The translations under genes were made by a program, and so were the position numbers. A stretch of 64,000 bases of DNA from Elusimicrobiota bacterium (GTDB lineage Bacteria > Elusimicrobiota > Elusimicrobia > UBA1565 > UBA9628), in assembly GCA_016182905.1 (NCBI GenBank), contig JACPFR010000005.1, positions 202,185 to 266,184 of the forward strand. The letters run 5' to 3'. Below, piece after piece: positions 1 to 64,000 of the stretch (position 1 is the first letter of the stretch; the number at the start of each line of letters is the position of its first letter). Under the pieces are notes generated by a model. That model had not been told where the DNA came from, did no database searches, and saw only the letters and a list, made by a program, of their open reading frames with translations.

Positions 1-713
1 TGCAGGGTCGGCACGCCGGGCTGGCTCGGCCGGCCGTCGGCGCCGTGGCAGGAGGCGCAGTTCGCGGCGAACAGCTCCTTGCCGTAGACCTCGGAGACGA
101 GGTGCAGGCGGCGCGGGTCCTCGGGGATCTCCGCCAAGGGGCCGAGGCGGGCGATCTCGGTCTTCTGGAGCTCGCGCAGGTACTGCACGACGCGCCAGCG
201 GTCGTCGGCGGGGATCTGGGCCGAGTGAGGCGGCATGTTGTTCCGGCCGAAGGCGATGATGTGGTACAGCTCGCCGTCGGGAAGGTCGAACGAGGACTTC
301 CCGGCCAACGAGAAGGACATCGCGGGGAAGGCCTTGGCGACGCCGCCGTCTCCGCGGCCCTTGGCCCCGTGGCAATGGAGGCAATAGCTCTGGTAGGCCC
401 GGCGGCCGCGCTCGAGGCCGGCGAGCGAGACGGGCAGGGGGTTCTTGAGCTCGCGCGCCGCGCGGGCGCGCTCCTCCGCCGAGGGTCCGAAGCCGAGGCG
501 GGACCCTCCGCGGGCGAAGGTGCCGGCGGGGGCGGCCTGCTGGGTGAGGCCTCCCGGCATGCGCGCGTTGACGGTCTGCGTCTTCGCGGCGGGGGTCTTC
601 ACCATCTCGTCGAACAGGCGCAGATGCGGCTCGGCGAGGTCCCGGCGGGCGGCCAGGACGAGCGCCGACGCGGCGCCCAGCACCAGAGCGGCGGGGATGA
701 GGAGGCGTTTCAT
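1..713 (-). CDS. actE: dihaem cytochrome c of alternative complex III (ActE-like), 3' end cut by window edge
   Basis: The first 237 codons are visible and the reading frame runs off the left edge without a stop. The ATG at 713 overlaps the actD stop by four bases (ATGA). The N-terminus has a hydrophobic signal/anchor (residues about 4-21) with no lipobox cysteine. Two c-type haem motifs are present, CLHCH at 111-115 and CASCH at 219-223, and NNMPPH at 158-163 may hold the methionine ligand of the first haem. Its place directly after actABCD fits ActE, the small cytochrome that passes electrons from the quinol-oxidising complex to a terminal acceptor in the periplasm. ActE is often monohaem, so two haems are slightly unusual. 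A generic dihaem cytochrome c is the alternative. An ActF or oxidase gene would be expected beyond the edge. Confidence 0.8.
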   Translation of the reverse strand, partial: MKRLLIPAALVLGAASALVLAARRDLAEPHLRLFDEMVKTPAAKTQTVNARMPGGLTQQAAPAGTFARGGSRLGFGPSAEERARAARELKNPLPVSLAGLERGRRAYQSYCLHCHGAKGRGDGGVAKAFPAMSFSLAGKSSFDLPDGELYHIIAFGRNNMPPHSAQIPADDRWRVVQYLRELQKTEIARLGPLAEIPEDPRRLHLVSEVYGKELFAANCASCHGADGRPSQPGVPTL

Positions 714-1225
714 CGCGCGCCTCCGTCGACCGCTTCGACGCGGACGGCGCCGTGCTCCCGGTAGAAGGAGCGCAGCGCCTCTTCGGCCGCGCCGTCGACG
801 ACGAGCAGGAACTTGTCGTCGGTGGCTCCGAGGCCCGCGAACGGCGCGGCCTTGCCGGGCAGCAGGCCGCGGAAGACCAGCAAAGTGACGACCGTGCCGA
901 CGCCGGCGACGAGCACCGTGATCTCGAAGGCGATCGGGATCAGCGCGGGGGACGCGTCGAAGGGCTTGCCGCCGATGTTCATCGGCCAGTCGAACAACGA
1001 GACCCAGTATTGGAAGCCGAGGGCGAAGGTCAGGCCCGCGGCGCCGAGGGCGAAGCAGGCGCGGCTCAGCCACGACGGCGGCAGGCCGAGGGCCTCGTCC
1101 ATGCCGTGGACCGGGAACGGCGTGTAGGCGTCGCGGACGTCGAGCCCCTTCTCGCGGGCCGCGCGGGCGGCCGCGAGCACCGCGTGGTCCGAATCGAAGA
1201 CGCCGACGAGAGTCTTAGCGGCCAT
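710..1225 (-). CDS. actD: alternative complex III subunit ActD (DUF3341 family)
   Basis: A protein of 171 residues starting MAAKTLVGVFDS, with a core typical of ActD: an N-terminal region that treats the polypeptide like a soluble sensor fold (YTPFPVHGMDEALGL), then two transmembrane segments around residues 55-80 and 95-125. The ATG at 1225 is preferred over the ATG 21 bases upstream because AGGAGA lies just ahead of it. The start overlaps the actC stop by 11 bases and the stop overlaps actE by four. In the known complex ActD is a small membrane subunit packed beside ActC. Its family and neighbours make the call firm; its exact role in the complex is not settled. Confidence 0.9.
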   Translation of the reverse strand: MAAKTLVGVFDSDHAVLAAARAAREKGLDVRDAYTPFPVHGMDEALGLPPSWLSRACFALGAAGLTFALGFQYWVSLFDWPMNIGGKPFDASPALIPIAFEITVLVAGVGTVVTLLVFRGLLPGKAAPFAGLGATDDKFLLVVDGAAEEALRSFYREHGAVRVEAVDGGAR

Positions 1226-2603
1226 GGTGGCTCTCCTTGTTCTCACCCGACCGGGCGTAGCTCAGCACGCCCTTGACCTCGCTGATGGCGATCATCGGCA
1301 GGACGCGGCAGAACAGCAGGAAGCAGGTGAAGAACAGCCCGAAGCTCCCGATGTAGGTCCCGATCTCGACGTAGGTCGGCGAGTAGTCCGTCCAGCTCGA
1401 GGGCAGGAAGTCCCGGTGCAGCGAGATCGTGATGATCACGAAGCGCTCGAGCCACATGCCGATGTTGATGAGGATCGAGATGACGAAGAGCACGCGCACG
1501 TCGCGACGGATCCTCTCGAACCACAGCGTCTGGGGCACGAGGACGTTGCAGAAGACCATCATCCAGTAGAACCCGGCGAACGGGCCCTTGATGCGGTTGA
1601 GGAAGGCGAAGCGCTCGTAGTGGTTGGAGCTGTAGTAGGAGATGATCAACTCCGTCGAGTAGGCGAGGCCGACGATCATCGAGGTCAGCAGGATCACCTT
1701 GCAGATGGCATCGATGTGGCGCAAGGTGATGTAGCCCTCGAAGTTCATGACCTTACGGGCGATGATCATCAAGGTCAGCACCATCGCGAAGCCGGAGAAG
1801 ATGGCGCCGCAGACGAAGTAGGGCGGGAAGATCGTCGCGTGCCAGCCCGGGATCACCGAGGTGGCGAAGTCGAAGGAGACGATGGTGTGGACCGAGAACA
1901 CCAGCGGCGTGGCCAGCCCCGCGAGCAGCAGGTAGACCATCTCGTAGTGGCTCCAGGTCCGGTGCGAGCCCGACCAGCCGAGGCTGGCGACGGCGAACAG
2001 CTTCTTGCGCCAGCCCGCGGGCAGGCGGTCGCGCAAGGTCGCCAGGTCGGGGATCAGCCCGACGAACCAGAAGGTCGCCGAGATGATGAAGTACGTGCTG
2101 ATGGCGAACACGTCCCACAGCAGCGGCGAGCGGAAGTTCACCCACAGCGGGCCCATGGGGTTCGGGTAGGGCATGACCCAGTAGGCGAGCCACGGGCGGC
2201 CCATGTGGATGAGCGGGAAGATGCCCGCGCACATCACCGCGAAGATGGTCATCGCCTCCGCCGAGCGGTTGATCGAGGTCCGCCACTTCTGTCGGAACAG
2301 GAACAGGATCGCCGAGATCAAGGTCCCCGCGTGGCCGATGCCGACCCAGAACACGAAGTTCGTGATGTCCCAGGACCAGCCCACGGTCTTGTTGAGGCCC
2401 CAGGCGCCGATGCCGGTCCAGACCTGATGGATCACCATCACCGCGCCGAAGGAGAGGGCGGCCAGCGCGGCGGCGAAGGCGCCGTACCAGGCGGCCGTGG
2501 GGGCGGCGTCGAGCGGGTCGCAGACGTCGCGGGTGATCTGCCCGAGGTCCTTGACGCCGTCGACGAGCGGCTCACGAAGCGGAGAGACGCGGCTGATGGA
2601 CAT
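1215..2603 (-). CDS. actC: alternative complex III quinol-oxidising membrane subunit ActC (NrfD/PsrC family)
   Basis: A 462-residue polytopic membrane protein with about ten hydrophobic segments, the NrfD-like fold that binds menaquinol/quinol in alternative complex III. Recognisable stretches include the TVGWSWDITNFVFWVGIGHAG region near the N-terminus and RPWLAYWVMPYPNPMGPLW in the first half, both typical of ActC/ActF. It sits between actB and actD as in the usual actABCDEF order, three bases downstream of actB. The length matches ActC of other phyla. The protein would oxidise quinol and pass electrons to the Fe-S clusters of ActB and the haems of ActA. ActF, its usual paralogue, is not in the window. 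Confidence 0.93.
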   Translation of the reverse strand: MSISRVSPLREPLVDGVKDLGQITRDVCDPLDAAPTAAWYGAFAAALAALSFGAVMVIHQVWTGIGAWGLNKTVGWSWDITNFVFWVGIGHAGTLISAILFLFRQKWRTSINRSAEAMTIFAVMCAGIFPLIHMGRPWLAYWVMPYPNPMGPLWVNFRSPLLWDVFAISTYFIISATFWFVGLIPDLATLRDRLPAGWRKKLFAVASLGWSGSHRTWSHYEMVYLLLAGLATPLVFSVHTIVSFDFATSVIPGWHATIFPPYFVCGAIFSGFAMVLTLMIIARKVMNFEGYITLRHIDAICKVILLTSMIVGLAYSTELIISYYSSNHYERFAFLNRIKGPFAGFYWMMVFCNVLVPQTLWFERIRRDVRVLFVISILINIGMWLERFVIITISLHRDFLPSSWTDYSPTYVEIGTYIGSFGLFFTCFLLFCRVLPMIAISEVKGVLSYARSGENKESHHGR

Positions 2604-2606
2604 ATA

Positions 2607-5516
2607 TTAGACCCTCTTGTTGCGGACCTTCGTCAGGTAGTGGACCGAGGGCTGCACGCCCAGCTCGGCCAGCACGCGGTAGGAGCGCTCGCTCTTGGCG
2701 AGCTTGGCGGCCTTGCTCTTCGGGTCGTTGAGGTCCCCGAAGACGATCGCCTCCGCAGGGCAGCTCTGCGCGCAGGCCGGCTTGACGTCGCCGTCGCGCA
2801 GCACGCGCCCCTCCACCTTGGCGTCGGCCTTGGCGGTGTAGATGCGCTGCACGCAGAAGGAGCACTTCTCCATGACCCCGCGAGAGCGGACCGTCACGTC
2901 GGGGTTCAGCGCCAGGTTCGCGTTGAGGTCCTCGTGCGCGTAGTCGAACCAGTTGAAGCGCCGCGTCTTGAAGGGGCAGTTGTTGGCGCAGTAGCGGGTG
3001 CCGACGCAGCGGTTGTACACCTGCATGTTGAGGCCCTCGGTCGAGTGGACCGTGGCGAGCACCGGGCAGACCGTCTCGCACGGGGCGTTGCCGCAGTGCT
3101 GGCACAGCATCGGCTGGAAGGAGACGTCGGGGCTCCCGTCGACGGCGTCGGGCGGCCCGGAGTAGTACCGGTCCAGGCGCAGCCAGTGCATGTCGCGGCT
3201 CTTGGCCACCTCGGACTTGCCGACGACCGGCACGTTGTTCTCCAGGTTGCAGGACAGCACGCAGGCCGAGCAGCCGGTGCAGGAGTTGAGGTCGATGGCC
3301 ATGCCCCACTTCGGGCCCGCGTACTCGTGCTCCTTCCAGAGGCTCTTGCCTTTCTCCTCCTCGGGGTTGCCGGCGCGCGGGTTCAGGAGGTAGTCCGCCA
3401 GCACGGTCTCGCGCACGTGGTCGCGGCGTTCGCCCAGCAGCGGATCGACCAGGTGGTCGTAGGTCTGGGTCTTGGCCAGGCGCTCGAAGCGAGGCAGCAA
3501 GGACACCGTCACGGCGGCCGCGCCCGACAGGGGCATGACGTCGGCGCCGCTCGCGGGCAGGAAGTCGATCGGGAGCATCTTCTCGACGGGGAAGTTCCCG
3601 GCCATCACGCCGATGCCGGAGCGGCCGTAGCCGAGGGCGGCGGCGACGGTCCCCGAGGCCTGGCCGGGCTGTATCTGGGCGGGCAGCTCCACGGAAACGC
3701 CGCCGGCGCTCAGCTTCACGACGCGCCCCTCGACGAGGCCGAGGGCCTTCGCGTCGGCGGGGGAGAAGGCGGCGAAGTTGCCCCACGTCGTCTTGGCGAC
3801 GGGATCCGGGAGCTCCTGAAGCCAGGGGTTGTTGGCCTGGCGGCCGTCGCCGAGGGCGACGCTCTGGTAAGCGACGAGCTCGAAGCCGGCGCCCGGGGCC
3901 CTCGGCGCCTTCAGCGTCGACGGCGCCGACGGGACGAAGGCGCCTTTGCCGGCGCCGTCGTCGATGGCGACGGCGCCGGCGCGGACGGCGTCCTCCCAGA
4001 ACGACTCGAACGAGCCGGTCTTCTTCCGGCGAGGGAAGACGGACGAACGGAAGTACGAGCGGATCGATTCGTGCGCCGTGGCCCGACGCCCGTCCCAGCG
4101 CGCGAGCGTCTCGAGCGCGTCGCGCGTGTCCCGCAGCGGAGAGAGCGCCGGCTGGGAAAGGCTGATCGTTCCTCCGTGCGCGTCGTGGTCCGCCCAGGCC
4201 TCGAGCGGGTGATGCTCCGGACAGACGATCCTCGCCAGCTTGCAGGTCTCGTTGGGCCGGCCCGCCAGGCTGACGAACAGGCCGACCTTGGCGGCGGCCT
4301 TGCGGAATTCCTCGGAGCGCGGGTGGTCCTGCGCGGGATTGCAGCCTCGCACGATCAGCACGGCGACCTCGCCGCGCCGCATCTCGCCCAGGAGCGCGTC
4401 GAAGGCCCCGATCTCGCCTTCGGCGACGCGGGAAGGGCGGCTCAGGTCGGCGATCTGCTCGTATGCGCCGAGCATCTGGTTGATCCAGTTGGCCGCGGCC
4501 TGCGAGGCGACGTCGTCGCCGCCGCACAGCACCACGGCCCGGCGGCGCTCGGAGAGGAGGGCGTCGGCGGTCTGGAGGAGCGTCGAGCGCGACACCGAGG
4601 TCGGCCCGGAGGCGGGCATCGGACCGCTCCAGCTTATTTTCTGGGAAATCAGGCGGCCGAGGGCGACGATGGTGCCGTAGCGCTCCGAGGGCTTGACCGG
4701 CACCCGCAGGTCGGCGTTGGCGCCCGTCGGGGACATCCGCGCCTCGAACTGGGCGTGCCAGGACATGAGGTTGGGCTCGGCGTCCGGCTTGCGCCGGGCC
4801 GCCCAGTCCTTCGTGTACTGGACCGGAGAGCCCCAGGTCCCGAGGAAGTCGGCGTCGAAGGAGACGATGGCCTTGGCCTTGTCGAGATGGTAGGTCGGCA
4901 GGACGGCGCGGCCGTGCGTGAGGCGATGCGCGGCGACCGACGCGAGCAAGGAGGGCTCGTCGTAGACGACGTGGCGCAGGGTCGGGAAGCGGGCGCGCAG
5001 GCGGGCGATCTCGGCGCGCGCCGTGGGGCTGGCCCAGGTCGCGCTGAGCAGGCGGACGGCCTTGCCCGACGAGCGCGCGCGCTCGAGGGCGCGGATGACC
5101 TCGAGGTCGGCGGTGTCCCAGTCCGTGGGCGCGCCCGCGAGGCGGGGGGACGCGTAGCGCTGGGAGTCGTAGAGATCGAGCAGAGAGGCCTGGCCGCGCG
5201 CGCACAGGCCGCCGCGCGAGACGGGATGCTCGGGGTTGCCCTCGAGCTTGATCGGCCGGCCGTCCCGCACCTTCGCCAGGGCGCCGCACGCGGCGGGGCA
5301 GGCCCCGCAGGTCGTCGCGTACCAGACCGCCTGACCGGGCGCGGCCTCCTCCGGAGCGACGAGGGCCGGCACGACCTTCTCCGCGGGCTTCTGGAACCGG
5401 CAGCCGCCGGCGGCCAGGGCCGCGAAGCTTCCCGCCATCAGCTGGAGGAAATCGCGGCGCTTGATGCCGTCGGCCGCGTCCTCGGCGTTCTGCTTCTTCG
5501 TCTCTTCTTCGTTCAT
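2607..5516 (-). CDS. actB: alternative complex III iron-sulphur subunit ActB
   Basis: A 969-residue protein starting MNEEETKKQN; the open frame extends further upstream, but that part is the shadow of actA. A twin-arginine motif (KRRDFLQLM) followed by a lipobox-like LAAGGC suggests Tat export and lipid attachment. Residues about 60-700 resemble a molybdopterin oxidoreductase domain (TTCGACPAACG at the start), which in ActB has no Mo cofactor. The C-terminal 270 residues carry four ferredoxin-type cysteine groups (CTGCSACVLSC, CQHCGNAPCETVC, CVGTRYCANNC, CSFCVQ...CAQSCP). Together these are the ActB1-ActB2 fusion found in most alternative complex III. It should face the periplasm and link ActC to ActA. 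Confidence 0.95.
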   Translation of the reverse strand: MNEEETKKQNAEDAADGIKRRDFLQLMAGSFAALAAGGCRFQKPAEKVVPALVAPEEAAPGQAVWYATTCGACPAACGALAKVRDGRPIKLEGNPEHPVSRGGLCARGQASLLDLYDSQRYASPRLAGAPTDWDTADLEVIRALERARSSGKAVRLLSATWASPTARAEIARLRARFPTLRHVVYDEPSLLASVAAHRLTHGRAVLPTYHLDKAKAIVSFDADFLGTWGSPVQYTKDWAARRKPDAEPNLMSWHAQFEARMSPTGANADLRVPVKPSERYGTIVALGRLISQKISWSGPMPASGPTSVSRSTLLQTADALLSERRRAVVLCGGDDVASQAAANWINQMLGAYEQIADLSRPSRVAEGEIGAFDALLGEMRRGEVAVLIVRGCNPAQDHPRSEEFRKAAAKVGLFVSLAGRPNETCKLARIVCPEHHPLEAWADHDAHGGTISLSQPALSPLRDTRDALETLARWDGRRATAHESIRSYFRSSVFPRRKKTGSFESFWEDAVRAGAVAIDDGAGKGAFVPSAPSTLKAPRAPGAGFELVAYQSVALGDGRQANNPWLQELPDPVAKTTWGNFAAFSPADAKALGLVEGRVVKLSAGGVSVELPAQIQPGQASGTVAAALGYGRSGIGVMAGNFPVEKMLPIDFLPASGADVMPLSGAAAVTVSLLPRFERLAKTQTYDHLVDPLLGERRDHVRETVLADYLLNPRAGNPEEEKGKSLWKEHEYAGPKWGMAIDLNSCTGCSACVLSCNLENNVPVVGKSEVAKSRDMHWLRLDRYYSGPPDAVDGSPDVSFQPMLCQHCGNAPCETVCPVLATVHSTEGLNMQVYNRCVGTRYCANNCPFKTRRFNWFDYAHEDLNANLALNPDVTVRSRGVMEKCSFCVQRIYTAKADAKVEGRVLRDGDVKPACAQSCPAEAIVFGDLNDPKSKAAKLAKSERSYRVLAELGVQPSVHYLTKVRNKRV

Positions 5517-5527
5517 GATATCGATCC

Positions 5528-6598
5528 TCACCAGTGGCAGGCCGCGCAGTCGAGCGGCCCCCCGGTGCGCTTCCAGTGCGTCGGCGCGGCGGCTTTCTGC
5601 TGGCGGTGGCAGTTGACGCACCAGCCCATCGAGAGCGACGACGCCTGGCGGACGCGGGCCATGTCCTGGACCGGCCCGTGGCACTCCTGGCAGCGGATGT
5701 CGTTGGCCACGTGGACGCGATGGGAGAAGTGGACGAAGTCGGGGAGGTCGTGGATCCTCGTCCACTCCACGGACCTCGGCGCGCTGCTCAGGCGCGTCTC
5801 CCAGGCGGCGACGATCCTCGCGATCCCGGGGTCGGGCTCGGCGGCGCCGGCGGTCTTGCGCACGGCGTTGTGGCAGTTCATGCACACCGAGACCGGCGGG
5901 ACCCCGGCGACGTCGCTGCGCGCGGCGCCGTAGTGGCAGTACAGGCAGTCGATCTTGAGCTTGCCGGCGTGCGTCGCGTGCGAGTAGGCGATCGGCTGGA
6001 CGGGGGCGAAGCCCTGCTGGTCGCCCAGCAGGCGGTGATACTGGCGGCCCCCCAGGCTCCAATAGCCGGCGCCCGCGGAGAAAGCGAGGAGGGCGGCGGC
6101 GGGCGCGGCGAAGCCGGCCTGCCAGGTCCCGACGGCCAGCGCCAGGAGCAGCAAGGCCAGCGCGATCCCCGGCAGCCAGGGGCCGCGTCCCTCGACGGGG
6201 ATGCGCACCTTGGACGCCGGGTCCTCGACCGCGGGCTCCGGCTCCTCCTCCGGGCCGACGGGCCCCTTGGACGCCGCGTCGACGTAGCTCAGCAGGCCTT
6301 CGGCCTGGGCCGCGCTCATGCCGGTCGTCTCCATGCGCACGCCGTTGAACTTGGCCAGGAGCTTCTTGGCCTCCGCGTCGTTGTCGAGGTAGGTCGCCGT
6401 CTGGGTGATGAAGCCGACGAGCCACGCCTTCTCCCGGCGCTCGGTCACGCCCTTGAGGTCGGGCCCGACGCGGTCGCCGCGGCCGACGGTGTGGCACTTG
6501 GCGCACTTGGCCTGGAACAGGGCGGCGTCCTTCTGGAACTGGGTGGGGGCCTCGGCCGCGTGGGAGAAGAGCGCCGACAGGAGCAGGAGTTTGATCAT
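5528..6598 (-). CDS. actA: alternative complex III multihaem cytochrome ActA with an extra N-terminal cytochrome c domain
   Basis: A 356-residue protein with a short signal peptide (about 1-15), a cytochrome c domain with CAKCH at 32-36, a Pro/Glu-rich linker, a hydrophobic pair of segments near 150-190, and then a five-haem domain with CLYCH, CMNCH, CQECH, CVNCH and CAACH. The C-terminal part is the standard pentahaem ActA. The N-terminal monohaem domain makes six haem sites and looks like a domain fusion, perhaps replacing a separate small cytochrome. The ATG overlaps the stop of the preceding ferredoxin gene by three bases within ATGA, so it belongs to the same transcript as the nap genes. 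It would pass electrons between ActB and periplasmic cytochromes. Confidence 0.92.
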   Translation of the reverse strand: MIKLLLLSALFSHAAEAPTQFQKDAALFQAKCAKCHTVGRGDRVGPDLKGVTERREKAWLVGFITQTATYLDNDAEAKKLLAKFNGVRMETTGMSAAQAEGLLSYVDAASKGPVGPEEEPEPAVEDPASKVRIPVEGRGPWLPGIALALLLLALAVGTWQAGFAAPAAALLAFSAGAGYWSLGGRQYHRLLGDQQGFAPVQPIAYSHATHAGKLKIDCLYCHYGAARSDVAGVPPVSVCMNCHNAVRKTAGAAEPDPGIARIVAAWETRLSSAPRSVEWTRIHDLPDFVHFSHRVHVANDIRCQECHGPVQDMARVRQASSLSMGWCVNCHRQQKAAAPTHWKRTGGPLDCAACHW

Positions 6599-7215
6599 CG
6601 CATGGCCTCGATTGAGATCGCGTTGGCGGGACAGATCTGGGCGCATTCGCCGCAGCCGGTGCAGAGCTCGGCGTTCACGCCGGCGGAAAGTCCCCGCGCC
6701 GTCACGGAGACGGCTTTGGGCTTCACGGGGCATTCCTTGACGCAGTAGTCGCAGGGCTGGCCCTGGCCCATGTAGCAGCGCGCGTTGTCGACGACGGCCA
6801 GGCCGACGCGGACGCTCGCGCCGGGGGCGGGCGCGACCAAAGCGCCGGTCTTGCACGCGACGGCGCAGGGAAGGCCGTCGCAGAACACGCAGGGGTTCTG
6901 CGCGGGCATCAGCATCGGGTAGCCTTCCAGGCGCGAGCCGAACTCCGGGCCGGTCTTGCGCACGACCCACTCCGGGCAGGCCTTGACGCAGTCGTCGCAG
7001 CGCGTGCAAAGGGAGAGGAACGCGGCCTCCGCGACGGCTCCGGGGGGGCGCACGAAGGGCTTGGCGGGGGCGGCGATCTTTTTCCCGCTCGTGTCATCGA
7101 GGAGGTCCAGCTTGTCGCCGAGGGACGAGGCCACCGTCCCGGCGGCGCCGGCCAATTCCTTAAACATGGCCGAGAAGAAGTCCCGTCGCGAGCAGGCGTT
7201 GTCGAGGTCGCTCAT
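6595..7215 (-). CDS. napF: NapF/NapG-type ferredoxin with four 4Fe-4S sites
   Basis: A 206-residue protein starting MSDLDNACSRRDFF. Four cysteine groups are visible: CTRCDDCVKACP, CVFCDGLPCAVAC, CDYCVKECP and CTGCGECAQICP. This is the NapF/NapG pattern of polyferredoxins attached to periplasmic nitrate reductase operons. The N-terminal CSRRDFFSAMFKELAG resembles NapF (a paired arginine but no clear hydrophobic signal), which suggests a cytoplasmic location and a possible role in NapA maturation. The start shares one base with the preceding stop (TGATG). The symbol is tentative, because NapF and NapG cannot be separated cleanly without an alignment. Confidence 0.75.
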   Translation of the reverse strand: MSDLDNACSRRDFFSAMFKELAGAAGTVASSLGDKLDLLDDTSGKKIAAPAKPFVRPPGAVAEAAFLSLCTRCDDCVKACPEWVVRKTGPEFGSRLEGYPMLMPAQNPCVFCDGLPCAVACKTGALVAPAPGASVRVGLAVVDNARCYMGQGQPCDYCVKECPVKPKAVSVTARGLSAGVNAELCTGCGECAQICPANAISIEAMR

Positions 7216-9131
7216 CACATTCCCGAGAGGCGCATCTCCATCGGCTGCTTGAGCAGCCACAGGCTGGCCCAGCTGAAGGCGACCATCGCGATGAGCATCG
7301 GGACCTGGACGGCGAGCGCGCCGCGCCCCGAGGCGAGGCGGCGCGCCGTGCGCGCGGTGATCCACAGGCTGTACAGGTGGCCGACGAGGACGAACAGGAC
7401 CTGTATGCGCCACAGACCCTCGAGCGAGACCAGCGGCGGCGCGGCCCAGCGCGCGGTGCCGAAGACGTTCCAGCCCCAGCCGAACGGGTCGGAGACCAGG
7501 GCCATGAGCTTGGGGCCCTCCATCAGGAAGTGCTCGGCGTTGTGCGCGAGATGGTAGAAGAGGGCGATGGGGAGCAAAGCGTAGGCGAAGCGCAGGGCGA
7601 CGTCGCGGTACGCGACGCGCGCCCAGGCCGCCGAGACGGCCGCCAGCGCGGCGTAGACGAGGATGGGCAGGATCAGGAAGACGGCCATCAGCAGGGAAAA
7701 GGCCCCCATGAAGGAGAGGCCGGTCGCCGCCTTCGTCGTCTCGAGGAGCGCGACCCAGGTCGGGGTCATGGTCAGGCCGTGGAAGGCGGTCATCGACAGC
7801 AGGATCAAGGCGAGCGCCGCCTCGTCCATGCGCGGCTTGCCTTCGACGACTAAGTCCGCCGCCCACGGCCGCAGGTTCAGCGCCATGCTCCCGGACGGGC
7901 ACGTCTTGAAGCACTCCGCGCACATCGTGCAGTACGTGTTGAGCTTCATGGCCCGCGGGTACTCGAAGGTCGGGCAGGCGTCGCCGCGCGAGGTGCCCGT
8001 ATAGCAGGAGGCCGTGCCGCAGCCGGCGCACGTGGGCTGCGTCGCGCGGATCTCCACGCTCGAGAACAGCGCGTACAGGCCGGAGACGCGGCCGACGAGG
8101 CAGGCGTAGCGGCAGAAGGACTTGCGCTCGAACAGGAAGGCGGACGCCATGGCCATGCCGAGCATGGCGAGCGCGACCCAGGCGGTGGCGCGAGGGATCA
8201 GGGTGATGCCCATGCCGAGTTCGACCCAGGTCAGGGCGAGGAAAAGCCCGACGGCGGGCCAGATGCCGCGCAGGGCCTTGGGCCAGGGGAGGTCCAGGCG
8301 CGCGTCGAGGCGCGCGGCCCAGCCGGCCAGCGCGTCCCACGGGCACACCGTGCACCAGCCCTTGCCGAGGTACAGCACCGCGAAGATCAGGCCCGTCCAC
8401 CACACCGTCCAGGTGAGGAGGGGAGCGATGTTCATCGCCGGGTTCTGGTTTCCGAACAGGCCGGCGGCGATCACAAGTATGAAAAGGGTTGCCGTAAAGA
8501 TCCTCGGCAGGAAGGGAAATAAGTTCGAGGCCAGGAGCCGTCGCAGGGGCGCCCAGGACGTTAGATTCCAACGCGCCGCCATCGGTCCCGTCCCTTCGCC
8601 GTTTCCGGTCAACAACTCGATCACTCCGAAGGACAGGATCAGGATCAGGATGAGGGCCCACTGGTACATCCGCGTGGGGATGCCCCGCATCGTGTGGCTG
8701 AGGCGCGGAACGAGGGCGGCCGCGGCGTAATCGGAGGGCTTGTCGAGGAACGTCGTTCGGCAGTAGGTGCTGCAGAAATGGAACACCTTGCCCTCGAAGA
8801 CCGCCTTCTCGGCGCCGGCTCCGCGCACCGTCATGCCGCAGACGGGATCCACGGCGACGGAGTCCTCGGCGGGCTGAGTTATTCCCATTTTTCCACCGGT
8901 GGAATCTTGGGGATAAGTCCCCGAGGCCCGCGCGTCCGTCGCGGTGCGGGCCATCTCGTTGGCGTCCACGTAGACGGTCGAGCCCGTGCGGCCGAGGTCC
9001 GAGACGATGAGGCCGAGGACGAGGAGGCCGAGGGCGTAGGGCAGCAGGAGGGCCAGGCGTCCGCTCCAGCCGAACGTCTTCTTCGCCGGCTCGAGGGCGG
9101 CCTGGCGCGAGGGGGAGATGATCGGGTTCAC
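7215..9131 (-). CDS. membrane polyferredoxin with a YHS domain (NapH/NosR-like)
   Basis: A 638-residue protein using a GTG start at 9131 that overlaps the upstream stop (GTGA). After one N-terminal transmembrane segment comes a YHS metal-binding motif (VDPVCGMTV...FHFCSTYC, about residues 100-150). A long polytopic region follows, with the Cys motifs CTVCPW and CRYACLVGR, then ferredoxin-like groups CAGCGTASC and CTMCAECFKTCP, then more membrane helices. The two CxxxCP-type membrane sites are the signature of NapH, NosR and CcoG proteins, which move electrons from quinol to periplasmic enzymes. The YHS domain, usually linked to copper or other soft metals, is an unusual addition. It could be a NosR-like protein, but no nosZ is visible. 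Confidence 0.75.
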   Translation of the reverse strand: MNPIISPSRQAALEPAKKTFGWSGRLALLLPYALGLLVLGLIVSDLGRTGSTVYVDANEMARTATDARASGTYPQDSTGGKMGITQPAEDSVAVDPVCGMTVRGAGAEKAVFEGKVFHFCSTYCRTTFLDKPSDYAAAALVPRLSHTMRGIPTRMYQWALILILILSFGVIELLTGNGEGTGPMAARWNLTSWAPLRRLLASNLFPFLPRIFTATLFILVIAAGLFGNQNPAMNIAPLLTWTVWWTGLIFAVLYLGKGWCTVCPWDALAGWAARLDARLDLPWPKALRGIWPAVGLFLALTWVELGMGITLIPRATAWVALAMLGMAMASAFLFERKSFCRYACLVGRVSGLYALFSSVEIRATQPTCAGCGTASCYTGTSRGDACPTFEYPRAMKLNTYCTMCAECFKTCPSGSMALNLRPWAADLVVEGKPRMDEAALALILLSMTAFHGLTMTPTWVALLETTKAATGLSFMGAFSLLMAVFLILPILVYAALAAVSAAWARVAYRDVALRFAYALLPIALFYHLAHNAEHFLMEGPKLMALVSDPFGWGWNVFGTARWAAPPLVSLEGLWRIQVLFVLVGHLYSLWITARTARRLASGRGALAVQVPMLIAMVAFSWASLWLLKQPMEMRLSGM

Positions 9132-10687
9132 GCGGCTTTCTCCCGCAAGGCGGCGCGCGCCCGCTTGATCTTCACGGCGCGGACCACGACGATCAAAGCC
9201 AGGAACCCGCCTCCGAACAGCGCGAGGTCCCGCCACGGCGAGCCGGGCTCGCCGACGACGAGGGGGAAGCGCAAGGTCGAGGAGCCGTCCAGGCCGGGCA
9301 GGACGAGGACGACCTCGTAGTTGGCCTCGAGGGGGTACACGACGTGGAACTTGTGCAGGCCCATCTCCACGAGGCCCTCGCGCGCGTCGGCGATCTTCTC
9401 CTGGAAGCCGAAGGCCTTCATCCGGTAGGCCTCCAGGAGGACCTGCTTCTCATAGGGAGTGTTCGTCGCGGGGTCGTTGACGTAGACGTGCAGCTCGGAT
9501 TTTTCTCCGGCCTTGGGATTGCCCGGATAGCCGGTCAGGACGACCTCGTAGGGCCCGAGCTTCTCGCGCAGGCGCAGGACCGGCGCCTGGGGGAAGGACT
9601 TGTCGTAGGCGTAGTGCGGCAGGCCGATGATGTGGTGCGCGCGGGCCGGCGCGCTCAAGAAAAGCGCGAACAACGCCAGCAAGGCGGCGTCGGATCGCGA
9701 GAAGCGGAAGGACAGCGCCTTCGTCGGGCAGGCGTCGACGCAGACGCCGCAGGAGTCGCATTCGCCGCCCGTCTTGTCCGTCATCGGCTGAAGCTGCATC
9801 GGGCAGGCCTTGTCGCAGAGCACGCAGTCGATGCAGGCCGACTTCGTCCGCTTGACGCGGAGCAGCTTCCACCGGGAGAGCGCGCTGTACAGCGCGCCGC
9901 CGGGGCACAGGGAGGCGCACCAGAAGCCGGGCGCGACCGCGACCTCGACGAGCGCGACGAGGCCGAGGAAGATCATCCCGCCGGAGAAGAAGCCCCAGGG
10001 GAACCCGAAGCGGCCGGACTCGGCGCGGTCGAAGAGCACGGTGGCGAAGGAGTGCGCCTCGCGGCTGATGATCGCCGGGGGATAGATGTAGTGCAGCAGC
10101 GGCAGGCCGCCGATCAGGCCGATCAAGGCGGCGGCGCCGAGCAAGGCGTACTTGTTGCCCTTCCAGAAGCGGACGTCGTGGACGGGAAGCTCGAGGAAGG
10201 CGAGCACCGAGCGCAGGCGCCGGATCAGGGGCATCAGCAGGCCGACCGGGCATATCCAGCCGCAGTAGACGCGGCCGAGCAGCAAGGTGGCGAGGAGGGG
10301 CAGGACGGCGCCGGCGGCGAGCACCGACACCAGGCTGCGCGTGGCGAAGGCGCTCTCCGCCGCGGCGAGCAGGTCGGTCACGGACAGGCCGAACACGCGC
10401 GCCGACCAGGGGATCGAGCCGACGAACCGGTCCGCGCGGACGAGCAGGGCCTTGCGCGGGCGCCGCCCGACGACGCCCGACTCCTCCATCGGCAGGCCCG
10501 CGCGCATCAGCGTGTCGGTGGCGCGCAGGAGCAGGCCGGCCGTGCTGTTCCCCCAGAGCTCGAGCATCTTCTCGGTCTGCCGCGCCCATAGGTAATGCCC
10601 GTAGCGCGCGACGAAGGGGAATAGGAGGACGGAGGCCAGCACCAGGACCTGCACCGCGCGCCGGCGGGGCCAGATCAGGCCTCTCAT
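9128..10687 (-). CDS. napH: NapH-like membrane ferredoxin with a C-terminal FixH/YtkA-like domain
   Basis: A 519-residue protein. Residues 1-330 hold about five membrane segments with the NapH cysteine motifs VYCGWICPVG and CASLCPGG, then two 4Fe-4S groups, CIDCVLCDKACP and CDSCGVCVDACP. After another hydrophobic segment the C-terminal 150 residues form a soluble beta-type domain (GPYEVVLTGYPGNPKAGEKS) resembling FixH/YtkA domains, and a last membrane helix. NapH takes electrons from quinol and hands them to NapG. The start at 10687 overlaps the napG-like stop by four bases, and the gene is coupled to the next one by GTGA. The FixH-like tail is not part of standard NapH. Confidence 0.8.
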   Translation of the reverse strand: MRGLIWPRRRAVQVLVLASVLLFPFVARYGHYLWARQTEKMLELWGNSTAGLLLRATDTLMRAGLPMEESGVVGRRPRKALLVRADRFVGSIPWSARVFGLSVTDLLAAAESAFATRSLVSVLAAGAVLPLLATLLLGRVYCGWICPVGLLMPLIRRLRSVLAFLELPVHDVRFWKGNKYALLGAAALIGLIGGLPLLHYIYPPAIISREAHSFATVLFDRAESGRFGFPWGFFSGGMIFLGLVALVEVAVAPGFWCASLCPGGALYSALSRWKLLRVKRTKSACIDCVLCDKACPMQLQPMTDKTGGECDSCGVCVDACPTKALSFRFSRSDAALLALFALFLSAPARAHHIIGLPHYAYDKSFPQAPVLRLREKLGPYEVVLTGYPGNPKAGEKSELHVYVNDPATNTPYEKQVLLEAYRMKAFGFQEKIADAREGLVEMGLHKFHVVYPLEANYEVVLVLPGLDGSSTLRFPLVVGEPGSPWRDLALFGGGFLALIVVVRAVKIKRARAALREKAA

Positions 10688-11307
10688 GACCAGGCCCTCC
10701 CGCTCTGCACGCGGATCGCGCGGCCGTCGATCCTGTCCTTGACGATGCAGGCTTCCTCGCACAGGCCGCAGCCGACGCAGTGCTCGTCGACGACCGCGGG
10801 CGCGTTGTGCTTGCCCTGGGTGATGGCCTTGCCCTTGAGCGGGCAGATCGTGAAGCAGGCGCCGCACACGCCGGTCCCGTTGTGGCTGACGCACAGGCGC
10901 TTGTCGACGACCGCCACGCCCATGCGCGCGTCGGCCATATATCGAAGCGGTTTTAGTGCTCCTGTGGGACAGGCCTTGCCGCAGGCCAGGCACAGGTCGC
11001 AGGCCGAGTCCTCGGGGACGATGTACGGGGTGTGGGCCGCGCGCCCCGCCGCGCGCGGCGCGAACAGGATGGCGTCGGTCTCGCAGACCTCGGCGCAGCG
11101 CTGGCAGCGGATGCAGCGGGCGAGGAACTCTCCCTCCTCGACGGCGCCCGGCGGACGCAGCAGGCCGCGGCGCGCGAGGTCCGGGGGGACGTTCGACGCG
11201 GGCACGCTCTCGCCGCAGCGCATCAGGCTCAGCAGGAAGCCGCCTCCGGCGGCGGCGGCCGCGGAACGGATGAGCGCTTCCCGGCGAGTCATGGCTCTCT
11301 CAGACAT
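10684..11307 (-). CDS. napG: NapG-like periplasmic ferredoxin (copy 2)
   Basis: A 207-residue protein starting MSERAMTRREALIRSA, a Tat-type signal with a short hydrophobic stretch. Four 4Fe-4S cysteine groups follow (CIRCQRCAEVC, CDLCLACGKACP, CGACFTICP, CVGCGLCEEAC). The layout is that of NapG, which passes electrons from NapH to the nitrate reductase. It is adjacent to, and 8 bases overlapping, a second NapG-like gene and is followed immediately by napH. Two NapG copies next to two NapH-like proteins suggests two parallel or serial electron relays. Which copy serves NapA cannot be told from sequence alone. Confidence 0.8.
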   Translation of the reverse strand: MSERAMTRREALIRSAAAAAGGGFLLSLMRCGESVPASNVPPDLARRGLLRPPGAVEEGEFLARCIRCQRCAEVCETDAILFAPRAAGRAAHTPYIVPEDSACDLCLACGKACPTGALKPLRYMADARMGVAVVDKRLCVSHNGTGVCGACFTICPLKGKAITQGKHNAPAVVDEHCVGCGLCEEACIVKDRIDGRAIRVQSGRAWS

Positions 11308-11917
11308 GGGCGACCACCATGATGGCCTGCGGATAGCGGATGCAGGAGCGCTCGCACAGACCGCAGCCGACGCAGAAGTCCTCGTCGAAGATTGGGCGTT
11401 CGCCCTGGCCGGTCTTCATCGCCGTGCCCTGGAAGGGGCAGGCGCGTATGCAGACGCCGCAGGTCTTGTTGTTGTAGGAGTAGCACAGGTTCTTGTCGAG
11501 CTTCGCCGTGCCCATGCGCACCTTCGTCGTCACCTCGCTCTTCAGGAGCTTGGTCAGCGCTCCCGTCGGGCAGGCCTCGGTGCAGCGCAGGTACTCGCCG
11601 CCCACCTTCTGGCACAGGTTGCAGGCCTGCTGACGGGGGAAGACGATCGGCGTGCCGTCGTCCCCCGGCCCGGGCTTGAGCGAGTACTTCTCGCCGTTGG
11701 CCTCGGTGAACATCATGATCGCCTGGCTCGGGCACGCGTCCCCGCAGCGCCCGCACCGGATGCAGCGCGACAGGAACTCGTCCTTCTCCAAGGCGCCGGG
11801 CGGGCGGATGACGCCCGCCTCGGCCGCGGCGGGACGCAGCAGCACGGCCCCGGCGGCCAAGGCCGCTCCGGTCGCCGCCGCGTTCTTCAAAAACTCCCGC
11901 CTGCTGACTTCTTTCAT
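11300..11917 (-). CDS. napG: NapG-like periplasmic ferredoxin (copy 1)
   Basis: A 205-residue protein. The start MKEVSRREFLKNAAAT is chosen at 11917 because it begins the twin-arginine signal directly; the ATG 27 bases upstream would add residues encoded inside a palindromic repeat. Residues 15-40 are hydrophobic and lead to RPPGALEKDEF, a conserved NapG stretch. Four ferredoxin cysteine groups are present (CIRCGRCGDACP, CNLCQKVGGEYLRCTEACP, CGVCIRACP, CVGCGLCERSC). It is separated from napA by a 161-base spacer containing an inverted-repeat element, so it may be expressed at a different level from napA. Confidence 0.83.
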   Translation of the reverse strand: MKEVSRREFLKNAAATGAALAAGAVLLRPAAAEAGVIRPPGALEKDEFLSRCIRCGRCGDACPSQAIMMFTEANGEKYSLKPGPGDDGTPIVFPRQQACNLCQKVGGEYLRCTEACPTGALTKLLKSEVTTKVRMGTAKLDKNLCYSYNNKTCGVCIRACPFQGTAMKTGQGERPIFDEDFCVGCGLCERSCIRYPQAIMVVAHV

Positions 11918-11929
11918 ATGAACGGATTT

Positions 11930-12034
11930 GAACCACAAAGACACAAAGCCACAAAGAACGAAAGGAAGGGATTTAACATCGACGTTAACCTTCCCGCCGT
12001 TGCCGTCCTTCGTGCCTTAGTGTCTTTGTGGTTC
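11930..12034. repeat. palindromic intergenic repeat (MITE/REP-like)
   Basis: The ends are a perfect 15-bp inverted repeat, GAACCACAAAGACAC at 11930-11944 and its complement at 12020-12034. Similarity continues inward with mismatches: AAAGCCACAAAG against the complement of CGTGCCTTAG. The whole element is about 105 bp and can fold into one long imperfect hairpin between napA and napG. Short palindromes with this kind of CCACAAAGACAC end are familiar from many environmental bacteria as dispersed non-coding repeats; that comparison is from memory. No open reading frame lies inside. Only one copy was found in this window. Confidence 0.6.
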
Positions 12035-12049
12035 ATTTGTTTCTCGACG

Positions 12050-12069
12050 GACTATCCTTGAGGATAGTC
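12050..12069. terminator. stem-loop downstream of napA
   Basis: GACTATCC / TTGA / GGATAGTC forms a perfect 8-bp stem with a 4-base loop, ten bases beyond the napA stop on the minus strand. No T-run follows on that strand, so it may act as a weak terminator, an RNA-stability stem or a processing site that uncouples napA from the downstream napG genes. Confidence 0.4.
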
Positions 12070-12078
12070 GTAGGTCTC

Positions 12079-14850
12079 TTAGGCGATCCTCTCCAGGCGC
12101 ATGGCCAGCTTCTTGTAGTCGGCCTGGCCTGAGACGGGGTCCCAGGCGCGGTGGCTCGCGGCGTTGACCAGCCAGCGGTTCTTCGCGGGGTCGGAGCTGT
12201 CGGCCACCGAGAGGTTCCACGGGCTGAACATGTAGCCGGCGGGCACCTGCGAGCGCGCCGGCTTGACCATCGAGTCCGTGCCGACCGAGACGCGGCCCTC
12301 GTAGGAGCCGCGGCGCGTGACGATGCGGACCTTCTCGCCGTCCTCGAGGCCCCAGCGTTTGGCGTCCTCGGGGCTGACCTCGACGTACTGCTCGGGCACG
12401 AGCTTGAGCGTCGTCGGGCCCTGGATGGTCTTGGCGGAGTGGAAGTGCTCGTAGACGATGCCCAGCCCGAGCCAGAACGGGTACTTGTTCTCCTTGGCGG
12501 CGTCCTCGAGCGTCTTCGTCGCGTCGTCGTAGAAGTCGAGGTCGGGGATCTCCGGGGGCAGGGCGTTGTCGCGGGCCTTGATCAGGATGTCCATGTTGTC
12601 CGTGAAGAAGGTCTGCTTCTCCGCCGCCGCGAGCATCTCCGCGTTCGAAGCGCCCTCCCGCTTCTTGAGGCCGACGGCCTCGCCGAAGGTCATCATCTTG
12701 CCGCAGGTCTCCTTGAGGACCGAGTAGTCCTGCTCGCACAGCTTGAACTTCGCCTTGCCGCTGGCGTGGGCGAAGGCCCCGTACGGCTGGCCGGCCCAGC
12801 CTTCCTGGCCGATGTAGCGCCGCGGCGTGCCGCCCTTGCGCGCGATGTCGTAGGTCGGCGCGGGCCACTGGATGCCGCGCAGGCGGCGCATCTGCTCGTA
12901 CAGGCCGATGCCGTCGCGCTTCTCGACCTCGAGCATGCCGGTCAGGTCCGCGTCCGAGCCTTTCGACGCCTTCACGATGTCCCGGAACACGTCCTCGGGG
13001 TCGTAGAACCTCTGGCCGTACTTGTTCTTGAGAGTTTTTTTGTATGGAAAAATCTTTTCCGCGTCGAGGCCCAGCGCCTTCGCCAGCGACTTCGACTTGT
13101 CGATGGCCAGGTCCATGTCGGGCAGTGCCTCCATCAGCGGCTGGCCCTTCTCGTTCTTGCCGACCATGACGCCGTCGCAAACGTAGAGGCGCCGCTCGCT
13201 CTGGATGTAGGTGCCTCCGGTCCACTCGCCCCAGGTGATTGCCGGGAACACGACGTCGGCGTACAGCAGGTTCGGCGCGTGGCGGTAGATGTCCTGCACG
13301 ACGACGAACATCTTGGTCAGCGCCGGCCGCACCAAGGTGTTCAGGTCGGGCATGTGCACGTGGGTCGTGTACATCCAGAACATCGCCTTGAGGTCGCCCT
13401 TGAGCGCGCGCTCCATCATCGGGATGACCATCGTCGGCTTCTGCTTGAAGGTCAGGTCCAGGCGCCCTTCCGGCAGGCGCCAGGCCTTGTTCATGTGCGT
13501 GCGCCAGCCCTCGTTGTCGAGGCCCTTGTTGAACGGCAGGCGCCCGGTCAGGCCGCCCATCAGGCGCTCGCTCATCGCGTTCGGCTGGCCGGTCTGCGAG
13601 TGGGAGCCGCAGCCCGGGCGACCGAGGTTGCCGGTGAGCAGGTGCAGGTTGATGATCGAGATGGTGTTGTGCTGCCCGTGGATGTGCTGGTTGTAGCCGA
13701 TGCCCCAGAACGTGAGGCAGCCGCCCTTGCCGCGCTTGCGGCCCTTGATCGAGGCCTCGGCGAACAGCTTGCCGATGTTCTCGATCTGCTCGACGGTGAC
13801 CCGGCCACGGTCGATGGGCTTGAGGTTGGCGACGACCTGCTGGGGGGAGTAGCGCTCCTTGATCCCCGCGACGTACTCGCGCCAGCCGTCGACGTGCTTC
13901 TCGAGCCACGCCTCGGGCATTACGGCTTCGGGGTACTTGGTGATGATCACGTGGGCGATGGCGTTGAGGTACGAGATGTCGCCGTTGATGGTCTGGAAGT
14001 GGAAGGACGTGCGCGGGTCGATCTCCTCCAGGCCCTGCACGGTGCCGGTGCGGCGCGGATCGGAGACCAAGGTCGGGATGCCCTTGTCGCGCTTGTGGTC
14101 GGCGACGCGCCAGAACAGGATCGGGTGCGCCTCGCGGGCGTTGTGGCCCCAGAACGAGATGAAGTCGGCCTGCTCGATGTCGTCGTAGGAGGTGGGCGGG
14201 GCGTCGGAGCCGTAGGAGGCGAAGTAGCCCGTGGCGGCCGAGGTCATGCACATGCGGGCGTTGGCCTCGATGGAGTTGGAGCCGATGACGCCCTTCATCA
14301 GGACGTTCTCGATCCACTGCGCCTCCATGGTCAGCTGGCCGGAGCCGTTGAGGCCGACCGCGCCGCCGCCCTCGGCCTTGATGATCTCGGCCATGCGCTT
14401 GGTGACGAGCTCCTCGGCTTCCTCGTAGGACGCCTCCCGGTAGACCGACTCGTCGAAGCGGCCCTTGCTCTCGGAGACGTGGCCGCGCAGGGGATCGCTC
14501 ATGTCCTTGCGGATCAGGCACTTCTCGAGGCGGTCGCGGTAGATCGGCTCCTGCGCGTTGAGCCCCTTGATGCACATGACGCCCTTGTTGGTGGGGTGGA
14601 GCTTGTCGGGGACCATGCCGACGATGGTGTCGCCCTCGACCTGGATAAGGGTGCCGCAGCCGACGCCGCAGTAGGGGCACTGAGACTGGAGCTCCTTGCG
14701 GAACTTGCCGCCCATGACCTTGGAGACGTCGGCCGCGCCGGCCAGCTCGCCCGGCAGCTGAGAGACGCCCAACGCCGCGGCGGCGGCGCCGCTCGCCTTG
14801 AGGAAGTCGCGCCGCGTCAGGTCCGTCTGCTCTTCGTTTTTCTTGTCCAT
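12079..14850 (-). CDS. napA: periplasmic nitrate reductase catalytic subunit
   Basis: A 923-residue molybdoenzyme with a Tat signal (TRRDFLKAS at 12-20, hydrophobic to about residue 40). The N-terminal 4Fe-4S site is C58, C61, C65 and C93 (CPYCGVGC...VMCIKG). The Mo ligand is predicted to be C201 in NARMCMTSA. The sequence also has the FWGHNAREAHPI and CGSHSQTGQPNAM stretches typical of NapA and the QPAGYMFSPWN-like C-terminal dinucleotide-binding region. It reduces nitrate to nitrite in the periplasm using bis-MGD. Unusually, no napB or napC lies nearby; the linked NapGH proteins or a cytochrome from complex III may supply electrons. The possibility of a different Nap-clade substrate cannot be excluded. 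Confidence 0.9.
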   Translation of the reverse strand: MDKKNEEQTDLTRRDFLKASGAAAAALGVSQLPGELAGAADVSKVMGGKFRKELQSQCPYCGVGCGTLIQVEGDTIVGMVPDKLHPTNKGVMCIKGLNAQEPIYRDRLEKCLIRKDMSDPLRGHVSESKGRFDESVYREASYEEAEELVTKRMAEIIKAEGGGAVGLNGSGQLTMEAQWIENVLMKGVIGSNSIEANARMCMTSAATGYFASYGSDAPPTSYDDIEQADFISFWGHNAREAHPILFWRVADHKRDKGIPTLVSDPRRTGTVQGLEEIDPRTSFHFQTINGDISYLNAIAHVIITKYPEAVMPEAWLEKHVDGWREYVAGIKERYSPQQVVANLKPIDRGRVTVEQIENIGKLFAEASIKGRKRGKGGCLTFWGIGYNQHIHGQHNTISIINLHLLTGNLGRPGCGSHSQTGQPNAMSERLMGGLTGRLPFNKGLDNEGWRTHMNKAWRLPEGRLDLTFKQKPTMVIPMMERALKGDLKAMFWMYTTHVHMPDLNTLVRPALTKMFVVVQDIYRHAPNLLYADVVFPAITWGEWTGGTYIQSERRLYVCDGVMVGKNEKGQPLMEALPDMDLAIDKSKSLAKALGLDAEKIFPYKKTLKNKYGQRFYDPEDVFRDIVKASKGSDADLTGMLEVEKRDGIGLYEQMRRLRGIQWPAPTYDIARKGGTPRRYIGQEGWAGQPYGAFAHASGKAKFKLCEQDYSVLKETCGKMMTFGEAVGLKKREGASNAEMLAAAEKQTFFTDNMDILIKARDNALPPEIPDLDFYDDATKTLEDAAKENKYPFWLGLGIVYEHFHSAKTIQGPTTLKLVPEQYVEVSPEDAKRWGLEDGEKVRIVTRRGSYEGRVSVGTDSMVKPARSQVPAGYMFSPWNLSVADSSDPAKNRWLVNAASHRAWDPVSGQADYKKLAMRLERIA

Positions 14851-14889
14851 GAAGCCTCCAGATCTGTTTGTTGAAGCGCGCCCATCCTC

Positions 14890-15210
14890 TTAAAACGTCA
14901 CGACCTTGTCGGATTCCCGGATGAGGGCGTGGAGATCCGCCATCGTCGACAGAGGGCAGAGTTCCGATCCCTCCGAATGCCGAAGCTTCAGGCATGTTCC
15001 GCAGGCGAGAATCTTCCCGCCGTTATCCGCGAACGCCTGCATCTGCTCCTTGACCTTGAACTGCTCCGATTCCAGTTTCTCGCACTCCACGCCCTTGGCC
15101 ACCAGGAACGCTTTCACCTGGTCGCCCTGTTTCAGCGAGAAGACGCCCAGGCGAAATCCGTTCCATACCGTCTCCGCGTCGGTCGAGAGGATGATGATGC
15201 CGAGCTTCAT
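14890..15210 (-). CDS. DsrE-family sulphur-relay-like protein
   Basis: A 106-residue protein starting MKLGIIILSTDAETVWNGF, the beta-alpha start typical of DsrE/DsrF/YchN proteins. It contains CGTCLKLRHSEGSELCPLS near residue 75, where one cysteine (C72 region, LACGTC) occupies the position of the catalytic cysteine of the family. DsrE proteins carry sulphane sulphur or act as small redox proteins. Placed between the porin and napA, it may help with sulphur insertion or protection of the molybdoenzyme, but that is a guess. The larger open frame covering it is the shadow of the porin gene. Confidence 0.75.
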   Translation of the reverse strand: MKLGIIILSTDAETVWNGFRLGVFSLKQGDQVKAFLVAKGVECEKLESEQFKVKEQMQAFADNGGKILACGTCLKLRHSEGSELCPLSTMADLHALIRESDKVVTF

Positions 15211-15224
15211 CGTTCGTTCCTCAT

Positions 15225-16475
15225 CTAGAAGTTGAACGCCGCCTGGAAGAAGCCCCAGTCGCGGTCGCCGCGCGTCGTCGTCGCCTTCACGTAGGAGCCC
15301 GCGAAGAAGCGCGAATAGCCGAACCAGAGGGTGATGACCTCGCGGAACTTGCCCTTCACGTGCAGGTCGAGCTCGTTGCCGATGTCCTTGCCCGGGGCGC
15401 CGGTGGCCGAGCGCGCGATGATCGCCGTCCCGGTCGAGTCGTACCAGGCGTCGAAGGCGTGGTGCAGGCGGAAGTGGTGGTAGTCGGCCTGCACGCGCCA
15501 GTCGGGCTTCGGGTCGACCGACACGCTGCCCTTGAAGTCGTGGCCGTTCTTCCAAGAGAAGACGTCCTGGTAGCCCTGGTAGGCGTGGCCGAAGGGGTAG
15601 AGCGGGTCGAAGGTCTGCACCTTGTTGTCCGTGGGGTTGGAGTCGCCGCTGGCGAAGTCGTACTCGACGCCGACGCGGGGCTTGAGCGCGTGGTCGAAGG
15701 TGTAGCCGCCGGTCAAAGCCGTCGCCCAGGCGCGCACCCGCTGGCCGGCCTTGCGGCCGAACTGCCAGTCCGCCTCCGCGGTGTAGTCGAAGCGGTCCGG
15801 AGTCCCCTTGACCCGGGCGCCGACGGTGCGGTCGCTGAGGTTGCCGAGGGTGCCGTGCTCGTTGGTGAACGTCCCGTCGCGCTGATCGCGTCCGAAGAGG
15901 AAAGCGTCGAACTCGTGCTTCGGCACCGCCTTGCAGGACGCGTACAGGCCCCAGAAGTTGCCGTTGCGCTTGGCGATGTTGACGTCCTTCACGACGGTCT
16001 CGAACAGGTCCACGGTGTAATTCGAGCCGCGCCAGCGCAGGCGCGCTCCGTCCCACGCCCGGCCGACGTTGCTCCAGTCGAGGGGGCTGACGAGGCGCTG
16101 GTCGCCGTACTGCATCTCCATCCGGCCGACGCGCAGGTCGAGGGGCTCGGCGAACAGGTCGAGGACGTCGACGTAGCCTTGGTGGAGGTCGACGAGGGCC
16201 ATGTTCGTCGCCACGGTGGTCTCCGAGCCCCAGTTGCGGGAGTCCTGGATCTGGATGAAGCCGTTGACCTTCTGGTTCGTCTCGACGGCGACGCCGAGGC
16301 GGGTGCGCAGGGTGGTCAGGTCGTAGCCCCGGCGCTTGAGCGGCGTCGAGTAGGCCTCGACGTTCGTGGTCTCCGCGCGGGCGCGGACCTGGCCGCTGAA
16401 CGCGAGCTTCGGCGGCTCGATCGCGGCCGAGGCGGAGGTTGCGACAATAAGGAACAGCGCGGCGAGTTTGATCAT
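15225..16475 (-). CDS. outer-membrane porin of the alginate-export (AlgE) type
   Basis: A 416-residue protein with a clear signal peptide (MIKLAALFLIVATSASA, about 1-18) and a body of alternating beta strands ending in aromatic residues, finishing with ...FFQAAFNF, the C-terminal phenylalanine expected of outer-membrane beta barrels. The start of the mature region (LAFSGQVRARAETTNVEAY) and LRVGRMEMQYGDQRLVSPLDW match the alginate-export porin family often found beside anaerobic respiration genes. It probably lets nitrate, nitrite or another small anion cross the outer membrane. The ATG overlaps the Rrf2 stop (ATGA), so it should be controlled with that regulator. Confidence 0.8.
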   Translation of the reverse strand: MIKLAALFLIVATSASAAIEPPKLAFSGQVRARAETTNVEAYSTPLKRRGYDLTTLRTRLGVAVETNQKVNGFIQIQDSRNWGSETTVATNMALVDLHQGYVDVLDLFAEPLDLRVGRMEMQYGDQRLVSPLDWSNVGRAWDGARLRWRGSNYTVDLFETVVKDVNIAKRNGNFWGLYASCKAVPKHEFDAFLFGRDQRDGTFTNEHGTLGNLSDRTVGARVKGTPDRFDYTAEADWQFGRKAGQRVRAWATALTGGYTFDHALKPRVGVEYDFASGDSNPTDNKVQTFDPLYPFGHAYQGYQDVFSWKNGHDFKGSVSVDPKPDWRVQADYHHFRLHHAFDAWYDSTGTAIIARSATGAPGKDIGNELDLHVKGKFREVITLWFGYSRFFAGSYVKATTTRGDRDWGFFQAAFNF

Positions 16476-16918
16476 GGCGTCTCCCTGGTCGTGAGGCGGG
16501 ATTTGAATGCAGCGAGAGTGGTCCGGGTCAGGCGGCGCAACATCGCTTCCTCGGTCTCCGCGACGAACTCATGCATCGCGCACGGGGCGGCGCAGTCGCA
16601 GTCCCGGGCCTCGATCATGCACGGCATCGCGTCGCCGTCCACGCGGCGGGAGGCGGCGATGATCTCGGACAGGGAGATCGCTTCGGCCGGCCGGCCGAGG
16701 CGGTAGCCGCCCTTCGCGCCGCGGCGGCTGTCGAGGATCTTGTGCTGGGCGAGGCGCTGGAGGATCTTGGACAGGTAGCTCGGCGACAGCGCGTTGATCC
16801 GGGCGATCTCCCCGACCATGTGATAGGCGCCGTCCGTCCTGGAGGCCAGGTAGAACATCGCCGTGACCGCGTACCGCGACGATTGGGGGAGGTGAAGGAG
16901 CCGCGAATCCGGATTCAT
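16472..16918 (-). CDS. Rrf2-family transcriptional regulator with an Fe-S type cysteine set
   Basis: A 148-residue protein starting MNPDSRLLHLPQSSRYA, with the Rrf2 winged-helix region (YAVTAMFYLASR, LSPSYLSKILQRL, GAKGGYRLGRP). The effector region has C100, C107, C109 and C113 (CMIEARDCDCAAPC), the kind of spacing that binds a 2Fe-2S or 4Fe-4S cluster in NsrR/IscR-like regulators. It is the first gene of the minus-strand respiratory block and faces the type II molybdoenzyme operon across a shared promoter region. A nitric-oxide, oxygen or nitrite signal is likely from its family, but the ligand is inferred. The upstream ATG at 16951 would add eleven poorly conserved residues and is not preferred. 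Confidence 0.85.
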   Translation of the reverse strand: MNPDSRLLHLPQSSRYAVTAMFYLASRTDGAYHMVGEIARINALSPSYLSKILQRLAQHKILDSRRGAKGGYRLGRPAEAISLSEIIAASRRVDGDAMPCMIEARDCDCAAPCAMHEFVAETEEAMLRRLTRTTLAAFKSRLTTRETP

Positions 16919-17090
16919 ATGTCCGTTATCGTGTAGCAACGAAACGTCCACATATTTCCGCTTGGAGTGGGTGACAAATATTCGTAAACCTGGCGTTGTT
17001 GTTGCAGGATTGCCCCCGGCGTTAAATTCCAGACTTTATTTTCGTTCAATTCACCGCGCGCGGACGGACATCTAACGTTGGGGGATAGCC
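16919..17090. promoter_or_regulatory. divergent promoter region between rrf2 and the molybdoenzyme operon
   Basis: This 172-base AT-richer gap separates two divergent respiratory operons. On the plus strand a sigma-70-like pair can be read: TTGTTG at 16999-17004, a 17-base spacer and TTAAAT at 17022-17027. GGGGG just before the alpha-subunit ATG is a plausible ribosome site. The Rrf2 product is the obvious candidate to bind here. I did not find a convincing FNR or NsrR consensus. Confidence 0.4.
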
Positions 17091-20000
17091 ATGGGCGAGT
17101 TCGATAAGAAGCAGGTCAGCCGCAGGGAGTTCATGAAGCGCTCCGGAGCCGGCGCGCTGATGCTGCTGGCCGCCGAGCCGTTGTTCGCCTTGCTCAAGCC
17201 CACCGAGACCGCGGGAAATCCCCTCGACCGCTATCCCGACCGGGGGTGGGAAAAGCTCTACCGCGACCTCGTCGCCACCGACGGCTCCTTCTGCTTCCTG
17301 TGCGCGCCCAACGACACGCACAACTGCCTGCTCAAGGCGCACACCAAGAACGGCGTGGCCATGTTCTTCGGCCCGAGCTACGGCTACGGCAAGGCCAAGG
17401 ACCTTTACGGCAACCAGGCTTCGCATCGCTGGGACCCGCGCCTCTGCCAGAAGGGCCTGGCGCTCATCCGCAAGGTGTACGGGCCGCGCCGGCTCAAATA
17501 CCCCTCGGTGCGCGTGGGTTGGAAGGCCTGGGCCGACGCCGGCTTCCCGCGCGAGGCCGACGGGCGCATGCCGGCGTTCAAGTACGCGGCGACGACTTTG
17601 GACCAGACCGCGCGATTCTACGACGGCGACAAGGGCAAGGCCCGCCTCGCCAAGCAGGGCTACGACAAGGACATGCTCGAGGCGATGAAGGGCGCGGGCG
17701 TGCAGACGTTGAAGTTCCGCGGCGGCATGCCCCTGCTGGGCGCTACGCGCATCTTCGGCATGAACCGCTTCACGAACATGCTGGCTTTGCTCGACCGTAA
17801 GATCCGCGGCACCGATGCCGACACCGCGATCGGCGCGCGCATCTGGGACAGCTACTCGTGGCACACCGACCTGCCTCCGGGGCATACCATGGCCTGCGGG
17901 CATCAGACCATCGACTTCGACCTGGTGACGGCCGAGAACGCGAGCCTCATCGTCTGCATCGGCATGAACTGGATATCGACGAAGATGCCCGACGCCCATT
18001 GGCTCACCGAGGCGCGCCTGCACGGCACGAAGATCGTCACGATCGCGCCGGAGTACCAGTCCACCTCGAACAAGGCCGACAAGGTCATCCTCGCGCGCCC
18101 GGGAACCGATCCGGCCTTCGCCCTGGGCATGGTCAACGTGATCATCAGCGAGAAGCTCTACGACGAGAAGTACATCACGGGCCACACCGACCTGCCTTTG
18201 CTGGTCCGCATGGACACGCTGAAGAACCTCAAGGCGGCCGACTTCATCCCCGGCTATAAGAACGCCGTGCTCAAGAACACGGTCATGCTGCAGAAGGGCG
18301 AGAAGGCGCCGTCGGCCTACCTTCAGGACAACCAGATCGTCGCGCAGGAGTTGCGCGAGGAGTGGGGGGACTTCGTCGCCTGGGACGCGGGCAAGAACGC
18401 CCCCGTCGCCATCACGCGCGACGAGGCGGCCAAGGCCGGGAACTACGCGCTCGAGGGCAAGTTCAAGATCAAGCTCGTCGACGGCAAGACCGTCGAGGTA
18501 CGCCCGGTCTTCGACATGATCAAAGAGGAGACCTCGCACTACACCCCCGAGGCGACCGGCGCCATCTGCCACACGGCGCCCGAGAACGTGGTCTGGCTGG
18601 CCCGCGAGATCGCCAAGAACTCCGGCAAGACCTTGCTCGTCTACGGCATGGGTCCGAACCACTTCTTCAACAACGACCAGAAGGACCGGACCGGCTTCCT
18701 GCTCGCTTCCTTGACCCGGAACATCGGCACGCACAGCGGCAACATCGGCTCCTACGCGGGAAACTACCGCGGCGCCTACTTCAACGGCCTGCCGTACTAC
18801 ATCGCCGAGGACCCGTTCCACATCGCCACCGACGAGCACGCGCACGCGGTGTACAAGCCCTACTACCGCTACGAGTCGGCGCACTACTACAACTACGGCG
18901 ACCGCCCCTTGCGCGTGGGCAATAAGAACTTCACGGGCAAGACGCACATGCCCACGCCCACGAAGTTCATGTGGTTCTCCAACGGCAACTCGATCCTGGG
19001 CAACATCAAGTGGCACCACGACGTGGTGGGGTGGTCAACACCTTGCCCAAGATCGAGACGATCTGCGTCAGCGAGTGGTGGTGGACGGCCTCCTGCGAGT
19101 ACGCCGACATCGTCTTCCCGGTGGACTCCTGGGCCGAGGTCAAGATGCCGGACATGACGGCGGCCATCAGCAACCCTTTCGTGCAGATGTTCCCCAAGAC
19201 GCCGCTCAAGCGCCTGCACGACTCCAAGCCCGACATCGCGGTGCTGGCCGGCGTGGCCAAGGCGTTGGCCGACATCACCGGCGAGAAGGGCTTCATCGAC
19301 TACTGGAAGTGGGTGCATGAGGACAAGGTCGAGGTGTATCTGCAGCGCATCCTCGACAACTCCAGCACCACCAAGGGCTACGACGTCGAGAAGCTGCACG
19401 CCGACGCCAAGAAGGGCATCCCGGCGCTCATCATGACCCGCACCTACCCCAAGATCATGGGCTGGGAGCAGAGCGTGGAGGGCAGGCCCCACTACACGAA
19501 GTCGGGGCGCATCGAGATGTACCGCGACGAGCCCGAGTTCATCGAGCACGGCGAGAACCTGCCCGTGCACCGCGAGCCGGTGGACGCGACCCCGTACGAG
19601 CCCAACGTGATCGTCACCGGGGCGCCGAACCTCATCCGGCCCACGGGGCCCGAGGGCTACGGCATCAAGCGCGACGACCTCTCCTGCGAAGTCCGGCAGA
19701 TCCGCAACGTGGTCGTCTCGCCGGCGGACCTGACGAAGACGGCGCATCCGGGCAAGAAGATCGGGATGACCCTGTCGTACATCACTCCCAAGTTCCGCCA
19801 CGGCGCGCACACGACGCCGGTGGACGTGGACATCATCTCGGCCTGGTTCGGCCCTTTCGGCGATATGCACCGCCGCGACAAGCGCATGCCCTGGGTCGGC
19901 GAGGGCTACGTGGACATCAACCCGGTCGACGCGAAGGAGCTCGGCATCGAGGACGGAGACTACGTCTGGATCGACGCCGATCCCGAGGACCGTCCCTTCC

Positions 20001-20494
20001 GCGGCTGGAAGGACAAGCCCGCGGACTACAAGGTGCACCGCGCGAAGATGCGCGCCCGGTACTACTGGGGCCTGCAGCGCGGCGTGGCGCGGTCCTGGTT
20101 CCACATGTACGTGGCGACCTACGGCTCGGTGGAGGGCCACGAGACCAATCCCGACAAGCTGGCGAACAATCCCCGGACGGGCTACCAGGCGATGTTCCGC
20201 TCCGGCAGCCACCAGTCCGGCACCCGGGCCTGGCTGCGCCCGACCTGCCAGACCGACTCGATGGCCCGCAAAGAGTACTTCGGCCAGGTGATCGGCAAGG
20301 GCTTCGCCGCCGACATCCACTGCACCGTCGGCGCGCCGAAGGAGTCCTTCGTCAAGATCTCCAAGGCCGAGGACGGCGGGACGGAGGGCGTGGCGCTGTG
20401 GAAGCCGGCCAAGCAGGGCTACCGCCCGGGCTACGAGAAGGAAGCCATGGAGACCTACCTGAAGGGCGGATTCATCGAGAAGAAGAAGGCCTGA
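17091..20494 (+). CDS. type II molybdoenzyme alpha subunit (nitrite oxidoreductase/nitrate reductase-like), with an apparent frameshift
   Basis: Two overlapping frames together encode one protein of about 1,134 residues. A Tat signal ([11 protein letters not shown]) opens the first. The Fe-S site is C68, C71 and C79 ([12 protein letters not shown]), and [12 protein letters not shown] carries the aspartate expected to bind Mo in this family. The frame breaks near 19026-19033, at a GTGGTGGGGTGGTC tract inside the coding region; reading resumes with [15 protein letters not shown]. Adding one G to the four-G run restores a continuous protein. This could be a sequencing or assembly error, or a real inactivating change. 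The NDTHxC motif and subunit set resemble NxrA, selenate/perchlorate reductase and periplasmic Nar. The true substrate is not settled. Confidence 0.85.
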
Positions 20495-20517
20495 CGCACG
20501 ACGCGGATTAGGGGGAT

Positions 20518-21657
20518 ATGATGCCGAAGGTCAAGAACTGGCAGCTCAAGCGCGAGATGGCGTACAAGTACGAGGCGGCGCCGCCGAAACGGCAGATCGC
20601 CTACGTCTTCGACACGAACAAATGCATCGCCTGTCAGACCTGCACGGTCGCCTGCAAGACGACCTGGACGTCGGGCGAAGGCGAGGAGCACATGTTCTGG
20701 AACAACGTGGAGAGCAAGCCCTTCGGCTTCTACCCGCTGGCCTGGGACGTGAAGATCCTCGAGAAGCTCAAGCGCCAGAGCTGGAGCGCCGAGGGCGCCT
20801 ATGTCGGCGAGACGATCTTCGAGGCCGCGCCCGAGGGCGAGGAAGTCCTGGGGTACATGCCCGCCAAGGAAGACTGGTCCCACCCGAACCTCGGCGAGGA
20901 CGAGGTCAACGCGCCCATCGGCGACATCACGAGCATGAGCGTCGAAGGCAAGACGGGCGCGCACGACCGCTGGATGTTTTATCTGGCGCGCATCTGCAAC
21001 CACTGCTCGAACCCCGCCTGCCTGGCCGCCTGCCCCCGGCAGGCGATCTACAAGCGCAAGGAGGACGGGATCGTCCTCATCGACCAGGAGCGCTGCCGCG
21101 GCTATCAGAAGTGCGTGCAGGCCTGCCCGTACAAGAAGCCGATGTTCAACCCGAAGGCCGGCAAGTCGGAGAAATGCATCGCCTGCTATCCGCTCATCGA
21201 GAAGGGCATCGCTCCGCGCTGCGTGCAGACCTGCATCGGCAAGATCCGCATGACCGGGTTCATCAACACGCCCGACAAGGCCGATCCCGACAACCCCATG
21301 GACTACCTGGTGCACGTCGCGAAGGTCGCCGTCCCGCTCCTGCCCCAGCTCGGCACCGCGCCGAACGTGTACTACATCCCGCCCATCCACGTGGACAAGA
21401 CCTATCTGGCCCAGATGTTCGGGCCGGCCGCGGGGGACGCGGTGGACGAGTACAAGCGCCGCGTCGAGAAAACGGTCGGCCTGCTCACCTTGTTCGGCTG
21501 CACCGACCGCTGGGTCGACAAGTTCAAGGTCGAGAAGGGGATGGCGACCGCCTATCAGGACGGAAAGGAAGTGGTGACCGTGCCGGTCAAGGAGCCCATC
21601 GTCTTCCGGGCCTTCCGCGACGAGAGGCACGCGGTCAACCGGCAGAGCGTGACCTGA
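20518..21657 (+). CDS. molybdoenzyme beta subunit, four-cluster Fe-S protein (NarH/NxrB type)
   Basis: A 379-residue protein with the four cysteine groups of NarH-type electron-transfer subunits: CIACQTCTVACKTTW, CNHCSNPACLAACP, CRGYQKCVQACP and CIACYPL...CVQTC. YYIPP near the end of the ferredoxin region is typical of the NxrB/EbdB/NarH group. It has no signal peptide, as expected if it is exported together with the Tat-tagged alpha subunit. The gene starts 23 bases after alpha, with AGGGGG before the ATG; a second ATG follows immediately. It carries electrons between the alpha Mo centre and the haem gamma subunit. Confidence 0.9.
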   Translation: MMPKVKNWQLKREMAYKYEAAPPKRQIAYVFDTNKCIACQTCTVACKTTWTSGEGEEHMFWNNVESKPFGFYPLAWDVKILEKLKRQSWSAEGAYVGETIFEAAPEGEEVLGYMPAKEDWSHPNLGEDEVNAPIGDITSMSVEGKTGAHDRWMFYLARICNHCSNPACLAACPRQAIYKRKEDGIVLIDQERCRGYQKCVQACPYKKPMFNPKAGKSEKCIACYPLIEKGIAPRCVQTCIGKIRMTGFINTPDKADPDNPMDYLVHVAKVAVPLLPQLGTAPNVYYIPPIHVDKTYLAQMFGPAAGDAVDEYKRRVEKTVGLLTLFGCTDRWVDKFKVEKGMATAYQDGKEVVTVPVKEPIVFRAFRDERHAVNRQSVT

Positions 21658-21665
21658 GGAGATCT

Positions 21666-22265
21666 ATGGCCACCGATACAGTGGAAAAAGTCCCCGCCCC
21701 GCCGCGCGCCATCGCCTTGCGCCTGGTTTCGGCCGGATTCGGATACCCGGACGCTGCCTGGAGGCCGCGCTTCGACGCGCTGTTCCAGGCGGCTCGCGCG
21801 TCGCATGCCGTGAACACGAGCGGTCTGATCAAGCTCGAGAAGGCCCTGAACGCCGCGACCCCGTCGGAGCTGGAGGGCCAGCACTTCCGGCTGTTCGGAC
21901 CCGCCCCGCTCTGCCCGCTGGAGCTGTCGTTCCACGCGACGAAGGACCCCACCGGTCAGGCGAAGACGCTCGCCGACCTCGCGGGCTTCTACAAGGCCTT
22001 CGGCGTCGAATCCGAGGAGCGCGCCGACGGCCTGCCGACGGTGCTCGAGTTCCTGGCCTATCTCGAGATCAAGCGCGTCCACGCCGAGCTCAACGGCTGG
22101 AGCGCGAAGCGCGACATCGCCGCCGAGGCGTCCGAGAAGATGCGCGGGGAACTCGTCTTTAGATCCGTCGGCGTCATCACGCGCAAGCTCACCGCGGCCG
22201 GCGCGCCGGAATTCTATCTGCAGCTCGCGGCGCTGTGCCGCTCGCTCCTGGGAGGTAAGTCGTGA
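21666..22265 (+). CDS. TorD/NarJ-family molybdoenzyme assembly chaperone
   Basis: A 199-residue, mostly helical protein with EGQHFRLFGPAPLCPLELSFH in its first half, matching the (Y/F)xxLFxxP...C.P.E pattern of the TorD/DmsD/NarJ chaperones linked to type II molybdoenzymes (DdhD, SerD, NxrD-like). It has no signal peptide. Such chaperones hold the alpha subunit until Mo cofactor is inserted and shield the Tat signal. It lies eight bases after beta and its stop overlaps the GTG of the gamma subunit, so the order alpha-beta-chaperone-gamma is complete. Confidence 0.85.
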   Translation: MATDTVEKVPAPPRAIALRLVSAGFGYPDAAWRPRFDALFQAARASHAVNTSGLIKLEKALNAATPSELEGQHFRLFGPAPLCPLELSFHATKDPTGQAKTLADLAGFYKAFGVESEERADGLPTVLEFLAYLEIKRVHAELNGWSAKRDIAAEASEKMRGELVFRSVGVITRKLTAAGAPEFYLQLAALCRSLLGGKS

Positions 22266-23344
22266 AACTCATCGGCACTCTCGTCGTTCTCGTCCTGGCG
22301 GCGGCTCCCGCCGCGGCGCTGCATCAGAACCTCGTCTCGGGCAAGGTCGATATGCTCGAGCTCGATCCGTATGCGGCGGCCTGGGAGAAGGCCTCCGCCG
22401 TCAAGGTCGGCGTCGCGCCGCAGAAGCTCGTCGTCCCTCAGGGCGGCGGCGCGGTCTCGGACGTCGAGGTCCGAAGCCTGCGCGCCGGCGACGAGATCTT
22501 CTTCCGCCTGCGCTGGGCGGACCCGAGCAAGAGCGAGGACCTGGAACTGTCGGGCCAGTTCGTCGACGGGATCGCGCTCGAGTTCCCGCTGGTCGCCGGC
22601 TCCATGCCCGCGCCGATGATGGGCGAGAAGGGCAAGCCGGTCAACGTGTGGCGCTGGAGCGCGGCCATGGCCAAGCCCGATCACGCCCCCAAGGCGTACT
22701 CGGACTACTACCGTCCGGACGCCATCCACACCACGATCAAGTATCCCGCCAAGCCCGAGGACCTCGTGGCCGAGGGCTGGGGGTCGATCGGACGGCGAGA
22801 GAGCCAGGCCGTGGACGGCGCCGGGGACTGGAAGGACGGGACCTGGACCGTGGTGCTTCGGCGCAAGCTCAAAGTCCCGGGCGGCGCGGCGTTTTCCGGC
22901 GGGACCGTGGTCCCCTTCGCGCTCGCCGTATGGGAGGGCGGGTCCGCCGAGCGCGGTCCGGCCAAGTCCTTCGCGGTCTGGAACAACCTTCTCCTCGACC
23001 GCGCCGCTCCGGCCAAGCCCAAGAACCCGCTCGTCGCGGGAAAGATCGTTTACGACCGCTACGGCTGCGGGGCCTGCCACGGCGCGGACGCGATGGGCGG
23101 CGTGCCCAATCCGGGCTCGCAAGTGGATCCGATCCCCGCCTTGAATCGCGTGGCGGAGGGCTTTACCGAAGACGAGATCAAGAGGGTCATCCTCAACGGC
23201 CGCAACGCCACGCCGAAAGACGCGGGCGATGTTCCCCGGCTTCATATGAACTCCTGGAAGACCCTCATGGACGATGAAGAGGTCGACGCGGTCACCGACT
23301 ATCTCATGAGCCTGATGCCCAAGGGAGAGAAGACGGACTGGTAG
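22262..23344 (+). CDS. molybdoenzyme gamma subunit with haem b domain and C-terminal cytochrome c
   Basis: A 360-residue exported protein starting with GTG that overlaps the chaperone stop (GTGA). The signal peptide is about residues 1-20. Residues about 40-240 resemble the ethylbenzene-dehydrogenase gamma haem-binding domain (FFRLRWADPSKSEDLE, DGIALEFP). After a short linker comes a c-type haem site, CGACH at 269-273, with LHMNSW as the likely methionine ligand. The haem b plus haem c fusion lets the enzyme exchange electrons directly with periplasmic cytochromes rather than with quinone, as proposed for NxrC-type subunits. The gene ends base-to-base with moaA on the other strand. Confidence 0.87.
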   Translation: MKLIGTLVVLVLAAAPAAALHQNLVSGKVDMLELDPYAAAWEKASAVKVGVAPQKLVVPQGGGAVSDVEVRSLRAGDEIFFRLRWADPSKSEDLELSGQFVDGIALEFPLVAGSMPAPMMGEKGKPVNVWRWSAAMAKPDHAPKAYSDYYRPDAIHTTIKYPAKPEDLVAEGWGSIGRRESQAVDGAGDWKDGTWTVVLRRKLKVPGGAAFSGGTVVPFALAVWEGGSAERGPAKSFAVWNNLLLDRAAPAKPKNPLVAGKIVYDRYGCGACHGADAMGGVPNPGSQVDPIPALNRVAEGFTEDEIKRVILNGRNATPKDAGDVPRLHMNSWKTLMDDEEVDAVTDYLMSLMPKGEKTDW

Positions 23345-24331
23345 TCAGCCGCCGATCGAGCACATGAAGCGGGGGTTGGCCTCGGCGGCCGCCGCCCGGG
23401 CGCCCATGCCGTGGCTCTCCGGCTTGGCGCGGACGGCGTCGCGGATGAGGCCGGCCAGCCGCTCCGGGCCCGCGCCTTCCCGCAGGGGCGTGCGCAGGTC
23501 CACGCCGTCCTCGCCGTCGAGGCAGGGGATCAAGGTCCCGGTCGAGGACAGGCGCACGCGGTTGCAGGCGTCGCAGAACCCGCAGCTGAGCGCGCTGATG
23601 AAGCCGACGGTCCCGGCGGCGCCGGGCCGGCGGAAGTAGCGGGCGGGCCCGTGCCCGAGGGGGCGCTCCCCGGGGGAGACGGCCTCCAGGGGGGCGGCCG
23701 CGGCCGTCATCTCGCCGAGCGGGACCCGCCGTTCCGGGCTGAAGAAGCCGGTCTCGCCCATCGGCATCAGCTCGATGAAGCGCACGTGCACGGGCTTGCC
23801 CTCCGTCAGCGCCGCGAACGCGCCGATCTCGTCGTCGTTCATCCCTTTGGCCACGACGACGTTGAGCTTGACCGGAGCCAGCCCGGCCTCCACCGCGGCC
23901 TCCACGCCCGCGAGGACGGAGTCCAAGCTCCCGAAGCGCGCGATCCGTGCGAACCGGTCCGGCCGCAAAGTGTCGAGGCTGACGTTGACCCGCCGCAGCC
24001 CGGCCGCCTTGAGCTCGCCGGCGAGCCCGGCGAGCAGCACGCCGTTGGTGCTCAGCGACAGGTCCTCGATGCCGGGGATGCCGGATAGGCGGCGCACCGG
24101 CGCCGGCAGGCCCGGTCGCACCAGCGGCTCGCCGCCGGTCAGGCGGACCTTGGAGACGCCGAGGCGGGCGAAGGCTCCGACGAGCGCCGCGATCTCGTCG
24201 TCGGCGAGCAGGTCGGCGCCGGGCGCGAAGCGCGCGGCGGCCTCGGGCAGGCAGTAGACGCAGCGCAGGTTGCAGCGGTCCGTGACCGAGAGGCGCAGGT
24301 AGTCGATGGTCCGGCCGAAGCCGTCGCGCAT
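23345..24331 (-). CDS. moaA: GTP 3',8-cyclase, molybdenum cofactor synthesis
   Basis: A 328-residue radical SAM enzyme. The SAM-binding Fe-S site is C20, C24 and C27 (CNLRCVYC), followed by LTGGEPLVR. The C-terminal second cluster is built from CGFCDAC and a third cysteine in GTLIPC. The protein ends in -SIGG, the conserved GG tail of MoaA. It converts GTP to 3',8-cyclo-GTP with MoaC. moaC itself is not present here. It is the last gene of a moeA-mobA-moaA set, and its start shares one base with the mobA stop. These genes supply cofactor to NapA and the adjacent type II enzyme. Confidence 0.95.
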   Translation of the reverse strand: MRDGFGRTIDYLRLSVTDRCNLRCVYCLPEAAARFAPGADLLADDEIAALVGAFARLGVSKVRLTGGEPLVRPGLPAPVRRLSGIPGIEDLSLSTNGVLLAGLAGELKAAGLRRVNVSLDTLRPDRFARIARFGSLDSVLAGVEAAVEAGLAPVKLNVVVAKGMNDDEIGAFAALTEGKPVHVRFIELMPMGETGFFSPERRVPLGEMTAAAAPLEAVSPGERPLGHGPARYFRRPGAAGTVGFISALSCGFCDACNRVRLSSTGTLIPCLDGEDGVDLRTPLREGAGPERLAGLIRDAVRAKPESHGMGARAAAAEANPRFMCSIGG

Positions 24332-24930
24332 CACGGCGCCAGCCCCTTGGCCCGCTCGTAGTCCTCGCGCGTGTCGATGTCCATGAAGGAGAGGCCCTGC
24401 GGGTCGACGCCCTTGACCTCGCCCTCGAGCATGAAGCGCGTGCGCAGGGTGTCGAACAAGCGGGAGATGCCGAGCGCGTCGGCGTCGATGGAGGCCCGGA
24501 TCAGGCCGGCGCAGGCGCGCGAGTAGACGCCGCACAGCGGCTGGCGCCGCTCGCGCCACACGGGGATCACGGCGTCGTAGTCGGCGCGCGAGTGCCACAT
24601 CGCCTTGATCAGCTCCGGCCGCACGAAGGGCATGTCGCAGGCGGCGACGAAGGCGTGCGGGGTCGCCAAGCCGTGCAGCGCGGTGAAGAGCCCTCCCATC
24701 GGGTGCCCGTCCGGACACAGGTCCTCGACGACCGAGACCCTGTCGTTCTTCAGGAAGGCGAGCTCGGCGGCGTTCTTCGTGACGACCAGGACCTTGGGGA
24801 GGGCCTCCAGCAGGGAATCCGCGACCGCCTGCACGAGCGGCCGCCCCCGCCAGTCGGCGAGGGCCTTGTTCGCGCCGAAGCGGCTGCTGCGGCCTCCCGC
24901 CAGGACGACGCCGGTCATCCCGGCGATCAT
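24331..24930 (-). CDS. mobA: molybdenum cofactor guanylyltransferase
   Basis: A 199-residue nucleotidyltransferase with the MobA signature GVVLAGGRSSRFGANKAL at the N-terminus and AACDMPFV in the middle. It joins GMP to molybdopterin to form the MGD cofactor used by NapA and the type II enzyme. The ATG at 24930 overlaps the moeA stop (ATGA); the ATG at 24918 (MTGVVLAGG) is also possible and fits the family start better. It sits between moeA and moaA in the same operon. Confidence 0.92.
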   Translation of the reverse strand: MIAGMTGVVLAGGRSSRFGANKALADWRGRPLVQAVADSLLEALPKVLVVTKNAAELAFLKNDRVSVVEDLCPDGHPMGGLFTALHGLATPHAFVAACDMPFVRPELIKAMWHSRADYDAVIPVWRERRQPLCGVYSRACAGLIRASIDADALGISRLFDTLRTRFMLEGEVKGVDPQGLSFMDIDTREDYERAKGLAP

Positions 24931-26150
24931 TTCAGCCACCGGAAGCCGAGGACGTCGCCGCGCCTGACGCGTCCGTCGGGCGCGACCGCCACGGCGTTGG
25001 CCCGCGACGCCATCCCCATCATCGCCGAGCCTTGCGGGCGCAGGATGTCGAGCTCGTAGCCGCCGGACGCGGGACGGGCGCGGCAGAACAGGTATTGCCG
25101 GCGGTCCGGGGGCGCGGGATAGTCGTCGAGAGCGACGCCCGCGAGATGGTAGCTGGGGTGCTTCGGCGCGTAGCCCTGCAGCTTCTCGAGGGCGGGGCGC
25201 ACGAACTCCTCCAGGCAGACCAAGGCGGCGATGGGGTTTCCGGGGAGGCCGAAGGCGAGCTTGGCCGGCGCGCCCGCGGACTCGAGGACGCCGAAGAACA
25301 GGGGCTTGCCGGGCTTGATGGCGACCTTCCAGAAGACCTCGCGCACGCCGAGCTCGGCGAACACGGACTTGGTGCAGTCGAAGTCCCCGACGGAGACCCC
25401 ACCCGTCGCCAGGAGGACGTCGCTGCGCTCCAGGGCGGGGGCGAGGACCGCGCGCAGCGCGTCCGGCTCGTCCGGGGCGATGCCGAGATCATAGGCGGCG
25501 ACGCCCCAGCGCGCCAGCGCGGCGAGCAGGGCCGGCCCGTTGGAGTTTCGGATCCGGCCCTCGGCCGGCTCCTCCCGGTGATCGACGAGCTCGTCGCCGG
25601 TCGCGAGGACCGCGACGCGGGGGAGGCGGATCACGGGGACCTCGGCGATGCCCTGGGCGGCGAGCAAGGCGACGTCGTACGGGCGCAGGAGCGCGCCCTT
25701 CTCGAGCATGACGCTGCCCTCGGCGACGTCCTCGCCGCGCTCGCGCACGTGGCTGCGCGCGCGGGTCGTGCCCGCCAGCCTGACCTTGCCGTCCGCCCCG
25801 GGCTCGGTCGCCTCGACCATCACGACGCTGTCCGCGCCGCGCGGCAGCGGGGCGCCGGTCATGATCCGCGCCGCCTGGCCGGACTTCACCTCGAGGCGAG
25901 CCGTCTCGCCCGCGCGAACGGTCTCGAGCACGGTCAGCTCCACGGGATTCTGCGGCGCGGCGTCCTCGAGGTCCGCCGCGCGCAGGGCGAAGCCGTCCAT
26001 CGCCGAGTTGTCGAAGGGGGGGAGCGCGGTCCGGGCGCGGATGTCGGAGGCGAGGACGCGGTCCACGGACCGGGTGAGGGGGATCGTTTCCGCGCCCAGG
26101 ACGGGGGCGAGGTCAAAGATCAACTGTAAGGCCTTGTCGGCGGAAATCAT
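24927..26150 (-). CDS. moeA: molybdopterin molybdenumtransferase
   Basis: A 407-residue protein with the MoeA hallmarks PPFDNSAMDGFA at about 44-55, ATGDELVDHREEPAEGRIRNSN in the middle and TGGVSVGDFD near residue 235. It inserts molybdate into adenylylated molybdopterin. The length is normal. It begins an apparent cofactor operon (moeA-mobA-moaA) with GGAGAACATG at its start. A stem-loop lies in the leader between tatA and this gene. Confidence 0.95.
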   Translation of the reverse strand: MISADKALQLIFDLAPVLGAETIPLTRSVDRVLASDIRARTALPPFDNSAMDGFALRAADLEDAAPQNPVELTVLETVRAGETARLEVKSGQAARIMTGAPLPRGADSVVMVEATEPGADGKVRLAGTTRARSHVRERGEDVAEGSVMLEKGALLRPYDVALLAAQGIAEVPVIRLPRVAVLATGDELVDHREEPAEGRIRNSNGPALLAALARWGVAAYDLGIAPDEPDALRAVLAPALERSDVLLATGGVSVGDFDCTKSVFAELGVREVFWKVAIKPGKPLFFGVLESAGAPAKLAFGLPGNPIAALVCLEEFVRPALEKLQGYAPKHPSYHLAGVALDDYPAPPDRRQYLFCRARPASGGYELDILRPQGSAMMGMASRANAVAVAPDGRVRRGDVLGFRWLK

Positions 26151-26190
26151 GTTCTCCTTTTTGATTCAGCCCGGGCGGCGGGCTTCGAGA

Positions 26191-26214
26191 GGGCGAGGCC
26201 TTTCGGCTTCGCCC
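26191..26214 (-). promoter_or_regulatory. stem-loop with GNRA-type loop in the moeA leader
   Basis: On the minus strand GGGCGAAGCC / GAAA / GGCCTCGCCC forms a 10-bp stem with a single G-U type wobble and a GAAA tetraloop. It lies 41 bases before the moeA start and 59 bases after the tatA stop. There is no T-run, so it looks more like an RNA stability or regulatory hairpin than an intrinsic terminator. It is too short to identify as a Mo-cofactor riboswitch. Confidence 0.35.
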
Positions 26215-26272
26215 CGCGGCCGGCGGGTCATGGCTCGGCGCGAGCTTTAGACCGTCCGGCTCGGAGCGGCGG

Positions 26273-26431
26273 CTAAGAGTCCTTGTCGTCGGCGACCGTC
26301 TTCAGCCCCTCCTTGAACGCGTTGAGCGACCGTCCGATCCCCCGGGCGGCCTCGGGCAGGCGCTTGGATCCGAATATGAGCACCGCGATCACGAGTATGA
26401 CGGCCATTTCCGTGAATCCTATGTTGGGCAT
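26273..26431 (-). CDS. tatA: Sec-independent translocase small subunit TatA/E
   Basis: A 52-residue protein, MPNIGFTEMAVILVIAVL, then FGSKRLPEAARGIGRSLNAFK. The single membrane helix, the FG hinge and the amphipathic helix are diagnostic of TatA/E. The start is placed at 26431 because the upstream ATG in the same frame would add 18 residues that do not fit the family. It forms the pore component for folded Tat substrates such as NapA, the type II alpha subunit, NapG and ActB, all encoded nearby. tatB and tatC are not in the window. Confidence 0.93.
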   Translation of the reverse strand: MPNIGFTEMAVILVIAVLIFGSKRLPEAARGIGRSLNAFKEGLKTVADDKDS

Positions 26432-26454
26432 CGCGTGTTCCTCGCTCAAGGCAT

Positions 26455-26476
26455 ATCCGGACTGCCTTGTCCGGAT
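26455..26476. terminator. stem-loop between the hemerythrin gene and tatA
   Basis: ATCCGGAC / TGCCTT / GTCCGGAT makes a perfect 8-bp stem with a 6-base loop. It follows the hemerythrin gene by about 38 bases on the minus strand. Without a clear T-run it is a possible factor-dependent terminator or a regulatory stem ahead of tatA. Confidence 0.4.
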
Positions 26477-26513
26477 TTCATGCAACGATACGGCCAGATC
26501 GGGCCGCGGCGCC

Positions 26514-27038
26514 TCAGCGGTCGCCGGTCATGTAGGTCTCGACCTCGGCCCAATAGCGGTTGACGTCGCGCTCCATCGCCCGGTATTGCTCGTGCGCCTG
26601 CCTCGAGAGGCGGTGCAAAGTGGAGCGCCCGGCGTAGGCGTTGAAGGTCGGCCAGACCTTCCGCTCCTCCTCGTCGATGAGGCGGCGCAGCATGCCGGCC
26701 AGCTCCACCGACAGCTCGCGGATGGTCGCGCCCCCCTCGGGAGTGATCGTGCTCAGCAGCGAGGCGGCCTCCTCGCGGAGCTCGGCCACGGCCTTGTGCT
26801 GCTTGCGCACCTGGGCCAGCGCGCGGTACGCGGCCGGCGTCGGCAGCTCGGGCGACTCGTCGTAGATCAGGTGCTCGAGGGTCTGATGCGCCTCGAGGGC
26901 CTTGAACAGGACGAGGAGGATGTTGCGCATCTCATGGGCGGCCGTGCGGTCGTTGGTCTCGGCGGCGGCGCGCTCCAGCCGCCCGACGAGCTTGAGCAGC
27001 AGCGCGTGCTCCCCGGACAGCGATTCGAAGACGCTCAT
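26514..27038 (-). CDS. hemerythrin HHE-domain protein
   Basis: A 174-residue all-helical protein with the HHE-type spacing of metal ligands: H10 in LSGEHALLL, AAHEMRN, LEAHQTLEHLIYDE, RKQHKAV and LIDEEERKVWPTF. Such bacterial hemerythrin-like proteins bind a di-iron site and are used to sense or buffer O2 or NO, or to repair Fe-S clusters. The start overlaps the stop of the upstream histidine kinase (ATGA). Translational coupling to a sensor kinase, in a nitrate-respiration neighbourhood, suggests an O2/NO-related signalling or defence pair; the ligand is not provable here. Confidence 0.85.
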   Translation of the reverse strand: MSVFESLSGEHALLLKLVGRLERAAAETNDRTAAHEMRNILLVLFKALEAHQTLEHLIYDESPELPTPAAYRALAQVRKQHKAVAELREEAASLLSTITPEGGATIRELSVELAGMLRRLIDEEERKVWPTFNAYAGRSTLHRLSRQAHEQYRAMERDVNRYWAEVETYMTGDR

Positions 27039-28105
27039 GGCTTGACCTCCGGCGCGGGCGCCTCCGGAAGCCGCAAGGTGAAGACGCTCCCCTTGCCCTC
27101 CTCCGATTCGGCGGCGACGTCTCCTCCCATCGCGCGCAGCGCCGCGCGGCAGAAGGTGAGCCCCAGGCCGAGCCCGTGCCCGCGCCTGTGGTTGGATCCC
27201 TGGTAGAAGCGGTCGAAGATGAAGGGGAGCTCGCGCGCGGGGATGCCCTGGCCGTCGTCCGCGACGCGGATCAGGATGGAGGCGCCGTCCCGCGACGCCC
27301 CCGCCTCGATCCGGCCTCCGGCCGGGGTGAACTTCAGCGCGTTCCCGATGAGATTGGTCACGGCGCGGCGCAGCAGGTCGGGGTCGGCCCTCGCGGTCAG
27401 CCCCGACGCGGGGCCCGCGCGCAAGGCGAGCCCGAGCGAACGGGCCGTCTCCGTCTCCTCGTCGAGGATCCCGGCGATGAGGAGGTCGGCGTCCACGGCC
27501 GTCAGCCGGACGGGCATCGCGCCGTCCTCCAGCCTGGTCGTCTCCAGGTACGATTCGATGAGGTCGTCGAGTCTCCGCGAGTTGCGCGCGCCGCCCTGGA
27601 TCAAAGCGATGTCGCCGTCGTCGAGCACGTGCCCCGCGCCGAGGTCCTCGACGGCGCGCAGCGCGCCGTACATGATGGTCAGCGGCGCGCGGAAATCGTG
27701 CGCGAGCATCTGCCGCCACTCCTCCTGCTTGCGCCCCCGCTCGGCCAGCGCGGTGACGTCCTCGATGATGACGAAATGGCGCTCGAGGCTGGGCAGGCGC
27801 ACGCGCAGGCAGCGCACGCGCAGGTCGCGGTCCGTCGGGAGGTATTTCCCCGCGAAGGTCACGGCGTCCTGGTCGCCGCGGGGGACCTTGAGCGGGCAGG
27901 CCGCCTCCGCGTCGTGACGCCCCTCGAGCCCCGCGCACAGCAAGGCGCAGATCGAGGTTTCGCCGGCGGCCCGCGCGGCCGGGCCGAGCAGGCGGCCGGC
28001 GGCGGCGTTGGCGTAGAGGAGATCCCCCTCAGCGTCGGCGATGCAGAAGCCGTCCGTGAGGCAGTCGAACAGAGGCCGCAGGGAGTCCAGAAAGTCGGCG
28101 CTCAT
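27035..28105 (-). CDS. PAS-domain sensor histidine kinase
   Basis: A 356-residue cytoplasmic kinase with no membrane segment. The PAS domain covers about residues 8-115. The phospho-acceptor is H136 in MLAHDFRAPL. The ATPase domain shows NLIGNALKFTP (N box), VADDGQGIP (G1), FIFDRFYQG (F box) and GHGLGLGLTF (G2). Several cysteines in the PAS domain (CIADAEG, CALLCAGL, EAACPL) could bind a metal or respond to redox state; that is speculative. No response regulator gene is adjacent. The downstream hemerythrin gene is translationally coupled. Confidence 0.9.
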   Translation of the reverse strand: MSADFLDSLRPLFDCLTDGFCIADAEGDLLYANAAAGRLLGPAARAAGETSICALLCAGLEGRHDAEAACPLKVPRGDQDAVTFAGKYLPTDRDLRVRCLRVRLPSLERHFVIIEDVTALAERGRKQEEWRQMLAHDFRAPLTIMYGALRAVEDLGAGHVLDDGDIALIQGGARNSRRLDDLIESYLETTRLEDGAMPVRLTAVDADLLIAGILDEETETARSLGLALRAGPASGLTARADPDLLRRAVTNLIGNALKFTPAGGRIEAGASRDGASILIRVADDGQGIPARELPFIFDRFYQGSNHRRGHGLGLGLTFCRAALRAMGGDVAAESEEGKGSVFTLRLPEAPAPEVKP

Positions 28106-28152
28106 GAACGAAACGGTGCACCACTACGACCACAATGTTACGACAATGATAT

Positions 28153-28164
28153 GGCGATATCGCC
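28153..28164. promoter_or_regulatory. 12-bp palindrome upstream of the kinase gene
   Basis: GGCGATATCGCC is a perfect palindrome in the 68-base gap ahead of the histidine kinase, about 48 bases from its start and just past the end of the upstream rSAM gene. It could be an operator or part of a weak terminator. Evidence is positional only. Confidence 0.25.
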
Positions 28165-28173
28165 GCAAACGGC

Positions 28174-29130
28174 CTATGCCGCGGAGGCGCGGGCCGCGCG
28201 CCGGCGCTCGAGGCCGCGCGCGGCGATGGCTTCCTGGGTGCCGCACGAGCAGTAATACACCGAGAGGGTCTTCGTCCTCTCCAGCGCGAACAGCATCAGG
28301 TCGAGCGCGGTGAGGCCGCTCTCCGCCGTCGGGCGCCAGAGCAGGTGGGCGGCGTCCGATTTGAGCGCCACCTGGCCGTCGGCGACGACGCGGTCGCGGT
28401 TCTCGGCGCACAGGAACAGCTCGTGGATGTTCAGGAAGGGGACGCCGAGCTCGTCGAGCTCGAGCACCATCTTCTCGAGCCTCTCCCTGTCCTCCGGGAC
28501 CACGGGGATCTCGACGGCCGTCTCATCGAAGTATCTCCGCGCGCGGCGGACCGGCGCGGCGTCGTAGTCCCGGGCGGCCAGGTCGAAGCGGATCGCGTCG
28601 AGGCCGGCGGACTTCAAGCGCCCGAGGAGCTCGTCGGTGGCCAGATCGCCGTTGGTGTACAGGTCCACGCGGGGAGGATCGGGCATCGCCTTGAGCACGC
28701 CGAGCAAAGCCAGCACGCGCTCGGGGCGCAGCAGCGGCTCTCCGCCCGAGAGGCCGACCGAGCGCAGGCCGTAGCGAGCGATGATCTCGGCCGCCTCCGC
28801 GGGGTCGTCGATCGGTATGCCGTGGACGACGGTCTCGTCCTTGCGCGGCTTTTGATTGAAGCAGAAGAAGCAGTCCCGCGTGCACAGCCCGGTCACGTAC
28901 AGGTTGCTGCCCATGCCCTCCAGGCAGGACGCGCAGCCGGGGGGCAGGCGCCGCGTGTAGAGCGTCAGGCTCTCGAAGTCGCCCTTGACGCCCGCCGCCT
29001 TCAGCCGCTCGAGGCGCCCGCGCAGCTCGACGACGCGCTTGGGGTCGGGCTCGGCGCCGGGAAGCGGCGTCGTGGCCCGCGCCGCCTTGCGCGCGTACCA
29101 GGACAGGTCGTCCTCGTCCTTCAGGCTCAG
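28174..29130 (-). CDS. radical SAM protein coupled to a tyrosine phenol-lyase/tryptophanase gene
   Basis: A 318-residue protein with C83, C87 and C90 (CTRDCFFC), LSGGEPLLRP and a strand pattern for a partial TIM barrel. An N-terminal extension holds CASCLEGMGSNLY just before the SAM motif, and YYCSCGTQEA lies at the C-terminus, suggesting auxiliary cluster ligands. No ATG, GTG or TTG is available at the expected start. The CTG at 29130 overlaps the stop of the lyase gene (CTGA), mimicking the ATGA coupling used across the window, so I take CTG as the start; this is uncertain. Function unknown. Partnership with an aromatic amino-acid lyase suggests tyrosine- or phenol-related chemistry. Confidence 0.75.
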   Translation of the reverse strand: MSLKDEDDLSWYARKAARATTPLPGAEPDPKRVVELRGRLERLKAAGVKGDFESLTLYTRRLPPGCASCLEGMGSNLYVTGLCTRDCFFCFNQKPRKDETVVHGIPIDDPAEAAEIIARYGLRSVGLSGGEPLLRPERVLALLGVLKAMPDPPRVDLYTNGDLATDELLGRLKSAGLDAIRFDLAARDYDAAPVRRARRYFDETAVEIPVVPEDRERLEKMVLELDELGVPFLNIHELFLCAENRDRVVADGQVALKSDAAHLLWRPTAESGLTALDLMLFALERTKTLSVYYCSCGTQEAIAARGLERRRAARASAA

Positions 29131-30527
29131 GCGTTCACCTTCGCGGGCGCGACGTCGAAGCGCGACTGGAAGAAGCGCAGGCGCGGCGGCTCGTAGGAGA
29201 ACTTGAGCCCCGGCAAGGCCGCGCGCTTCTCGTGGAGGCGGGCGATGCCGTCGGCGACGAAGTCGAGGTGGGTCTGCGTGTACGCGCGCCTCGGCAAAGT
29301 CAGGCGCACCAGCTCCAGCGACGGCCGGTGGTTGCGGCCCTTCTCGTCGCGTCCCGCGGAGACCATGCCGCGCTCCATCGCGCGCACGCCGGTGGCCTGG
29401 TAGATCCAGGCGGCCAGCGCCTGGGCGGGGAGGTCGTCCTGCGTCAGGTGCGGCAGGAAGGCCTTCGCGTCGACGAACACCGCGTGGCCCCCGATGGGGC
29501 GCACGATCGGCACGCCGCCCTCGGCGAGGCGCTTGCCGAGATACTCGACCTGCGCCACGCGATGGGCGATCCAGTCGTCCTGCACCATCTCGCGCACGCC
29601 GACCGCCAGCGCCTCGAGGTCGCGTCCGGCCATGCCGCCGTAGGTGTGCAGGCCCTCGTACAGCACGCACAGGTTGCTCGCCTCGTCGTAGAGCCCCTTG
29701 TCGCGCGTGGCCAGGAAGCCGCCGATGTTCACGTAGGCGTCCTTCTTGGCGCTGACCGCGACGGCGTCGACGACGGCGCACATGTCCTTGAGGATCTCGG
29801 CGACGGGTCGCCCCTTCTGGGCCGGCTCGCGCTGGGAGATCATGTACGAGTTCTCCACGAGCCGGGCGCCGTCGAGGACCAGGCGGACTCCGTTCGCCTT
29901 GCACAGCGCGGAGACCTTGCGCAGGTTGTCGAGGCTGACGGGCTGGCCGCCGGCCAGGTTGACCGGGGCGCCGACGCAGACGTAGGCCATGCCCGCGCGG
30001 CCGGTCTTCTTGATCAGCGCCTCGAGCTTCTCGAGGTCCACGTTGCCCTTGAACGGGAGCTCGGCGTCCGGGTCGTGCGCCTCGTCGACGATGACGTCGT
30101 GGAACACGCCGCCGTTGAGCTCGATGTGGGCGCGGGTCGTGGTGAAGTACATGTTGCCGGCGACGGCCTGGCCGGGCTCGATCCACGCCTTGGACAGCAG
30201 GTTCTCCGCGCCGCGGCCCTGGTGGGTGGGCACTAGATAAGGGAAGCCGTACACGTCCTTGATCGCGGCCTGCAGGCGCTCGAAGCTCTCGCTGCCGGCG
30301 TAGGCCTCGTCGCCGACCATCATGGCGCCCCACTGCGCCGCGCTCATCGCGTTGGTGCCCGAGTCGGTGAGCAGGTCGATGTACACGTCGGCGCTGCGCA
30401 GGAGGAAGGTGTTGTAGCCGGCCTCCGCCAGGCGCTCGTGCCGCTCCGCCTCGGACAGCCGGCGGATGGGCTCGATCATCTTGATGCGGTACGGCTCGGG
30501 CAAGAGGCGGGTGGAGGGGGTAGCCAT
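29127..30527 (-). CDS. tyrosine phenol-lyase/tryptophanase family PLP enzyme, probably tyrosine phenol-lyase
   Basis: A 466-residue beta-eliminating lyase. The PLP lysine is predicted at K262 in SAKKDAYVNIGG, and PTHQGRGAENLL and LAGGQPVS are strongly conserved family motifs. Specificity clue: VRAMERGMVSAGR places an arginine (R386) where tyrosine phenol-lyase has its key Arg381 and tryptophanase has a hydrophobic residue. The C-terminal GLKFSYEPPRLRFFQSRFD also matches tyrosine phenol-lyase more closely. It would split tyrosine into phenol, pyruvate and ammonia. The SAKKDA core is closer to tryptophanase, so a mixed specificity is possible. It is coupled to the rSAM gene that follows. Confidence 0.85.
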   Translation of the reverse strand: MATPSTRLLPEPYRIKMIEPIRRLSEAERHERLAEAGYNTFLLRSADVYIDLLTDSGTNAMSAAQWGAMMVGDEAYAGSESFERLQAAIKDVYGFPYLVPTHQGRGAENLLSKAWIEPGQAVAGNMYFTTTRAHIELNGGVFHDVIVDEAHDPDAELPFKGNVDLEKLEALIKKTGRAGMAYVCVGAPVNLAGGQPVSLDNLRKVSALCKANGVRLVLDGARLVENSYMISQREPAQKGRPVAEILKDMCAVVDAVAVSAKKDAYVNIGGFLATRDKGLYDEASNLCVLYEGLHTYGGMAGRDLEALAVGVREMVQDDWIAHRVAQVEYLGKRLAEGGVPIVRPIGGHAVFVDAKAFLPHLTQDDLPAQALAAWIYQATGVRAMERGMVSAGRDEKGRNHRPSLELVRLTLPRRAYTQTHLDFVADGIARLHEKRAALPGLKFSYEPPRLRFFQSRFDVAPAKVNA

Positions 30528-30620
30528 GGTGCCAGTGCCCTTGCAACATTCCGGCTAGGCGCCCGCGAGCGGCCTTTCGGCGGCGCTATCGGCCTCTGTC
30601 GGATTCCATTCTCTCGACGA

Positions 30621-30650
30621 GGGTTTTGAGCACGTATGTGCTCAAAACCC
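30621..30650. terminator. strong stem-loop between the GlpQ gene and the lyase gene
   Basis: GGGTTTTGAGCAC / GTAT / GTGCTCAAAACCC is a perfect 13-bp inverted repeat with a 4-base loop. It lies between the end of the GlpQ-like gene (30701) and the start of the lyase gene (30527), both on the minus strand. No T-run follows. A second, shorter hairpin (GGCGGTTCAGGCCGCC, near 30695-30712) overlaps the GlpQ stop. Either may separate the two operons; the 13-bp arm could also bind a dimeric regulator. Confidence 0.45.
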
Positions 30651-30700
30651 CTGAGGGGGAAATGAGGACCGAACAGGGGAGGCAAGGGAACGACGGCGGT

Positions 30701-31459
30701 TCAGGCCGCCGTTTTTTCGAGCGTCCTCCGCGTCATGAGCAGGTCGTCGGTCCAGATGCCGTCCATGCCCTGGCCGAGGAAGAAGCGCACCGCGTCGGGC
30801 TCGTTGGCGACGCCGCCGCTCACGCAGACGCCTCGCCGCTTGGCGGCGGCGACCTGGGCCGGCAGGTCGTACACCGCGCAGGCGGCGCGGTAGAGGACGC
30901 GCGTGAGCTTGCCGTCCCAGCCGAGCGAGATCGCCTCGGCGCCCAGGTCGCAGGAGGCCTCGACGTCCCAGGGCGGGCCGGGCATCACGGCGATGCGCAC
31001 CGACGGGGCCGCCTTCTTGGCCGCGATCAGGAGATGGCGGCTCTTGTAGAAGTCGAGGAGGAAGGTCCGCTCGCGCACCGGCGAGGACGCCGCGCGCCGG
31101 GCGGTCTCCTCGGCCAAGGGCACGCTCGGCTGGTGCAGGTCGAGGAACAGCTCGGCCCCGGGCCAGCTCTGCATGTCCTCGAGCGCGTCGTCGAGGTGCG
31201 GGATGGCGTACCGGCCGAACACCTTGAGGTCCTTGAGCTCGCGCCACTTGAGCCTCGCGACGAGGACGTCCTTGCCGCACACGCGCGAAGCGCGGTCGTC
31301 GTGGAAGATGAACGGCTCGCCGTCGGCGCTGAGCTGGACGTCGAGCTCGATTCCGTCCGCGCCCTCGAGCCTCGCGCGCCTCAGCGCCTCGAGCGTGTTC
31401 TCCGGCGAGGTGAGCATGGCGCCGCGATGGGCGTACATCTTGGTTCTTCCTATGGGCAT
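30701..31459 (-). CDS. glycerophosphodiester phosphodiesterase (GlpQ/UgpQ family)
   Basis: A 252-residue protein with the family core MYAHRGAM at 8-15, PENTLEALRRA, GIELDVQLSADGEPFIFHD and a C-terminal GVANEPDAVRFFLGQGMDGIWTDD. The His-Arg-Gly and the E-L-D metal ligands are intact. It hydrolyses glycerophosphodiesters to glycerol 3-phosphate and an alcohol. No signal peptide is present, so it is probably cytoplasmic. Its start overlaps the end of the flavoprotein gene by ten bases, placing it last in a lipid-type operon. Confidence 0.88.
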   Translation of the reverse strand: MPIGRTKMYAHRGAMLTSPENTLEALRRARLEGADGIELDVQLSADGEPFIFHDDRASRVCGKDVLVARLKWRELKDLKVFGRYAIPHLDDALEDMQSWPGAELFLDLHQPSVPLAEETARRAASSPVRERTFLLDFYKSRHLLIAAKKAAPSVRIAVMPGPPWDVEASCDLGAEAISLGWDGKLTRVLYRAACAVYDLPAQVAAAKRRGVCVSGGVANEPDAVRFFLGQGMDGIWTDDLLMTRRTLEKTAA

Positions 31460-32871
31460 ATCTTCCCCGGGTTGAGCAGGCCGTAGGGATCGCGCGAGAA
31501 CTTGTGCACGCGCCAGGCCTCGAGCCGCGCCGGGCCCCAGACGTTCTTGATCCAGTCGAGCTTGCCCAGGCCGATGCCGTGGTGATGGTTGACGCGGGCG
31601 CCGGCGTCCGCGCCGGCCGTCAACGCGTCGTTCCAGGCGGCCGCGTGACGTCCGCCGCCCGAGCCGGCGAAGGTCACGTACAGGCAGGCGCCCGTCCCGT
31701 CGAAATGCGAGACGTGGGAGAAGCTCAGCGCGTGAGGGCGGATGGCCGCGCGCACCGCCGCGTCCACGCGCGGCAGCAGGGCCAGCGGCGCCCAGAAATC
31801 GGCGGTGTCGACGAAGCCGCCCGCGGCGAAGGTGCGCTCCAGGCGCTCCTTGCTCAGGTGGTAGCGCCTGTCCCACCAGCGACGGGAGGGGCCCTCGCCC
31901 AGGTCGAGGGCCCCGCGGGCGGGGGGCGGGGCGGCGCCGCGATACGGCTCCTCGTCCTCGTAGACGGCGATCGCGACCCAACTGCGCCCGAGCAGCGGCG
32001 CCAGGGCGTTGAGCCAGTCGGTGCGCTTGAGCAGGAGGGCCTCGACGCGGGAGCGCATGGCCCCGGAGGAGCCCGCGCCGGAGCGCTTGAGGCCGTTGAA
32101 GAAGGCGTCGACCGGGCCGTACAGGCGGAGCACCGAGGGCGGGCCGTTCTTGGTCATGGCCTCCTGCGCCCACTCGAGCGCGTCCTCGGGCCCGGGGAAC
32201 TCGTAGGCGAAATGGCGGCGTGAGGCGGGCCTCGGGCGCACGCGCAAGGTCGCTTCGACGATCGCGCCCAAGGTCCCTTCGGCCCCGAGGTGGGCGGCGG
32301 CGCTCTCGGGCCGCACCGACCCGTCGAGCTCGGCGACGCGCACGCCGCGGACCTGGGCGCGCACGCCGCCGTAGCGGGTGGAGAGCTGGCCGAAGGCGTC
32401 GGTCGCGATCCAGCCGCCGACGGTGGAGTCCTCCATCGACTGCGGGAAATTCATCAGCGACCAGCCGAGGAACTGGAGCCGCCGCTCGAGCTCTCCGCCG
32501 AGCCAGCCGGCGCCCGCGCGCACGACGGGCTCCGCCGCGTCGAGGCGCAGCTCGAAGTCCTTGAGGCGAGCGGAGTCGAGCACGACCGCGCCCGGGCGGG
32601 CCGGCACCGCCGCACCCAGCACGCCGGAGCCCGCGCCGCGCGGCACCATGGTCACGCCGTGACGGGCGGCCCAGGCGAGCGCCGCGGCGGCGGCCGCCTC
32701 GGTCGCGGGACGCAGGGCCGCGGAGGGGGCGTGGCCCGAGACCTGGGCCTCGTCCCAGCCCAGGGCCTGCGGCCAGGAGTCGCGGGCGTAGGCGCGCAGG
32801 CCCGCGCCCGTCGCGATCCCGCCGGCGCCGAGGTCGTCGTACAGCTCGTCGAGGGGGAGGCCGGCGCTCAT
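31450..32871 (-). CDS. FAD-linked oxidase resembling alkyldihydroxyacetonephosphate synthase
   Basis: A 473-residue VAO-type flavoprotein. The FAD-binding half shows VPRGAGSGVLGAAVP and GWSLMNFPQSMEDSTVGGWIATDAFG. The C-terminal half ends with NHHHGIGLGKLDWIKN and GLLNPGKICP; the HHHGxG motif is a hallmark of alkyl-DHAP synthases, which replace the acyl chain of acyl-DHAP with an ether-linked alkyl chain. Adjacent GlpD-like and GlpQ-like genes also handle glycerol phosphate backbones, which supports ether-lipid metabolism. A GlcD-like hydroxyacid dehydrogenase is the main alternative. It is coupled to the GlpD-like gene by ATGA. Confidence 0.78.
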   Translation of the reverse strand: MSAGLPLDELYDDLGAGGIATGAGLRAYARDSWPQALGWDEAQVSGHAPSAALRPATEAAAAAALAWAARHGVTMVPRGAGSGVLGAAVPARPGAVVLDSARLKDFELRLDAAEPVVRAGAGWLGGELERRLQFLGWSLMNFPQSMEDSTVGGWIATDAFGQLSTRYGGVRAQVRGVRVAELDGSVRPESAAAHLGAEGTLGAIVEATLRVRPRPASRRHFAYEFPGPEDALEWAQEAMTKNGPPSVLRLYGPVDAFFNGLKRSGAGSSGAMRSRVEALLLKRTDWLNALAPLLGRSWVAIAVYEDEEPYRGAAPPPARGALDLGEGPSRRWWDRRYHLSKERLERTFAAGGFVDTADFWAPLALLPRVDAAVRAAIRPHALSFSHVSHFDGTGACLYVTFAGSGGGRHAAAWNDALTAGADAGARVNHHHGIGLGKLDWIKNVWGPARLEAWRVHKFSRDPYGLLNPGKICP

Positions 32872-34112
32872 CTTCGCCCCGTGAACGCGCGGCGCAGGAC
32901 GAAGCCGGACAGCAGCGCCGCCGACGCCGCCAGGCCGCCCGCGCGGATCAGGGGCCACGGCATGCCGCGCTCCGCCTCGACGGGCGCGGGCGCCGCGGGC
33001 GGACGTCCCAGCTTCTCGAGGACGGCGGCGAGGACGTCCTCGCCCATGGGCCGGTAGGTGGTGAGCTTGCCTCCGGCGACGGTGACGAGGTTGGAGAGGC
33101 CCTCGCCGGCGTGATCGAAGATCCGGTGCTCGCGCGAGAGGAGGAAGGCGGCGCCGGAGCGATGGGGGATGGGACGCAGGCCCATCACCGCGCGGCAGGG
33201 ACGCGCGGCCAGCCCGGGCAGGACGAGGGCGAGCGCGCGCCTCAGGTCCTCCTGCTCCGGCGCGCGGACGCGGGCCTCGTCGGGCGGGCCGTCGTGAGGC
33301 ACGTCGGTGGGGCCGACCCAGGTCTCGCCCGGGCGGGGGTAGGCGCCGACGCGGCGGCCGCCCGGTCCCGGGAAGATGAGGCCGCGCGGCGGAGGGTCGC
33401 CGGGGATGACGAGGTGGACGCCCTTGCGCAGGCGCAGCCTCACCGTCGACGCGCCGGCCAGGCGCGCCACCTCCTCGGCCCAGGGGCCCGCGGCGTTGAC
33501 GAAGACCCGGGCCGCGATCTCCCCGCGTCCGCCGTCGATCGCGGCCGAGGCGACGCGGCCGCCGCGGACGGTCAGGCCGACGACGCGCCGGCCTTCCTGA
33601 AGCTCCCCTCCGGCCGCGACCGCGGAGCGGGCGAGCGCGGCGACGAGGCCGGGAACGTCGACGCGCCACTCGTCGAAGGACACCGCGCCGAGCAGGGAGT
33701 CCGCGCGCAGGCCGGGCAGGCGCGCGGCGGCCCCGGCGGGGGAGAGGCGCTCGTGGCGGCGCGCGCCGCGCAGCCGCGCGAACAGGTCGTACTCGTCGTG
33801 AAGGGCCTCGACGAGACGCAGGCCCAGGCCGTCGCCGCGGTACACGGGCCACACGAACTCCTGGCGGGTCAGCAGCTCGGGGCGCTCGGCCCGCAGGCGC
33901 TCGATCTCGCGGCACATGAGCCAGGAGGTCCCGACGTCGTAGGGGAGATAGCGCAGGCCGCCGTGCAGGAGGCCGCTGGTGACGGCCGTGGTCTCCCGGC
34001 CCGGCGCCCCGCGGTCGACCAGCACGGCCTTCAGGCCCGCGCGCGCGGCGCACTCGAAGATGCCGAGCCCCGCGATGCCGCCGCCGATGATCGCCAGGTC
34101 GTGGACGGTCAT
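32868..34112 (-). CDS. FAD-dependent glycerol-3-phosphate dehydrogenase-like protein
   Basis: A 414-residue flavoprotein starting MTVHDLAIIGGGIAGLGIF, a Rossmann dinucleotide site. TSGLLHGGLRYLP resembles the S-x-K-LIHGGLRYLE region of GlpD, and NAAGPWAEEVARL and TVAGGKLTTYR are also typical. The C-terminus carries a short hydrophobic segment instead of the usual helical cap domain, so it is shorter than classical GlpD (about 500 residues). It would oxidise glycerol 3-phosphate to DHAP, a precursor for the neighbouring alkyl-DHAP-synthase-like enzyme. Confidence 0.82.
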   Translation of the reverse strand: MTVHDLAIIGGGIAGLGIFECAARAGLKAVLVDRGAPGRETTAVTSGLLHGGLRYLPYDVGTSWLMCREIERLRAERPELLTRQEFVWPVYRGDGLGLRLVEALHDEYDLFARLRGARRHERLSPAGAAARLPGLRADSLLGAVSFDEWRVDVPGLVAALARSAVAAGGELQEGRRVVGLTVRGGRVASAAIDGGRGEIAARVFVNAAGPWAEEVARLAGASTVRLRLRKGVHLVIPGDPPPRGLIFPGPGGRRVGAYPRPGETWVGPTDVPHDGPPDEARVRAPEQEDLRRALALVLPGLAARPCRAVMGLRPIPHRSGAAFLLSREHRIFDHAGEGLSNLVTVAGGKLTTYRPMGEDVLAAVLEKLGRPPAAPAPVEAERGMPWPLIRAGGLAASAALLSGFVLRRAFTGRR

Positions 34113-34113
34113 G

Positions 34114-34758
34114 TCAGTCGCGCCGGATGCCGGTCAGCTTCTCGTAGAGGTATTGGATGTTCTTGGCCTCGAGCGTGTGCACGGCGTAGGTGATGAAGAA
34201 GGCGGCGAACACGTCTATGGAATAATGGAAGCGGCCGATGAGGACCGTCGCGGCCATCAGGATCGAGACGGCCAGGAAGCTCAGGCTCACCCAGGGAGCG
34301 CGGAAGAGGAGGAAGGCGAGGAAGGGCGTGGCGGTGTGGGACGAGAAGAACAGGTCGTGCTCGAAGGTCAGGAAGCGGCCGAAGACGGCGAACAGCGGGT
34401 CGCCGGCCACGACCGCGTGGTCGGGCGGCGTGCGCATCGGCGTGAGGATGATGAAGAAGGAGCGCACGACGACGAGGACGGCGTAGGCCCAGAGGATGCG
34501 CGGGATGCGGCGGCGCTCGTAGCGGAGGGAGGCGTAGACGAGCCAGAGGAGGAGGAAGGTGAAGCCGTAGATGAAGAGGACCGAGGTGTCCCAGTGCGGC
34601 AGCCGGGCGAGCAGGAGGTCGGGCGAGGTGTGGGCGTTCTCCCCGTTCGCGTCGGCCAGGCGTCCCGCGAACTGGTTGATCACCAGCGCCGCGGCCAGCG
34701 CCGAGCCGCCGACGAGATACTCGCGCCAGGTCGCCGGGCGCATGTCGTCGGGCCTCAC
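34114..34758 (-). CDS. membrane PAP2-family protein resembling sphingomyelin synthase
   Basis: A 214-residue protein with about six membrane segments. Two active-site blocks are visible: FEHDLFFSSHTATPFLAF and GRFHYSIDVFAAFFITY. They supply the His...His...Asp triad of the sphingomyelin-synthase/PAP2_C group rather than the bacterial PgpB pattern. Such proteins move phospho-headgroups between lipids. Gene position, one base after the GlpD-like start and four bases overlapping the GMC gene, fits the lipid cluster. Substrate unknown. Confidence 0.78.
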   Translation of the reverse strand: MRPDDMRPATWREYLVGGSALAAALVINQFAGRLADANGENAHTSPDLLLARLPHWDTSVLFIYGFTFLLLWLVYASLRYERRRIPRILWAYAVLVVVRSFFIILTPMRTPPDHAVVAGDPLFAVFGRFLTFEHDLFFSSHTATPFLAFLLFRAPWVSLSFLAVSILMAATVLIGRFHYSIDVFAAFFITYAVHTLEAKNIQYLYEKLTGIRRD

Positions 34759-36191
34759 GCGCGGGCCCCCAGCATGAGCTCCGCCGCGCGCAGGCCGAAG
34801 GCCGCGATCGTCACCTGCGGGTTGACTCCCAGGCTCTCCGGCACCACCGAGCCGTCGGCGATCGTCACGCCCGGGCCCGCGCTCTGGTCCCAGCCGGCGA
34901 CGCGGCCGGCGCCGCAGGTGCCGAGCGGGTGGAAGGCCATCATCTGCAGGGCGGCGGGGCCGGCCGACTCGAGCGGGAGGGCCGCGAGCGCGCGCTCGTC
35001 GGCGGCCTCGTTGAGCTCGATGTTGAACGGCAGGAGCACGCGCTCGGCGCCCGCGGCGAGCAGCGCGCGCGCGGTGAAGCGCGCGCCGCGGACCATGCGG
35101 GCGTAGTCTCGCGGCCCCATCCGGTAGCGCGCGACGGGATGGGCGGGCCCGAGCGGATGGTCCACGCGGCCGCGGCTCTCGTCGCGGATCATGAAGCCGA
35201 AGGTCGCGGCGCGCGCGTAGGCGCTCATCCAGCGGCTCAGCGCGCGCCCTTCGAGCGGCACGGTCATCGCCGACATCTCCGGGGGGACGTAGACGCCCTC
35301 GTAGCGGATGGCGGGATCATACGGGTCGACCACGCCGGCACCCTGCGGCACGCCCTTCCAGCCCTCGACCTTCTCGTCGAACAGCCCGAACACCTTGGCG
35401 GCGGGATGGACGGAGAGCCCGGCGCCCGCCCCGCGCCAAGCCGGACCGAGCCGGAACTTGCGCACGAAGTAGGGCGTGGCCAGCGTGCCGCAGGCGAGCA
35501 CGAGGCCTCTCGCCTGAACCCGTCCCTTTTTCCCGTCGGCGGACCGGAGGCCCACGCGCACGCCGCCGGTTCCCGCGTCGATGTCGACGAGAGTCGTGCC
35601 GCTTCTCAATTCGAAGCCGGTCTTTCCTTGGATCCCCGCCAAATACGCTTTATACGAAGTCACCTTCGCGTCCTTCGGGCAGACGAAGCAGCACATCCCG
35701 CTGCCGACGCAGCCGTCCTCGGCGCGGTCGAGGTTGTGCCCGCCGGGTATGCCCAGCCGTTCGAGCCCGCGCAGGAAGATCCTCGACGCGGCCGTCATCG
35801 TCTCCGGCGGCGCGGTCTTCGCCTTGAGGGCGCGCCAGGCGTCCTCGACGAGGCGGCCGAAGCCGGACGCCGAGAAGGCGCCGCCGGAGGCGCGCTCCCA
35901 ACCCGACAGGATGTCCGCGGGCGGGCGCAGGCAGGTGCCGGAGTTGATCGTCGTCGTCCCGCCGACGGTCCTCCCGGTGGGGATCGGGAGCAGGCCGTCC
36001 CCGAGAGCGGCGCGCAGGCCGCCGTCGGCGTAGTAGCGCTGCACGGCCTCGAAGGCGTCCGCGGCCGGGCGCGCGACGGGGCCTTCCTCCACGAGCAGGA
36101 CGCGCGCGCCGCCCGACACGAGGCGCGACGCGGCGGCGGCGCCGCCGGCGCCGCTGCCCGCGACGACGAAATCCCAGCGCTCAGCGGCCAT
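34755..36191 (-). CDS. GMC-family oxidoreductase
   Basis: A 478-residue flavoprotein with FVVAGSGAGGAAAASRLV at the N-terminus, GRTVGGTTTINSGTC as the second FAD signature, and C-terminal MMAFHPLGTC and GVNPQVTIAAFGLRAAELM. The HPLGTC histidine and the later asparagine (N in VNPQ) are the usual catalytic pair. A cysteine-rich insert, GCVGSGMCCFVCPKDAK, is typical of the long-chain alcohol/cholesterol oxidase branch. It probably oxidises an alcohol on a lipid or sterol-like molecule. The start lies inside the end of the small upstream gene, whose product is a likely partner. Confidence 0.85.
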   Translation of the reverse strand: MAAERWDFVVAGSGAGGAAAASRLVSGGARVLLVEEGPVARPAADAFEAVQRYYADGGLRAALGDGLLPIPTGRTVGGTTTINSGTCLRPPADILSGWERASGGAFSASGFGRLVEDAWRALKAKTAPPETMTAASRIFLRGLERLGIPGGHNLDRAEDGCVGSGMCCFVCPKDAKVTSYKAYLAGIQGKTGFELRSGTTLVDIDAGTGGVRVGLRSADGKKGRVQARGLVLACGTLATPYFVRKFRLGPAWRGAGAGLSVHPAAKVFGLFDEKVEGWKGVPQGAGVVDPYDPAIRYEGVYVPPEMSAMTVPLEGRALSRWMSAYARAATFGFMIRDESRGRVDHPLGPAHPVARYRMGPRDYARMVRGARFTARALLAAGAERVLLPFNIELNEAADERALAALPLESAGPAALQMMAFHPLGTCGAGRVAGWDQSAGPGVTIADGSVVPESLGVNPQVTIAAFGLRAAELMLGARA

Positions 36192-36528
36192 CGGTCCCTC
36201 TCGGACGGTACACCGTGACGGCCAGCATGGTCTTGACGCCCAGGAAGGCGGCCCGGGCGGCGGGGCGTCCGTCGCGCTGGAGCAGGCCGAGGAGCCGCTC
36301 GCGCTCCGCGTCCGTCAGGCCCGCGAAGCTCCGCGCGCGGCCGAGATAAAGGAAAGGCGCCGCGAAGCGTACGAACAGCGCGCCGGCGCCGAAGTAGGCG
36401 CGGGCCCACCGCGGCGCCAGGCTCAGGCGCGAGCGCAGGCGCGCGGCCAGGACCTCGCGGCGGTCGTCGAGGCCGGCGTGACGCGCGCAGCCGCGGGCGA
36501 GGGGGAGGAGGCAGGCGAGGCTGATCAT
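36181..36528 (-). CDS. small helical protein, possible gluconate 2-dehydrogenase subunit 3-like partner of the GMC enzyme
   Basis: A 115-residue protein with a hydrophobic N-terminus (MISLACLLPLARGCARH) and a helical body including FAGLTDAERERLLGLLQRDGRPAARAAFLGVKTMLAVTVY. The spacing and the LTDxERxxLLxxL type motif resemble the small third subunit that accompanies some GMC dehydrogenases. It overlaps the GMC gene by 11 bases and the upstream gene by four. The assignment rests on context and weak pattern similarity. Confidence 0.55.
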   Translation of the reverse strand: MISLACLLPLARGCARHAGLDDRREVLAARLRSRLSLAPRWARAYFGAGALFVRFAAPFLYLGRARSFAGLTDAERERLLGLLQRDGRPAARAAFLGVKTMLAVTVYRPRGTDGR

Positions 36529-37775
36529 GAGGCCGGCGCCGCGAGCTCGACGATCGCTCCTTCGGGGCTGTCGAGCTCGGCGAGCAGGAAGCCGCCTTCG
36601 CGGACGGTCAGGCGCATGGCGCCGGTCATCGATGTGCGGCAGACGCCGGGGCCGGAGGGCGAGTCGTAGGGGAACTCCGCGCGCAGGCTCTCGTCGAGGC
36701 GGCATTCGCCCTCGACGACGACGCCGCCGAAGCGGACGCGGAAGGACCAGGCTCCGCCGCGGAGCTCGGAGCGCGCGGACAGCGAGGCGAGGAGGCCGGC
36801 GGAGGCGAGGTCCCGGCCCTGATGGACGAGGCGCGCCGCCGTGAGCGGGACGCTCAGCGGCCCGAGCAGCGGCGCGTCGGCGGTGAGCAGCTCGAAGACG
36901 GCGTCGCCGTCGGGCCGCGCGAACACGGCCCGCGCCCAGCGCCAGCTCCGCGCCCCGCCCGGGCTCCACAGGTGGCCGACGCCGGCAGGCGCGCGCTCGA
37001 AGCGGGCGCTCAGGCCGCCGACGCGCGCCTCGCCGGAGGCGCGCACCAGGCCCTCGGCCGATTCGTAGCCTGCGCGCACGAGGCCCGCGCCGGCGAGGAA
37101 GGGCGGCGCGAAAGCCATGGTCCCGGCCTCGGCCTCGGGCCAGGACAGGTCCCAGGAGGGGCCGGCCGCGCGGCCGCGCGCGAGGGAGAAGCTCCCCAGG
37201 CGGTACGCCGTCGCGGGGCCCGACTCGACCTCGGCGGCGGGGCGCTCCCAGGTCTCGAGCGCGACGCGCCCGGCCGTCTTGTCGAACAGGACGGCGCGGC
37301 ACTGCGCGCCCCCGCGCGAGACGGCGTAGCGCGCCCAGAAGCCGCGGCGCGCGGAGGGGTCGGTCGCCATCACGAACCACGCTTCCTGGCTGAGACGCGC
37401 GCCGCCCGCGGCGCGGGGATGGTAGGGCCGGACCAGTCCGGCGCGGAGGAAGGCGAGGTGGACGAAGATGGCGGAATCCACCGCGGTCCCGACGAGGAAG
37501 GCGGCGTCGCGGTCCGCGGCGGCGAAGGCCGCGAACAGGACGGAGGAGACGGCCTTGGAGAGGAGGAGGAGGTCCCACCGGGAGTCGAGGAAGGGGTCCG
37601 CCGCGATCTGGAAAGAGAGCAGGGAGATGACGGCCATCAAGGAGCCGGCGAGCCCCAGCCACAGCCCGGGGCCCCCGTTCGGCAGCCCCAGCAGGCGGCT
37701 CAGTCCGGCCGGGGCGGCGACGAAGACGACTCCGGTCCCCAGGAACACCCAGCCGTACGCCCGCATCATGCGCAT
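36525..37775 (-). CDS. membrane protein with a C-terminal lipocalin-like domain, function unknown
   Basis: A 416-residue protein. The first 115 residues contain four hydrophobic helices (YGWVFLGTGVVFVAAP, LWLGLAGSLMAVISLLSF and two more). The rest is a soluble, strand-rich region rich in Trp and Arg (SWDLSWPEAEAGTMAFAPPF, GVGHLWSPGGARSWRWARAVF), resembling AttH/CrtC-type lipocalin folds that act on hydrophobic molecules. It is the first gene of the lipid-type operon and diverges from a surface-protein gene. Not recognised as a named family. Confidence 0.6.
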   Translation of the reverse strand: MRMMRAYGWVFLGTGVVFVAAPAGLSRLLGLPNGGPGLWLGLAGSLMAVISLLSFQIAADPFLDSRWDLLLLSKAVSSVLFAAFAAADRDAAFLVGTAVDSAIFVHLAFLRAGLVRPYHPRAAGGARLSQEAWFVMATDPSARRGFWARYAVSRGGAQCRAVLFDKTAGRVALETWERPAAEVESGPATAYRLGSFSLARGRAAGPSWDLSWPEAEAGTMAFAPPFLAGAGLVRAGYESAEGLVRASGEARVGGLSARFERAPAGVGHLWSPGGARSWRWARAVFARPDGDAVFELLTADAPLLGPLSVPLTAARLVHQGRDLASAGLLASLSARSELRGGAWSFRVRFGGVVVEGECRLDESLRAEFPYDSPSGPGVCRTSMTGAMRLTVREGGFLLAELDSPEGAIVELAAPAS

Positions 37776-37897
37776 GTCTCTCCTAAGAACGCCAGGGCTT
37801 CACATGCAACACTAGCGCCGACGAGGCTTCGAGACTATGATATCGGTCATAGGCGGCCGGCGGCCCGGGGGCTACACTCAGGAGGCAGGGAGGACCC
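37776..37897. promoter_or_regulatory. divergent promoter region of the lipid-type operon and a surface-protein gene
   Basis: A 122-base gap between divergent starts. On the plus strand GCTACACT (37871-37878) can serve as an extended -10 box, and AGGAGGCAGGGAGG precedes the GTG at 37898. No convincing -35 element was seen on either strand. Confidence 0.3.
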
Positions 37898-38455
37898 GTG
37901 GAAAAACGCACCATCCGCTTGAATCTCGACGTGAGCTTCGTCTACGGACCGCGCACCTGGCGCGTGCCGCTCGCGGCGATGCTGCTGCTGTGCGCGGTCG
38001 GCGACCTCAACTCCGAGAGCGTGACCCTCAGCACCTATTATCCCGCCCCTTCCGGCGTGTACACCCAGATGATCACCACCGGAGACACCTACCTCGCGCG
38101 CGACGGCGCCGGCACCCGCGTCGGTATCGGCACGACGACTCCGACCCAGAAGCTGTCGGTCGTGGGGAACGTCGACGTCTCGGCCGGCTACGTGAAGATC
38201 AGCTCGGTCGGCTGCGGCGTGGCCGACGTGACGCAGGGCGTGGTCTGCAGCGGCACGCAGTACGCGACCTTCACCCCGGGCTTCTACATCGAGGGCTGGT
38301 CGTACCAGAACCGCGGCGGCGCGGTCATCGCCGAGGCGGGCCCCGGCCAGACCACCACGCAGGTGCGCGCCCTCAACCCGACGACGGGCTCCGAGGACTG
38401 GATGACGCTCAAGAAGAACGACTCCTCCACGCGCATCTGGTGCTGCCCGCGCTAA
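37898..38455 (+). CDS. secreted or surface protein with STYYPAPSG and GIGTTTP motifs
   Basis: A 185-residue protein starting with GTG after a strong ribosome site. A hydrophobic stretch (VPLAAMLLLCAVGDL, about 29-43) looks like a signal anchor. It is followed by SVTLSTYYPAPSGVYTQM and then GTRVGIGTTTPTQKLSVVGN, a motif also seen in phage tail-fibre and adhesin stalks. The C-terminus is Ser/Thr/Gly-rich and ends CCPR. From memory, short proteins with STYYPAPSG are common in Elusimicrobia, where they look like minor pilin or surface-fibre components. No specific function can be given. It overlaps the next gene tail-to-tail by four bases. Confidence 0.65.
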   Translation: MEKRTIRLNLDVSFVYGPRTWRVPLAAMLLLCAVGDLNSESVTLSTYYPAPSGVYTQMITTGDTYLARDGAGTRVGIGTTTPTQKLSVVGNVDVSAGYVKISSVGCGVADVTQGVVCSGTQYATFTPGFYIEGWSYQNRGGAVIAEAGPGQTTTQVRALNPTTGSEDWMTLKKNDSSTRIWCCPR

Positions 38456-39381
38456 CGCGCGAGGACGCGCCGGATGATCTTCCTCGGGTCGCTCGCTTGG
38501 GCGACGAGCTCGGCCGGATCGTAGGCTCCGCCCATGTCCCACAGCCCGGCGCAGATCGAGGTCAGCGAGCACTTCCGGCACGCGGCGCCCTTGCCGTAGC
38601 GCCAGGCCCGCTCGCGGTAGTGCACGCGGGAATCGAGGAAATCCACGGCGCGCTGTTCGCCCTTCACGATGGCGCGGGTCTCGGTGGAGCAGTGCCCGAA
38701 CTCGCCCATGTAGCAGAGGGGGACCTTCTCCAGGCGGAAGGTGCGTCCGGTCCGTTCGAGGAAGCGCATGGCCAGGAGCAGCGAGCGCTTGGTGCTCCGC
38801 AAGGCGGGCACGGTCCCCCGGTCCGAGGCCACGCGCTCGACCAGCGGGTCCAGGTAGGTCCACGAGAAGTGCTTGAGATACGGGAAGCGCGCGCAGAGCC
38901 ACCGCGCGGTCTCGTGGATGTGGTCCGCGTTCTGGGCGCAGACGGTCTGATTGACGTCGACGCTCACCGCGCGCCGGCTCAGGCGCGCCAAAGTGCGCAC
39001 GATGTTCGCCAGGGACTCGGGGTTGCCCGTCAGATCGGCCTGCACCTCCTTGCGGTGGCTGTGCACGCTGACGTGCAGATGCGAAAGCCCCGCGTCGATG
39101 AGGCCGTCGAGGAAGGCCGGGTCCGAGGTGAGCTGGCCGTTGGTGATCAGGCGGCAGGGCATGCCCTTGCGCGCGGCGTAGGCGATCAGCTCCCGGAGGC
39201 CCTTGTACAGCGTGGGCTCGCCGCCGGTGAGGATGACGCCGTCGTAGCCCTTGCGGCGGTAGCCGTCGATGAGCCTCTTGCCCGCGGCGAGCGTGAGCGC
39301 GCGCTCGTTGACCGGGTTCGAGCAGAAGCGGCAGCGCTGGTTGCAGCGCCGCACGACCTGGATGTAGCCGAGGTTCGCCAT
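38452..39381 (-). CDS. radical SAM protein, divergent member of the HXS/rSAM cluster
   Basis: A 309-residue protein with C13, C17 and C20 (CNQRCRFC) at the very N-terminus, LTGGEPTLYKG, and a C-terminal auxiliary motif ACRKCSLTSICAGLW. The start at 39381 (MANLGYIQVV) is preferred over the ATG at 39414, which would put eleven unrelated residues first. It is clearly paralogous to the protein encoded at 56246-57187: both share the start, the CSNP after the SAM motif, HVSVHS, and PLC(Y/F)M(G/S)(E/D)FGH(C/F)STETR. It is transcribed away from the carbamoyltransferase fusion gene across a 44-base gap with a palindrome. Substrate unknown; a peptide or cofactor precursor is likely. Confidence 0.85.
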   Translation of the reverse strand: MANLGYIQVVRRCNQRCRFCSNPVNERALTLAAGKRLIDGYRRKGYDGVILTGGEPTLYKGLRELIAYAARKGMPCRLITNGQLTSDPAFLDGLIDAGLSHLHVSVHSHRKEVQADLTGNPESLANIVRTLARLSRRAVSVDVNQTVCAQNADHIHETARWLCARFPYLKHFSWTYLDPLVERVASDRGTVPALRSTKRSLLLAMRFLERTGRTFRLEKVPLCYMGEFGHCSTETRAIVKGEQRAVDFLDSRVHYRERAWRYGKGAACRKCSLTSICAGLWDMGGAYDPAELVAQASDPRKIIRRVLAR

Positions 39382-39403
39382 CGTCGGTTGTGTTTCTCGG
39401 CGC

Positions 39404-39415
39404 ATTGTATACAAT
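39404..39415. promoter_or_regulatory. 12-bp palindrome between divergent cluster genes
   Basis: ATTGTATACAAT is a perfect palindrome in the 44-base gap between the divergent rSAM gene and the carbamoyltransferase fusion gene. It is AT-rich in a GC-rich setting and includes TATAC, so it could serve as an operator, as -10 elements in both directions, or both. No other copy was noticed. Confidence 0.4.
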
Positions 39416-39425
39416 ACGCGGCGCG

Positions 39426-42400
39426 ATGATGCGGATTCCTCGGCCGGTGACGGACCACTTCGGCACCCGGCTCGAGCCGCGCGAGCTCGTCGCGGGCCTC
39501 GCCGCGCGGGGCCTGCGCCGCTTCATCCTCGTCCTCGAGGACGGCGGCGCGCTGCTGCGGACGGACGACGACCTCGACGGCGACGCCGCCTCGCGCGCGC
39601 TGACCTGGCTGCGCGGCGAGCTGTCGCCGCTGCTGCCGTGCCGGCTCGAGAGGGCGCCGGGCCTGAAGGCGGGCGGCGCGTTCGAGGACCGGCGCCGGCG
39701 GGCGCTCTGGACCGTCGCGCTCGGCGAGATCCTCGACGAGGCGGCCGACGCCGCGCGCGTGGAGGCGGACGTCTTGGCCCGCGCCGGAGCCGGCGCGGCC
39801 TTGATCACCTGGCCGCGTCCGGGCGGCGCGCGCGGGGTGCGCCCCGCGCGCATCGCCGCCGCGTCGAGCGAGCCGCGGGCTCTGGCCTGGCTGAAGGCCG
39901 CGCTGGACGGCGCCCGGGAGGCTCCGCTCCCCGAGGCGGACGTGCTCCTCGACGGCCTCGAGTGGGGCGTCGCGCGGCGGCCGACGATCGCGGCGGCTCC
40001 CGCGGCGGTCCCCGTCGTCGTCGACGCGGCGCGCTGCGACGCCTGCGGCCTGTGCGCCGAGGTGTGCCCGGCGCGCAGCCTGACGGGGAAGGGGACGTTC
40101 GCGCCGGGCGGCGTCGAGAGCTGCCTGCGCTGCTTCGACTGCGTCGAGGCCTGCCCCGTCGACGCGCTGCGTCCGGCGTACGGGCCCTCGAGCGCGACGA
40201 CCGGCGCGGCCCTCGCGGACCGTCCGGGCTGGCTGTCCCGCCTGCGCGGCGCGCCGGGGCCGGCCCTGCCCGCGCTCTTCCCGCCCTCGTATCTCCTGCC
40301 GAAGCCCGGGCCGAAGGGGGAGCCGAGATGGATCCTGGGCCTGGCCGTGACCACCATGCAGGAGCACGCGGCGGCCCTGCTCGAGGACGGAGCGGTCGCG
40401 GGCGCGGTGGAGGAGGAGCGCCTCTCGCGCGTGCGCCATCACGGGCGCGCCGGCGCGAGCCTCGCCGCCGACCCCACGCTGTGCCTCGAGGAGGTCCTGT
40501 GCCGCCGCGCGGCCGGGGCGCTGCTCTCCGAGCGCGGCCTCACGCTCGACGACATGGACGCCATCGCGGTCAACGGCATCCCCGCGCGCTACCGCCGCGC
40601 CTACCGCGCGCACGAGGACGGCGCTCCGATCCCGGTCCTGCGCGCGGGGCGGCTCGTCTTCGTGCCCCATCATCTCAGCCACGCGGCGTCCGCGTGGCGC
40701 GTCTCGGGACAGAAGGACTCCTGGGTGCTGACCGTCGACGGGCGCGGCGACCGCGAGACCGCAGCGGTGTTCCGCGGCGCGCGCGGGCGCCTGCGCCGCG
40801 TCTCGGAAATCCTCAGCCTCACCGACCGCTCCATCGGCGGCGTGTACGAGACCGTGACCCGCCTCCTCGGCTTCGGCGCGCACGGTCAGGGCAGCGTCAT
40901 GGCCCTGGCGTCCTTCGGCCGGCCGCGTCGCGGCTTGTCGCGGTTCCTCTCTCGTCGGGCGCGCGGCGTCTACTCCATCCACGAGCGCGGGCTCGCCGAG
41001 CGCTTCAAGGCGCTGGCCCGCGCGCCGGGCGCGCCGCTGAGGAAAGCCCACAAGGGCCTGGCGGCGTCGCTGCAGGCCGCGCTCGAGAAGACCGTGCTGG
41101 GCGTGCTCAAGGACGCCGGCGTGCCGCGCGGAGCGTCGCTATGCCTCGCCGGAGGCGTGGCCCTCAACTGCCGCTTGAACGAGCTGATCCGCCGGACGTT
41201 CCGGCCGCGCGCGCTGTTCGTCCAGCCCGCGGCCAACGACGCGGGCACGGCGCTCGGCGCGGCGCTCGAGGCGGCGGCCCTGCTCGGGGCGCCGCCGGCG
41301 CGGGAGCTCGCGGGCGCCGCCCTCGGCCCGGCCTTCGCGGAGGACGAGCTCCGCGCGGCCCTCGAGCGCGCCGGCCTCGCCTACGAGCGCTCCGCCTCCG
41401 TCGCCCGCGACGCCGCGGCGCTGCTGGCGGAGGGCGAGGTCGTGTGCTGGTTCCAGGGGCGCGCGGAGTTCGGGCCGCGCGCGCTCGGCTCGCGCAGCAT
41501 CCTCGCCGATCCCCGGCGCGCGGACATGCACGCGCGCGTCAACCGGATCAAGGACCGCGAGCCCTGGAGGCCCTTCGGGCCTTCCCTCCTCGCCGGCCGC
41601 GAGGCCGAGTGGTTCGAGGACGGCTTCGACTCGCGCTTCATGCTCTTCGCCCGGCGGCTGCGGCGCGGCAAGGCGGCGCTCGTGCCGGCCGTGGCGCACG
41701 TCGACGGGACGAGCCGCCCGCAGTCGGTCCACGCCGCGTCGAGCCCGCTCTACCGCGAGCTCATCGCGGAGTTCGACGCGCTGACCGGAGTGCCCATGGT
41801 GCTCAACACCTCCTTCAACCGCCGGGGAGAGCCGATCGTCTGCTCGCCCGCGGACGCCGTGGACGCCTTCCTCGGCATGCCCGAGGCCGGCGTCCTGGTC
41901 CTGGGGCCTTTCGTCGCCCGCCGCGCGGCCGCGCGCCGGGACGAGGGGGACGCGGCCCTCGCGGCCCGGCCGGGCGGCCGGCGCCTGATGCTGCGTCTGA
42001 CCGCGCGGGACGACGGCGACCCCGCCCACGCGCCCATCGCGGACATCGCCCATCTTCCCGACCGCTCCTTCGAGGACGCCGCGCGCGCCCTCTCCCGGGG
42101 GCGCGAGGCCGGGTGCTCCGAGCTCGTGATCATGAGGGGGGAGGCGACCCTCCGGCCGGACCTGCCGGAGCTCCTGCGCCGCGCCCGCGCGATAGGCTAC
42201 CGCTTCATCCAGCTCCAGACCAGCGGGCGGAGCCTGTCGCGCGCCGGGACCCGGGCGAGCCTCATGGGGCTGATCGACGCCTTCGAGATCACCGTGTTCG
42301 CGGCGGACGAGGCGACGCACGACGCGCTGACCGGCCGCCCCGGGTCGCTGCGCGAGACGCTCGCCGGCGCGCGCGCGGCCGTGACGGCGGAACGCGAGGT

Positions 42401-42866
42401 CGTGCTCGTCGTCCCGGCGGTCCGGAGGAACCTGTCGCGGCTGGTCCCGGTCGCGGAGCTGGCCGCGCGGCTCGGAGCGCGCCGCGTCCAGTTCTGCTTC
42501 CCGCGGCCGGTGGAGGCCGCAGCCGGCCTCCGGGCCGAGGCGCTGGCCCGCCTGGGCGACGCCTCGCCGGGGATCCGCGCGGCGCTGCGCGCCGCGGCCG
42601 CGGCGGGCGTCGCCGCCTCCACCGAAGGCGTCCCCTTCTGCCATCTCGACGCGGACCAGCGGACGGGACCGGACTCCGGCGGGGGCTGGGCGCGGTTCCG
42701 CGTCGACGATCTCCGCCGCCTCGAGGAGTCTCTCGATCCGCGGCGCGCCGGCTCCCGCCCGGAGGCGCCGGCGTGCCGCGGCTGCGCGGTCCGCGACGCC
42801 TGCCCGCGCACCTGGGCGCTCTACCTCGCCCTGTTCGGCTCCTCCGAACTGGCGCCCGTCGCATGA
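39426..42866 (+). CDS. fusion of ferredoxin, NodU-type carbamoyltransferase and degenerate radical SAM domain
   Basis: A 1,146-residue protein. Residues 1-200 are not recognised. Residues about 200-245 carry two 4Fe-4S groups (CDACGLCAEVCP, CLRCFDCVEACP). Residues about 300-830 are a NodU/CmcH/TobZ-type O-carbamoyltransferase: FVPHHLSHAASA holds the Kae1-like metal histidines, and FQGRAEFGPRALGSRSILADPR and VLNTSFNRRGEPI form the ATP and carbamoyl sites. Residues about 850-1,100 look like an rSAM barrel that has lost its cysteines (LRLTARDDGDP, then IMRGEATLRP where GGEP is expected). The tail CRGCAVRDAC...SSELAPV matches true rSAM proteins nearby. It could carbamoylate an intermediate of the cluster product. 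Confidence 0.82.
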   Translation: MMRIPRPVTDHFGTRLEPRELVAGLAARGLRRFILVLEDGGALLRTDDDLDGDAASRALTWLRGELSPLLPCRLERAPGLKAGGAFEDRRRRALWTVALGEILDEAADAARVEADVLARAGAGAALITWPRPGGARGVRPARIAAASSEPRALAWLKAALDGAREAPLPEADVLLDGLEWGVARRPTIAAAPAAVPVVVDAARCDACGLCAEVCPARSLTGKGTFAPGGVESCLRCFDCVEACPVDALRPAYGPSSATTGAALADRPGWLSRLRGAPGPALPALFPPSYLLPKPGPKGEPRWILGLAVTTMQEHAAALLEDGAVAGAVEEERLSRVRHHGRAGASLAADPTLCLEEVLCRRAAGALLSERGLTLDDMDAIAVNGIPARYRRAYRAHEDGAPIPVLRAGRLVFVPHHLSHAASAWRVSGQKDSWVLTVDGRGDRETAAVFRGARGRLRRVSEILSLTDRSIGGVYETVTRLLGFGAHGQGSVMALASFGRPRRGLSRFLSRRARGVYSIHERGLAERFKALARAPGAPLRKAHKGLAASLQAALEKTVLGVLKDAGVPRGASLCLAGGVALNCRLNELIRRTFRPRALFVQPAANDAGTALGAALEAAALLGAPPARELAGAALGPAFAEDELRAALERAGLAYERSASVARDAAALLAEGEVVCWFQGRAEFGPRALGSRSILADPRRADMHARVNRIKDREPWRPFGPSLLAGREAEWFEDGFDSRFMLFARRLRRGKAALVPAVAHVDGTSRPQSVHAASSPLYRELIAEFDALTGVPMVLNTSFNRRGEPIVCSPADAVDAFLGMPEAGVLVLGPFVARRAAARRDEGDAALAARPGGRRLMLRLTARDDGDPAHAPIADIAHLPDRSFEDAARALSRGREAGCSELVIMRGEATLRPDLPELLRRARAIGYRFIQLQTSGRSLSRAGTRASLMGLIDAFEITVFAADEATHDALTGRPGSLRETLAGARAAVTAEREVVLVVPAVRRNLSRLVPVAELAARLGARRVQFCFPRPVEAAAGLRAEALARLGDASPGIRAALRAAAAAGVAASTEGVPFCHLDADQRTGPDSGGGWARFRVDDLRRLEESLDPRRAGSRPEAPACRGCAVRDACPRTWALYLALFGSSELAPVA

Positions 42867-42910
42867 CGTCCATCATAGACGCGGCGCCCGCGCCGGGATT
42901 AAACTAGGCC

Positions 42911-44155
42911 ATGATATCCCGAATCCTCCTCGCGTCTCTGTTCGCCGGGCCCGCGTACGCCGCCGCGCCTGAGACCGCTCCCGCCGCCGCCGCCGAGGCG
43001 AGCCAGAGGCTGTTCGCCCGCTGCTCCAAGGCGGATTTCGGCGTCGACGAGCTCCTGGCCGACGCCGCCCTCCGCTCGGACCTGGCGACCTGCTCCAGCG
43101 CCGAGATCCGCGATCTCCTGGACTACGCCGCGTGCCGGGACCTGCAGGGGGCGCCCGGCGGATGCGCGGCGCTCGGCGGCATCCGAGGGTGGGGAGCGCA
43201 GAGCGTCGCGGGCTGCCGCGACACCGCGCTGGACGACCGGTTCATCTTCCAGACCCTGCGCAACGGCGACGCCCTCGGCGCCTGCCGCGACCTGTTCAAG
43301 CTCGACGGCAAGTCGGGGCCCGCCGTCGACCGGGGCTGCGCCGCCGTGATCGCGGCGGTCCGCTCCGGAAACGCCGCGTCCTCCTGCGCCGCGCTCGCGC
43401 GAGAGCGGCTGCTCGAGGCGGGGGAGCGCTGCGAGGACCACATGATCCGGTGGGCCGGCGTCCCCGCGGACTGCGGCAGGATCAGCGACGCCGACGCACG
43501 CCATCTCTGCCGCGGGCGCGCGTCCCTGGCGGCCGGCGCGCGCAGCCCCGCCCAGTGCGCCGCGTCGCCCTCGTGCCAGGCGCTCGCGGCGAGGTCGCCG
43601 AAGGCGTGCGACGGCCTGAAGGCGCGCTTCACGCGCTCGCTGTGCGCCCGCGTCGCCGCGGAGGCCAAGGGCCTCGCCCGCGGGCAGGAGCTGCGGAGCC
43701 AGGCCGAGGCCGAGGCCAAGGCGAAGGCCGCGAAGGAGGCCGCGGCTCAGGCCGCGGCCGAGGCCGCTCGTCGGGCGAAGGCGGAGGCGGCCATCGCGAG
43801 CCTCAAGGCCGAAGCGGATTCCGCCGCGAGCCGGGCCGCGACCGATCTCGCCCGCGCCAAGGCCGAGAGCGAGGAAAAGGCGGCGAAGCTGGCGGCGGCC
43901 GAGTCCGCGAAGCACGCCAAGAACGCCGAGGCCGTCAAGGCCAGGGCCGAGGCGGAGGCCCGGAAGGCGCTCGCGGCCGAGCTCAAGGTCCGGAGCCAGC
44001 CCAAGCCTCAGTTCAAAAAGGGCGAACCGATGCAGGCCCAGTCGCCGGAGGTCACCGAGATGCTGAAGGCGCTGCAGGAAGGCCGGCCGATCCCGAAGCC
44101 CGCGCCGAAGCCGAAGAAGGCCGTTCCGGCGGAGGACGCTCCCTCCGCGCGATAA
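42911..44155 (+). CDS. secreted coiled-coil protein of unknown function
   Basis: A 414-residue protein with a signal peptide (MISRILLASLFAGPAYAA, about 1-18). Residues 35-240 contain many paired cysteines, suggesting a disulphide-rich periplasmic domain. Residues about 240-365 are an Ala/Glu/Lys-rich coiled coil (AEAEAKAKAAKEAAAQAAAE), and the C-terminus is Pro/Lys-rich (PIPKPAPKPKK). Elusimicrobia and related phyla encode many proteins of this type. No family recognised. It separates the carbamoyltransferase gene from the hxs genes on the same strand. Confidence 0.7.
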   Translation: MISRILLASLFAGPAYAAAPETAPAAAAEASQRLFARCSKADFGVDELLADAALRSDLATCSSAEIRDLLDYAACRDLQGAPGGCAALGGIRGWGAQSVAGCRDTALDDRFIFQTLRNGDALGACRDLFKLDGKSGPAVDRGCAAVIAAVRSGNAASSCAALARERLLEAGERCEDHMIRWAGVPADCGRISDADARHLCRGRASLAAGARSPAQCAASPSCQALAARSPKACDGLKARFTRSLCARVAAEAKGLARGQELRSQAEAEAKAKAAKEAAAQAAAEAARRAKAEAAIASLKAEADSAASRAATDLARAKAESEEKAAKLAAAESAKHAKNAEAVKARAEAEARKALAAELKVRSQPKPQFKKGEPMQAQSPEVTEMLKALQEGRPIPKPAPKPKKAVPAEDAPSAR

Positions 44156-44190
44156 GAGGGCGTGGCCGTTCCGTTGCGTTTCCCGGTCGC

Positions 44191-44490
44191 GTGACCAGGA
44201 CCCGCTGCCAATCCTCGCTCCAGCCCGTCGACAGCGACGCCGCCCGCCTGCTCAAGCTCCTCGGAAGCCGGCGCCTGGCGGCCCTTCAGGCCGCCTTCGG
44301 CGGCCGCCGTCTGTGGATCCCCAAGGCCGGCAGCAACCTCCGCTGCTCCGTCTGCCGCTTCCGCGACGACTGCATCCGCTCCTGGCGGACCCAGGGCGTG
44401 AGCATCGTGAACATCGCCAAACGCCTGGGCGTGTCGCCGAAAACCGTGTACCGGGTCATCGGGATCGAGCGCGCCAAGGCGGCCGCGTGA
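44191..44490 (+). CDS. small Mor-like helix-turn-helix protein
   Basis: A 99-residue protein, GTG start. The N-terminal half includes LGSRRLAALQAAFGGRRLWIPKAG, which recalls the dimerisation strand of Mor/C transcription activators of Mu-like phages. The second half is a helix-turn-helix, GVSIVNIAKRLGVSPKTVYRVI. It lies 99 bases ahead of hxsD on the same strand, so it is the nearest candidate regulator of the HXS/rSAM operon. Alternatively it is a leftover phage-type regulator. Confidence 0.65.
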   Translation: MTRTRCQSSLQPVDSDAARLLKLLGSRRLAALQAAFGGRRLWIPKAGSNLRCSVCRFRDDCIRSWRTQGVSIVNIAKRLGVSPKTVYRVIGIERAKAAA

Positions 44491-44589
44491 TTCTCATCCA
44501 AGGCACAAAATAGAATGGCCCGTGCGCGGGTAAGCCGCTACCATAACGACGAGCCCGCTCCCGTCCGACTCTCCATCCGCGAGGAAACA

Positions 44590-45189
44590 ATGCCCACCAG
44601 CGAAAACGCCGAGATCGCCTTCGAACTGGACGAGAACCTCTATCCGCTCGAGGCCGTGCAGAACGCCGTCTACGTCTTCACCGACCGCGCGTACGTGCGC
44701 GTCGAGCGTTCCGAGCCGGAGCGGCTCAAGGTCGTCATGACGGTCAAGGCGGGCGCCGCGCCGTCGGCGCGCGTCGAGCTGAAGGGGGAGTTCGACAACG
44801 AGCTCATCCACCAGGTGCTGCGTCAGCGCATCTCGGCCTCCAACCAGAAGATCCGCGAGTTCATCGTGACCAAGGCGCTGGTCTCGGCCCAGCCCGCCGC
44901 GCTGGTGTCCTCGTCCTCCGCCCCGGCCGTCCCGGCCGCCGCGGACGCCGGCGCGCCGTGCCCGGAGTGCGTCGAGTCCGCGCCGCCGCCGCCGCCCGCG
45001 GCGCCTCAGATCGACGCCGCCCTGGAGAAGGAGATCGACCGCCTGCTGGCCGAGATCGAGAGCGGGGACGGCGCGGCCGATCCCCTCGGGGTGTCGGTGC
45101 CTTGGGAGGAGGCGTTCGGCGGCAAGGACAAGAAGGACGAGGCCCCGAAAGTCCCCAAGGCGAAGGCGGCCAAGGCGAAGCGCAAATGA
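44590..45189 (+). CDS. hxsD: His-Xaa-Ser system protein HxsD, with a C-terminal extension
   Basis: A 199-residue protein. The start MPTSENAEIAFELDENLY at 44590 follows GAGGAAAC. Residues about 8-100 match the HxsD family as I know it: ELDENLYPLEAVQNAVYVFTD, then LKGEFDNELIHQVLRQRI and NQKIREFIVTKAL. HxsD is a small protein found only in His-Xaa-Ser loci; its role is undefined, and it might help recognise or scaffold the precursor. Here it has an added Pro/Ala-rich tail with CPEC and a Lys-rich end, longer than the usual form. Its stop overlaps the hxsB start (ATGA). The in-frame ATG at 44515 would add 25 unlikely residues. Confidence 0.8.
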   Translation: MPTSENAEIAFELDENLYPLEAVQNAVYVFTDRAYVRVERSEPERLKVVMTVKAGAAPSARVELKGEFDNELIHQVLRQRISASNQKIREFIVTKALVSAQPAALVSSSSAPAVPAAADAGAPCPECVESAPPPPPAAPQIDAALEKEIDRLLAEIESGDGAADPLGVSVPWEEAFGGKDKKDEAPKVPKAKAAKAKRK

Positions 45190-46682
45190 GCGCTCCCGCC
45201 GCCGCAGGGATCCCCGCCCTCGACCCCGTCAAGACGGGCCCCTTCCGCTTCCGGAAGCTGGCCGGGGGGATGCTCGTCACCAACGACCTCGGACGCCACC
45301 AGCTCCTGGATCACGACAAGTTCCTGGCGTTCATCGCCGGGAAGCTCGAGGCCGGCGATCCGGCGTACGAGAAGCTCAAGGCCGACGGCTTCATCCGCGA
45401 CCAGATGGATTTCGACGCCATCGCCTCCGTCTGGGCGAAGCGCAACAAGTTCCTGTGGCAGGGCCCGACCCTCCACGTGATCGTCACGACCCTGCGCTGC
45501 AACCACCGCTGCCTGTACTGCCACGCCAGCGCGCTCGGCATGGCCGACGCCTCGACCGACATGACCGAGGAGACGGCGCGCAAGGTCGTCGACCGGATCT
45601 TCGAGAGCCCCAGCTCCGCCATCACCATCGAGTTCCAGGGCGGCGAGCCCCTGGCGAACTGGCCGGTGGTCAGATTCATCGCCGAGTACGCGGCCGAGAA
45701 GAACAAGACCGCGGGCAAGAGCCTGTGGCTGAACCTCGTCACGAACCTGAGCCTCATGGACGACGAGAAGATGAAGTGGCTGCTGGCCCGGGGCGTCAAC
45801 TTCTGCACGTCCATCGACGGCCCGGCGGCGCTCCACGACCGCAACCGCCCCTGGAGCTCCGGGGCCAGCCACGCCGAGGCGACGAAGTGGTTCCGCAAGA
45901 TCGACAAGAAGACGCGCGCCAAGATGTTCCGCATCGACGCGCTCCTGACGGTCACGCGGCTGTCGCTGAGCCAGCCCCGCGAGATCGTCGACGAGTACGC
46001 CTCGATCGGCGCGCGCGGCGTATTCCTCCGGCCTCTGAACCCCTACGGCATGGCGGTGGCCACCTGGAACAAGATCGGCTACGGCCCCGAGGAGTTCCTC
46101 GCCTTCTACGAGAAGGCCCTCGACCGCGTCCTCGAGCTCAACCGCGAGCGCTCCCTGCGCCGGCCGTTCTTCGAGCAGACCGCCCGGCTGTACCTCGCCA
46201 AGATCCTGACCGACGACGACCCCAACTACCTGGACCTGCGCTCCCCGTGCGGGGCGGGCATCGGCCAGATGGCGTACAACTTCGACGGCTCCGTCTTCAC
46301 CTGCGACGAGGGCCGCATGCTCAACCGCATGGGCGACGACACCTTCCTCATCGGCAAGGCCGGGGAGGGAACCTACGCCGAGTCGGCGGGCCATCCCGTC
46401 GTCCGGGCGCTGGCGGTGGCCTCCAACCTCGACAACCAGGTCGAGTGCTCGCAGTGCGCCTACAAGCCGTACTGCGGCGTCTGCCCCGTGCAGTGCTACA
46501 AGGAGCAGGGCGACATCACCGGCCGCATGCCGACGAACTCCCGCTGCAAGATCAGCATGGGCGTGCTCGACATCCTGTTCGACCGCCTGCGGGACAAGAG
46601 GAACGAGAAGATCTTCCGCTCCTGGCTCAAGGTCAGGAAGGGAGAGAGCGAGAAGTCCGCCGCGCTGTATCAACGAGGCTGA
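45186..46682 (+). CDS. hxsB: His-Xaa-Ser system radical SAM maturase HxsB
   Basis: A 498-residue rSAM/SPASM protein. The N-terminus FRFRKLAGGMLVTNDLGRHQLL is a strong HxsB marker. The SAM motif is C105, C109 and C112 (CNHRCLYC), followed by FQGGEPLANW. The C-terminal SPASM region holds CGAGIGQ, FTCDEGRML and CSQCAYKPYCGVCPVQC, giving two auxiliary 4Fe-4S clusters as in peptide-modifying maturases. It probably carries out the first radical modification of the His-Xaa-Ser repeat peptide encoded 12 bases downstream. The chemistry of HxsB on this substrate is not known from the sequence. Confidence 0.88.
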   Translation: MSAPAAAGIPALDPVKTGPFRFRKLAGGMLVTNDLGRHQLLDHDKFLAFIAGKLEAGDPAYEKLKADGFIRDQMDFDAIASVWAKRNKFLWQGPTLHVIVTTLRCNHRCLYCHASALGMADASTDMTEETARKVVDRIFESPSSAITIEFQGGEPLANWPVVRFIAEYAAEKNKTAGKSLWLNLVTNLSLMDDEKMKWLLARGVNFCTSIDGPAALHDRNRPWSSGASHAEATKWFRKIDKKTRAKMFRIDALLTVTRLSLSQPREIVDEYASIGARGVFLRPLNPYGMAVATWNKIGYGPEEFLAFYEKALDRVLELNRERSLRRPFFEQTARLYLAKILTDDDPNYLDLRSPCGAGIGQMAYNFDGSVFTCDEGRMLNRMGDDTFLIGKAGEGTYAESAGHPVVRALAVASNLDNQVECSQCAYKPYCGVCPVQCYKEQGDITGRMPTNSRCKISMGVLDILFDRLRDKRNEKIFRSWLKVRKGESEKSAALYQRG

Positions 46683-46694
46683 GAGGATCCCCCA

Positions 46695-47257
46695 ATGGAA
46701 GACAAGGATGACAAGAAGCAAGCCAAGGACGCGGAGATCATGCCCCGCGTCGCCAAGGACCTCTCGCGCTTCCTGACCAGCGAGGAGGGGAAGATCCTCA
46801 AGAAGGACGTGGTCAAGGCCGCGGCCGTCCTGGGGATCATCGGGGCGGCGATCATGCGCGCCGAGGACCTCCTCGCGCAGACCGCCCACACCAACGCGGT
46901 CCACAACTCCGGCGGCGCCTCCTCGCACGGCAGTCACAGCTCTCACGCCAGCCACGCATCGCACGGGTCGCACGGCTCGCACGGGTCGCACGGCTCGCAC
47001 GGGTCGCACGGCTCCCACGGCTCCCACGGCTCCCACGGCTCGCACGGGTCGCACGGGTCGCACGGCTCGCACGGGTCGCACGGCTCCCACGGCTCGCACG
47101 GGTCGCACGGCTCCCACGGGTCGCACGGCTCGCACGGCTCGCACGGGTCGCACGGGTCGCACGCGCGTCCCACGGCTCGCACGGGTCGCACGGCTCGCAC
47201 GGGTCGCACGGCTCGCACGGGTCGCACGGCAGTCATGGCAGCCACGGACAATGGTGA
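46695..47257 (+). CDS. hxsA: His-Xaa-Ser repeat precursor peptide HxsA, with a frameshift near its 3' end
   Basis: The N-terminal leader (about 75 residues) has [16 protein letters not shown] and a hydrophobic stretch [13 protein letters not shown]. It is followed by a tract of His-Xaa-Ser triplets, mostly SHG, starting at H78. In the starting frame 27 histidines occur up to 47162. Five bases, GCGCG at 47163-47167, then shift the phase. In the shifted frame nine more His-Xaa-Ser units continue and end with HGQW and a stop at 47255-47257. In the unshifted frame the protein reads into TARTGRT repeats and runs without a stop into the next rSAM gene. The leader-plus-repeat form suggests a ribosomally made, enzyme-modified peptide. 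The shift may be a sequence error. Confidence 0.8.
46926..47245 (+). repeat. 9-bp tandem repeat encoding His-Xaa-Ser
   Basis: About 36 units of CACGGSTCS (cac ggc/ggg tcg/tcc) encode HGS; the first few units are variants (HSS, HAS). Adjacent units alternate GGG TCG and GGC TCG/TCC. Loss or gain of a whole unit keeps the frame, but the CG at 47163-47167 breaks it once. Such a tract is prone to copy-number change during replication and to collapse in short-read assembly, so the true length may differ. Confidence 0.9.
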
Positions 47258-49106
47258 GCTCGTCCGCCGCGCCGGGCTGATACGCCTGGTCCGGGCCGCC
47301 GCCGAGGCGGTCCGCGCGGCGGGAGCGTCCCCGGCCCGCGTCGCCGTCCGCGTCGATCCGTCCGCCGCCGTCTCTTGCGTCTGGCGCGCCCTGCCGAGAG
47401 GCGGGCGCGCCGCCGAGTTCACGGCGCCCCTGACGGCGTCCGGGACCGCGTTCGCGGCCGCCTTGGCGGCGGCCGTCAAGGGCCCGGCCTTTCCCGCCGT
47501 GAAGAAGGCCGCGCCGGCCAAGGTACTCCTCTTCCGCAGCCTGCTGGAGGCGCCGGGCAAGGAGGGCGCGGAGCGTCTCAACCAAGGCACCTTCTACCTA
47601 GCCTCGGCCCTGCGCGCCTCCGGCGCCGAGGTCGTGCTGTCCGACGCCAAGGTCTCGCGCTTCGGCCGCGAGCCGGCGCAGCGCGCCGAGCTGTCCGCGC
47701 TCCTCGACGCGCATCCGGACGTCTCCCTCGTCGCGCTGAGCCTGTACGACGCCTATTTCGAGGACGCCGCGGCCCTCGTGCGCTTCCTGCGCGCGCGCGC
47801 CGCGGCCCGGATCGCCGTCGGCGCCCTCATGCCGACCCGCGACCCCGAGGCGGCCTTGGTCCATCTTCCCGGCGTCGACTTCGTCGGCCGCGGCGCCGGC
47901 GAGGGGCTGCTGCCGGAGCTGGCCGCGCTCGGAGCCGGTCCGCTCGACGAGGCCGCGCAGGGGGCCCTGCTCTCGCTCGACGGCGCGCTCGCCCTCGACG
48001 GCGGCGCGGCGTACTGGGCGGGCGCCGAGAACATCTTGCGCGTGCCCGACCTCGACCGCGCCGCGCTCGACTTCTCCTTCGTCGAGCGCCGCGACGCCGC
48101 GTCCGGCCCGGCCTTCTGCCTGTCCCGCGGCTGCGGCTCCGCCTGCCGCTTCTGCACCTCGCCCGACCAGGGCCGCTTCCACGGCAAGACCCCCGCCGAG
48201 GTGGGCAAGGTTCTGGCCGCCTACGGGCGGCGTCTCAAGGAGCTGTACGGCTCCTGGAGCGCGGCTCCGGCCGAGGCGTTCGGGATCGGCTTCTACGACG
48301 ACGATTTCCTGGCGGACGCGCCGCGCGCGCGCGCCGTCCTCGCGCTCATGCGGCGCACGCCGTTCCACCTGCGCTTCGTCCAGGGCAGCATACGCGCCCT
48401 GTTCCTCCGCGACGCGGACGGCGCGCTCGCGGGCCTGGACGAGGGGCTGATCGAGGCGCTGGACCCCGAGCTGTTCGCGCCCAAGCTCGGCCGCGGCGAC
48501 GGCTCGCGGGACCCTCAGATCTACCTCGGCACCGAGAGCTTCTGCGACGCCGAGCTCGCGCGCCTGGGCAAGGGCTACGGCGCCGGGCGCGTCGAGGAGG
48601 CGGTCCGCGCCCTGTCCCGCCGGGGCCTGCGCCAGGCCCACCACTTCATCGCGACGAACGCGCGCACCGAGCCCGGCGACGTCCTGGAGAGCCTGGGCCG
48701 CGTCGCGCGGCTGCGCGCCGAGTGCGGGCCGGAGTTCGCCCTGCTCGAGCCGGTGATCGCGCATCTCGTCTCCTTCCCCGGCACCGCGAGCCGCCGCGCG
48801 CTCGCGCGCGAGGGGCTCGACGCCTGCGTCGAGCTGCGCGGGGTCCTGAGCGTCCCCGGCTTCCCCGAGTTCGACTACCCGCTCACGGTCAGGGACGAGC
48901 CCGCCGACGCCGACGTCGCCGCCTGGGCCCGGCGCCTGGCGCTCAAGGGCGCGGGCGTGGATTGGGAGGGCGAATACGAGGGGCTCCTGTTCGAGTGGCT
49001 GCTCCGAGCCGAGCGCCTGGCCGCCGCCGGCGCCGAGCCCGCGCGCGCCGCGCGCCTGCGCCGCGCGGTGGACGCCCAGGCCGCCGCGATGGGAGCGGCC
49101 TCGTGA
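47235..49106 (+). CDS. B12-binding-type radical SAM protein
   Basis: A 623-residue protein if read from the ATG at 47235, which overlaps the end of hxsA by 23 bases; in the sequence as given, hxsA and this gene are also one open frame of 803 codons. Residues about 90-240 look like a cobalamin-binding-type Rossmann domain ([45 protein letters not shown]), though a clear DxHxxG B12-ligand motif is absent. The SAM site is C300, C304 and C307 (CGSACRFC). [13 protein letters not shown] and [10 protein letters not shown] follow the pattern of B12-rSAM methylases and related enzymes. A methyl transfer or ring-forming step on the cluster's substrate is possible. Confidence 0.8.
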
Positions 49107-50107
49107 GCGCGCGCGGCAACCTGAAGGCGAACCTGCAGCTGTTCGTCACCCGGCGCTGCCAGCTGCGCTGCATCTACTGCCCCATCCTCAAGGGCGACGG
49201 GATCATGGCGCTCTCGACCGCGCTCAAGGGCGCGGACCTCCTCCTCGGCCACGGCTCCCCGCGCCTGCGCCTCGACTTCGGCGGGGGCGAGCCCCTGATG
49301 AACTTCGACGTCGTCCGCGAGGTCTCCGCTTACGCCGCGCGCCGCGCCGCCGAGCTGGACAAGCGGATGGGCTTCTACATGGTCACCAACGCGGTCCTCG
49401 TCGACGACGAGGTCCTGGAGTGGGCGGGGCGCAACCGGGTGCTCCTCGAGTTCAGCATGGACGGCGCCCCCCCCGACCACAACCGCTACAAGGCCGCCTA
49501 CGACCGCGGCCTCGACCCCTACAAGGCCACGCGCGCGGGCGTCGAGCGCGCCCGGCGCGCGGGCGCGCCCCACTTCGTCATCATGGTCGCCAGCCCCGCC
49601 AACGTGGGGCGCCTGGCGGAGAACTTCGAGCATCTCCTGGACATCGGCGTGCGCAGCGTCGACCTGAGCTACGCCATCGGCGCGATCTGGTCCCCCGAGG
49701 ACGAGGCGCTCTTCTTCGCGCAGGTCGAGCGCGTCCTGGACCGCCACGCGCGCGCCCTCGACTCCGGGGAGATCCGGCTGGGCAACGCCAGCCAGCGCGT
49801 CGAGCCGACCATCCTCAACAGCGAATTGATGGTGGATACGGACGGGTCTCTTCATCAGATGACGGAGTGGATGTTCGAGACGACGCCGGCGTCCGCGCCG
49901 GCGCCGTTCCCGGTGGGGACGCTCGACTCCGTCAAGGACATCAACGCCCTGCGCTGGAGCCGCTTCCACGCGTACTACACGCTCGTGAAGATGTACGAGG
50001 GCAACGCCAAGGTGCAGGCGGCGCTCCTCAACAACATCTCCTTCGGGCTGCGCGTGGGGAAGTTCTTCCGCGCGGCGGCGGGACGGCTCGGGAAGGTGGC
50101 CGCGTGA
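49103..50107 (+). CDS. radical SAM protein of the VDTDG subgroup (1)
   Basis: A 334-residue protein, GTG start overlapping the previous stop (GTGA). The SAM site is C19, C23 and C26 (CQLRCIYC), followed by FGGGEPLMNFD and VTNAVLVDDE. Instead of a SPASM cysteine domain, the C-terminal half has EPTILNSELMVDTDGSLHQ and ALLNNISFGLRVGKFF. The same two blocks recur in the proteins at 50104 and 53449 and partly at 58086, so these form one paralogous group. The conserved acidic VDTDG loop may bind a substrate amine or metal. No family name could be given. Confidence 0.82.
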   Translation: MSARGNLKANLQLFVTRRCQLRCIYCPILKGDGIMALSTALKGADLLLGHGSPRLRLDFGGGEPLMNFDVVREVSAYAARRAAELDKRMGFYMVTNAVLVDDEVLEWAGRNRVLLEFSMDGAPPDHNRYKAAYDRGLDPYKATRAGVERARRAGAPHFVIMVASPANVGRLAENFEHLLDIGVRSVDLSYAIGAIWSPEDEALFFAQVERVLDRHARALDSGEIRLGNASQRVEPTILNSELMVDTDGSLHQMTEWMFETTPASAPAPFPVGTLDSVKDINALRWSRFHAYYTLVKMYEGNAKVQAALLNNISFGLRVGKFFRAAAGRLGKVAA

Positions 50108-51318
50108 CCGTGTACGAGGACTCGATGTCGCGCGCGGAGCGCGCCCTCGTGAACGTCGATAAAGACGGAGGCGCGTCCGCGCGCCGGATATTGGCGGCGA
50201 TCGACGCCGCCTTGTTCGAGGCCCTGAGGCGAGCCGAGAGCGCGCCGGACGGGTCCGCGGCCGCTTCGCGGCGCGCGGAGATAAAACGACAGGCGTTCTA
50301 TCGACGGCGCCTTCTTGGGCGGCTGATCAAATCCGGGGTACGCCCCACCGGGGACCACTTACGAGCCTTGTTCTCGGGATCGGGGAGCGACCGGCTCATA
50401 CTGCTCGTCACTCATGCCTGCCAATTGCGCTGCGCTTACTGTCGCGTGCGCAAATACGGCGCGACGATGACCCCGGACGTGGCCGAGGCGGGGGTGCGCT
50501 GGCTGATGAGCTCCCTGCGCCGGGACGTCGAGCTCCAGTTCTTCGGCGGCGAGCCGCTACTGGCCCTCTCCGTCGTGCGGCGCGCGGTCGCGCTCGCGGA
50601 GACCTCGGCCCGCAACGCGGGGAAGACCGTGCGCTTCCTCCTCACCACCAACGGCCTGGCCCTCGACGACGAGGCCGTCGCTTTCCTGAAGGCGCACCGC
50701 TTCCACGTCGAGGTCAGCTGCGACGGCACGATGAGCGCCCAGGACGCCCAGCGCCCCACGGCCAAGGGCGGGAGCTCCTGGGCCCGGCTGCGCTCCGGGG
50801 TGGAGCGCCTGCGCAAGGCCGGCGTCCCCTACCAGGTCATCGCCGTCCTGCTCCCCGAGGACGCCGCCCGCGCCGACGAGCGCGTGGAGTCGCTGGCCGC
50901 CATGGGCCACCGCCGCATCCAGATCAACTACGCGCTCGGCCGCCATTGGACCGGCGAGCAGGCCGACGCCCTGCACGAGTCGATGGAGAAGGCCGCCCTG
51001 TCGGCCCGGCGCCTCGGCGTCGAGCTGGTCAACCTGACCGTCAAGCGCCGCGAGCCCGTCGTGCTCAACAGCGAGCTGACGGTCGACTGCGACGGGACGG
51101 TGTACCGCGAGACCGGCGTGTGCCTGGAGGAGGACTTCCAGGAGATGAAGAAGCGGTTCAAGGTGGCGGACGTGAGGAACGCCGGGCTCTTCGAGACCTA
51201 CGGCGCCACGCCCTTCGACAACTTCGCCATCCTCGCCTCCGCCTACGGGCGCGGCGGGATGCGGCGCACCTTGCTCAGCAACCTCGAGCTCGGGCGGTCC
51301 TTCGCGGAGGCGAGATGA
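50104..51318 (+). CDS. radical SAM protein of the VDTDG subgroup (2)
   Basis: A 404-residue protein, GTG start overlapping the previous gene by four bases. An N-terminal helical extension of about 95 residues, rich in Arg and Ala, precedes the SAM site C106, C110 and C113 (CQLRCAYC); the extension may recognise the peptide leader. FFGGEPLLALS and LTTNGLALDDEAV follow. The C-terminal half has EPVVLNSELTVDCDGTVY and LLSNLELGRSF, matching the group. A RiPP maturase role is inferred from the closeness to hxsABD. Confidence 0.82.
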   Translation: MTVYEDSMSRAERALVNVDKDGGASARRILAAIDAALFEALRRAESAPDGSAAASRRAEIKRQAFYRRRLLGRLIKSGVRPTGDHLRALFSGSGSDRLILLVTHACQLRCAYCRVRKYGATMTPDVAEAGVRWLMSSLRRDVELQFFGGEPLLALSVVRRAVALAETSARNAGKTVRFLLTTNGLALDDEAVAFLKAHRFHVEVSCDGTMSAQDAQRPTAKGGSSWARLRSGVERLRKAGVPYQVIAVLLPEDAARADERVESLAAMGHRRIQINYALGRHWTGEQADALHESMEKAALSARRLGVELVNLTVKRREPVVLNSELTVDCDGTVYRETGVCLEEDFQEMKKRFKVADVRNAGLFETYGATPFDNFAILASAYGRGGMRRTLLSNLELGRSFAEAR

Positions 51319-53459
51319 AGGTCGTCCTGCTGAACCCGCGCGATCCCGCTCCGCCCCCGTCCTATTTCGGCGCGCCGTACGGCCTATCCTTGCTCGGCGC
51401 CATCCTCAAGGGCAAGGGCTTCGAGGTGATCGGGCGGGATTACTCCCGCGCCTCCGGTGAAGACATGCTCGTGGACGCGGCCGCGCTGGTCCGCGCGGAG
51501 CGGCCCGGTCTCGTCGGCGTCTCCTGCCAGAGCTCCAGCCGCGGCGCGGCGGCAGCCCTGGTCCGCCGGCTCAAGGAGGCGTCGCCCGGGACGCGCGTGG
51601 TCGTGGGCGGGCCTTTCGCGACCGCGGATCCGGAGCTGGTCCTGCGCCGCACCGGCGCCGACTGGGTCGCGGTCGGAGACGGCGAGGAGACCTTGCCCGA
51701 GCTGGCCGAGTGCCTGGCCCGCGGCGGCGATCCGCGCGGGGTCGCGGGTCTCGTCTGGTCCGACGGGGGGAAGGCCGCGCGCGCCCCCGAGAGGGCCCCG
51801 TTCACGGACCTCGACCGCCTGCCCGACCCGGACTTCGACCTGTTCGACGCCGGGGCCGCCCTGGCCCGGTACCGGCGCCCGCGCGCGCTGGCCATGAACA
51901 GCGCGATCATGCTGCTGAGCTCGCGCGGCTGCGTGTACCGCTGCGTGTTCTGTCCGATGAGCGCCTTCAAGGGCAAGCCCCGCCAGCACTCGCCGGCCCA
52001 TTTCGTCGGCCAGGTCGCGCGGATGGCCCGCCGCTACCGCTGGCGCGACTTCGTCTTCGGCGACAACTTCTTCACCCGCGACCGGCAGCGCGTGCGGGAG
52101 ATCTGCGCCCTCCTGCGCCGGGAGGCTCCCGGCATCCGCTGGATCTGCATGACGCGCGCCGACGCGATGGACCCGGCGCTGGCGCGCGAGATGGCCGCCG
52201 CCGGCTGCCGCGAGATCTCCTACGGCGTCGAGAGCGGGTCGGCGAAGGTCCAGAAGGCCATCGGCAAGCGCCTCGAGCTCGGCCTCGTGCCCGCCGCCTT
52301 CGCCGCCACGCGCGAGGCGGGCATGCGGGCGGTGCTCATGCTCATGGTGGGCAACCCCGGCGACGACCTGGAGACGACGCGGGAGACCGCCCGCTTCCTG
52401 CGCGCGGTCGAGCCGGACCGCGTCCAGGTGCACACGACCAAGGTCTATCCCGGCACGGGCCTCCACGCCGTCGCGGCGGCGGCCGGCGTGATCCCGCCCG
52501 GGTTCTACGAGGGCGACGAGCACGAGCCTCCCTCCTACACGGTCGAGCGCACGGCGGCCCAGCTCGCGGAGATGCGGGTCCTCCTGCCTTCGCGCACGCA
52601 TTACCTCGAGGCCGGTCCCGGCTGCGTCAACGGCTGCTGCGCCTTGCGTCGCCCCGCCGCCGGAAAAAGGGCCGGGCTGTCCGCCGCCCTGGCGCAGACC
52701 GCCTTCCGCGCGGAGCGGGGCGTGCTGGGCGGAGGGGACTCCCTGCTGATCCGGGGGCTCGGCAAGGTCCTCGACGACGCCGAGGCCCTGCAGGTGTTCG
52801 ACCTGAGCCTGTACACCACGGCCCGTCCGCTGGCCGACCCCCGCGTCGCCGCCCGCCTGCGGGCGCGCAAGGATCTCCGCCGCGTGGTCGTGCCGCTGTT
52901 CTCTCCGGACGCGGCGCGCCACGACGCGCGCGCCCGCGTGCCCGGCGCGCTCGCCCAGACCAAGCTCGGCCTGCGCCATTGGCTGCGCGCCGGCGGGGAG
53001 GCCTGGGTCTGGCTGCTTCCCATGCAGGAGGACCTCTCGGACCTCCCGTCCTGGATCCGCCGCCTCGCCGCCGAAGGCGTGCGCGAGGCGCTGCTCGCGC
53101 ACCGCGAGCCGCCGCCGGGCTGGGGCGGCCTGCCGCTCGAGGACAGCCCTCGCCTCGAAGCCTTCGCCGCGGCCGCGGCCGAGGCCGCGCGGGCCGCCGG
53201 CGAGGCGGGGCTGGCGCTCTCGGTGTTCGGGCTTCCGCCGTGCCTGTGGGACGGGACGCTCGCGCCGCGCCACGAGGACCGCGCGCTGTACGACGAGGCC
53301 GTCTCGGGGTCCGCGCCGGCGGCGTCGCTGCGCGAGCGGCGGCGGCCCCGCCTGGCCTTCGGCGAGGCCTGCGGCGGCTGCGCGCGTCGCCCGTCCTGCG
53401 ACGGCGTCTGGGCGGATCACCTCGCCCGCCACGGCGAAGGAGAGCTCCGTGCCGCCTAG
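51315..53459 (+). CDS. B12-binding-type radical SAM protein with a second, degenerate barrel
   Basis: A 714-residue protein. Residues 1-150 form a cobalamin-binding-type domain (VLLNPRDPAPPPSYFGAPYGLSLLGA, VVVGGPFATADPE, VAVGDGEET). The SAM site is C206, C210 and C213 (CVYRCVFC), with FGDNFFTRDR and SYGVESGS typical of B12-rSAM enzymes. Residues about 430-690 resemble another rSAM barrel (DSLLIRGLGKVLDDAEALQ, FDLSLYTTARPL) with only GCVNGCCALRR where a CxxxCxxC motif would be. The tail CGGCARRPSCDGVW matches the auxiliary motif of other cluster members. The gene overlaps both neighbours (4 and 11 bases). Confidence 0.78.
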   Translation: MKVVLLNPRDPAPPPSYFGAPYGLSLLGAILKGKGFEVIGRDYSRASGEDMLVDAAALVRAERPGLVGVSCQSSSRGAAAALVRRLKEASPGTRVVVGGPFATADPELVLRRTGADWVAVGDGEETLPELAECLARGGDPRGVAGLVWSDGGKAARAPERAPFTDLDRLPDPDFDLFDAGAALARYRRPRALAMNSAIMLLSSRGCVYRCVFCPMSAFKGKPRQHSPAHFVGQVARMARRYRWRDFVFGDNFFTRDRQRVREICALLRREAPGIRWICMTRADAMDPALAREMAAAGCREISYGVESGSAKVQKAIGKRLELGLVPAAFAATREAGMRAVLMLMVGNPGDDLETTRETARFLRAVEPDRVQVHTTKVYPGTGLHAVAAAAGVIPPGFYEGDEHEPPSYTVERTAAQLAEMRVLLPSRTHYLEAGPGCVNGCCALRRPAAGKRAGLSAALAQTAFRAERGVLGGGDSLLIRGLGKVLDDAEALQVFDLSLYTTARPLADPRVAARLRARKDLRRVVVPLFSPDAARHDARARVPGALAQTKLGLRHWLRAGGEAWVWLLPMQEDLSDLPSWIRRLAAEGVREALLAHREPPPGWGGLPLEDSPRLEAFAAAAAEAARAAGEAGLALSVFGLPPCLWDGTLAPRHEDRALYDEAVSGSAPAASLRERRRPRLAFGEACGGCARRPSCDGVWADHLARHGEGELRAA

Positions 53460-55317
53460 CGCCTTCCGGAGCGAGACGCGCTCGGTCATGCTGATGACCA
53501 CGTATGAGTGCCAGCTGCGCTGCGCCTACTGCAACGTGCGGCGCGGGCCGCGGCGCATGGACGAGGCGACCGCCCGCCGCGGCGCGGACCTCCTGCTGTC
53601 CTCCCGCGCGGGGCATCTGATCCTGAACTTCTTCGGAGGCGAGCCGCTGCTGGCCTGGGAGCTCGTGCGGAAGACGGCGCTGTACGCCCGCTCCCGCCGC
53701 GGCGGCCGTCCGCTGCGGATCAACCTGACGACCAACGGGCTCCTGCTCGACGACGCGAAGATCGCCTTCCTCAAGAGCGTCGACGGCTACGTCCACCTGA
53801 GCCTCGACGGCGGCGCGGAGGGCAACGCCTCCAGGCTCGCCGGGACCGGCCCCGGCGCGCAGAAGGCGATGGAAGGCGCCTTGCGCCGCCTCGCCGCATC
53901 CGGCCTGCCGTATCACGTGAACGCGGTCGTGACCCCCGGGCGCGCGGCCTCCTTCGACGCGGATCTGCTCCGCCTCGAGCGCCTCGGCGCGCGCCGCATC
54001 CAGCTCGGCTATCAGGTCGGCGTCCTGTGGAGCCGGGAGGCCGTCGCCGGCCTGCTCGCCGCCCTCGACCGCTACGCCGCGCGCGGCGAGGCCGAGCCCG
54101 TCAACCGGACCTCGGACAGCGAGCCCGTCATGCTCAGCCGCGAGACGATCGTGGACACCGACGGGGGGATCTACTGGGACGGCGGCCTCTTCCTCGAGGC
54201 CGCCCTGCCCGAGGCCCGCGCGGCGCTGCGGCTCGGGCATCTGGACGACGGGCGCGGCGCGGACTCGTTCGACGGCGAGAGGAAGACCCCCTACGAGCGC
54301 TTCCTCGAGGCGTACGCGGCGAAGAGCGCGGGCCGCCACGTCATCCTCAACAACATCAAGGTCGGCCTCGCGCTCAAGCGCCACTGGATGGGCCAGCGGG
54401 GCAGCGAGGACCCGGCCATCCGCCGCGGAGTCGTCCAGGCGACTTTGGCGGAGCAGGACCGGTTCCTGAAGCGCCGCATGCCCGGCCTCGACCGCGTGTT
54501 CCTCTTCCTGAAGGGCGGCTGCGACCTGGACTGCGTGTTCTGCAGGAATAAACCGGAGAAAGACCACCAGTCCCTCGACGAATTGTCCGCTTCGTTGAAT
54601 GAGAACGCCGCGCTGCGCCGGAAGAAGATCGCCTTGGTGGGGAACGAACCGCTGGCCCATCCGGAGATCGTCGAGGTCGTGACGCTGTGCCGTCGGAAGG
54701 GCTTCACCGACATCGAGATCATGACCTCCGGCCTCCGGCTCGAGGCGCTCGCCGCGCCGTTGGCCGAGGCGGGTGTCCTCTCCTATGCCCTGGCCCTTCA
54801 CGGCTCGACGGCGAAGATACATGACGCCGTCGTCCGCCATCCCGGCTCCCACGCCGCGGCGCTGCGCGGCGCCGAGGCCGCGCGGGCCTTGGGCGCGAAG
54901 GTGTTCCTGCACGCCAGCGCCTGCCGCGGGAACCTGGGCGACCTGCCCGCTCTCGAGAGGCTCGCCCGCGAGCGCGGCTGGCCCTTCTCCATCCATCCCC
55001 TCCGCCCCAAGGATGCCGGCGGGATGAACGTCCCGTACGGCCGGGTCGCCCCGGACTACGCCGAACTGCGCGCGGCGCTGGCCGGGCGCGTGAGCTCTCT
55101 GACCGGCTTTCCCGCCTGCGTGGCCCGGGACATCCAGGGCCGGGCCGCGTGCGCGGAGGAGGACGTCGCCGACTCGATGAAGCTCTATCTCCGTCATCAG
55201 GCCTTCTTCAAGCCCGGGGAGTGCGGCGGGTGCCGGGAGCGGGAGCTCTGCCCCGGGACCTTCGAGGAGCATCTCCGCGAGCGGCCCGCGGAGAAAAAGG
55301 AGCTGAGCCCCTCATGA
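53449..55317 (+). CDS. double radical SAM protein with two complete SAM motifs
   Basis: A 622-residue protein, GTG start at 53449 inside the end of the previous gene. The first barrel has C21, C25 and C28 (CQLRCAYC), FFGGEPLLAWE, EPVMLSRETIVDTDGGIY and HVILNNIKVGLALKRHW, and so belongs to the VDTDG group. The second barrel has C358, C362 and C365 (CDLDCVFC), LVGNEPLAHPEIVEV and LHGSTAKIHDAVV, resembling the protein at 57184. The auxiliary motif CGGCRERELCPGTF ends it. Two full rSAM units in one chain are rare. They could perform two linked radical steps on one substrate. Confidence 0.85.
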   Translation: MPPSAFRSETRSVMLMTTYECQLRCAYCNVRRGPRRMDEATARRGADLLLSSRAGHLILNFFGGEPLLAWELVRKTALYARSRRGGRPLRINLTTNGLLLDDAKIAFLKSVDGYVHLSLDGGAEGNASRLAGTGPGAQKAMEGALRRLAASGLPYHVNAVVTPGRAASFDADLLRLERLGARRIQLGYQVGVLWSREAVAGLLAALDRYAARGEAEPVNRTSDSEPVMLSRETIVDTDGGIYWDGGLFLEAALPEARAALRLGHLDDGRGADSFDGERKTPYERFLEAYAAKSAGRHVILNNIKVGLALKRHWMGQRGSEDPAIRRGVVQATLAEQDRFLKRRMPGLDRVFLFLKGGCDLDCVFCRNKPEKDHQSLDELSASLNENAALRRKKIALVGNEPLAHPEIVEVVTLCRRKGFTDIEIMTSGLRLEALAAPLAEAGVLSYALALHGSTAKIHDAVVRHPGSHAAALRGAEAARALGAKVFLHASACRGNLGDLPALERLARERGWPFSIHPLRPKDAGGMNVPYGRVAPDYAELRAALAGRVSSLTGFPACVARDIQGRAACAEEDVADSMKLYLRHQAFFKPGECGGCRERELCPGTFEEHLRERPAEKKELSPS

Positions 55318-56246
55318 CGAACGCGCGGCGCCTCGAGCTCCATCTCTCCTACGCCTGCGGCCAGAGCTGCGCCTTCTGCTCGGAGAGCGTGCGCATGAAG
55401 CGCTGGCGTCACGCGCCGCTCACGGGCGAGGAGGTGTCGGCCGTGCTGCTCGCGCGGCGCAGGGCCGGCTTCAACCACGTGACCTTCACGGGCGGGGAGC
55501 CGACGGCCCATCCGCTCCTGCCCGCCGCGCTCGGCGCGGCGCGCAAGCTCGGCTTCAACACCTACCTGACGACGAACGGGGGTCTGTTCGCCCGCGAGGA
55601 CTACGCGCGCGAGGTCCTGCCCCTCGTCGACGAGCTGTGCCTGTCCGTGCACGGGCCCGACGCGCAGACCCATGACGCCGCGGCGCGGACGCCGGGCTCG
55701 TTCGCCCGGGCCATGCGGGCGCTGGAGAACGTCGAGCTCCACGGCACGGGCGTCTACCTGCTGACCAACACCGTCGTCACGCGGGCCAACTGGGAGCGCG
55801 TGGAGGAGACCCTGTCCCTGCTGAGATTCCGTTCCCGGATCCGGCATTGCCTGCTCTCGAACGTCGCCCCCGAGGGGCGCGCGGCGGACGACTACCGCGC
55901 GCTCGCCGTGCCGCTCGCGCTGTGGCGAGAGCGCGTCCCCGCGCTGGCCGCGCCCTTCGCGGACGGCCGCGTCGTGCTCCGGCTCTTCGGCCTGCCGCTG
56001 TGCGTGCTGGGCGGACGGGACGAGCTCTCCAACGACGCCCACTTCTCGCCGCGCGTGACGGTCGAGCGGCGCGGGGTCCGCGGCGCGCCCGGGCTCGTCT
56101 CGATCGAGAGCGTCGACGCCTCCCGCCGGCGGAGCAAGCCCCCGCGCTGCCGCTCCTGCGTCTCGCGGGGCGACTGCGCGGGCGTGTTCGACCGGTATCT
56201 CTCCGCGTACGGCGCCGCGGAGCTCTCCCCCCGGAGGGAGGGCTGA
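55314..56246 (+). CDS. radical SAM protein with C-terminal CxxCx5C motif
   Basis: A 310-residue protein starting MTNARRLELHLSYAC, coupled by ATGA. The SAM site is C15, C19 and C22 (CGQSCAFC), then FTGGEPTAHPLL and LTTNGGLFA. LSVHGPDAQTHDAAA and GSFARAMRALENVEL follow the pattern of short MoaA-like barrels. The end CRSCVSRGDCAGVFDRYLSAYGAAEL carries three cysteines for a possible auxiliary cluster. It is one of a consecutive group of three short rSAM proteins (55314-58089). Substrate unknown. Confidence 0.83.
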   Translation: MTNARRLELHLSYACGQSCAFCSESVRMKRWRHAPLTGEEVSAVLLARRRAGFNHVTFTGGEPTAHPLLPAALGAARKLGFNTYLTTNGGLFAREDYAREVLPLVDELCLSVHGPDAQTHDAAARTPGSFARAMRALENVELHGTGVYLLTNTVVTRANWERVEETLSLLRFRSRIRHCLLSNVAPEGRAADDYRALAVPLALWRERVPALAAPFADGRVVLRLFGLPLCVLGGRDELSNDAHFSPRVTVERRGVRGAPGLVSIESVDASRRRSKPPRCRSCVSRGDCAGVFDRYLSAYGAAELSPRREG

Positions 56247-57187
56247 TGGCCACCCTCGCCTACCTGCAGGTCGCGCGCATCTGCAATCAGAAATGCCTGT
56301 TCTGCTCCAACCCGGAGAACGGCCGCGTCATCTCCTGGAAGGAGGCGACGGACCTGGTGGACTCCTTCGCCGCGGAGAAGGCCGCGGGCGTGATCATCAC
56401 CGGTGGGGAGCCGACCTTGTTCGACCGCCTTCCCGAGCTGGTGGCCTACGCCTTGAAGAAGGGCCTGCCCCCGCGCCTGATCACCAACGGGCAGCGCGTG
56501 TGCCGGCCCGACTACCTCAAGGCCCTCGTCGACTCCGGGCTGGACCACATGCACGTCTCGGTCCACTCGGCGAAGCCGGAGGTCCAGGGCGAGCTGACCG
56601 GCAACAAGAACTCCCTGCCCAACATCCTGCGCGCGCTCGAGAACGCCGGCAAGCTCGGCGTGCGGGTGGACATCAACACCGTCATCAACGCCCGCAACGC
56701 GGACCACCTCTCGCAGACGCCGCGCTTCCTCTGCGAGCGCTTCCCGTTCCTCCATCACTTCGTCTGGAACAACCTCGACCCGCTGATGAACGCCGCGTCG
56801 CTGAACCCGCAGCTCGTGCCGAAGCTGCGCTCCTTCGAGGTGGAGCTGCACCGCGCGATGACCTGGCTCGCGAAGGCGGGCAGATCGTTCCGCGTCGAGC
56901 GCGTGCCGCTGTGCTTCATGTCCGACTTCGGGCACTTCTCCACGGAGACGCGCAAGTTCATCAAGGACGAGGGCCGCGACATCTATTTCCTCGACGAGAA
57001 GGGGCGCAGGCGGCAGGACAAGAGCTCCTGGAGCTACGGCAAGGCGCCGCGCTGCAAGGAGTGCTCGGTCGAGCGGATCTGCGCCGGGCTGTACCAGATG
57101 GACGTGTACTACTCCTCGGAGGAGCTGTGCCCCATCCTGACGCCGGCGCAGGCGGTCGTCGACAAGGTCCGGGCGGAGGCGTCATGA
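56246..57187 (+). CDS. radical SAM protein, paralogue of the divergent gene at 38452-39381
   Basis: A 313-residue protein. SAM site C13, C17 and C20 (CNQKCLFC), ITGGEPTLFDRL and HMHVSVHSAKPEVQGE. PLCFMSDFGHFSTETRKF and the tail CKECSVERICAGLYQM are shared with the protein encoded at 38452-39381, about 17 kb away and on the opposite strand. The start shares one base with the previous stop (TGATG). HHFVWNNLDP after the central strands corresponds to HFSWTYLDP in the paralogue. The duplication suggests two related substrates or a heterodimer. Confidence 0.84.
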   Translation: MATLAYLQVARICNQKCLFCSNPENGRVISWKEATDLVDSFAAEKAAGVIITGGEPTLFDRLPELVAYALKKGLPPRLITNGQRVCRPDYLKALVDSGLDHMHVSVHSAKPEVQGELTGNKNSLPNILRALENAGKLGVRVDINTVINARNADHLSQTPRFLCERFPFLHHFVWNNLDPLMNAASLNPQLVPKLRSFEVELHRAMTWLAKAGRSFRVERVPLCFMSDFGHFSTETRKFIKDEGRDIYFLDEKGRRRQDKSSWSYGKAPRCKECSVERICAGLYQMDVYYSSEELCPILTPAQAVVDKVRAEAS

Positions 57188-58089
57188 GCGATCGCGTCGA
57201 CCTGAAGGTCGGGTTCCGCTGCAACAACTACTGCCACTTCTGCGTGCAGGGCGACAAGCGCGAGCGCCTGCCGACGAAGCCCGAGGACGAGCTGGTCAAG
57301 TCCCTGGCGGAGGGACGGGAGGGGGGTGCTGTCGGCGTCGTGATCACCGGCGGCGAGCCCACCTTGCACAAGCAGATCGTCAAGATCGCGAGGACGGCCC
57401 GCTCCCTCGGCTACACTTTGATCCAAGTGCAGAGCAACGGCCGCACCTTCTGCTACGAGGACTTCTGCAAGCGCCTCATCGACGCCGGCGTCAACGAGTT
57501 CGGGCCCTCGCTGCACGGCTCGACGGCGAAGGTCCACGACTACCTGACCGGCGCGCCCGGGGCGTTCATGCAGACGGTGTCCGGGATGCGCAACCTCAAG
57601 AGGCTCGGGCAGCGGGTGATCACCAACTCGGTGATCACGAAGGCCAACTACCGCGACCTGCCCGGCCTCGCGCGCCTGCTCGTCGCGCTCGGCGTCGACC
57701 AGTTCCAGTTCGCCTTCATGCACATGAGCGGCCGCGCCGGCGAGAACAAAGAGTGGCTGACCGCGCGCAAGAGCCTCATCGAGCCGTACGTCAAGCGCGC
57801 GCTCGACGTGGGCATCAAGGCGGGCCGGACCGTCATGACCGAGGCCATCCCGTACTGCCTGATGGGAGGCTACGAGAAGTACGTGGCCGAGCAGATCATC
57901 CCGCGTACGCGCATCTACGACGCCGACTGCGTGATCCCCGACTACACGCGCACGCGCATCGACGAGGGCAAGAGCCGCGGGCCGCGGTGCGCCGAGTGCG
58001 ACTGGCACTCCCGGTGCGAGGGCCCGTGGCGGGAGTACCCCGAGCTGTTCGGCTGGGACGAGTTCGTGCCGGTGAGGAAGGCCCCGTGA
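57184..58089 (+). CDS. radical SAM protein, possibly HxsC-like
   Basis: A 301-residue protein. SAM site C13, C17 and C20 (CNNYCHFC), ITGGEPTLHKQIV, VQSNGRTFCYEDF, then LHGSTAKVHDYLTGAPGAFMQTV and MRNLKRLGQRV. The HD...GAF..T..G..NLK..GQ pattern is reminiscent of HxsC, the second rSAM maturase of HXS loci, but I cannot confirm this without a profile search. The tail CAECDWHSRCEGPW has the cluster's auxiliary motif. It is coupled to both neighbours by 4-base overlaps. Confidence 0.8.
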   Translation: MSDRVDLKVGFRCNNYCHFCVQGDKRERLPTKPEDELVKSLAEGREGGAVGVVITGGEPTLHKQIVKIARTARSLGYTLIQVQSNGRTFCYEDFCKRLIDAGVNEFGPSLHGSTAKVHDYLTGAPGAFMQTVSGMRNLKRLGQRVITNSVITKANYRDLPGLARLLVALGVDQFQFAFMHMSGRAGENKEWLTARKSLIEPYVKRALDVGIKAGRTVMTEAIPYCLMGGYEKYVAEQIIPRTRIYDADCVIPDYTRTRIDEGKSRGPRCAECDWHSRCEGPWREYPELFGWDEFVPVRKAP

Positions 58090-58946
58090 GGAGCGAGCGC
58101 CTCCTCGTCCTCGTCCTCACCCGGCGCTGCGAGCGCCGCTGCGGGTATTGCCCGCAGTCCTTCGACGAGGCCGACATGTCCGAGGGCGTCCTCGACGCGG
58201 CGCTGGACGGCTTCCTGCCGCGGCTCGCCTCGCCGCCGCGGGTCAAGCTGTTCGGCGGCGAGCCCCTGCTGCGGCCGGACCTGGTGACGCGCGCCCTCGA
58301 GCGGATCGCGGCCCTGGCTCCGGGGACCGCGGTGGAGCTGCCCACGCACGGCAAGGGGCTTCCCGCGGTGGAGGCGCTGCTGGCCAGGCGCCCCGAGGTG
58401 GAGGTCTTCGTCAGCCGGGCCGATCCCCTGGCCGCCCGCCTGCCGGGCGTCGCGCACAACTTCCTGATCCCGCCCGGCGAGTCCCCGGCGGCGGCCGTGC
58501 GGCGACTGGCGCTGGCGCGCAAGCGCGGCTACTCGCGCTTCAATTTCCTGCCCGCCTACTTCGTGCCGTGGACGCCCGCGCAGGTCGAGGGGCTGACGCG
58601 GTGCTTCGCCGCGATCCGGCTGGCGCTGTCGCGGTGGGCCGGGGCGGGCCGGCCCGTCGAGGTGCTCAACCTCGCTCGGACCGGGACGACGCCGCTGTAC
58701 AACGACGGGCTGGTGGTGGACACGGACGGAGAGGTGTACAACTCGAACTTGATCCTCGCCGCGGCCGTCCGTCCCCATCGCCGGCGCCTGCGCCTGGGCG
58801 ACGTGCTCAACGCCGAACGGCTGGCCTCTCGTCCCGCCGCCGACGCGGCGCAGGTCCTGGCCGACGCGTTCCCGCCCGGCGTCCTGGCGTCCACGCGCTC
58901 GGTCGACGCGGAGCTGACGGCGTTCTGCCGGGCTCTCGGCTCCTAG
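58086..58946 (+). CDS. short radical SAM protein of the VDTDG subgroup (last gene of the run)
   Basis: A 286-residue protein, GTG start overlapping the previous stop. SAM site C15, C19 and C22 (CERRCGYC), then KLFGGEPLLRPDL. VSRADPLAARLPG replaces the middle strands, and TPLYNDGLVVDTDGEVYNSN carries the VDTDG block. It lacks the C-terminal CxxCx5C motif and any SPASM domain. Its TAG stop overlaps tail-to-tail with the TAG of the convergent nitrogenase-like gene. Function unknown. Confidence 0.8.
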   Translation: MRSERLLVLVLTRRCERRCGYCPQSFDEADMSEGVLDAALDGFLPRLASPPRVKLFGGEPLLRPDLVTRALERIAALAPGTAVELPTHGKGLPAVEALLARRPEVEVFVSRADPLAARLPGVAHNFLIPPGESPAAAVRRLALARKRGYSRFNFLPAYFVPWTPAQVEGLTRCFAAIRLALSRWAGAGRPVEVLNLARTGTTPLYNDGLVVDTDGEVYNSNLILAAAVRPHRRRLRLGDVLNAERLASRPAADAAQVLADAFPPGVLASTRSVDAELTAFCRALGS

Positions 58947-60313
58947 CAGGAGGACCGGCGCGGAGACGCCGGAAACGCCGCGCCGGCGCCTTCGAACATC
59001 GGATAGCGCATGACCACGCCCCACGCGCCGATGTCCCGGTGCAAGGTCGCGTTGAGCGCCCGCTCGACGAACCGGAGGCAGCCGGCGAAGCCCAGGAAGG
59101 GCTGGCTCGACAGGGCGTGGTAGGCGTAGGAGGGATAACCGAGCTCGATGGCGGCCGCCCCGGTCCTCCCTTGCTGGAAGAAGCTGTTGCCGACGATGAT
59201 GTCGACCGGGCCGGCCTCGGCGAGCGCCGCGTCCCACTGAGCGGAGGTGGGCTGGCATAAAGGGCGTGGCAGGCCCGGGAACCTGTCGGCGAGCCCCCGG
59301 GGCATCTTGTCGGGACGGCTCATCAGGGCCGTGGCCGCCACCTCCCAGCCCAGGTCGTCGGCCAGCTGGGCGAGGCCGGCGAACAGGTAGGGATCGGCGG
59401 CCAGCGCCACGCGCTTGTGGAGCATCGCCTGCGGGACCACCCATTCCAGGCGCTTGAGGACCGGGGCCAGCTCCGCGGCGATGAGCGCCTCCGCGGCCTT
59501 CTTGGGCCTCTTGCAGGCCTCGGCGACGGCGCGGATCCAGTCCTCGGTGGGAAGGAGGCCGAACGGGAGCTCGAGCTCGACGGCCTTCACGCCCAGGCGG
59601 TCGGCCAGGACCTTCGCGGCCTTGCGCCCGTAGGGCAAGGACAGGATCGTCCCCGCGGCCTTGACGTCCGAGAGCTCCCCGTACGGGACGTTCCCGAGCC
59701 AGACCGACGCGAGCTCCATGCCCAATCCCGCCAGCAGGCGCCGCAGCTCCGCGATGTTGGCGACGTGATCCTGCTCGTTGCGGTCCATCATGTAGCCCAC
59801 GATGGCGACTTTTTTCGGGTCCGGCGCGGCGTCCTTCAGGTCGACGGCGCGCGCGAGCGCCTCGAGCGCGTCGGCGTAGCCGTCGAGCCAGTCTCCCGAC
59901 AGCGCGTCGGAGGGCAGGGGCAGGACCGGCTTGGCGCTGTCCTTCGCGGCGCCGCGGACGATGCGCCGGTAATCCACGGCCAGGATCGAGCAGCAGGGCC
60001 GAGGCGACAGGAAGAGGACCTTCAAGGCGGGCCGGGCCAAGAGCTCCTTGGCGACGCGGGCGATATCGGGCTCGCGGTCCTTGACCAGGTCGGCGATGTC
60101 CTTGTAGGAGTGCTCGAGGCGGTGGGCGGTCCCGCCCGCGGCGTCGAGCAAGGTGGACGCCAGGTCGTGGTTCCCGTAGACGAACTCGGCCTTGGTCATC
60201 GAGCATTCGGCCCCGTCGATGAGGAGGCAGGAGTCCGGCACGGCGTTGACGGCCAGCAGCGCGCCGACGAGGTAGGGGGCGTTGAGGCGCTGGGTATCGT
60301 CATTGCACGCCAT
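58943..60313 (-). CDS. nitrogenase component 1-like protein, NifK/NifN/BchB type
   Basis: A 456-residue protein with the alternating beta-alpha pattern of nitrogenase component 1 domains. VPDSCLLIDGAEC (C37) and LFLSPRPCCSI (C107, C108) lie about where NifK and BchB place cluster cysteines. KKVAIVGYMMDRNEQDHVANIAELRRLLAGLGMEL corresponds to the second Rossmann domain, and PVDIIVGNSFFQQG to the third. It is too short and too different to be an N2-fixing NifK, and no nifB, nifE or nifN lies nearby. It is encoded directly after the NifH-D fusion with a 14-base overlap, so the two products probably form one complex. Confidence 0.75.
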   Translation of the reverse strand: MACNDDTQRLNAPYLVGALLAVNAVPDSCLLIDGAECSMTKAEFVYGNHDLASTLLDAAGGTAHRLEHSYKDIADLVKDREPDIARVAKELLARPALKVLFLSPRPCCSILAVDYRRIVRGAAKDSAKPVLPLPSDALSGDWLDGYADALEALARAVDLKDAAPDPKKVAIVGYMMDRNEQDHVANIAELRRLLAGLGMELASVWLGNVPYGELSDVKAAGTILSLPYGRKAAKVLADRLGVKAVELELPFGLLPTEDWIRAVAEACKRPKKAAEALIAAELAPVLKRLEWVVPQAMLHKRVALAADPYLFAGLAQLADDLGWEVAATALMSRPDKMPRGLADRFPGLPRPLCQPTSAQWDAALAEAGPVDIIVGNSFFQQGRTGAAAIELGYPSYAYHALSSQPFLGFAGCLRFVERALNATLHRDIGAWGVVMRYPMFEGAGAAFPASPRRSSC

Positions 60314-62924
60314 GGTGCCTCCACCGAGTCTCGTAGCGCCGGTGGAACGGAAGCCGGCAGATCCGCAGCAGGCGCCGCAAAGTGCGGACGGCCCCGTCGA
60401 AGCCGGGCTCGAAGGCCGCGCGGGAGAAGCGGCTCTTCCCGTTCCGGAGCAGGCGCCGGTCGTGGCAGACGTCGCTGTAGACCGCGGAGAAATCGCCCTC
60501 GGACAGGAGGCGGTCGAGCTCCTCCGGCGTGTTGAAGCGCTTCACCCCGGGGACGGCCGGCCGGGACGAGGGCGAGGGCGACCAGAGCAGCAGCTCGACG
60601 CCGAACCCCATCTCCCGGACCATCGGCAGGAGGGGAAGGCCTCCCAGGGAGCGTCCGTCCGACAAGGCCGCGGCGTCCGCCTCCGGGATGACGAACGCGA
60701 GGCGATGGCGGGCCGCGCTCGCGCGCAAGGCCCGCCACGTCCGGCGCAGCCCGCGGTAGCGCTCGCCGAAGGCCTCCTCGAACCTCTCCGGACGGCCCGC
60801 GGCGGCCGCGACGGCCTTGAGCCAATTCCGGGTCCCGAGGAGGCCGTAGGGGGACTCCGGCGAGATGAACTTCAGCCCCGGTCCCTTGGCGAGCTCGGCG
60901 AAGATCACGCCGTATTCCGAGCGGGGGGACAGGACCTGCAGGCCCGACTCGCGCAGCTTCACGAGGCTCGTGTAGGTCCAGCCGGGGAGGATGCTCTGGC
61001 CGACCTCGAGGCCCAGCTCCGCGACGAGCCCGGCCAGCTCGGCGCGCGGGCGGCCGCTCGGGAAGCCGATGAGATCGACCTTGTTCGGATCGGAGGCCGT
61101 CTCGAGGTAGCGCGGGCTGGAGAAGGCCTGGGCGATGGCGGTCTTCAGGATCGCGATCTCGGGGTTCAGGGCCGTCGCGGCGGCGATGGCGAAATCGTAT
61201 TTGCGGCGCATCCGCTCCAGGACCTTGGAGACGTCGTCGCCGATGACCGCGGGCACGCAATAGGACCGGATGACGAGCAGGTCGGGCTTGGGATTGCGCC
61301 GCAGGAAATCCTCGACCATCGCCTCCAGCCGCTCGACCCCGCCGCCGCGGATGACGTCCTCGAGGCCGGAGTCGGTGCTGAGCTGCGCGACGCGGGGGCC
61401 GTCGTTGCCCTCCCGCAAAGTCCCCTCGTTGTGCTTGCGCTCCCAGAACCCGAACGGCCCGGAGAGGAAGACGAACCAGCACTCCCAGTCGCCGTGGTGG
61501 ACGAACAGCGCCCCCTGCGGGAACCCGCCGACCGCGGAGGTCTCGTCGAGGAAGAACTGCACGGACTGGTCGGGCGCCGCCGCGGTCCCGCCCGCGCCGT
61601 CCGGCCACGCCTGAGGCGGGCCGCCGTCCCCCGGCCGGGCGCGGCCGTTCCCGGCGCCGGCCGGCGCGGAGACCGCGCCGACGGCGCCCGGATCGCGCTC
61701 CAGGACGCGCTGGAGAGTCCGCAACGGCACCAGGCCCAGGCGCGACGCGGTCCGGCGCAGGAGGCTCTCCGCCGCGGGGGTCGGGTTGCCGGCCCCCTGG
61801 AAGCAGAGGCCGAAATTCGGCGTCTTGATGAACGTCCCCTCGATCTCCGTCGGCTTGAGGACGACGACGAGCTCGGACTTGTCTTCCCCCTTGACCCCGA
61901 GGCCGATGCAGCCGTCGGGCGAAAGGAAAGCGGACTCCAGCCGCCAGCGATCCTCGAGCTTGAGCAGCTTCGAGAAGGATTCCAGCGAGCGCGGGCCGCC
62001 GACCCGCCTCGCCTGGGCCTTCTCCCGTTCCGGACGTCTCTCCGTCTTCGCGGGCGCGGCGGCGCCGCTTCCGGCCTGGGCGCGCATCGGGGGCGAACGG
62101 AACTGCCGCAGCGAGAGCTCCGTGAAAAGGCGGTCGTCCATCGGCGTGGGCGCCCCGATCTCCCCGGGCGCGACGGCCGCCACCGCCGCGGCGAGGTCCT
62201 TGAAGACCCGGACGAGGCCCGAGCCGGGATCGTGCTCGATCAGGGTCTTCCTCAGGTACTCGGCCTCGCGCACGATGGGGTCGCGGGGGACGAAGCCCAG
62301 GATGCGCGTGTTCAGCAGGCGCGCGAAGCGCTCCAGCATCTCGCGGTCCACCTCGGGGTCGCGCATGTTGACGATCAGGCCGCCGAGGACCGCTCCGTTG
62401 GCGGTATAGGTCCGCACCGCCTTGGCGATGTTGTTGGCCGCGTACAGCGCGGCCATCTCCTCGGAGGCGACGATGAAGATCTTGTCGGCGAAGCCCTGCC
62501 GCAGCGGCGCGGCGAAGCCGCCGCAGACGACGTCGCCGAGGATGTCGAAGATCACCGTGTCGTACTTCGCCGGGCTCATGAGGTCGAGCCGCTCCAGGGT
62601 CTCCAGGAGCTGGTTGATGCCGTAGCCGGCGCAGCCCAGCCCCGGCTCGGGGCCGCCGGCCTCGACGCAGTCGATGCCGAACTTGCCCTTGGTCAGGACC
62701 TCGGCCGCGGTGAGCGAGGTGAAATGCGAGGCCTGATGGCGCTCCTGGAAGGTGAGGATCGAGGCGTCCTCGGTGAGGGCCAAAGTGGAGTCGTGCTTCG
62801 GGTCGCAGCCGATGTGCAGGATCTTCCTTCCTTCGGACGCGAGGATCGCGCTGAGGTTGGCCGAGATCGTCGATTTCCCGATTCCGCCCTTGCCGAAGAA
62901 GGCGAGCTTCTCCATGACCGCCAT
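60300..62924 (-). CDS. fusion of a NifH/BchL-type ATPase and a NifD-like component 1 subunit
   Basis: An 874-residue protein. Residues 1-280 are a NifH-like reductase: FFGKGGIGKST (P-loop, 11-19), GCDPKHDST, GLGCAGYG with C98 and DVVCGGFAAPL with C134, the two cysteines that hold the bridging 4Fe-4S cluster. A charged linker (about 285-330) leads to a component 1-like half. There C556 in SYCVPAVIGDD matches the third P-cluster cysteine region of NifD (CPxxxIGDD). Fusing the reductase to its partner is unlike any classical nitrogenase, protochlorophyllide or F430 system, where they are separate. The start at 62924 could also be 62915. Substrate unknown; no nitrogen-fixation genes are present. 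Confidence 0.82.
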   Translation of the reverse strand: MAVMEKLAFFGKGGIGKSTISANLSAILASEGRKILHIGCDPKHDSTLALTEDASILTFQERHQASHFTSLTAAEVLTKGKFGIDCVEAGGPEPGLGCAGYGINQLLETLERLDLMSPAKYDTVIFDILGDVVCGGFAAPLRQGFADKIFIVASEEMAALYAANNIAKAVRTYTANGAVLGGLIVNMRDPEVDREMLERFARLLNTRILGFVPRDPIVREAEYLRKTLIEHDPGSGLVRVFKDLAAAVAAVAPGEIGAPTPMDDRLFTELSLRQFRSPPMRAQAGSGAAAPAKTERRPEREKAQARRVGGPRSLESFSKLLKLEDRWRLESAFLSPDGCIGLGVKGEDKSELVVVLKPTEIEGTFIKTPNFGLCFQGAGNPTPAAESLLRRTASRLGLVPLRTLQRVLERDPGAVGAVSAPAGAGNGRARPGDGGPPQAWPDGAGGTAAAPDQSVQFFLDETSAVGGFPQGALFVHHGDWECWFVFLSGPFGFWERKHNEGTLREGNDGPRVAQLSTDSGLEDVIRGGGVERLEAMVEDFLRRNPKPDLLVIRSYCVPAVIGDDVSKVLERMRRKYDFAIAAATALNPEIAILKTAIAQAFSSPRYLETASDPNKVDLIGFPSGRPRAELAGLVAELGLEVGQSILPGWTYTSLVKLRESGLQVLSPRSEYGVIFAELAKGPGLKFISPESPYGLLGTRNWLKAVAAAAGRPERFEEAFGERYRGLRRTWRALRASAARHRLAFVIPEADAAALSDGRSLGGLPLLPMVREMGFGVELLLWSPSPSSRPAVPGVKRFNTPEELDRLLSEGDFSAVYSDVCHDRRLLRNGKSRFSRAAFEPGFDGAVRTLRRLLRICRLPFHRRYETRWRHHGVQ

Positions 62925-62977
62925 GCGAAGTATGATACGATATAAAACGTGATTTGTCGTCGACGGACGGTGGTCGG
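62925..62977. promoter_or_regulatory. divergent promoter between the nitrogenase-like operon and an rSAM gene
   Basis: A 53-base gap, AT-rich in its first third (GATACGATATAAAACG, 62935-62950), separates the divergent starts. TATAAA and, on the other strand, ATCGTATCATAC offer -10-like sequences. The narrow spacing implies joint control of both transcripts. Confidence 0.35.
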
Positions 62978-64000
62978 ATGAAGGCCCGCCCGGCGGACCT
63001 CTCGAAGCTGCGGTCGTCGGGCTCCGACGTCACGCTGATCGAGGAGCTCACCTGGCTGGACGGCGCCGCCGTCGCGGCGAGGCACCTCGAGGACACGATC
63101 ACGCTGCGCTGCCGCAACCGCTGCCTGTCCTGCCCGCAGCCGAAGATGCGCCGCGACATCCCCTGGAAGGTCGTCTCGAAGGGCCTGCAGGAGTACGCCC
63201 GGCGTCCGGACCGGCGAGTCGGCGAGATGGAGCTCGTGCTGACCGGGGGCGAGCCCTCGATGGCGAAGTCCTTCCTGGACATCGCGCGCCTGGGCCGGGA
63301 CCTGGGGTTCGGGGCGGTCTCGGTGATCTCGAGCTCGGAGAGCTACGCCGACGCGAGGTTCGCGCGCGCCGTCTACGACGCCGGCATCCGGCGCGTGCTG
63401 CTGTCGTTCCACTCGCACCGTCCGAAGGTCTACCACTTCTTCACCGGCACGCGCGGGCAGTACGACCGGGCCGTCCGCGGTTTTTCGAACTGCCTGAGCC
63501 TGCCGTTCGCGTCCGTGAGCTGCAACATGGTCGTCAATCGCCTGAACTACCGCGACGTGCCCGCGCACGCGGCGTTCTTGGCCGGCCTGGGGGCGGCGCC
63601 GACCGCGCGGGCGCCGCTGTCGCTCGTGCTGTCCGTCCTCGAGGAGAACCCGAAATGGGAGAACCTCTGCGTGCCCCATCGCGCGGCGGCGCCCTACATC
63701 CGCCGCGCCTGCGAGGAGGGCCGGCTCCCGATCCGGAGGTTCGCGGGGGATTGGACCATGCCGGTGTGCGTCGGAGGGCTGGGCGAGGCGTCGCCTTCCC
63801 TGGCCCCGCTCGCGCGCCGCGACTCCGCGACCTGGTACGCGCCGAGGGGCTGGACGCCGTCGGGCTCGCCGCCGCCGGAGGCCTTCCGCCGCGTCAAGGC
63901 CTCGGCCTGCCGCGGCTGCGCCATGGACCCCGTCTGCGCCGGCCTCGGCCGGACCTACGCCGGGAGGTTCGGGACCGGCGAGCTCGCGCCGGTGCCGAGG
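62978..64000 (+). CDS. radical SAM protein, 3' end cut by window edge
   Basis: A frame of 341 codons that is still open at the right edge, with start MKARPADLSK. SAM site C45, C49 and C52 (CRNRCLSC), VLTGGEPSMAKS, LLSFHSHRPKVYHFF and a C-terminal CRGCAMDPVCAGLGRTYAGRFGTGEL. The last block is the cluster's shared terminal motif, and APV follows it, so the protein is probably almost complete. It belongs to the short MoaA-like members with an N-terminal extension of about 40 residues. Its divergence from the nitrogenase-like genes suggests that the cluster continues beyond the window. Confidence 0.82.
   Translation, partial: MKARPADLSKLRSSGSDVTLIEELTWLDGAAVAARHLEDTITLRCRNRCLSCPQPKMRRDIPWKVVSKGLQEYARRPDRRVGEMELVLTGGEPSMAKSFLDIARLGRDLGFGAVSVISSSESYADARFARAVYDAGIRRVLLSFHSHRPKVYHFFTGTRGQYDRAVRGFSNCLSLPFASVSCNMVVNRLNYRDVPAHAAFLAGLGAAPTARAPLSLVLSVLEENPKWENLCVPHRAAAPYIRRACEEGRLPIRRFAGDWTMPVCVGGLGEASPSLAPLARRDSATWYAPRGWTPSGSPPPEAFRRVKASACRGCAMDPVCAGLGRTYAGRFGTGELAPVPR

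Follow-up and report, generated by a model that had tools for sequence, protein, structure and literature searches.

An extended His-Xaa-Ser peptide locus with radical-SAM and nitrogenase-like genes in an Elusimicrobiota genome

If genes for a His-Xaa-Ser (HXS) peptide, a dozen radical-SAM enzymes and a nitrogenase-like complex stand side by side in one bacterium, do they belong together, and what might the reductase act on? We addressed this question in a 64,000-nucleotide stretch of an Elusimicrobiota genome (hereafter the window; contig C5, positions 202185-266184). The genome measures 4 Mb in 63 contigs, is 97% complete and has 70.9% G+C; protein searches gave Elusimicrobia metagenome genomes as close relatives. 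Genes were called with a codon-based gene caller, so that start codons are predictions. Coordinates below are window positions on the + strand unless stated otherwise. A reading made from the sequence only had described a 25-kb locus at 38452-64000 that joins HxsD, HxsB, HxsA, 12 radical-SAM genes, a carbamoyltransferase fusion and a nitrogenase-like pair with almost no spacing. NCBIfam, Pfam and CX3CX2C motif matches recovered this whole gene set, and the spacing is indeed mostly -14 to +99 bases. The locus is real, but its limits were drawn too narrowly: the dense gene run begins at 37898 and continues past the window edge to 68341, where the contig ends, and further genes lie on a second contig. 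Upstream, at 23345-26150, the window holds genes whose products look like MoaA, MobA and MoeA of molybdenum cofactor synthesis, assigned by eye except for a radical-SAM match.

The core of the locus spans 44590-47257 and comprises HxsD (44590-45189; TIGR03976, 65 bits, cut-off 50), the radical SAM/SPASM maturase HxsB (45186-46682; TIGR03978, 505 bits, cut-off 370) and an HxsA4 precursor (46695-47257; NF038313, 106 bits, cut-off 55), which consists of a leader, a hydrophobic stretch and a (GSH)n repeat ending in GSHGQW. With three components over the NCBIfam cut-offs, the order D-B-A and a His-Xaa-Ser repeat after a conserved leader, the core matches the HxsA4/HxsB/HxsD subtype of the HXS system. 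It differs in being far larger, in its many HxsC-like proteins without any HxsC or HxsC4 over cut-off, and in the addition of B12-radical-SAM, carbamoyltransferase and nitrogenase-like genes. Since no protein reached the HxsC cut-off (TIGR03977, 268 bits; best match 110 bits, 57184-58089), the locus is, by its gene content, an HXS variant (A4/B/D) rather than a classical HxsABCD system.

The hxsA gene of the window contains a reading-frame slip near 47160, after which the open reading frame runs into the next gene, to 49106. We rejected a fusion of HxsA to a B12-radical-SAM protein: the slip within the (GSH)n repeat joins two genes, and in another frame the repeat goes on to GSHGQW and a stop codon at 47257, the ending that close relatives also have. 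In relatives of the same genus whose hxsA is complete at its end, the gene is intact, and the slip is either an assembly error in the repeat or a recent mutation. Nearly all fetched loci shared one HxsA architecture, in which a basic leader containing a SEE(G/A)K-like block is followed by a hydrophobic segment and a signal-peptidase-like stretch. The repeat that follows comprises tens of Gly-Ser-His units and ends in GQW, GAW, SY or RGGWC, that is, with an aromatic or Cys residue. The His-Ser-Gly repeat peptide is probably secreted.

The CX3CX2C motif occurs in 12 genes of the window, one of which carries two copies, and 6 of the 12 have a C-terminal CxxCx(n)CxG cluster motif in common, which is probably the shared motif noticed in the sequence-only reading. 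On the - strand, 38452-39381 encodes a radical SAM protein (PF04055) with an HxsC-like C-terminal cluster motif (69 bits to the HxsC model, cut-off 268). It is followed by a fusion of Fer4, NodU-type carbamoyltransferase and radical-SAM-like domains (39447-42866; Fer4, PF02543/PF16861), the last of which has lost its CX3CX2C motif, while four relatives keep it. Downstream of hxsA lies a B12-binding radical SAM protein (47235-49106; PF02310) whose ATG at 47235 overlaps the hxsA end and whose relatives are separate or differently fused genes. Then come a radical SAM protein with a PapB/HxsB-like domain (49103-50107; PF04055), another whose start we corrected to 50125 to take in CQLRCAYC (50125-51318), and a B12-binding radical SAM protein with a degenerate HxsC-like stretch that includes the cluster motif (51315-53459; PF02310, PF04055). 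A tandem protein with two CX3CX2C domains follows (53488-55317; PF04055 twice). Profile matches identified HxsC-like radical SAM proteins at 55314-56246, at 56246-57187 and at 62978-64000, the last running to 64045 beyond the window. The protein at 57184-58089 is closest to HxsC4 and HxsC, below both cut-offs (NF038332, 164 of 500 bits; TIGR03977, 110 of 268), and 58086-58946 encodes a divergent radical SAM protein recognized by its motif (CERRCGYC). In another Elusimicrobiota family (loci L075, L076, L079, L058 and L056), radical-SAM proteins form trios with a protein of the U32 peptidase family and an unassigned partner, close to HXS and nitrogenase-like genes.

Further proteins accompany the core. 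The island opens with a protein that matches no Pfam family and has a TYYPAPxGxY motif and a CC-containing C-terminus (37898-38455). Its family is represented only twice in the genome, once next to each of the two HXS loci, and was found in 12 fetched loci; the CC near the end is invariant, and the protein is probably membrane-anchored. Beside HxsD lies a cysteine-rich helical protein (42911-44155) that adjoins HxsD in many loci. In an alignment with 13 proteins from other loci it showed eight nearly invariant cysteines and one invariant one; its predicted structure is helical (pLDDT 83), a fold search against the PDB gave no significant match, and it is probably secreted. A small helix-turn-helix protein (44191-44490; PF13936) is possibly a regulator. 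Twelve loci share a polytopic membrane protein. A recurrent membrane protein of 400 residues was considered as a prepilin peptidase, for which there was no Pfam match. The TYYPAP/CC, cysteine-rich and polytopic membrane proteins are candidates for export or for a partner at the cell surface.

The nitrogenase-like pair is encoded on the - strand, opposite to the HXS run. It consists of a NifD-like component-1 subunit, D1 (58943-60313; PF00148, 145 bits), and a NifH domain fused to a second component-1 subunit, D2 (60300-62924; PF00142, 276 bits; PF00148, 61 bits). In the NifH domain, C98 and C134 were invariant in 20/20 sequences and the P-loop GKGGIGKST nearly so. Among 33 D1 sequences, Cys37 was present in 32 and Cys108 in 23, with His49, Asp50 and His399 invariant; D2 had Cys482 and Cys556 in 20/20. 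The FeMo-cofactor ligands of NifD were absent from D1: the Cys275 column reads Pro in 29/33 and Gly in 4/33, and the His442 position, judged by eye, reads Pro (PSY motif). Instead of six P-cluster cysteines, D1 and D2 together have about four conserved ones in or close to the corresponding positions, by sequence enough for about one [4Fe-4S] cluster between the two subunits but not for a P-cluster. The D1 model (pLDDT 83.5) matched structures of nitrogenase component 1, DPOR (BchB) and NifEN (NifN). All nif models scored below cut-off, as did those for DPOR, COR and CfbCD (BchN-type NF002768, 47/324 bits; BchL, 205/345; CfbC, 263/402). Since FeMo-cofactor ligands and most P-cluster cysteines are missing, the predicted function is that of an electron-delivering reductase and not of a nitrogen fixer. 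In a quick tree, D1 proteins of several phyla clustered together, apart from Elusimicrobiota Nif proteins, and HXS-linked Myxococcota-type D1 was nested within a set of Elusimicrobiota sequences; this position among Elusimicrobiota sequences suggests transfer.

Beyond the window, contig C5 carries another radical-SAM gene, a B12-radical-SAM fragment and a second D1/D2 pair. A 52.9-kb contig, C45, holds 11 more nitrogenase-like domains with about seven radical-SAM genes near them, in a stretch of ~35 kb (C45:17740-52893) that also includes several NifH genes and TPR proteins. C45 terminates in NifH and C5 in a D2 without NifH; in the relative G196 the closest counterpart of this D2 carries a fused NifH domain, and genes corresponding to those of C5 and of C45 share a single contig. 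From these contig ends and G196 we infer that C5 and C45 probably join into an island of ~65 kb. C45 also encodes a 1114-residue protein (C45:39032-42376) in which a cysteine-containing N-terminal part is fused to a D2 nitrogenase-like domain; a radical-SAM domain was considered for the N-terminal part, which matched no Pfam radical-SAM model. The second HXS locus of the genome (C10:105118-118907) has HxsB in two copies, an intact HxsA, several HxsD-like proteins, several radical-SAM genes and a TYYPAP/CC protein of its own, but no nitrogenase-like gene.

We then asked whether HXS and nitrogenase-like genes go together across genomes. HxsB exceeded its cut-off in 90/341 Elusimicrobiota genomes. 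The nitrogenase-like group, split from canonical and other Nif proteins by score, was present in 46 genomes, 44 of which had HxsB, versus 46 of the 295 genomes without the group (Fisher p ~1e-27; Fisher values throughout ignore shared ancestry). The two exceptions are G230, with a sub-cut-off HxsB match, and G224, with none. Within the window's own family the corresponding fractions were 19/21 and 9/22 (p 0.0007), and in an even sample (n=284) of the Myxococcota-type phylum to which G343 belongs, HxsB was found in 33/37 genomes with D1 versus 63/247 without (p ~8e-14). Nitrogenase-like genes that regularly occur without HXS, the outcome named beforehand as speaking against a link, were looked for and proved rare (2/46 and 4/37). 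Among genomes reached only via D1, 20/21 had HxsB over cut-off and the remaining one had two contig-edge fragments; in the D1-reached set, all non-Elusimicrobiota genomes but one had HxsB over cut-off.

Linkage was analysed on contigs. All 16 fetched Elusimicrobiota contigs with both gene sets carried them within 30 kb (shortest distance 1.4-26 kb; 11 within 10 kb), distances that are descriptive, as the contigs were picked partly because both were listed. Among the matches listed, at least 19/46 Elusimicrobiota genomes carry both within 30 kb, and random placement gave p values between 5e-6 and 0.04 according to the gene numbers assumed. The co-location described in the sequence-only reading recurs across genomes of several families. 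In a Myxococcota-type contig (G348:C149), nitrogenase-like and HXS genes are ~3 kb apart, with HxsD, HxsB and D1 within ~7.5 kb. When genome contigs were searched with the D1 alignment, relatives turned up that, going by record labels, belong to Myxococcota, Deltaproteobacteria, Spirochaetes, Bradymonadales and Bdellovibrio; none of these non-Elusimicrobiota matches had HXS within 10 kb. Taken together, the genome comparisons support that HXS and nitrogenase-like genes go together in at least two phyla.

The dependence is one-sided. HXS without nitrogenase-like genes is common (46/90 HxsB genomes in Elusimicrobiota), and because HXS so often occurs alone, the nitrogenase-like part is, as judged from gene distribution, an optional add-on to the HXS core. 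Likewise, the same (GSH)n peptide is encoded at the C10 locus and in genomes that lack nitrogenase-like genes, so that the peptide core can do without them. The earlier proposal of one pathway is partly supported: that the gene sets belong together is backed by co-occurrence in two phyla and repeated linkage, whereas a shared substrate is our inference.

Where the role of a nitrogenase-like enzyme has been established, it reduces N2, tetrapyrroles, C-S bonds or Ni-sirohydrochlorin. Nitrogenase paralogues beside radical-SAM genes were reportedly described in Elusimicrobia in 2020, together with Myxococcales loci, in an account that is not known to include HXS. A reduced tetrapyrrole product has reportedly been proposed for Elusimicrobia, and to our knowledge this large group has no substrate candidate beyond that tetrapyrrole guess. 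The group described here is very likely the same. The report to which the sequence-only reading alluded does exist, as judged from its title in a reference list (Meheust et al. 2020, ISME J 14:2907). Our literature search, of incomplete coverage, found no report linking HXS to the Elusimicrobia nitrogenase or radical-SAM genes. Two enzymes invite comparison. The isethionate reductase IsrBHDK of Rhodobacter capsulatus is a nitrogenase-like enzyme that requires a radical-SAM partner (PMC11423573). It shares with the present pair such a partner, the lack of FeMo-cofactor ligands and a reduced set of cluster cysteines, but IsrD and IsrK have 1 + 3 conserved Cys versus 1-2 + 2 here, and the enzyme belongs to sulfonate metabolism, in a single small operon without a peptide (PMC11423573). 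DPOR (BchLNB) has the same fold (TM-score 0.76-0.82 for D1 versus BchB), an Fe protein with a heterodimer and no FeMo-cofactor; unlike in DPOR, the family models were not reached and no chlorophyll genes were seen in the island.

As the best explanation, which we advance tentatively and with somewhat less than even confidence, the locus would encode an enlarged HXS system for peptide maturation, to which a nitrogenase-like reductase has been added that works on the peptide or on a molecule bound to it. HxsD would present the leader of HxsA4; HxsB and the other radical-SAM enzymes would put cross-links or methyl groups onto the repeat, the carbamoyltransferase would add carbamoyl groups, and the modified product would be exported. 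The NifH domain, with its ATP site and both cluster cysteines, would feed electrons to the D1-D2 heterodimer, which with about one [4Fe-4S] cluster and no FeMo-cofactor may carry out a difficult reduction, either of the modified peptide itself or of a small molecule or cofactor that the peptide binds. In a bolder proposal, which we consider possible, well short of even, the substrate of this ATP-driven reductase would be an exported poly-(Gly-Ser-His) peptide modified by radical-SAM enzymes, or a cofactor that this peptide holds.

Alternatively, the product of the nitrogenase-like and radical-SAM genes might be a small-molecule cofactor, such as a reduced tetrapyrrole, that is either independent of HXS or only carried or used by the HXS peptide. 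The resemblance of the D1 fold to DPOR BchB and NifN fits this, as do two genes on C45, one of the TP_methylase family (PF00590) and one for a HemN-like radical-SAM protein, and the weak similarity of the B12-radical-SAM proteins to BchE. However, TP_methylase and other tetrapyrrole genes are not recurrent across the fetched loci, whereas HxsA, HxsB and HxsD are; no DPOR, COR or Cfb model reached its cut-off; and the genome-level dependence on HXS would go unexplained unless the product is bound to HxsA. We regard this alternative as a serious one that is nevertheless doubtful.

It is unlikely that the two gene sets are separate neighbours, collected as oxygen-sensitive enzymes in the same lineages and islands through a shared lifestyle. 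The frequency of HXS without nitrogenase-like genes, the mostly large distances between the genes in other phyla and the opposite strand of the pair would agree with such a history. Yet the association is repeated in a second phylum and within one family, linkage recurs in several families, and the 10 Elusimicrobiota genomes with clearly stronger matches to canonical or other Nif all lacked HxsB over cut-off (alone p 0.07). A nitrogen-fixing or alternative nitrogenase is highly improbable, for despite intact NifH motifs and PF00148 and PF00142 matches, the FeMo-cofactor ligands are absent, the P-cluster cysteines incomplete and all nif model scores below cut-off.

Returning to a reductase added to HXS peptide maturation, the link in two phyla with one particular repeat peptide, itself probably secreted, provides a concrete substrate candidate and a testable system for the nitrogenase-like group, and the uncharacterised HXS peptides gain a new set of partner enzymes. 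If true, nitrogenase-type chemistry would take part in ribosomal peptide maturation in several phyla, with at least five reductase pairs in one genome; we know of no earlier use of such chemistry in this role. The island and the two-phylum association thus suggest a new kind of peptide-modification chemistry.
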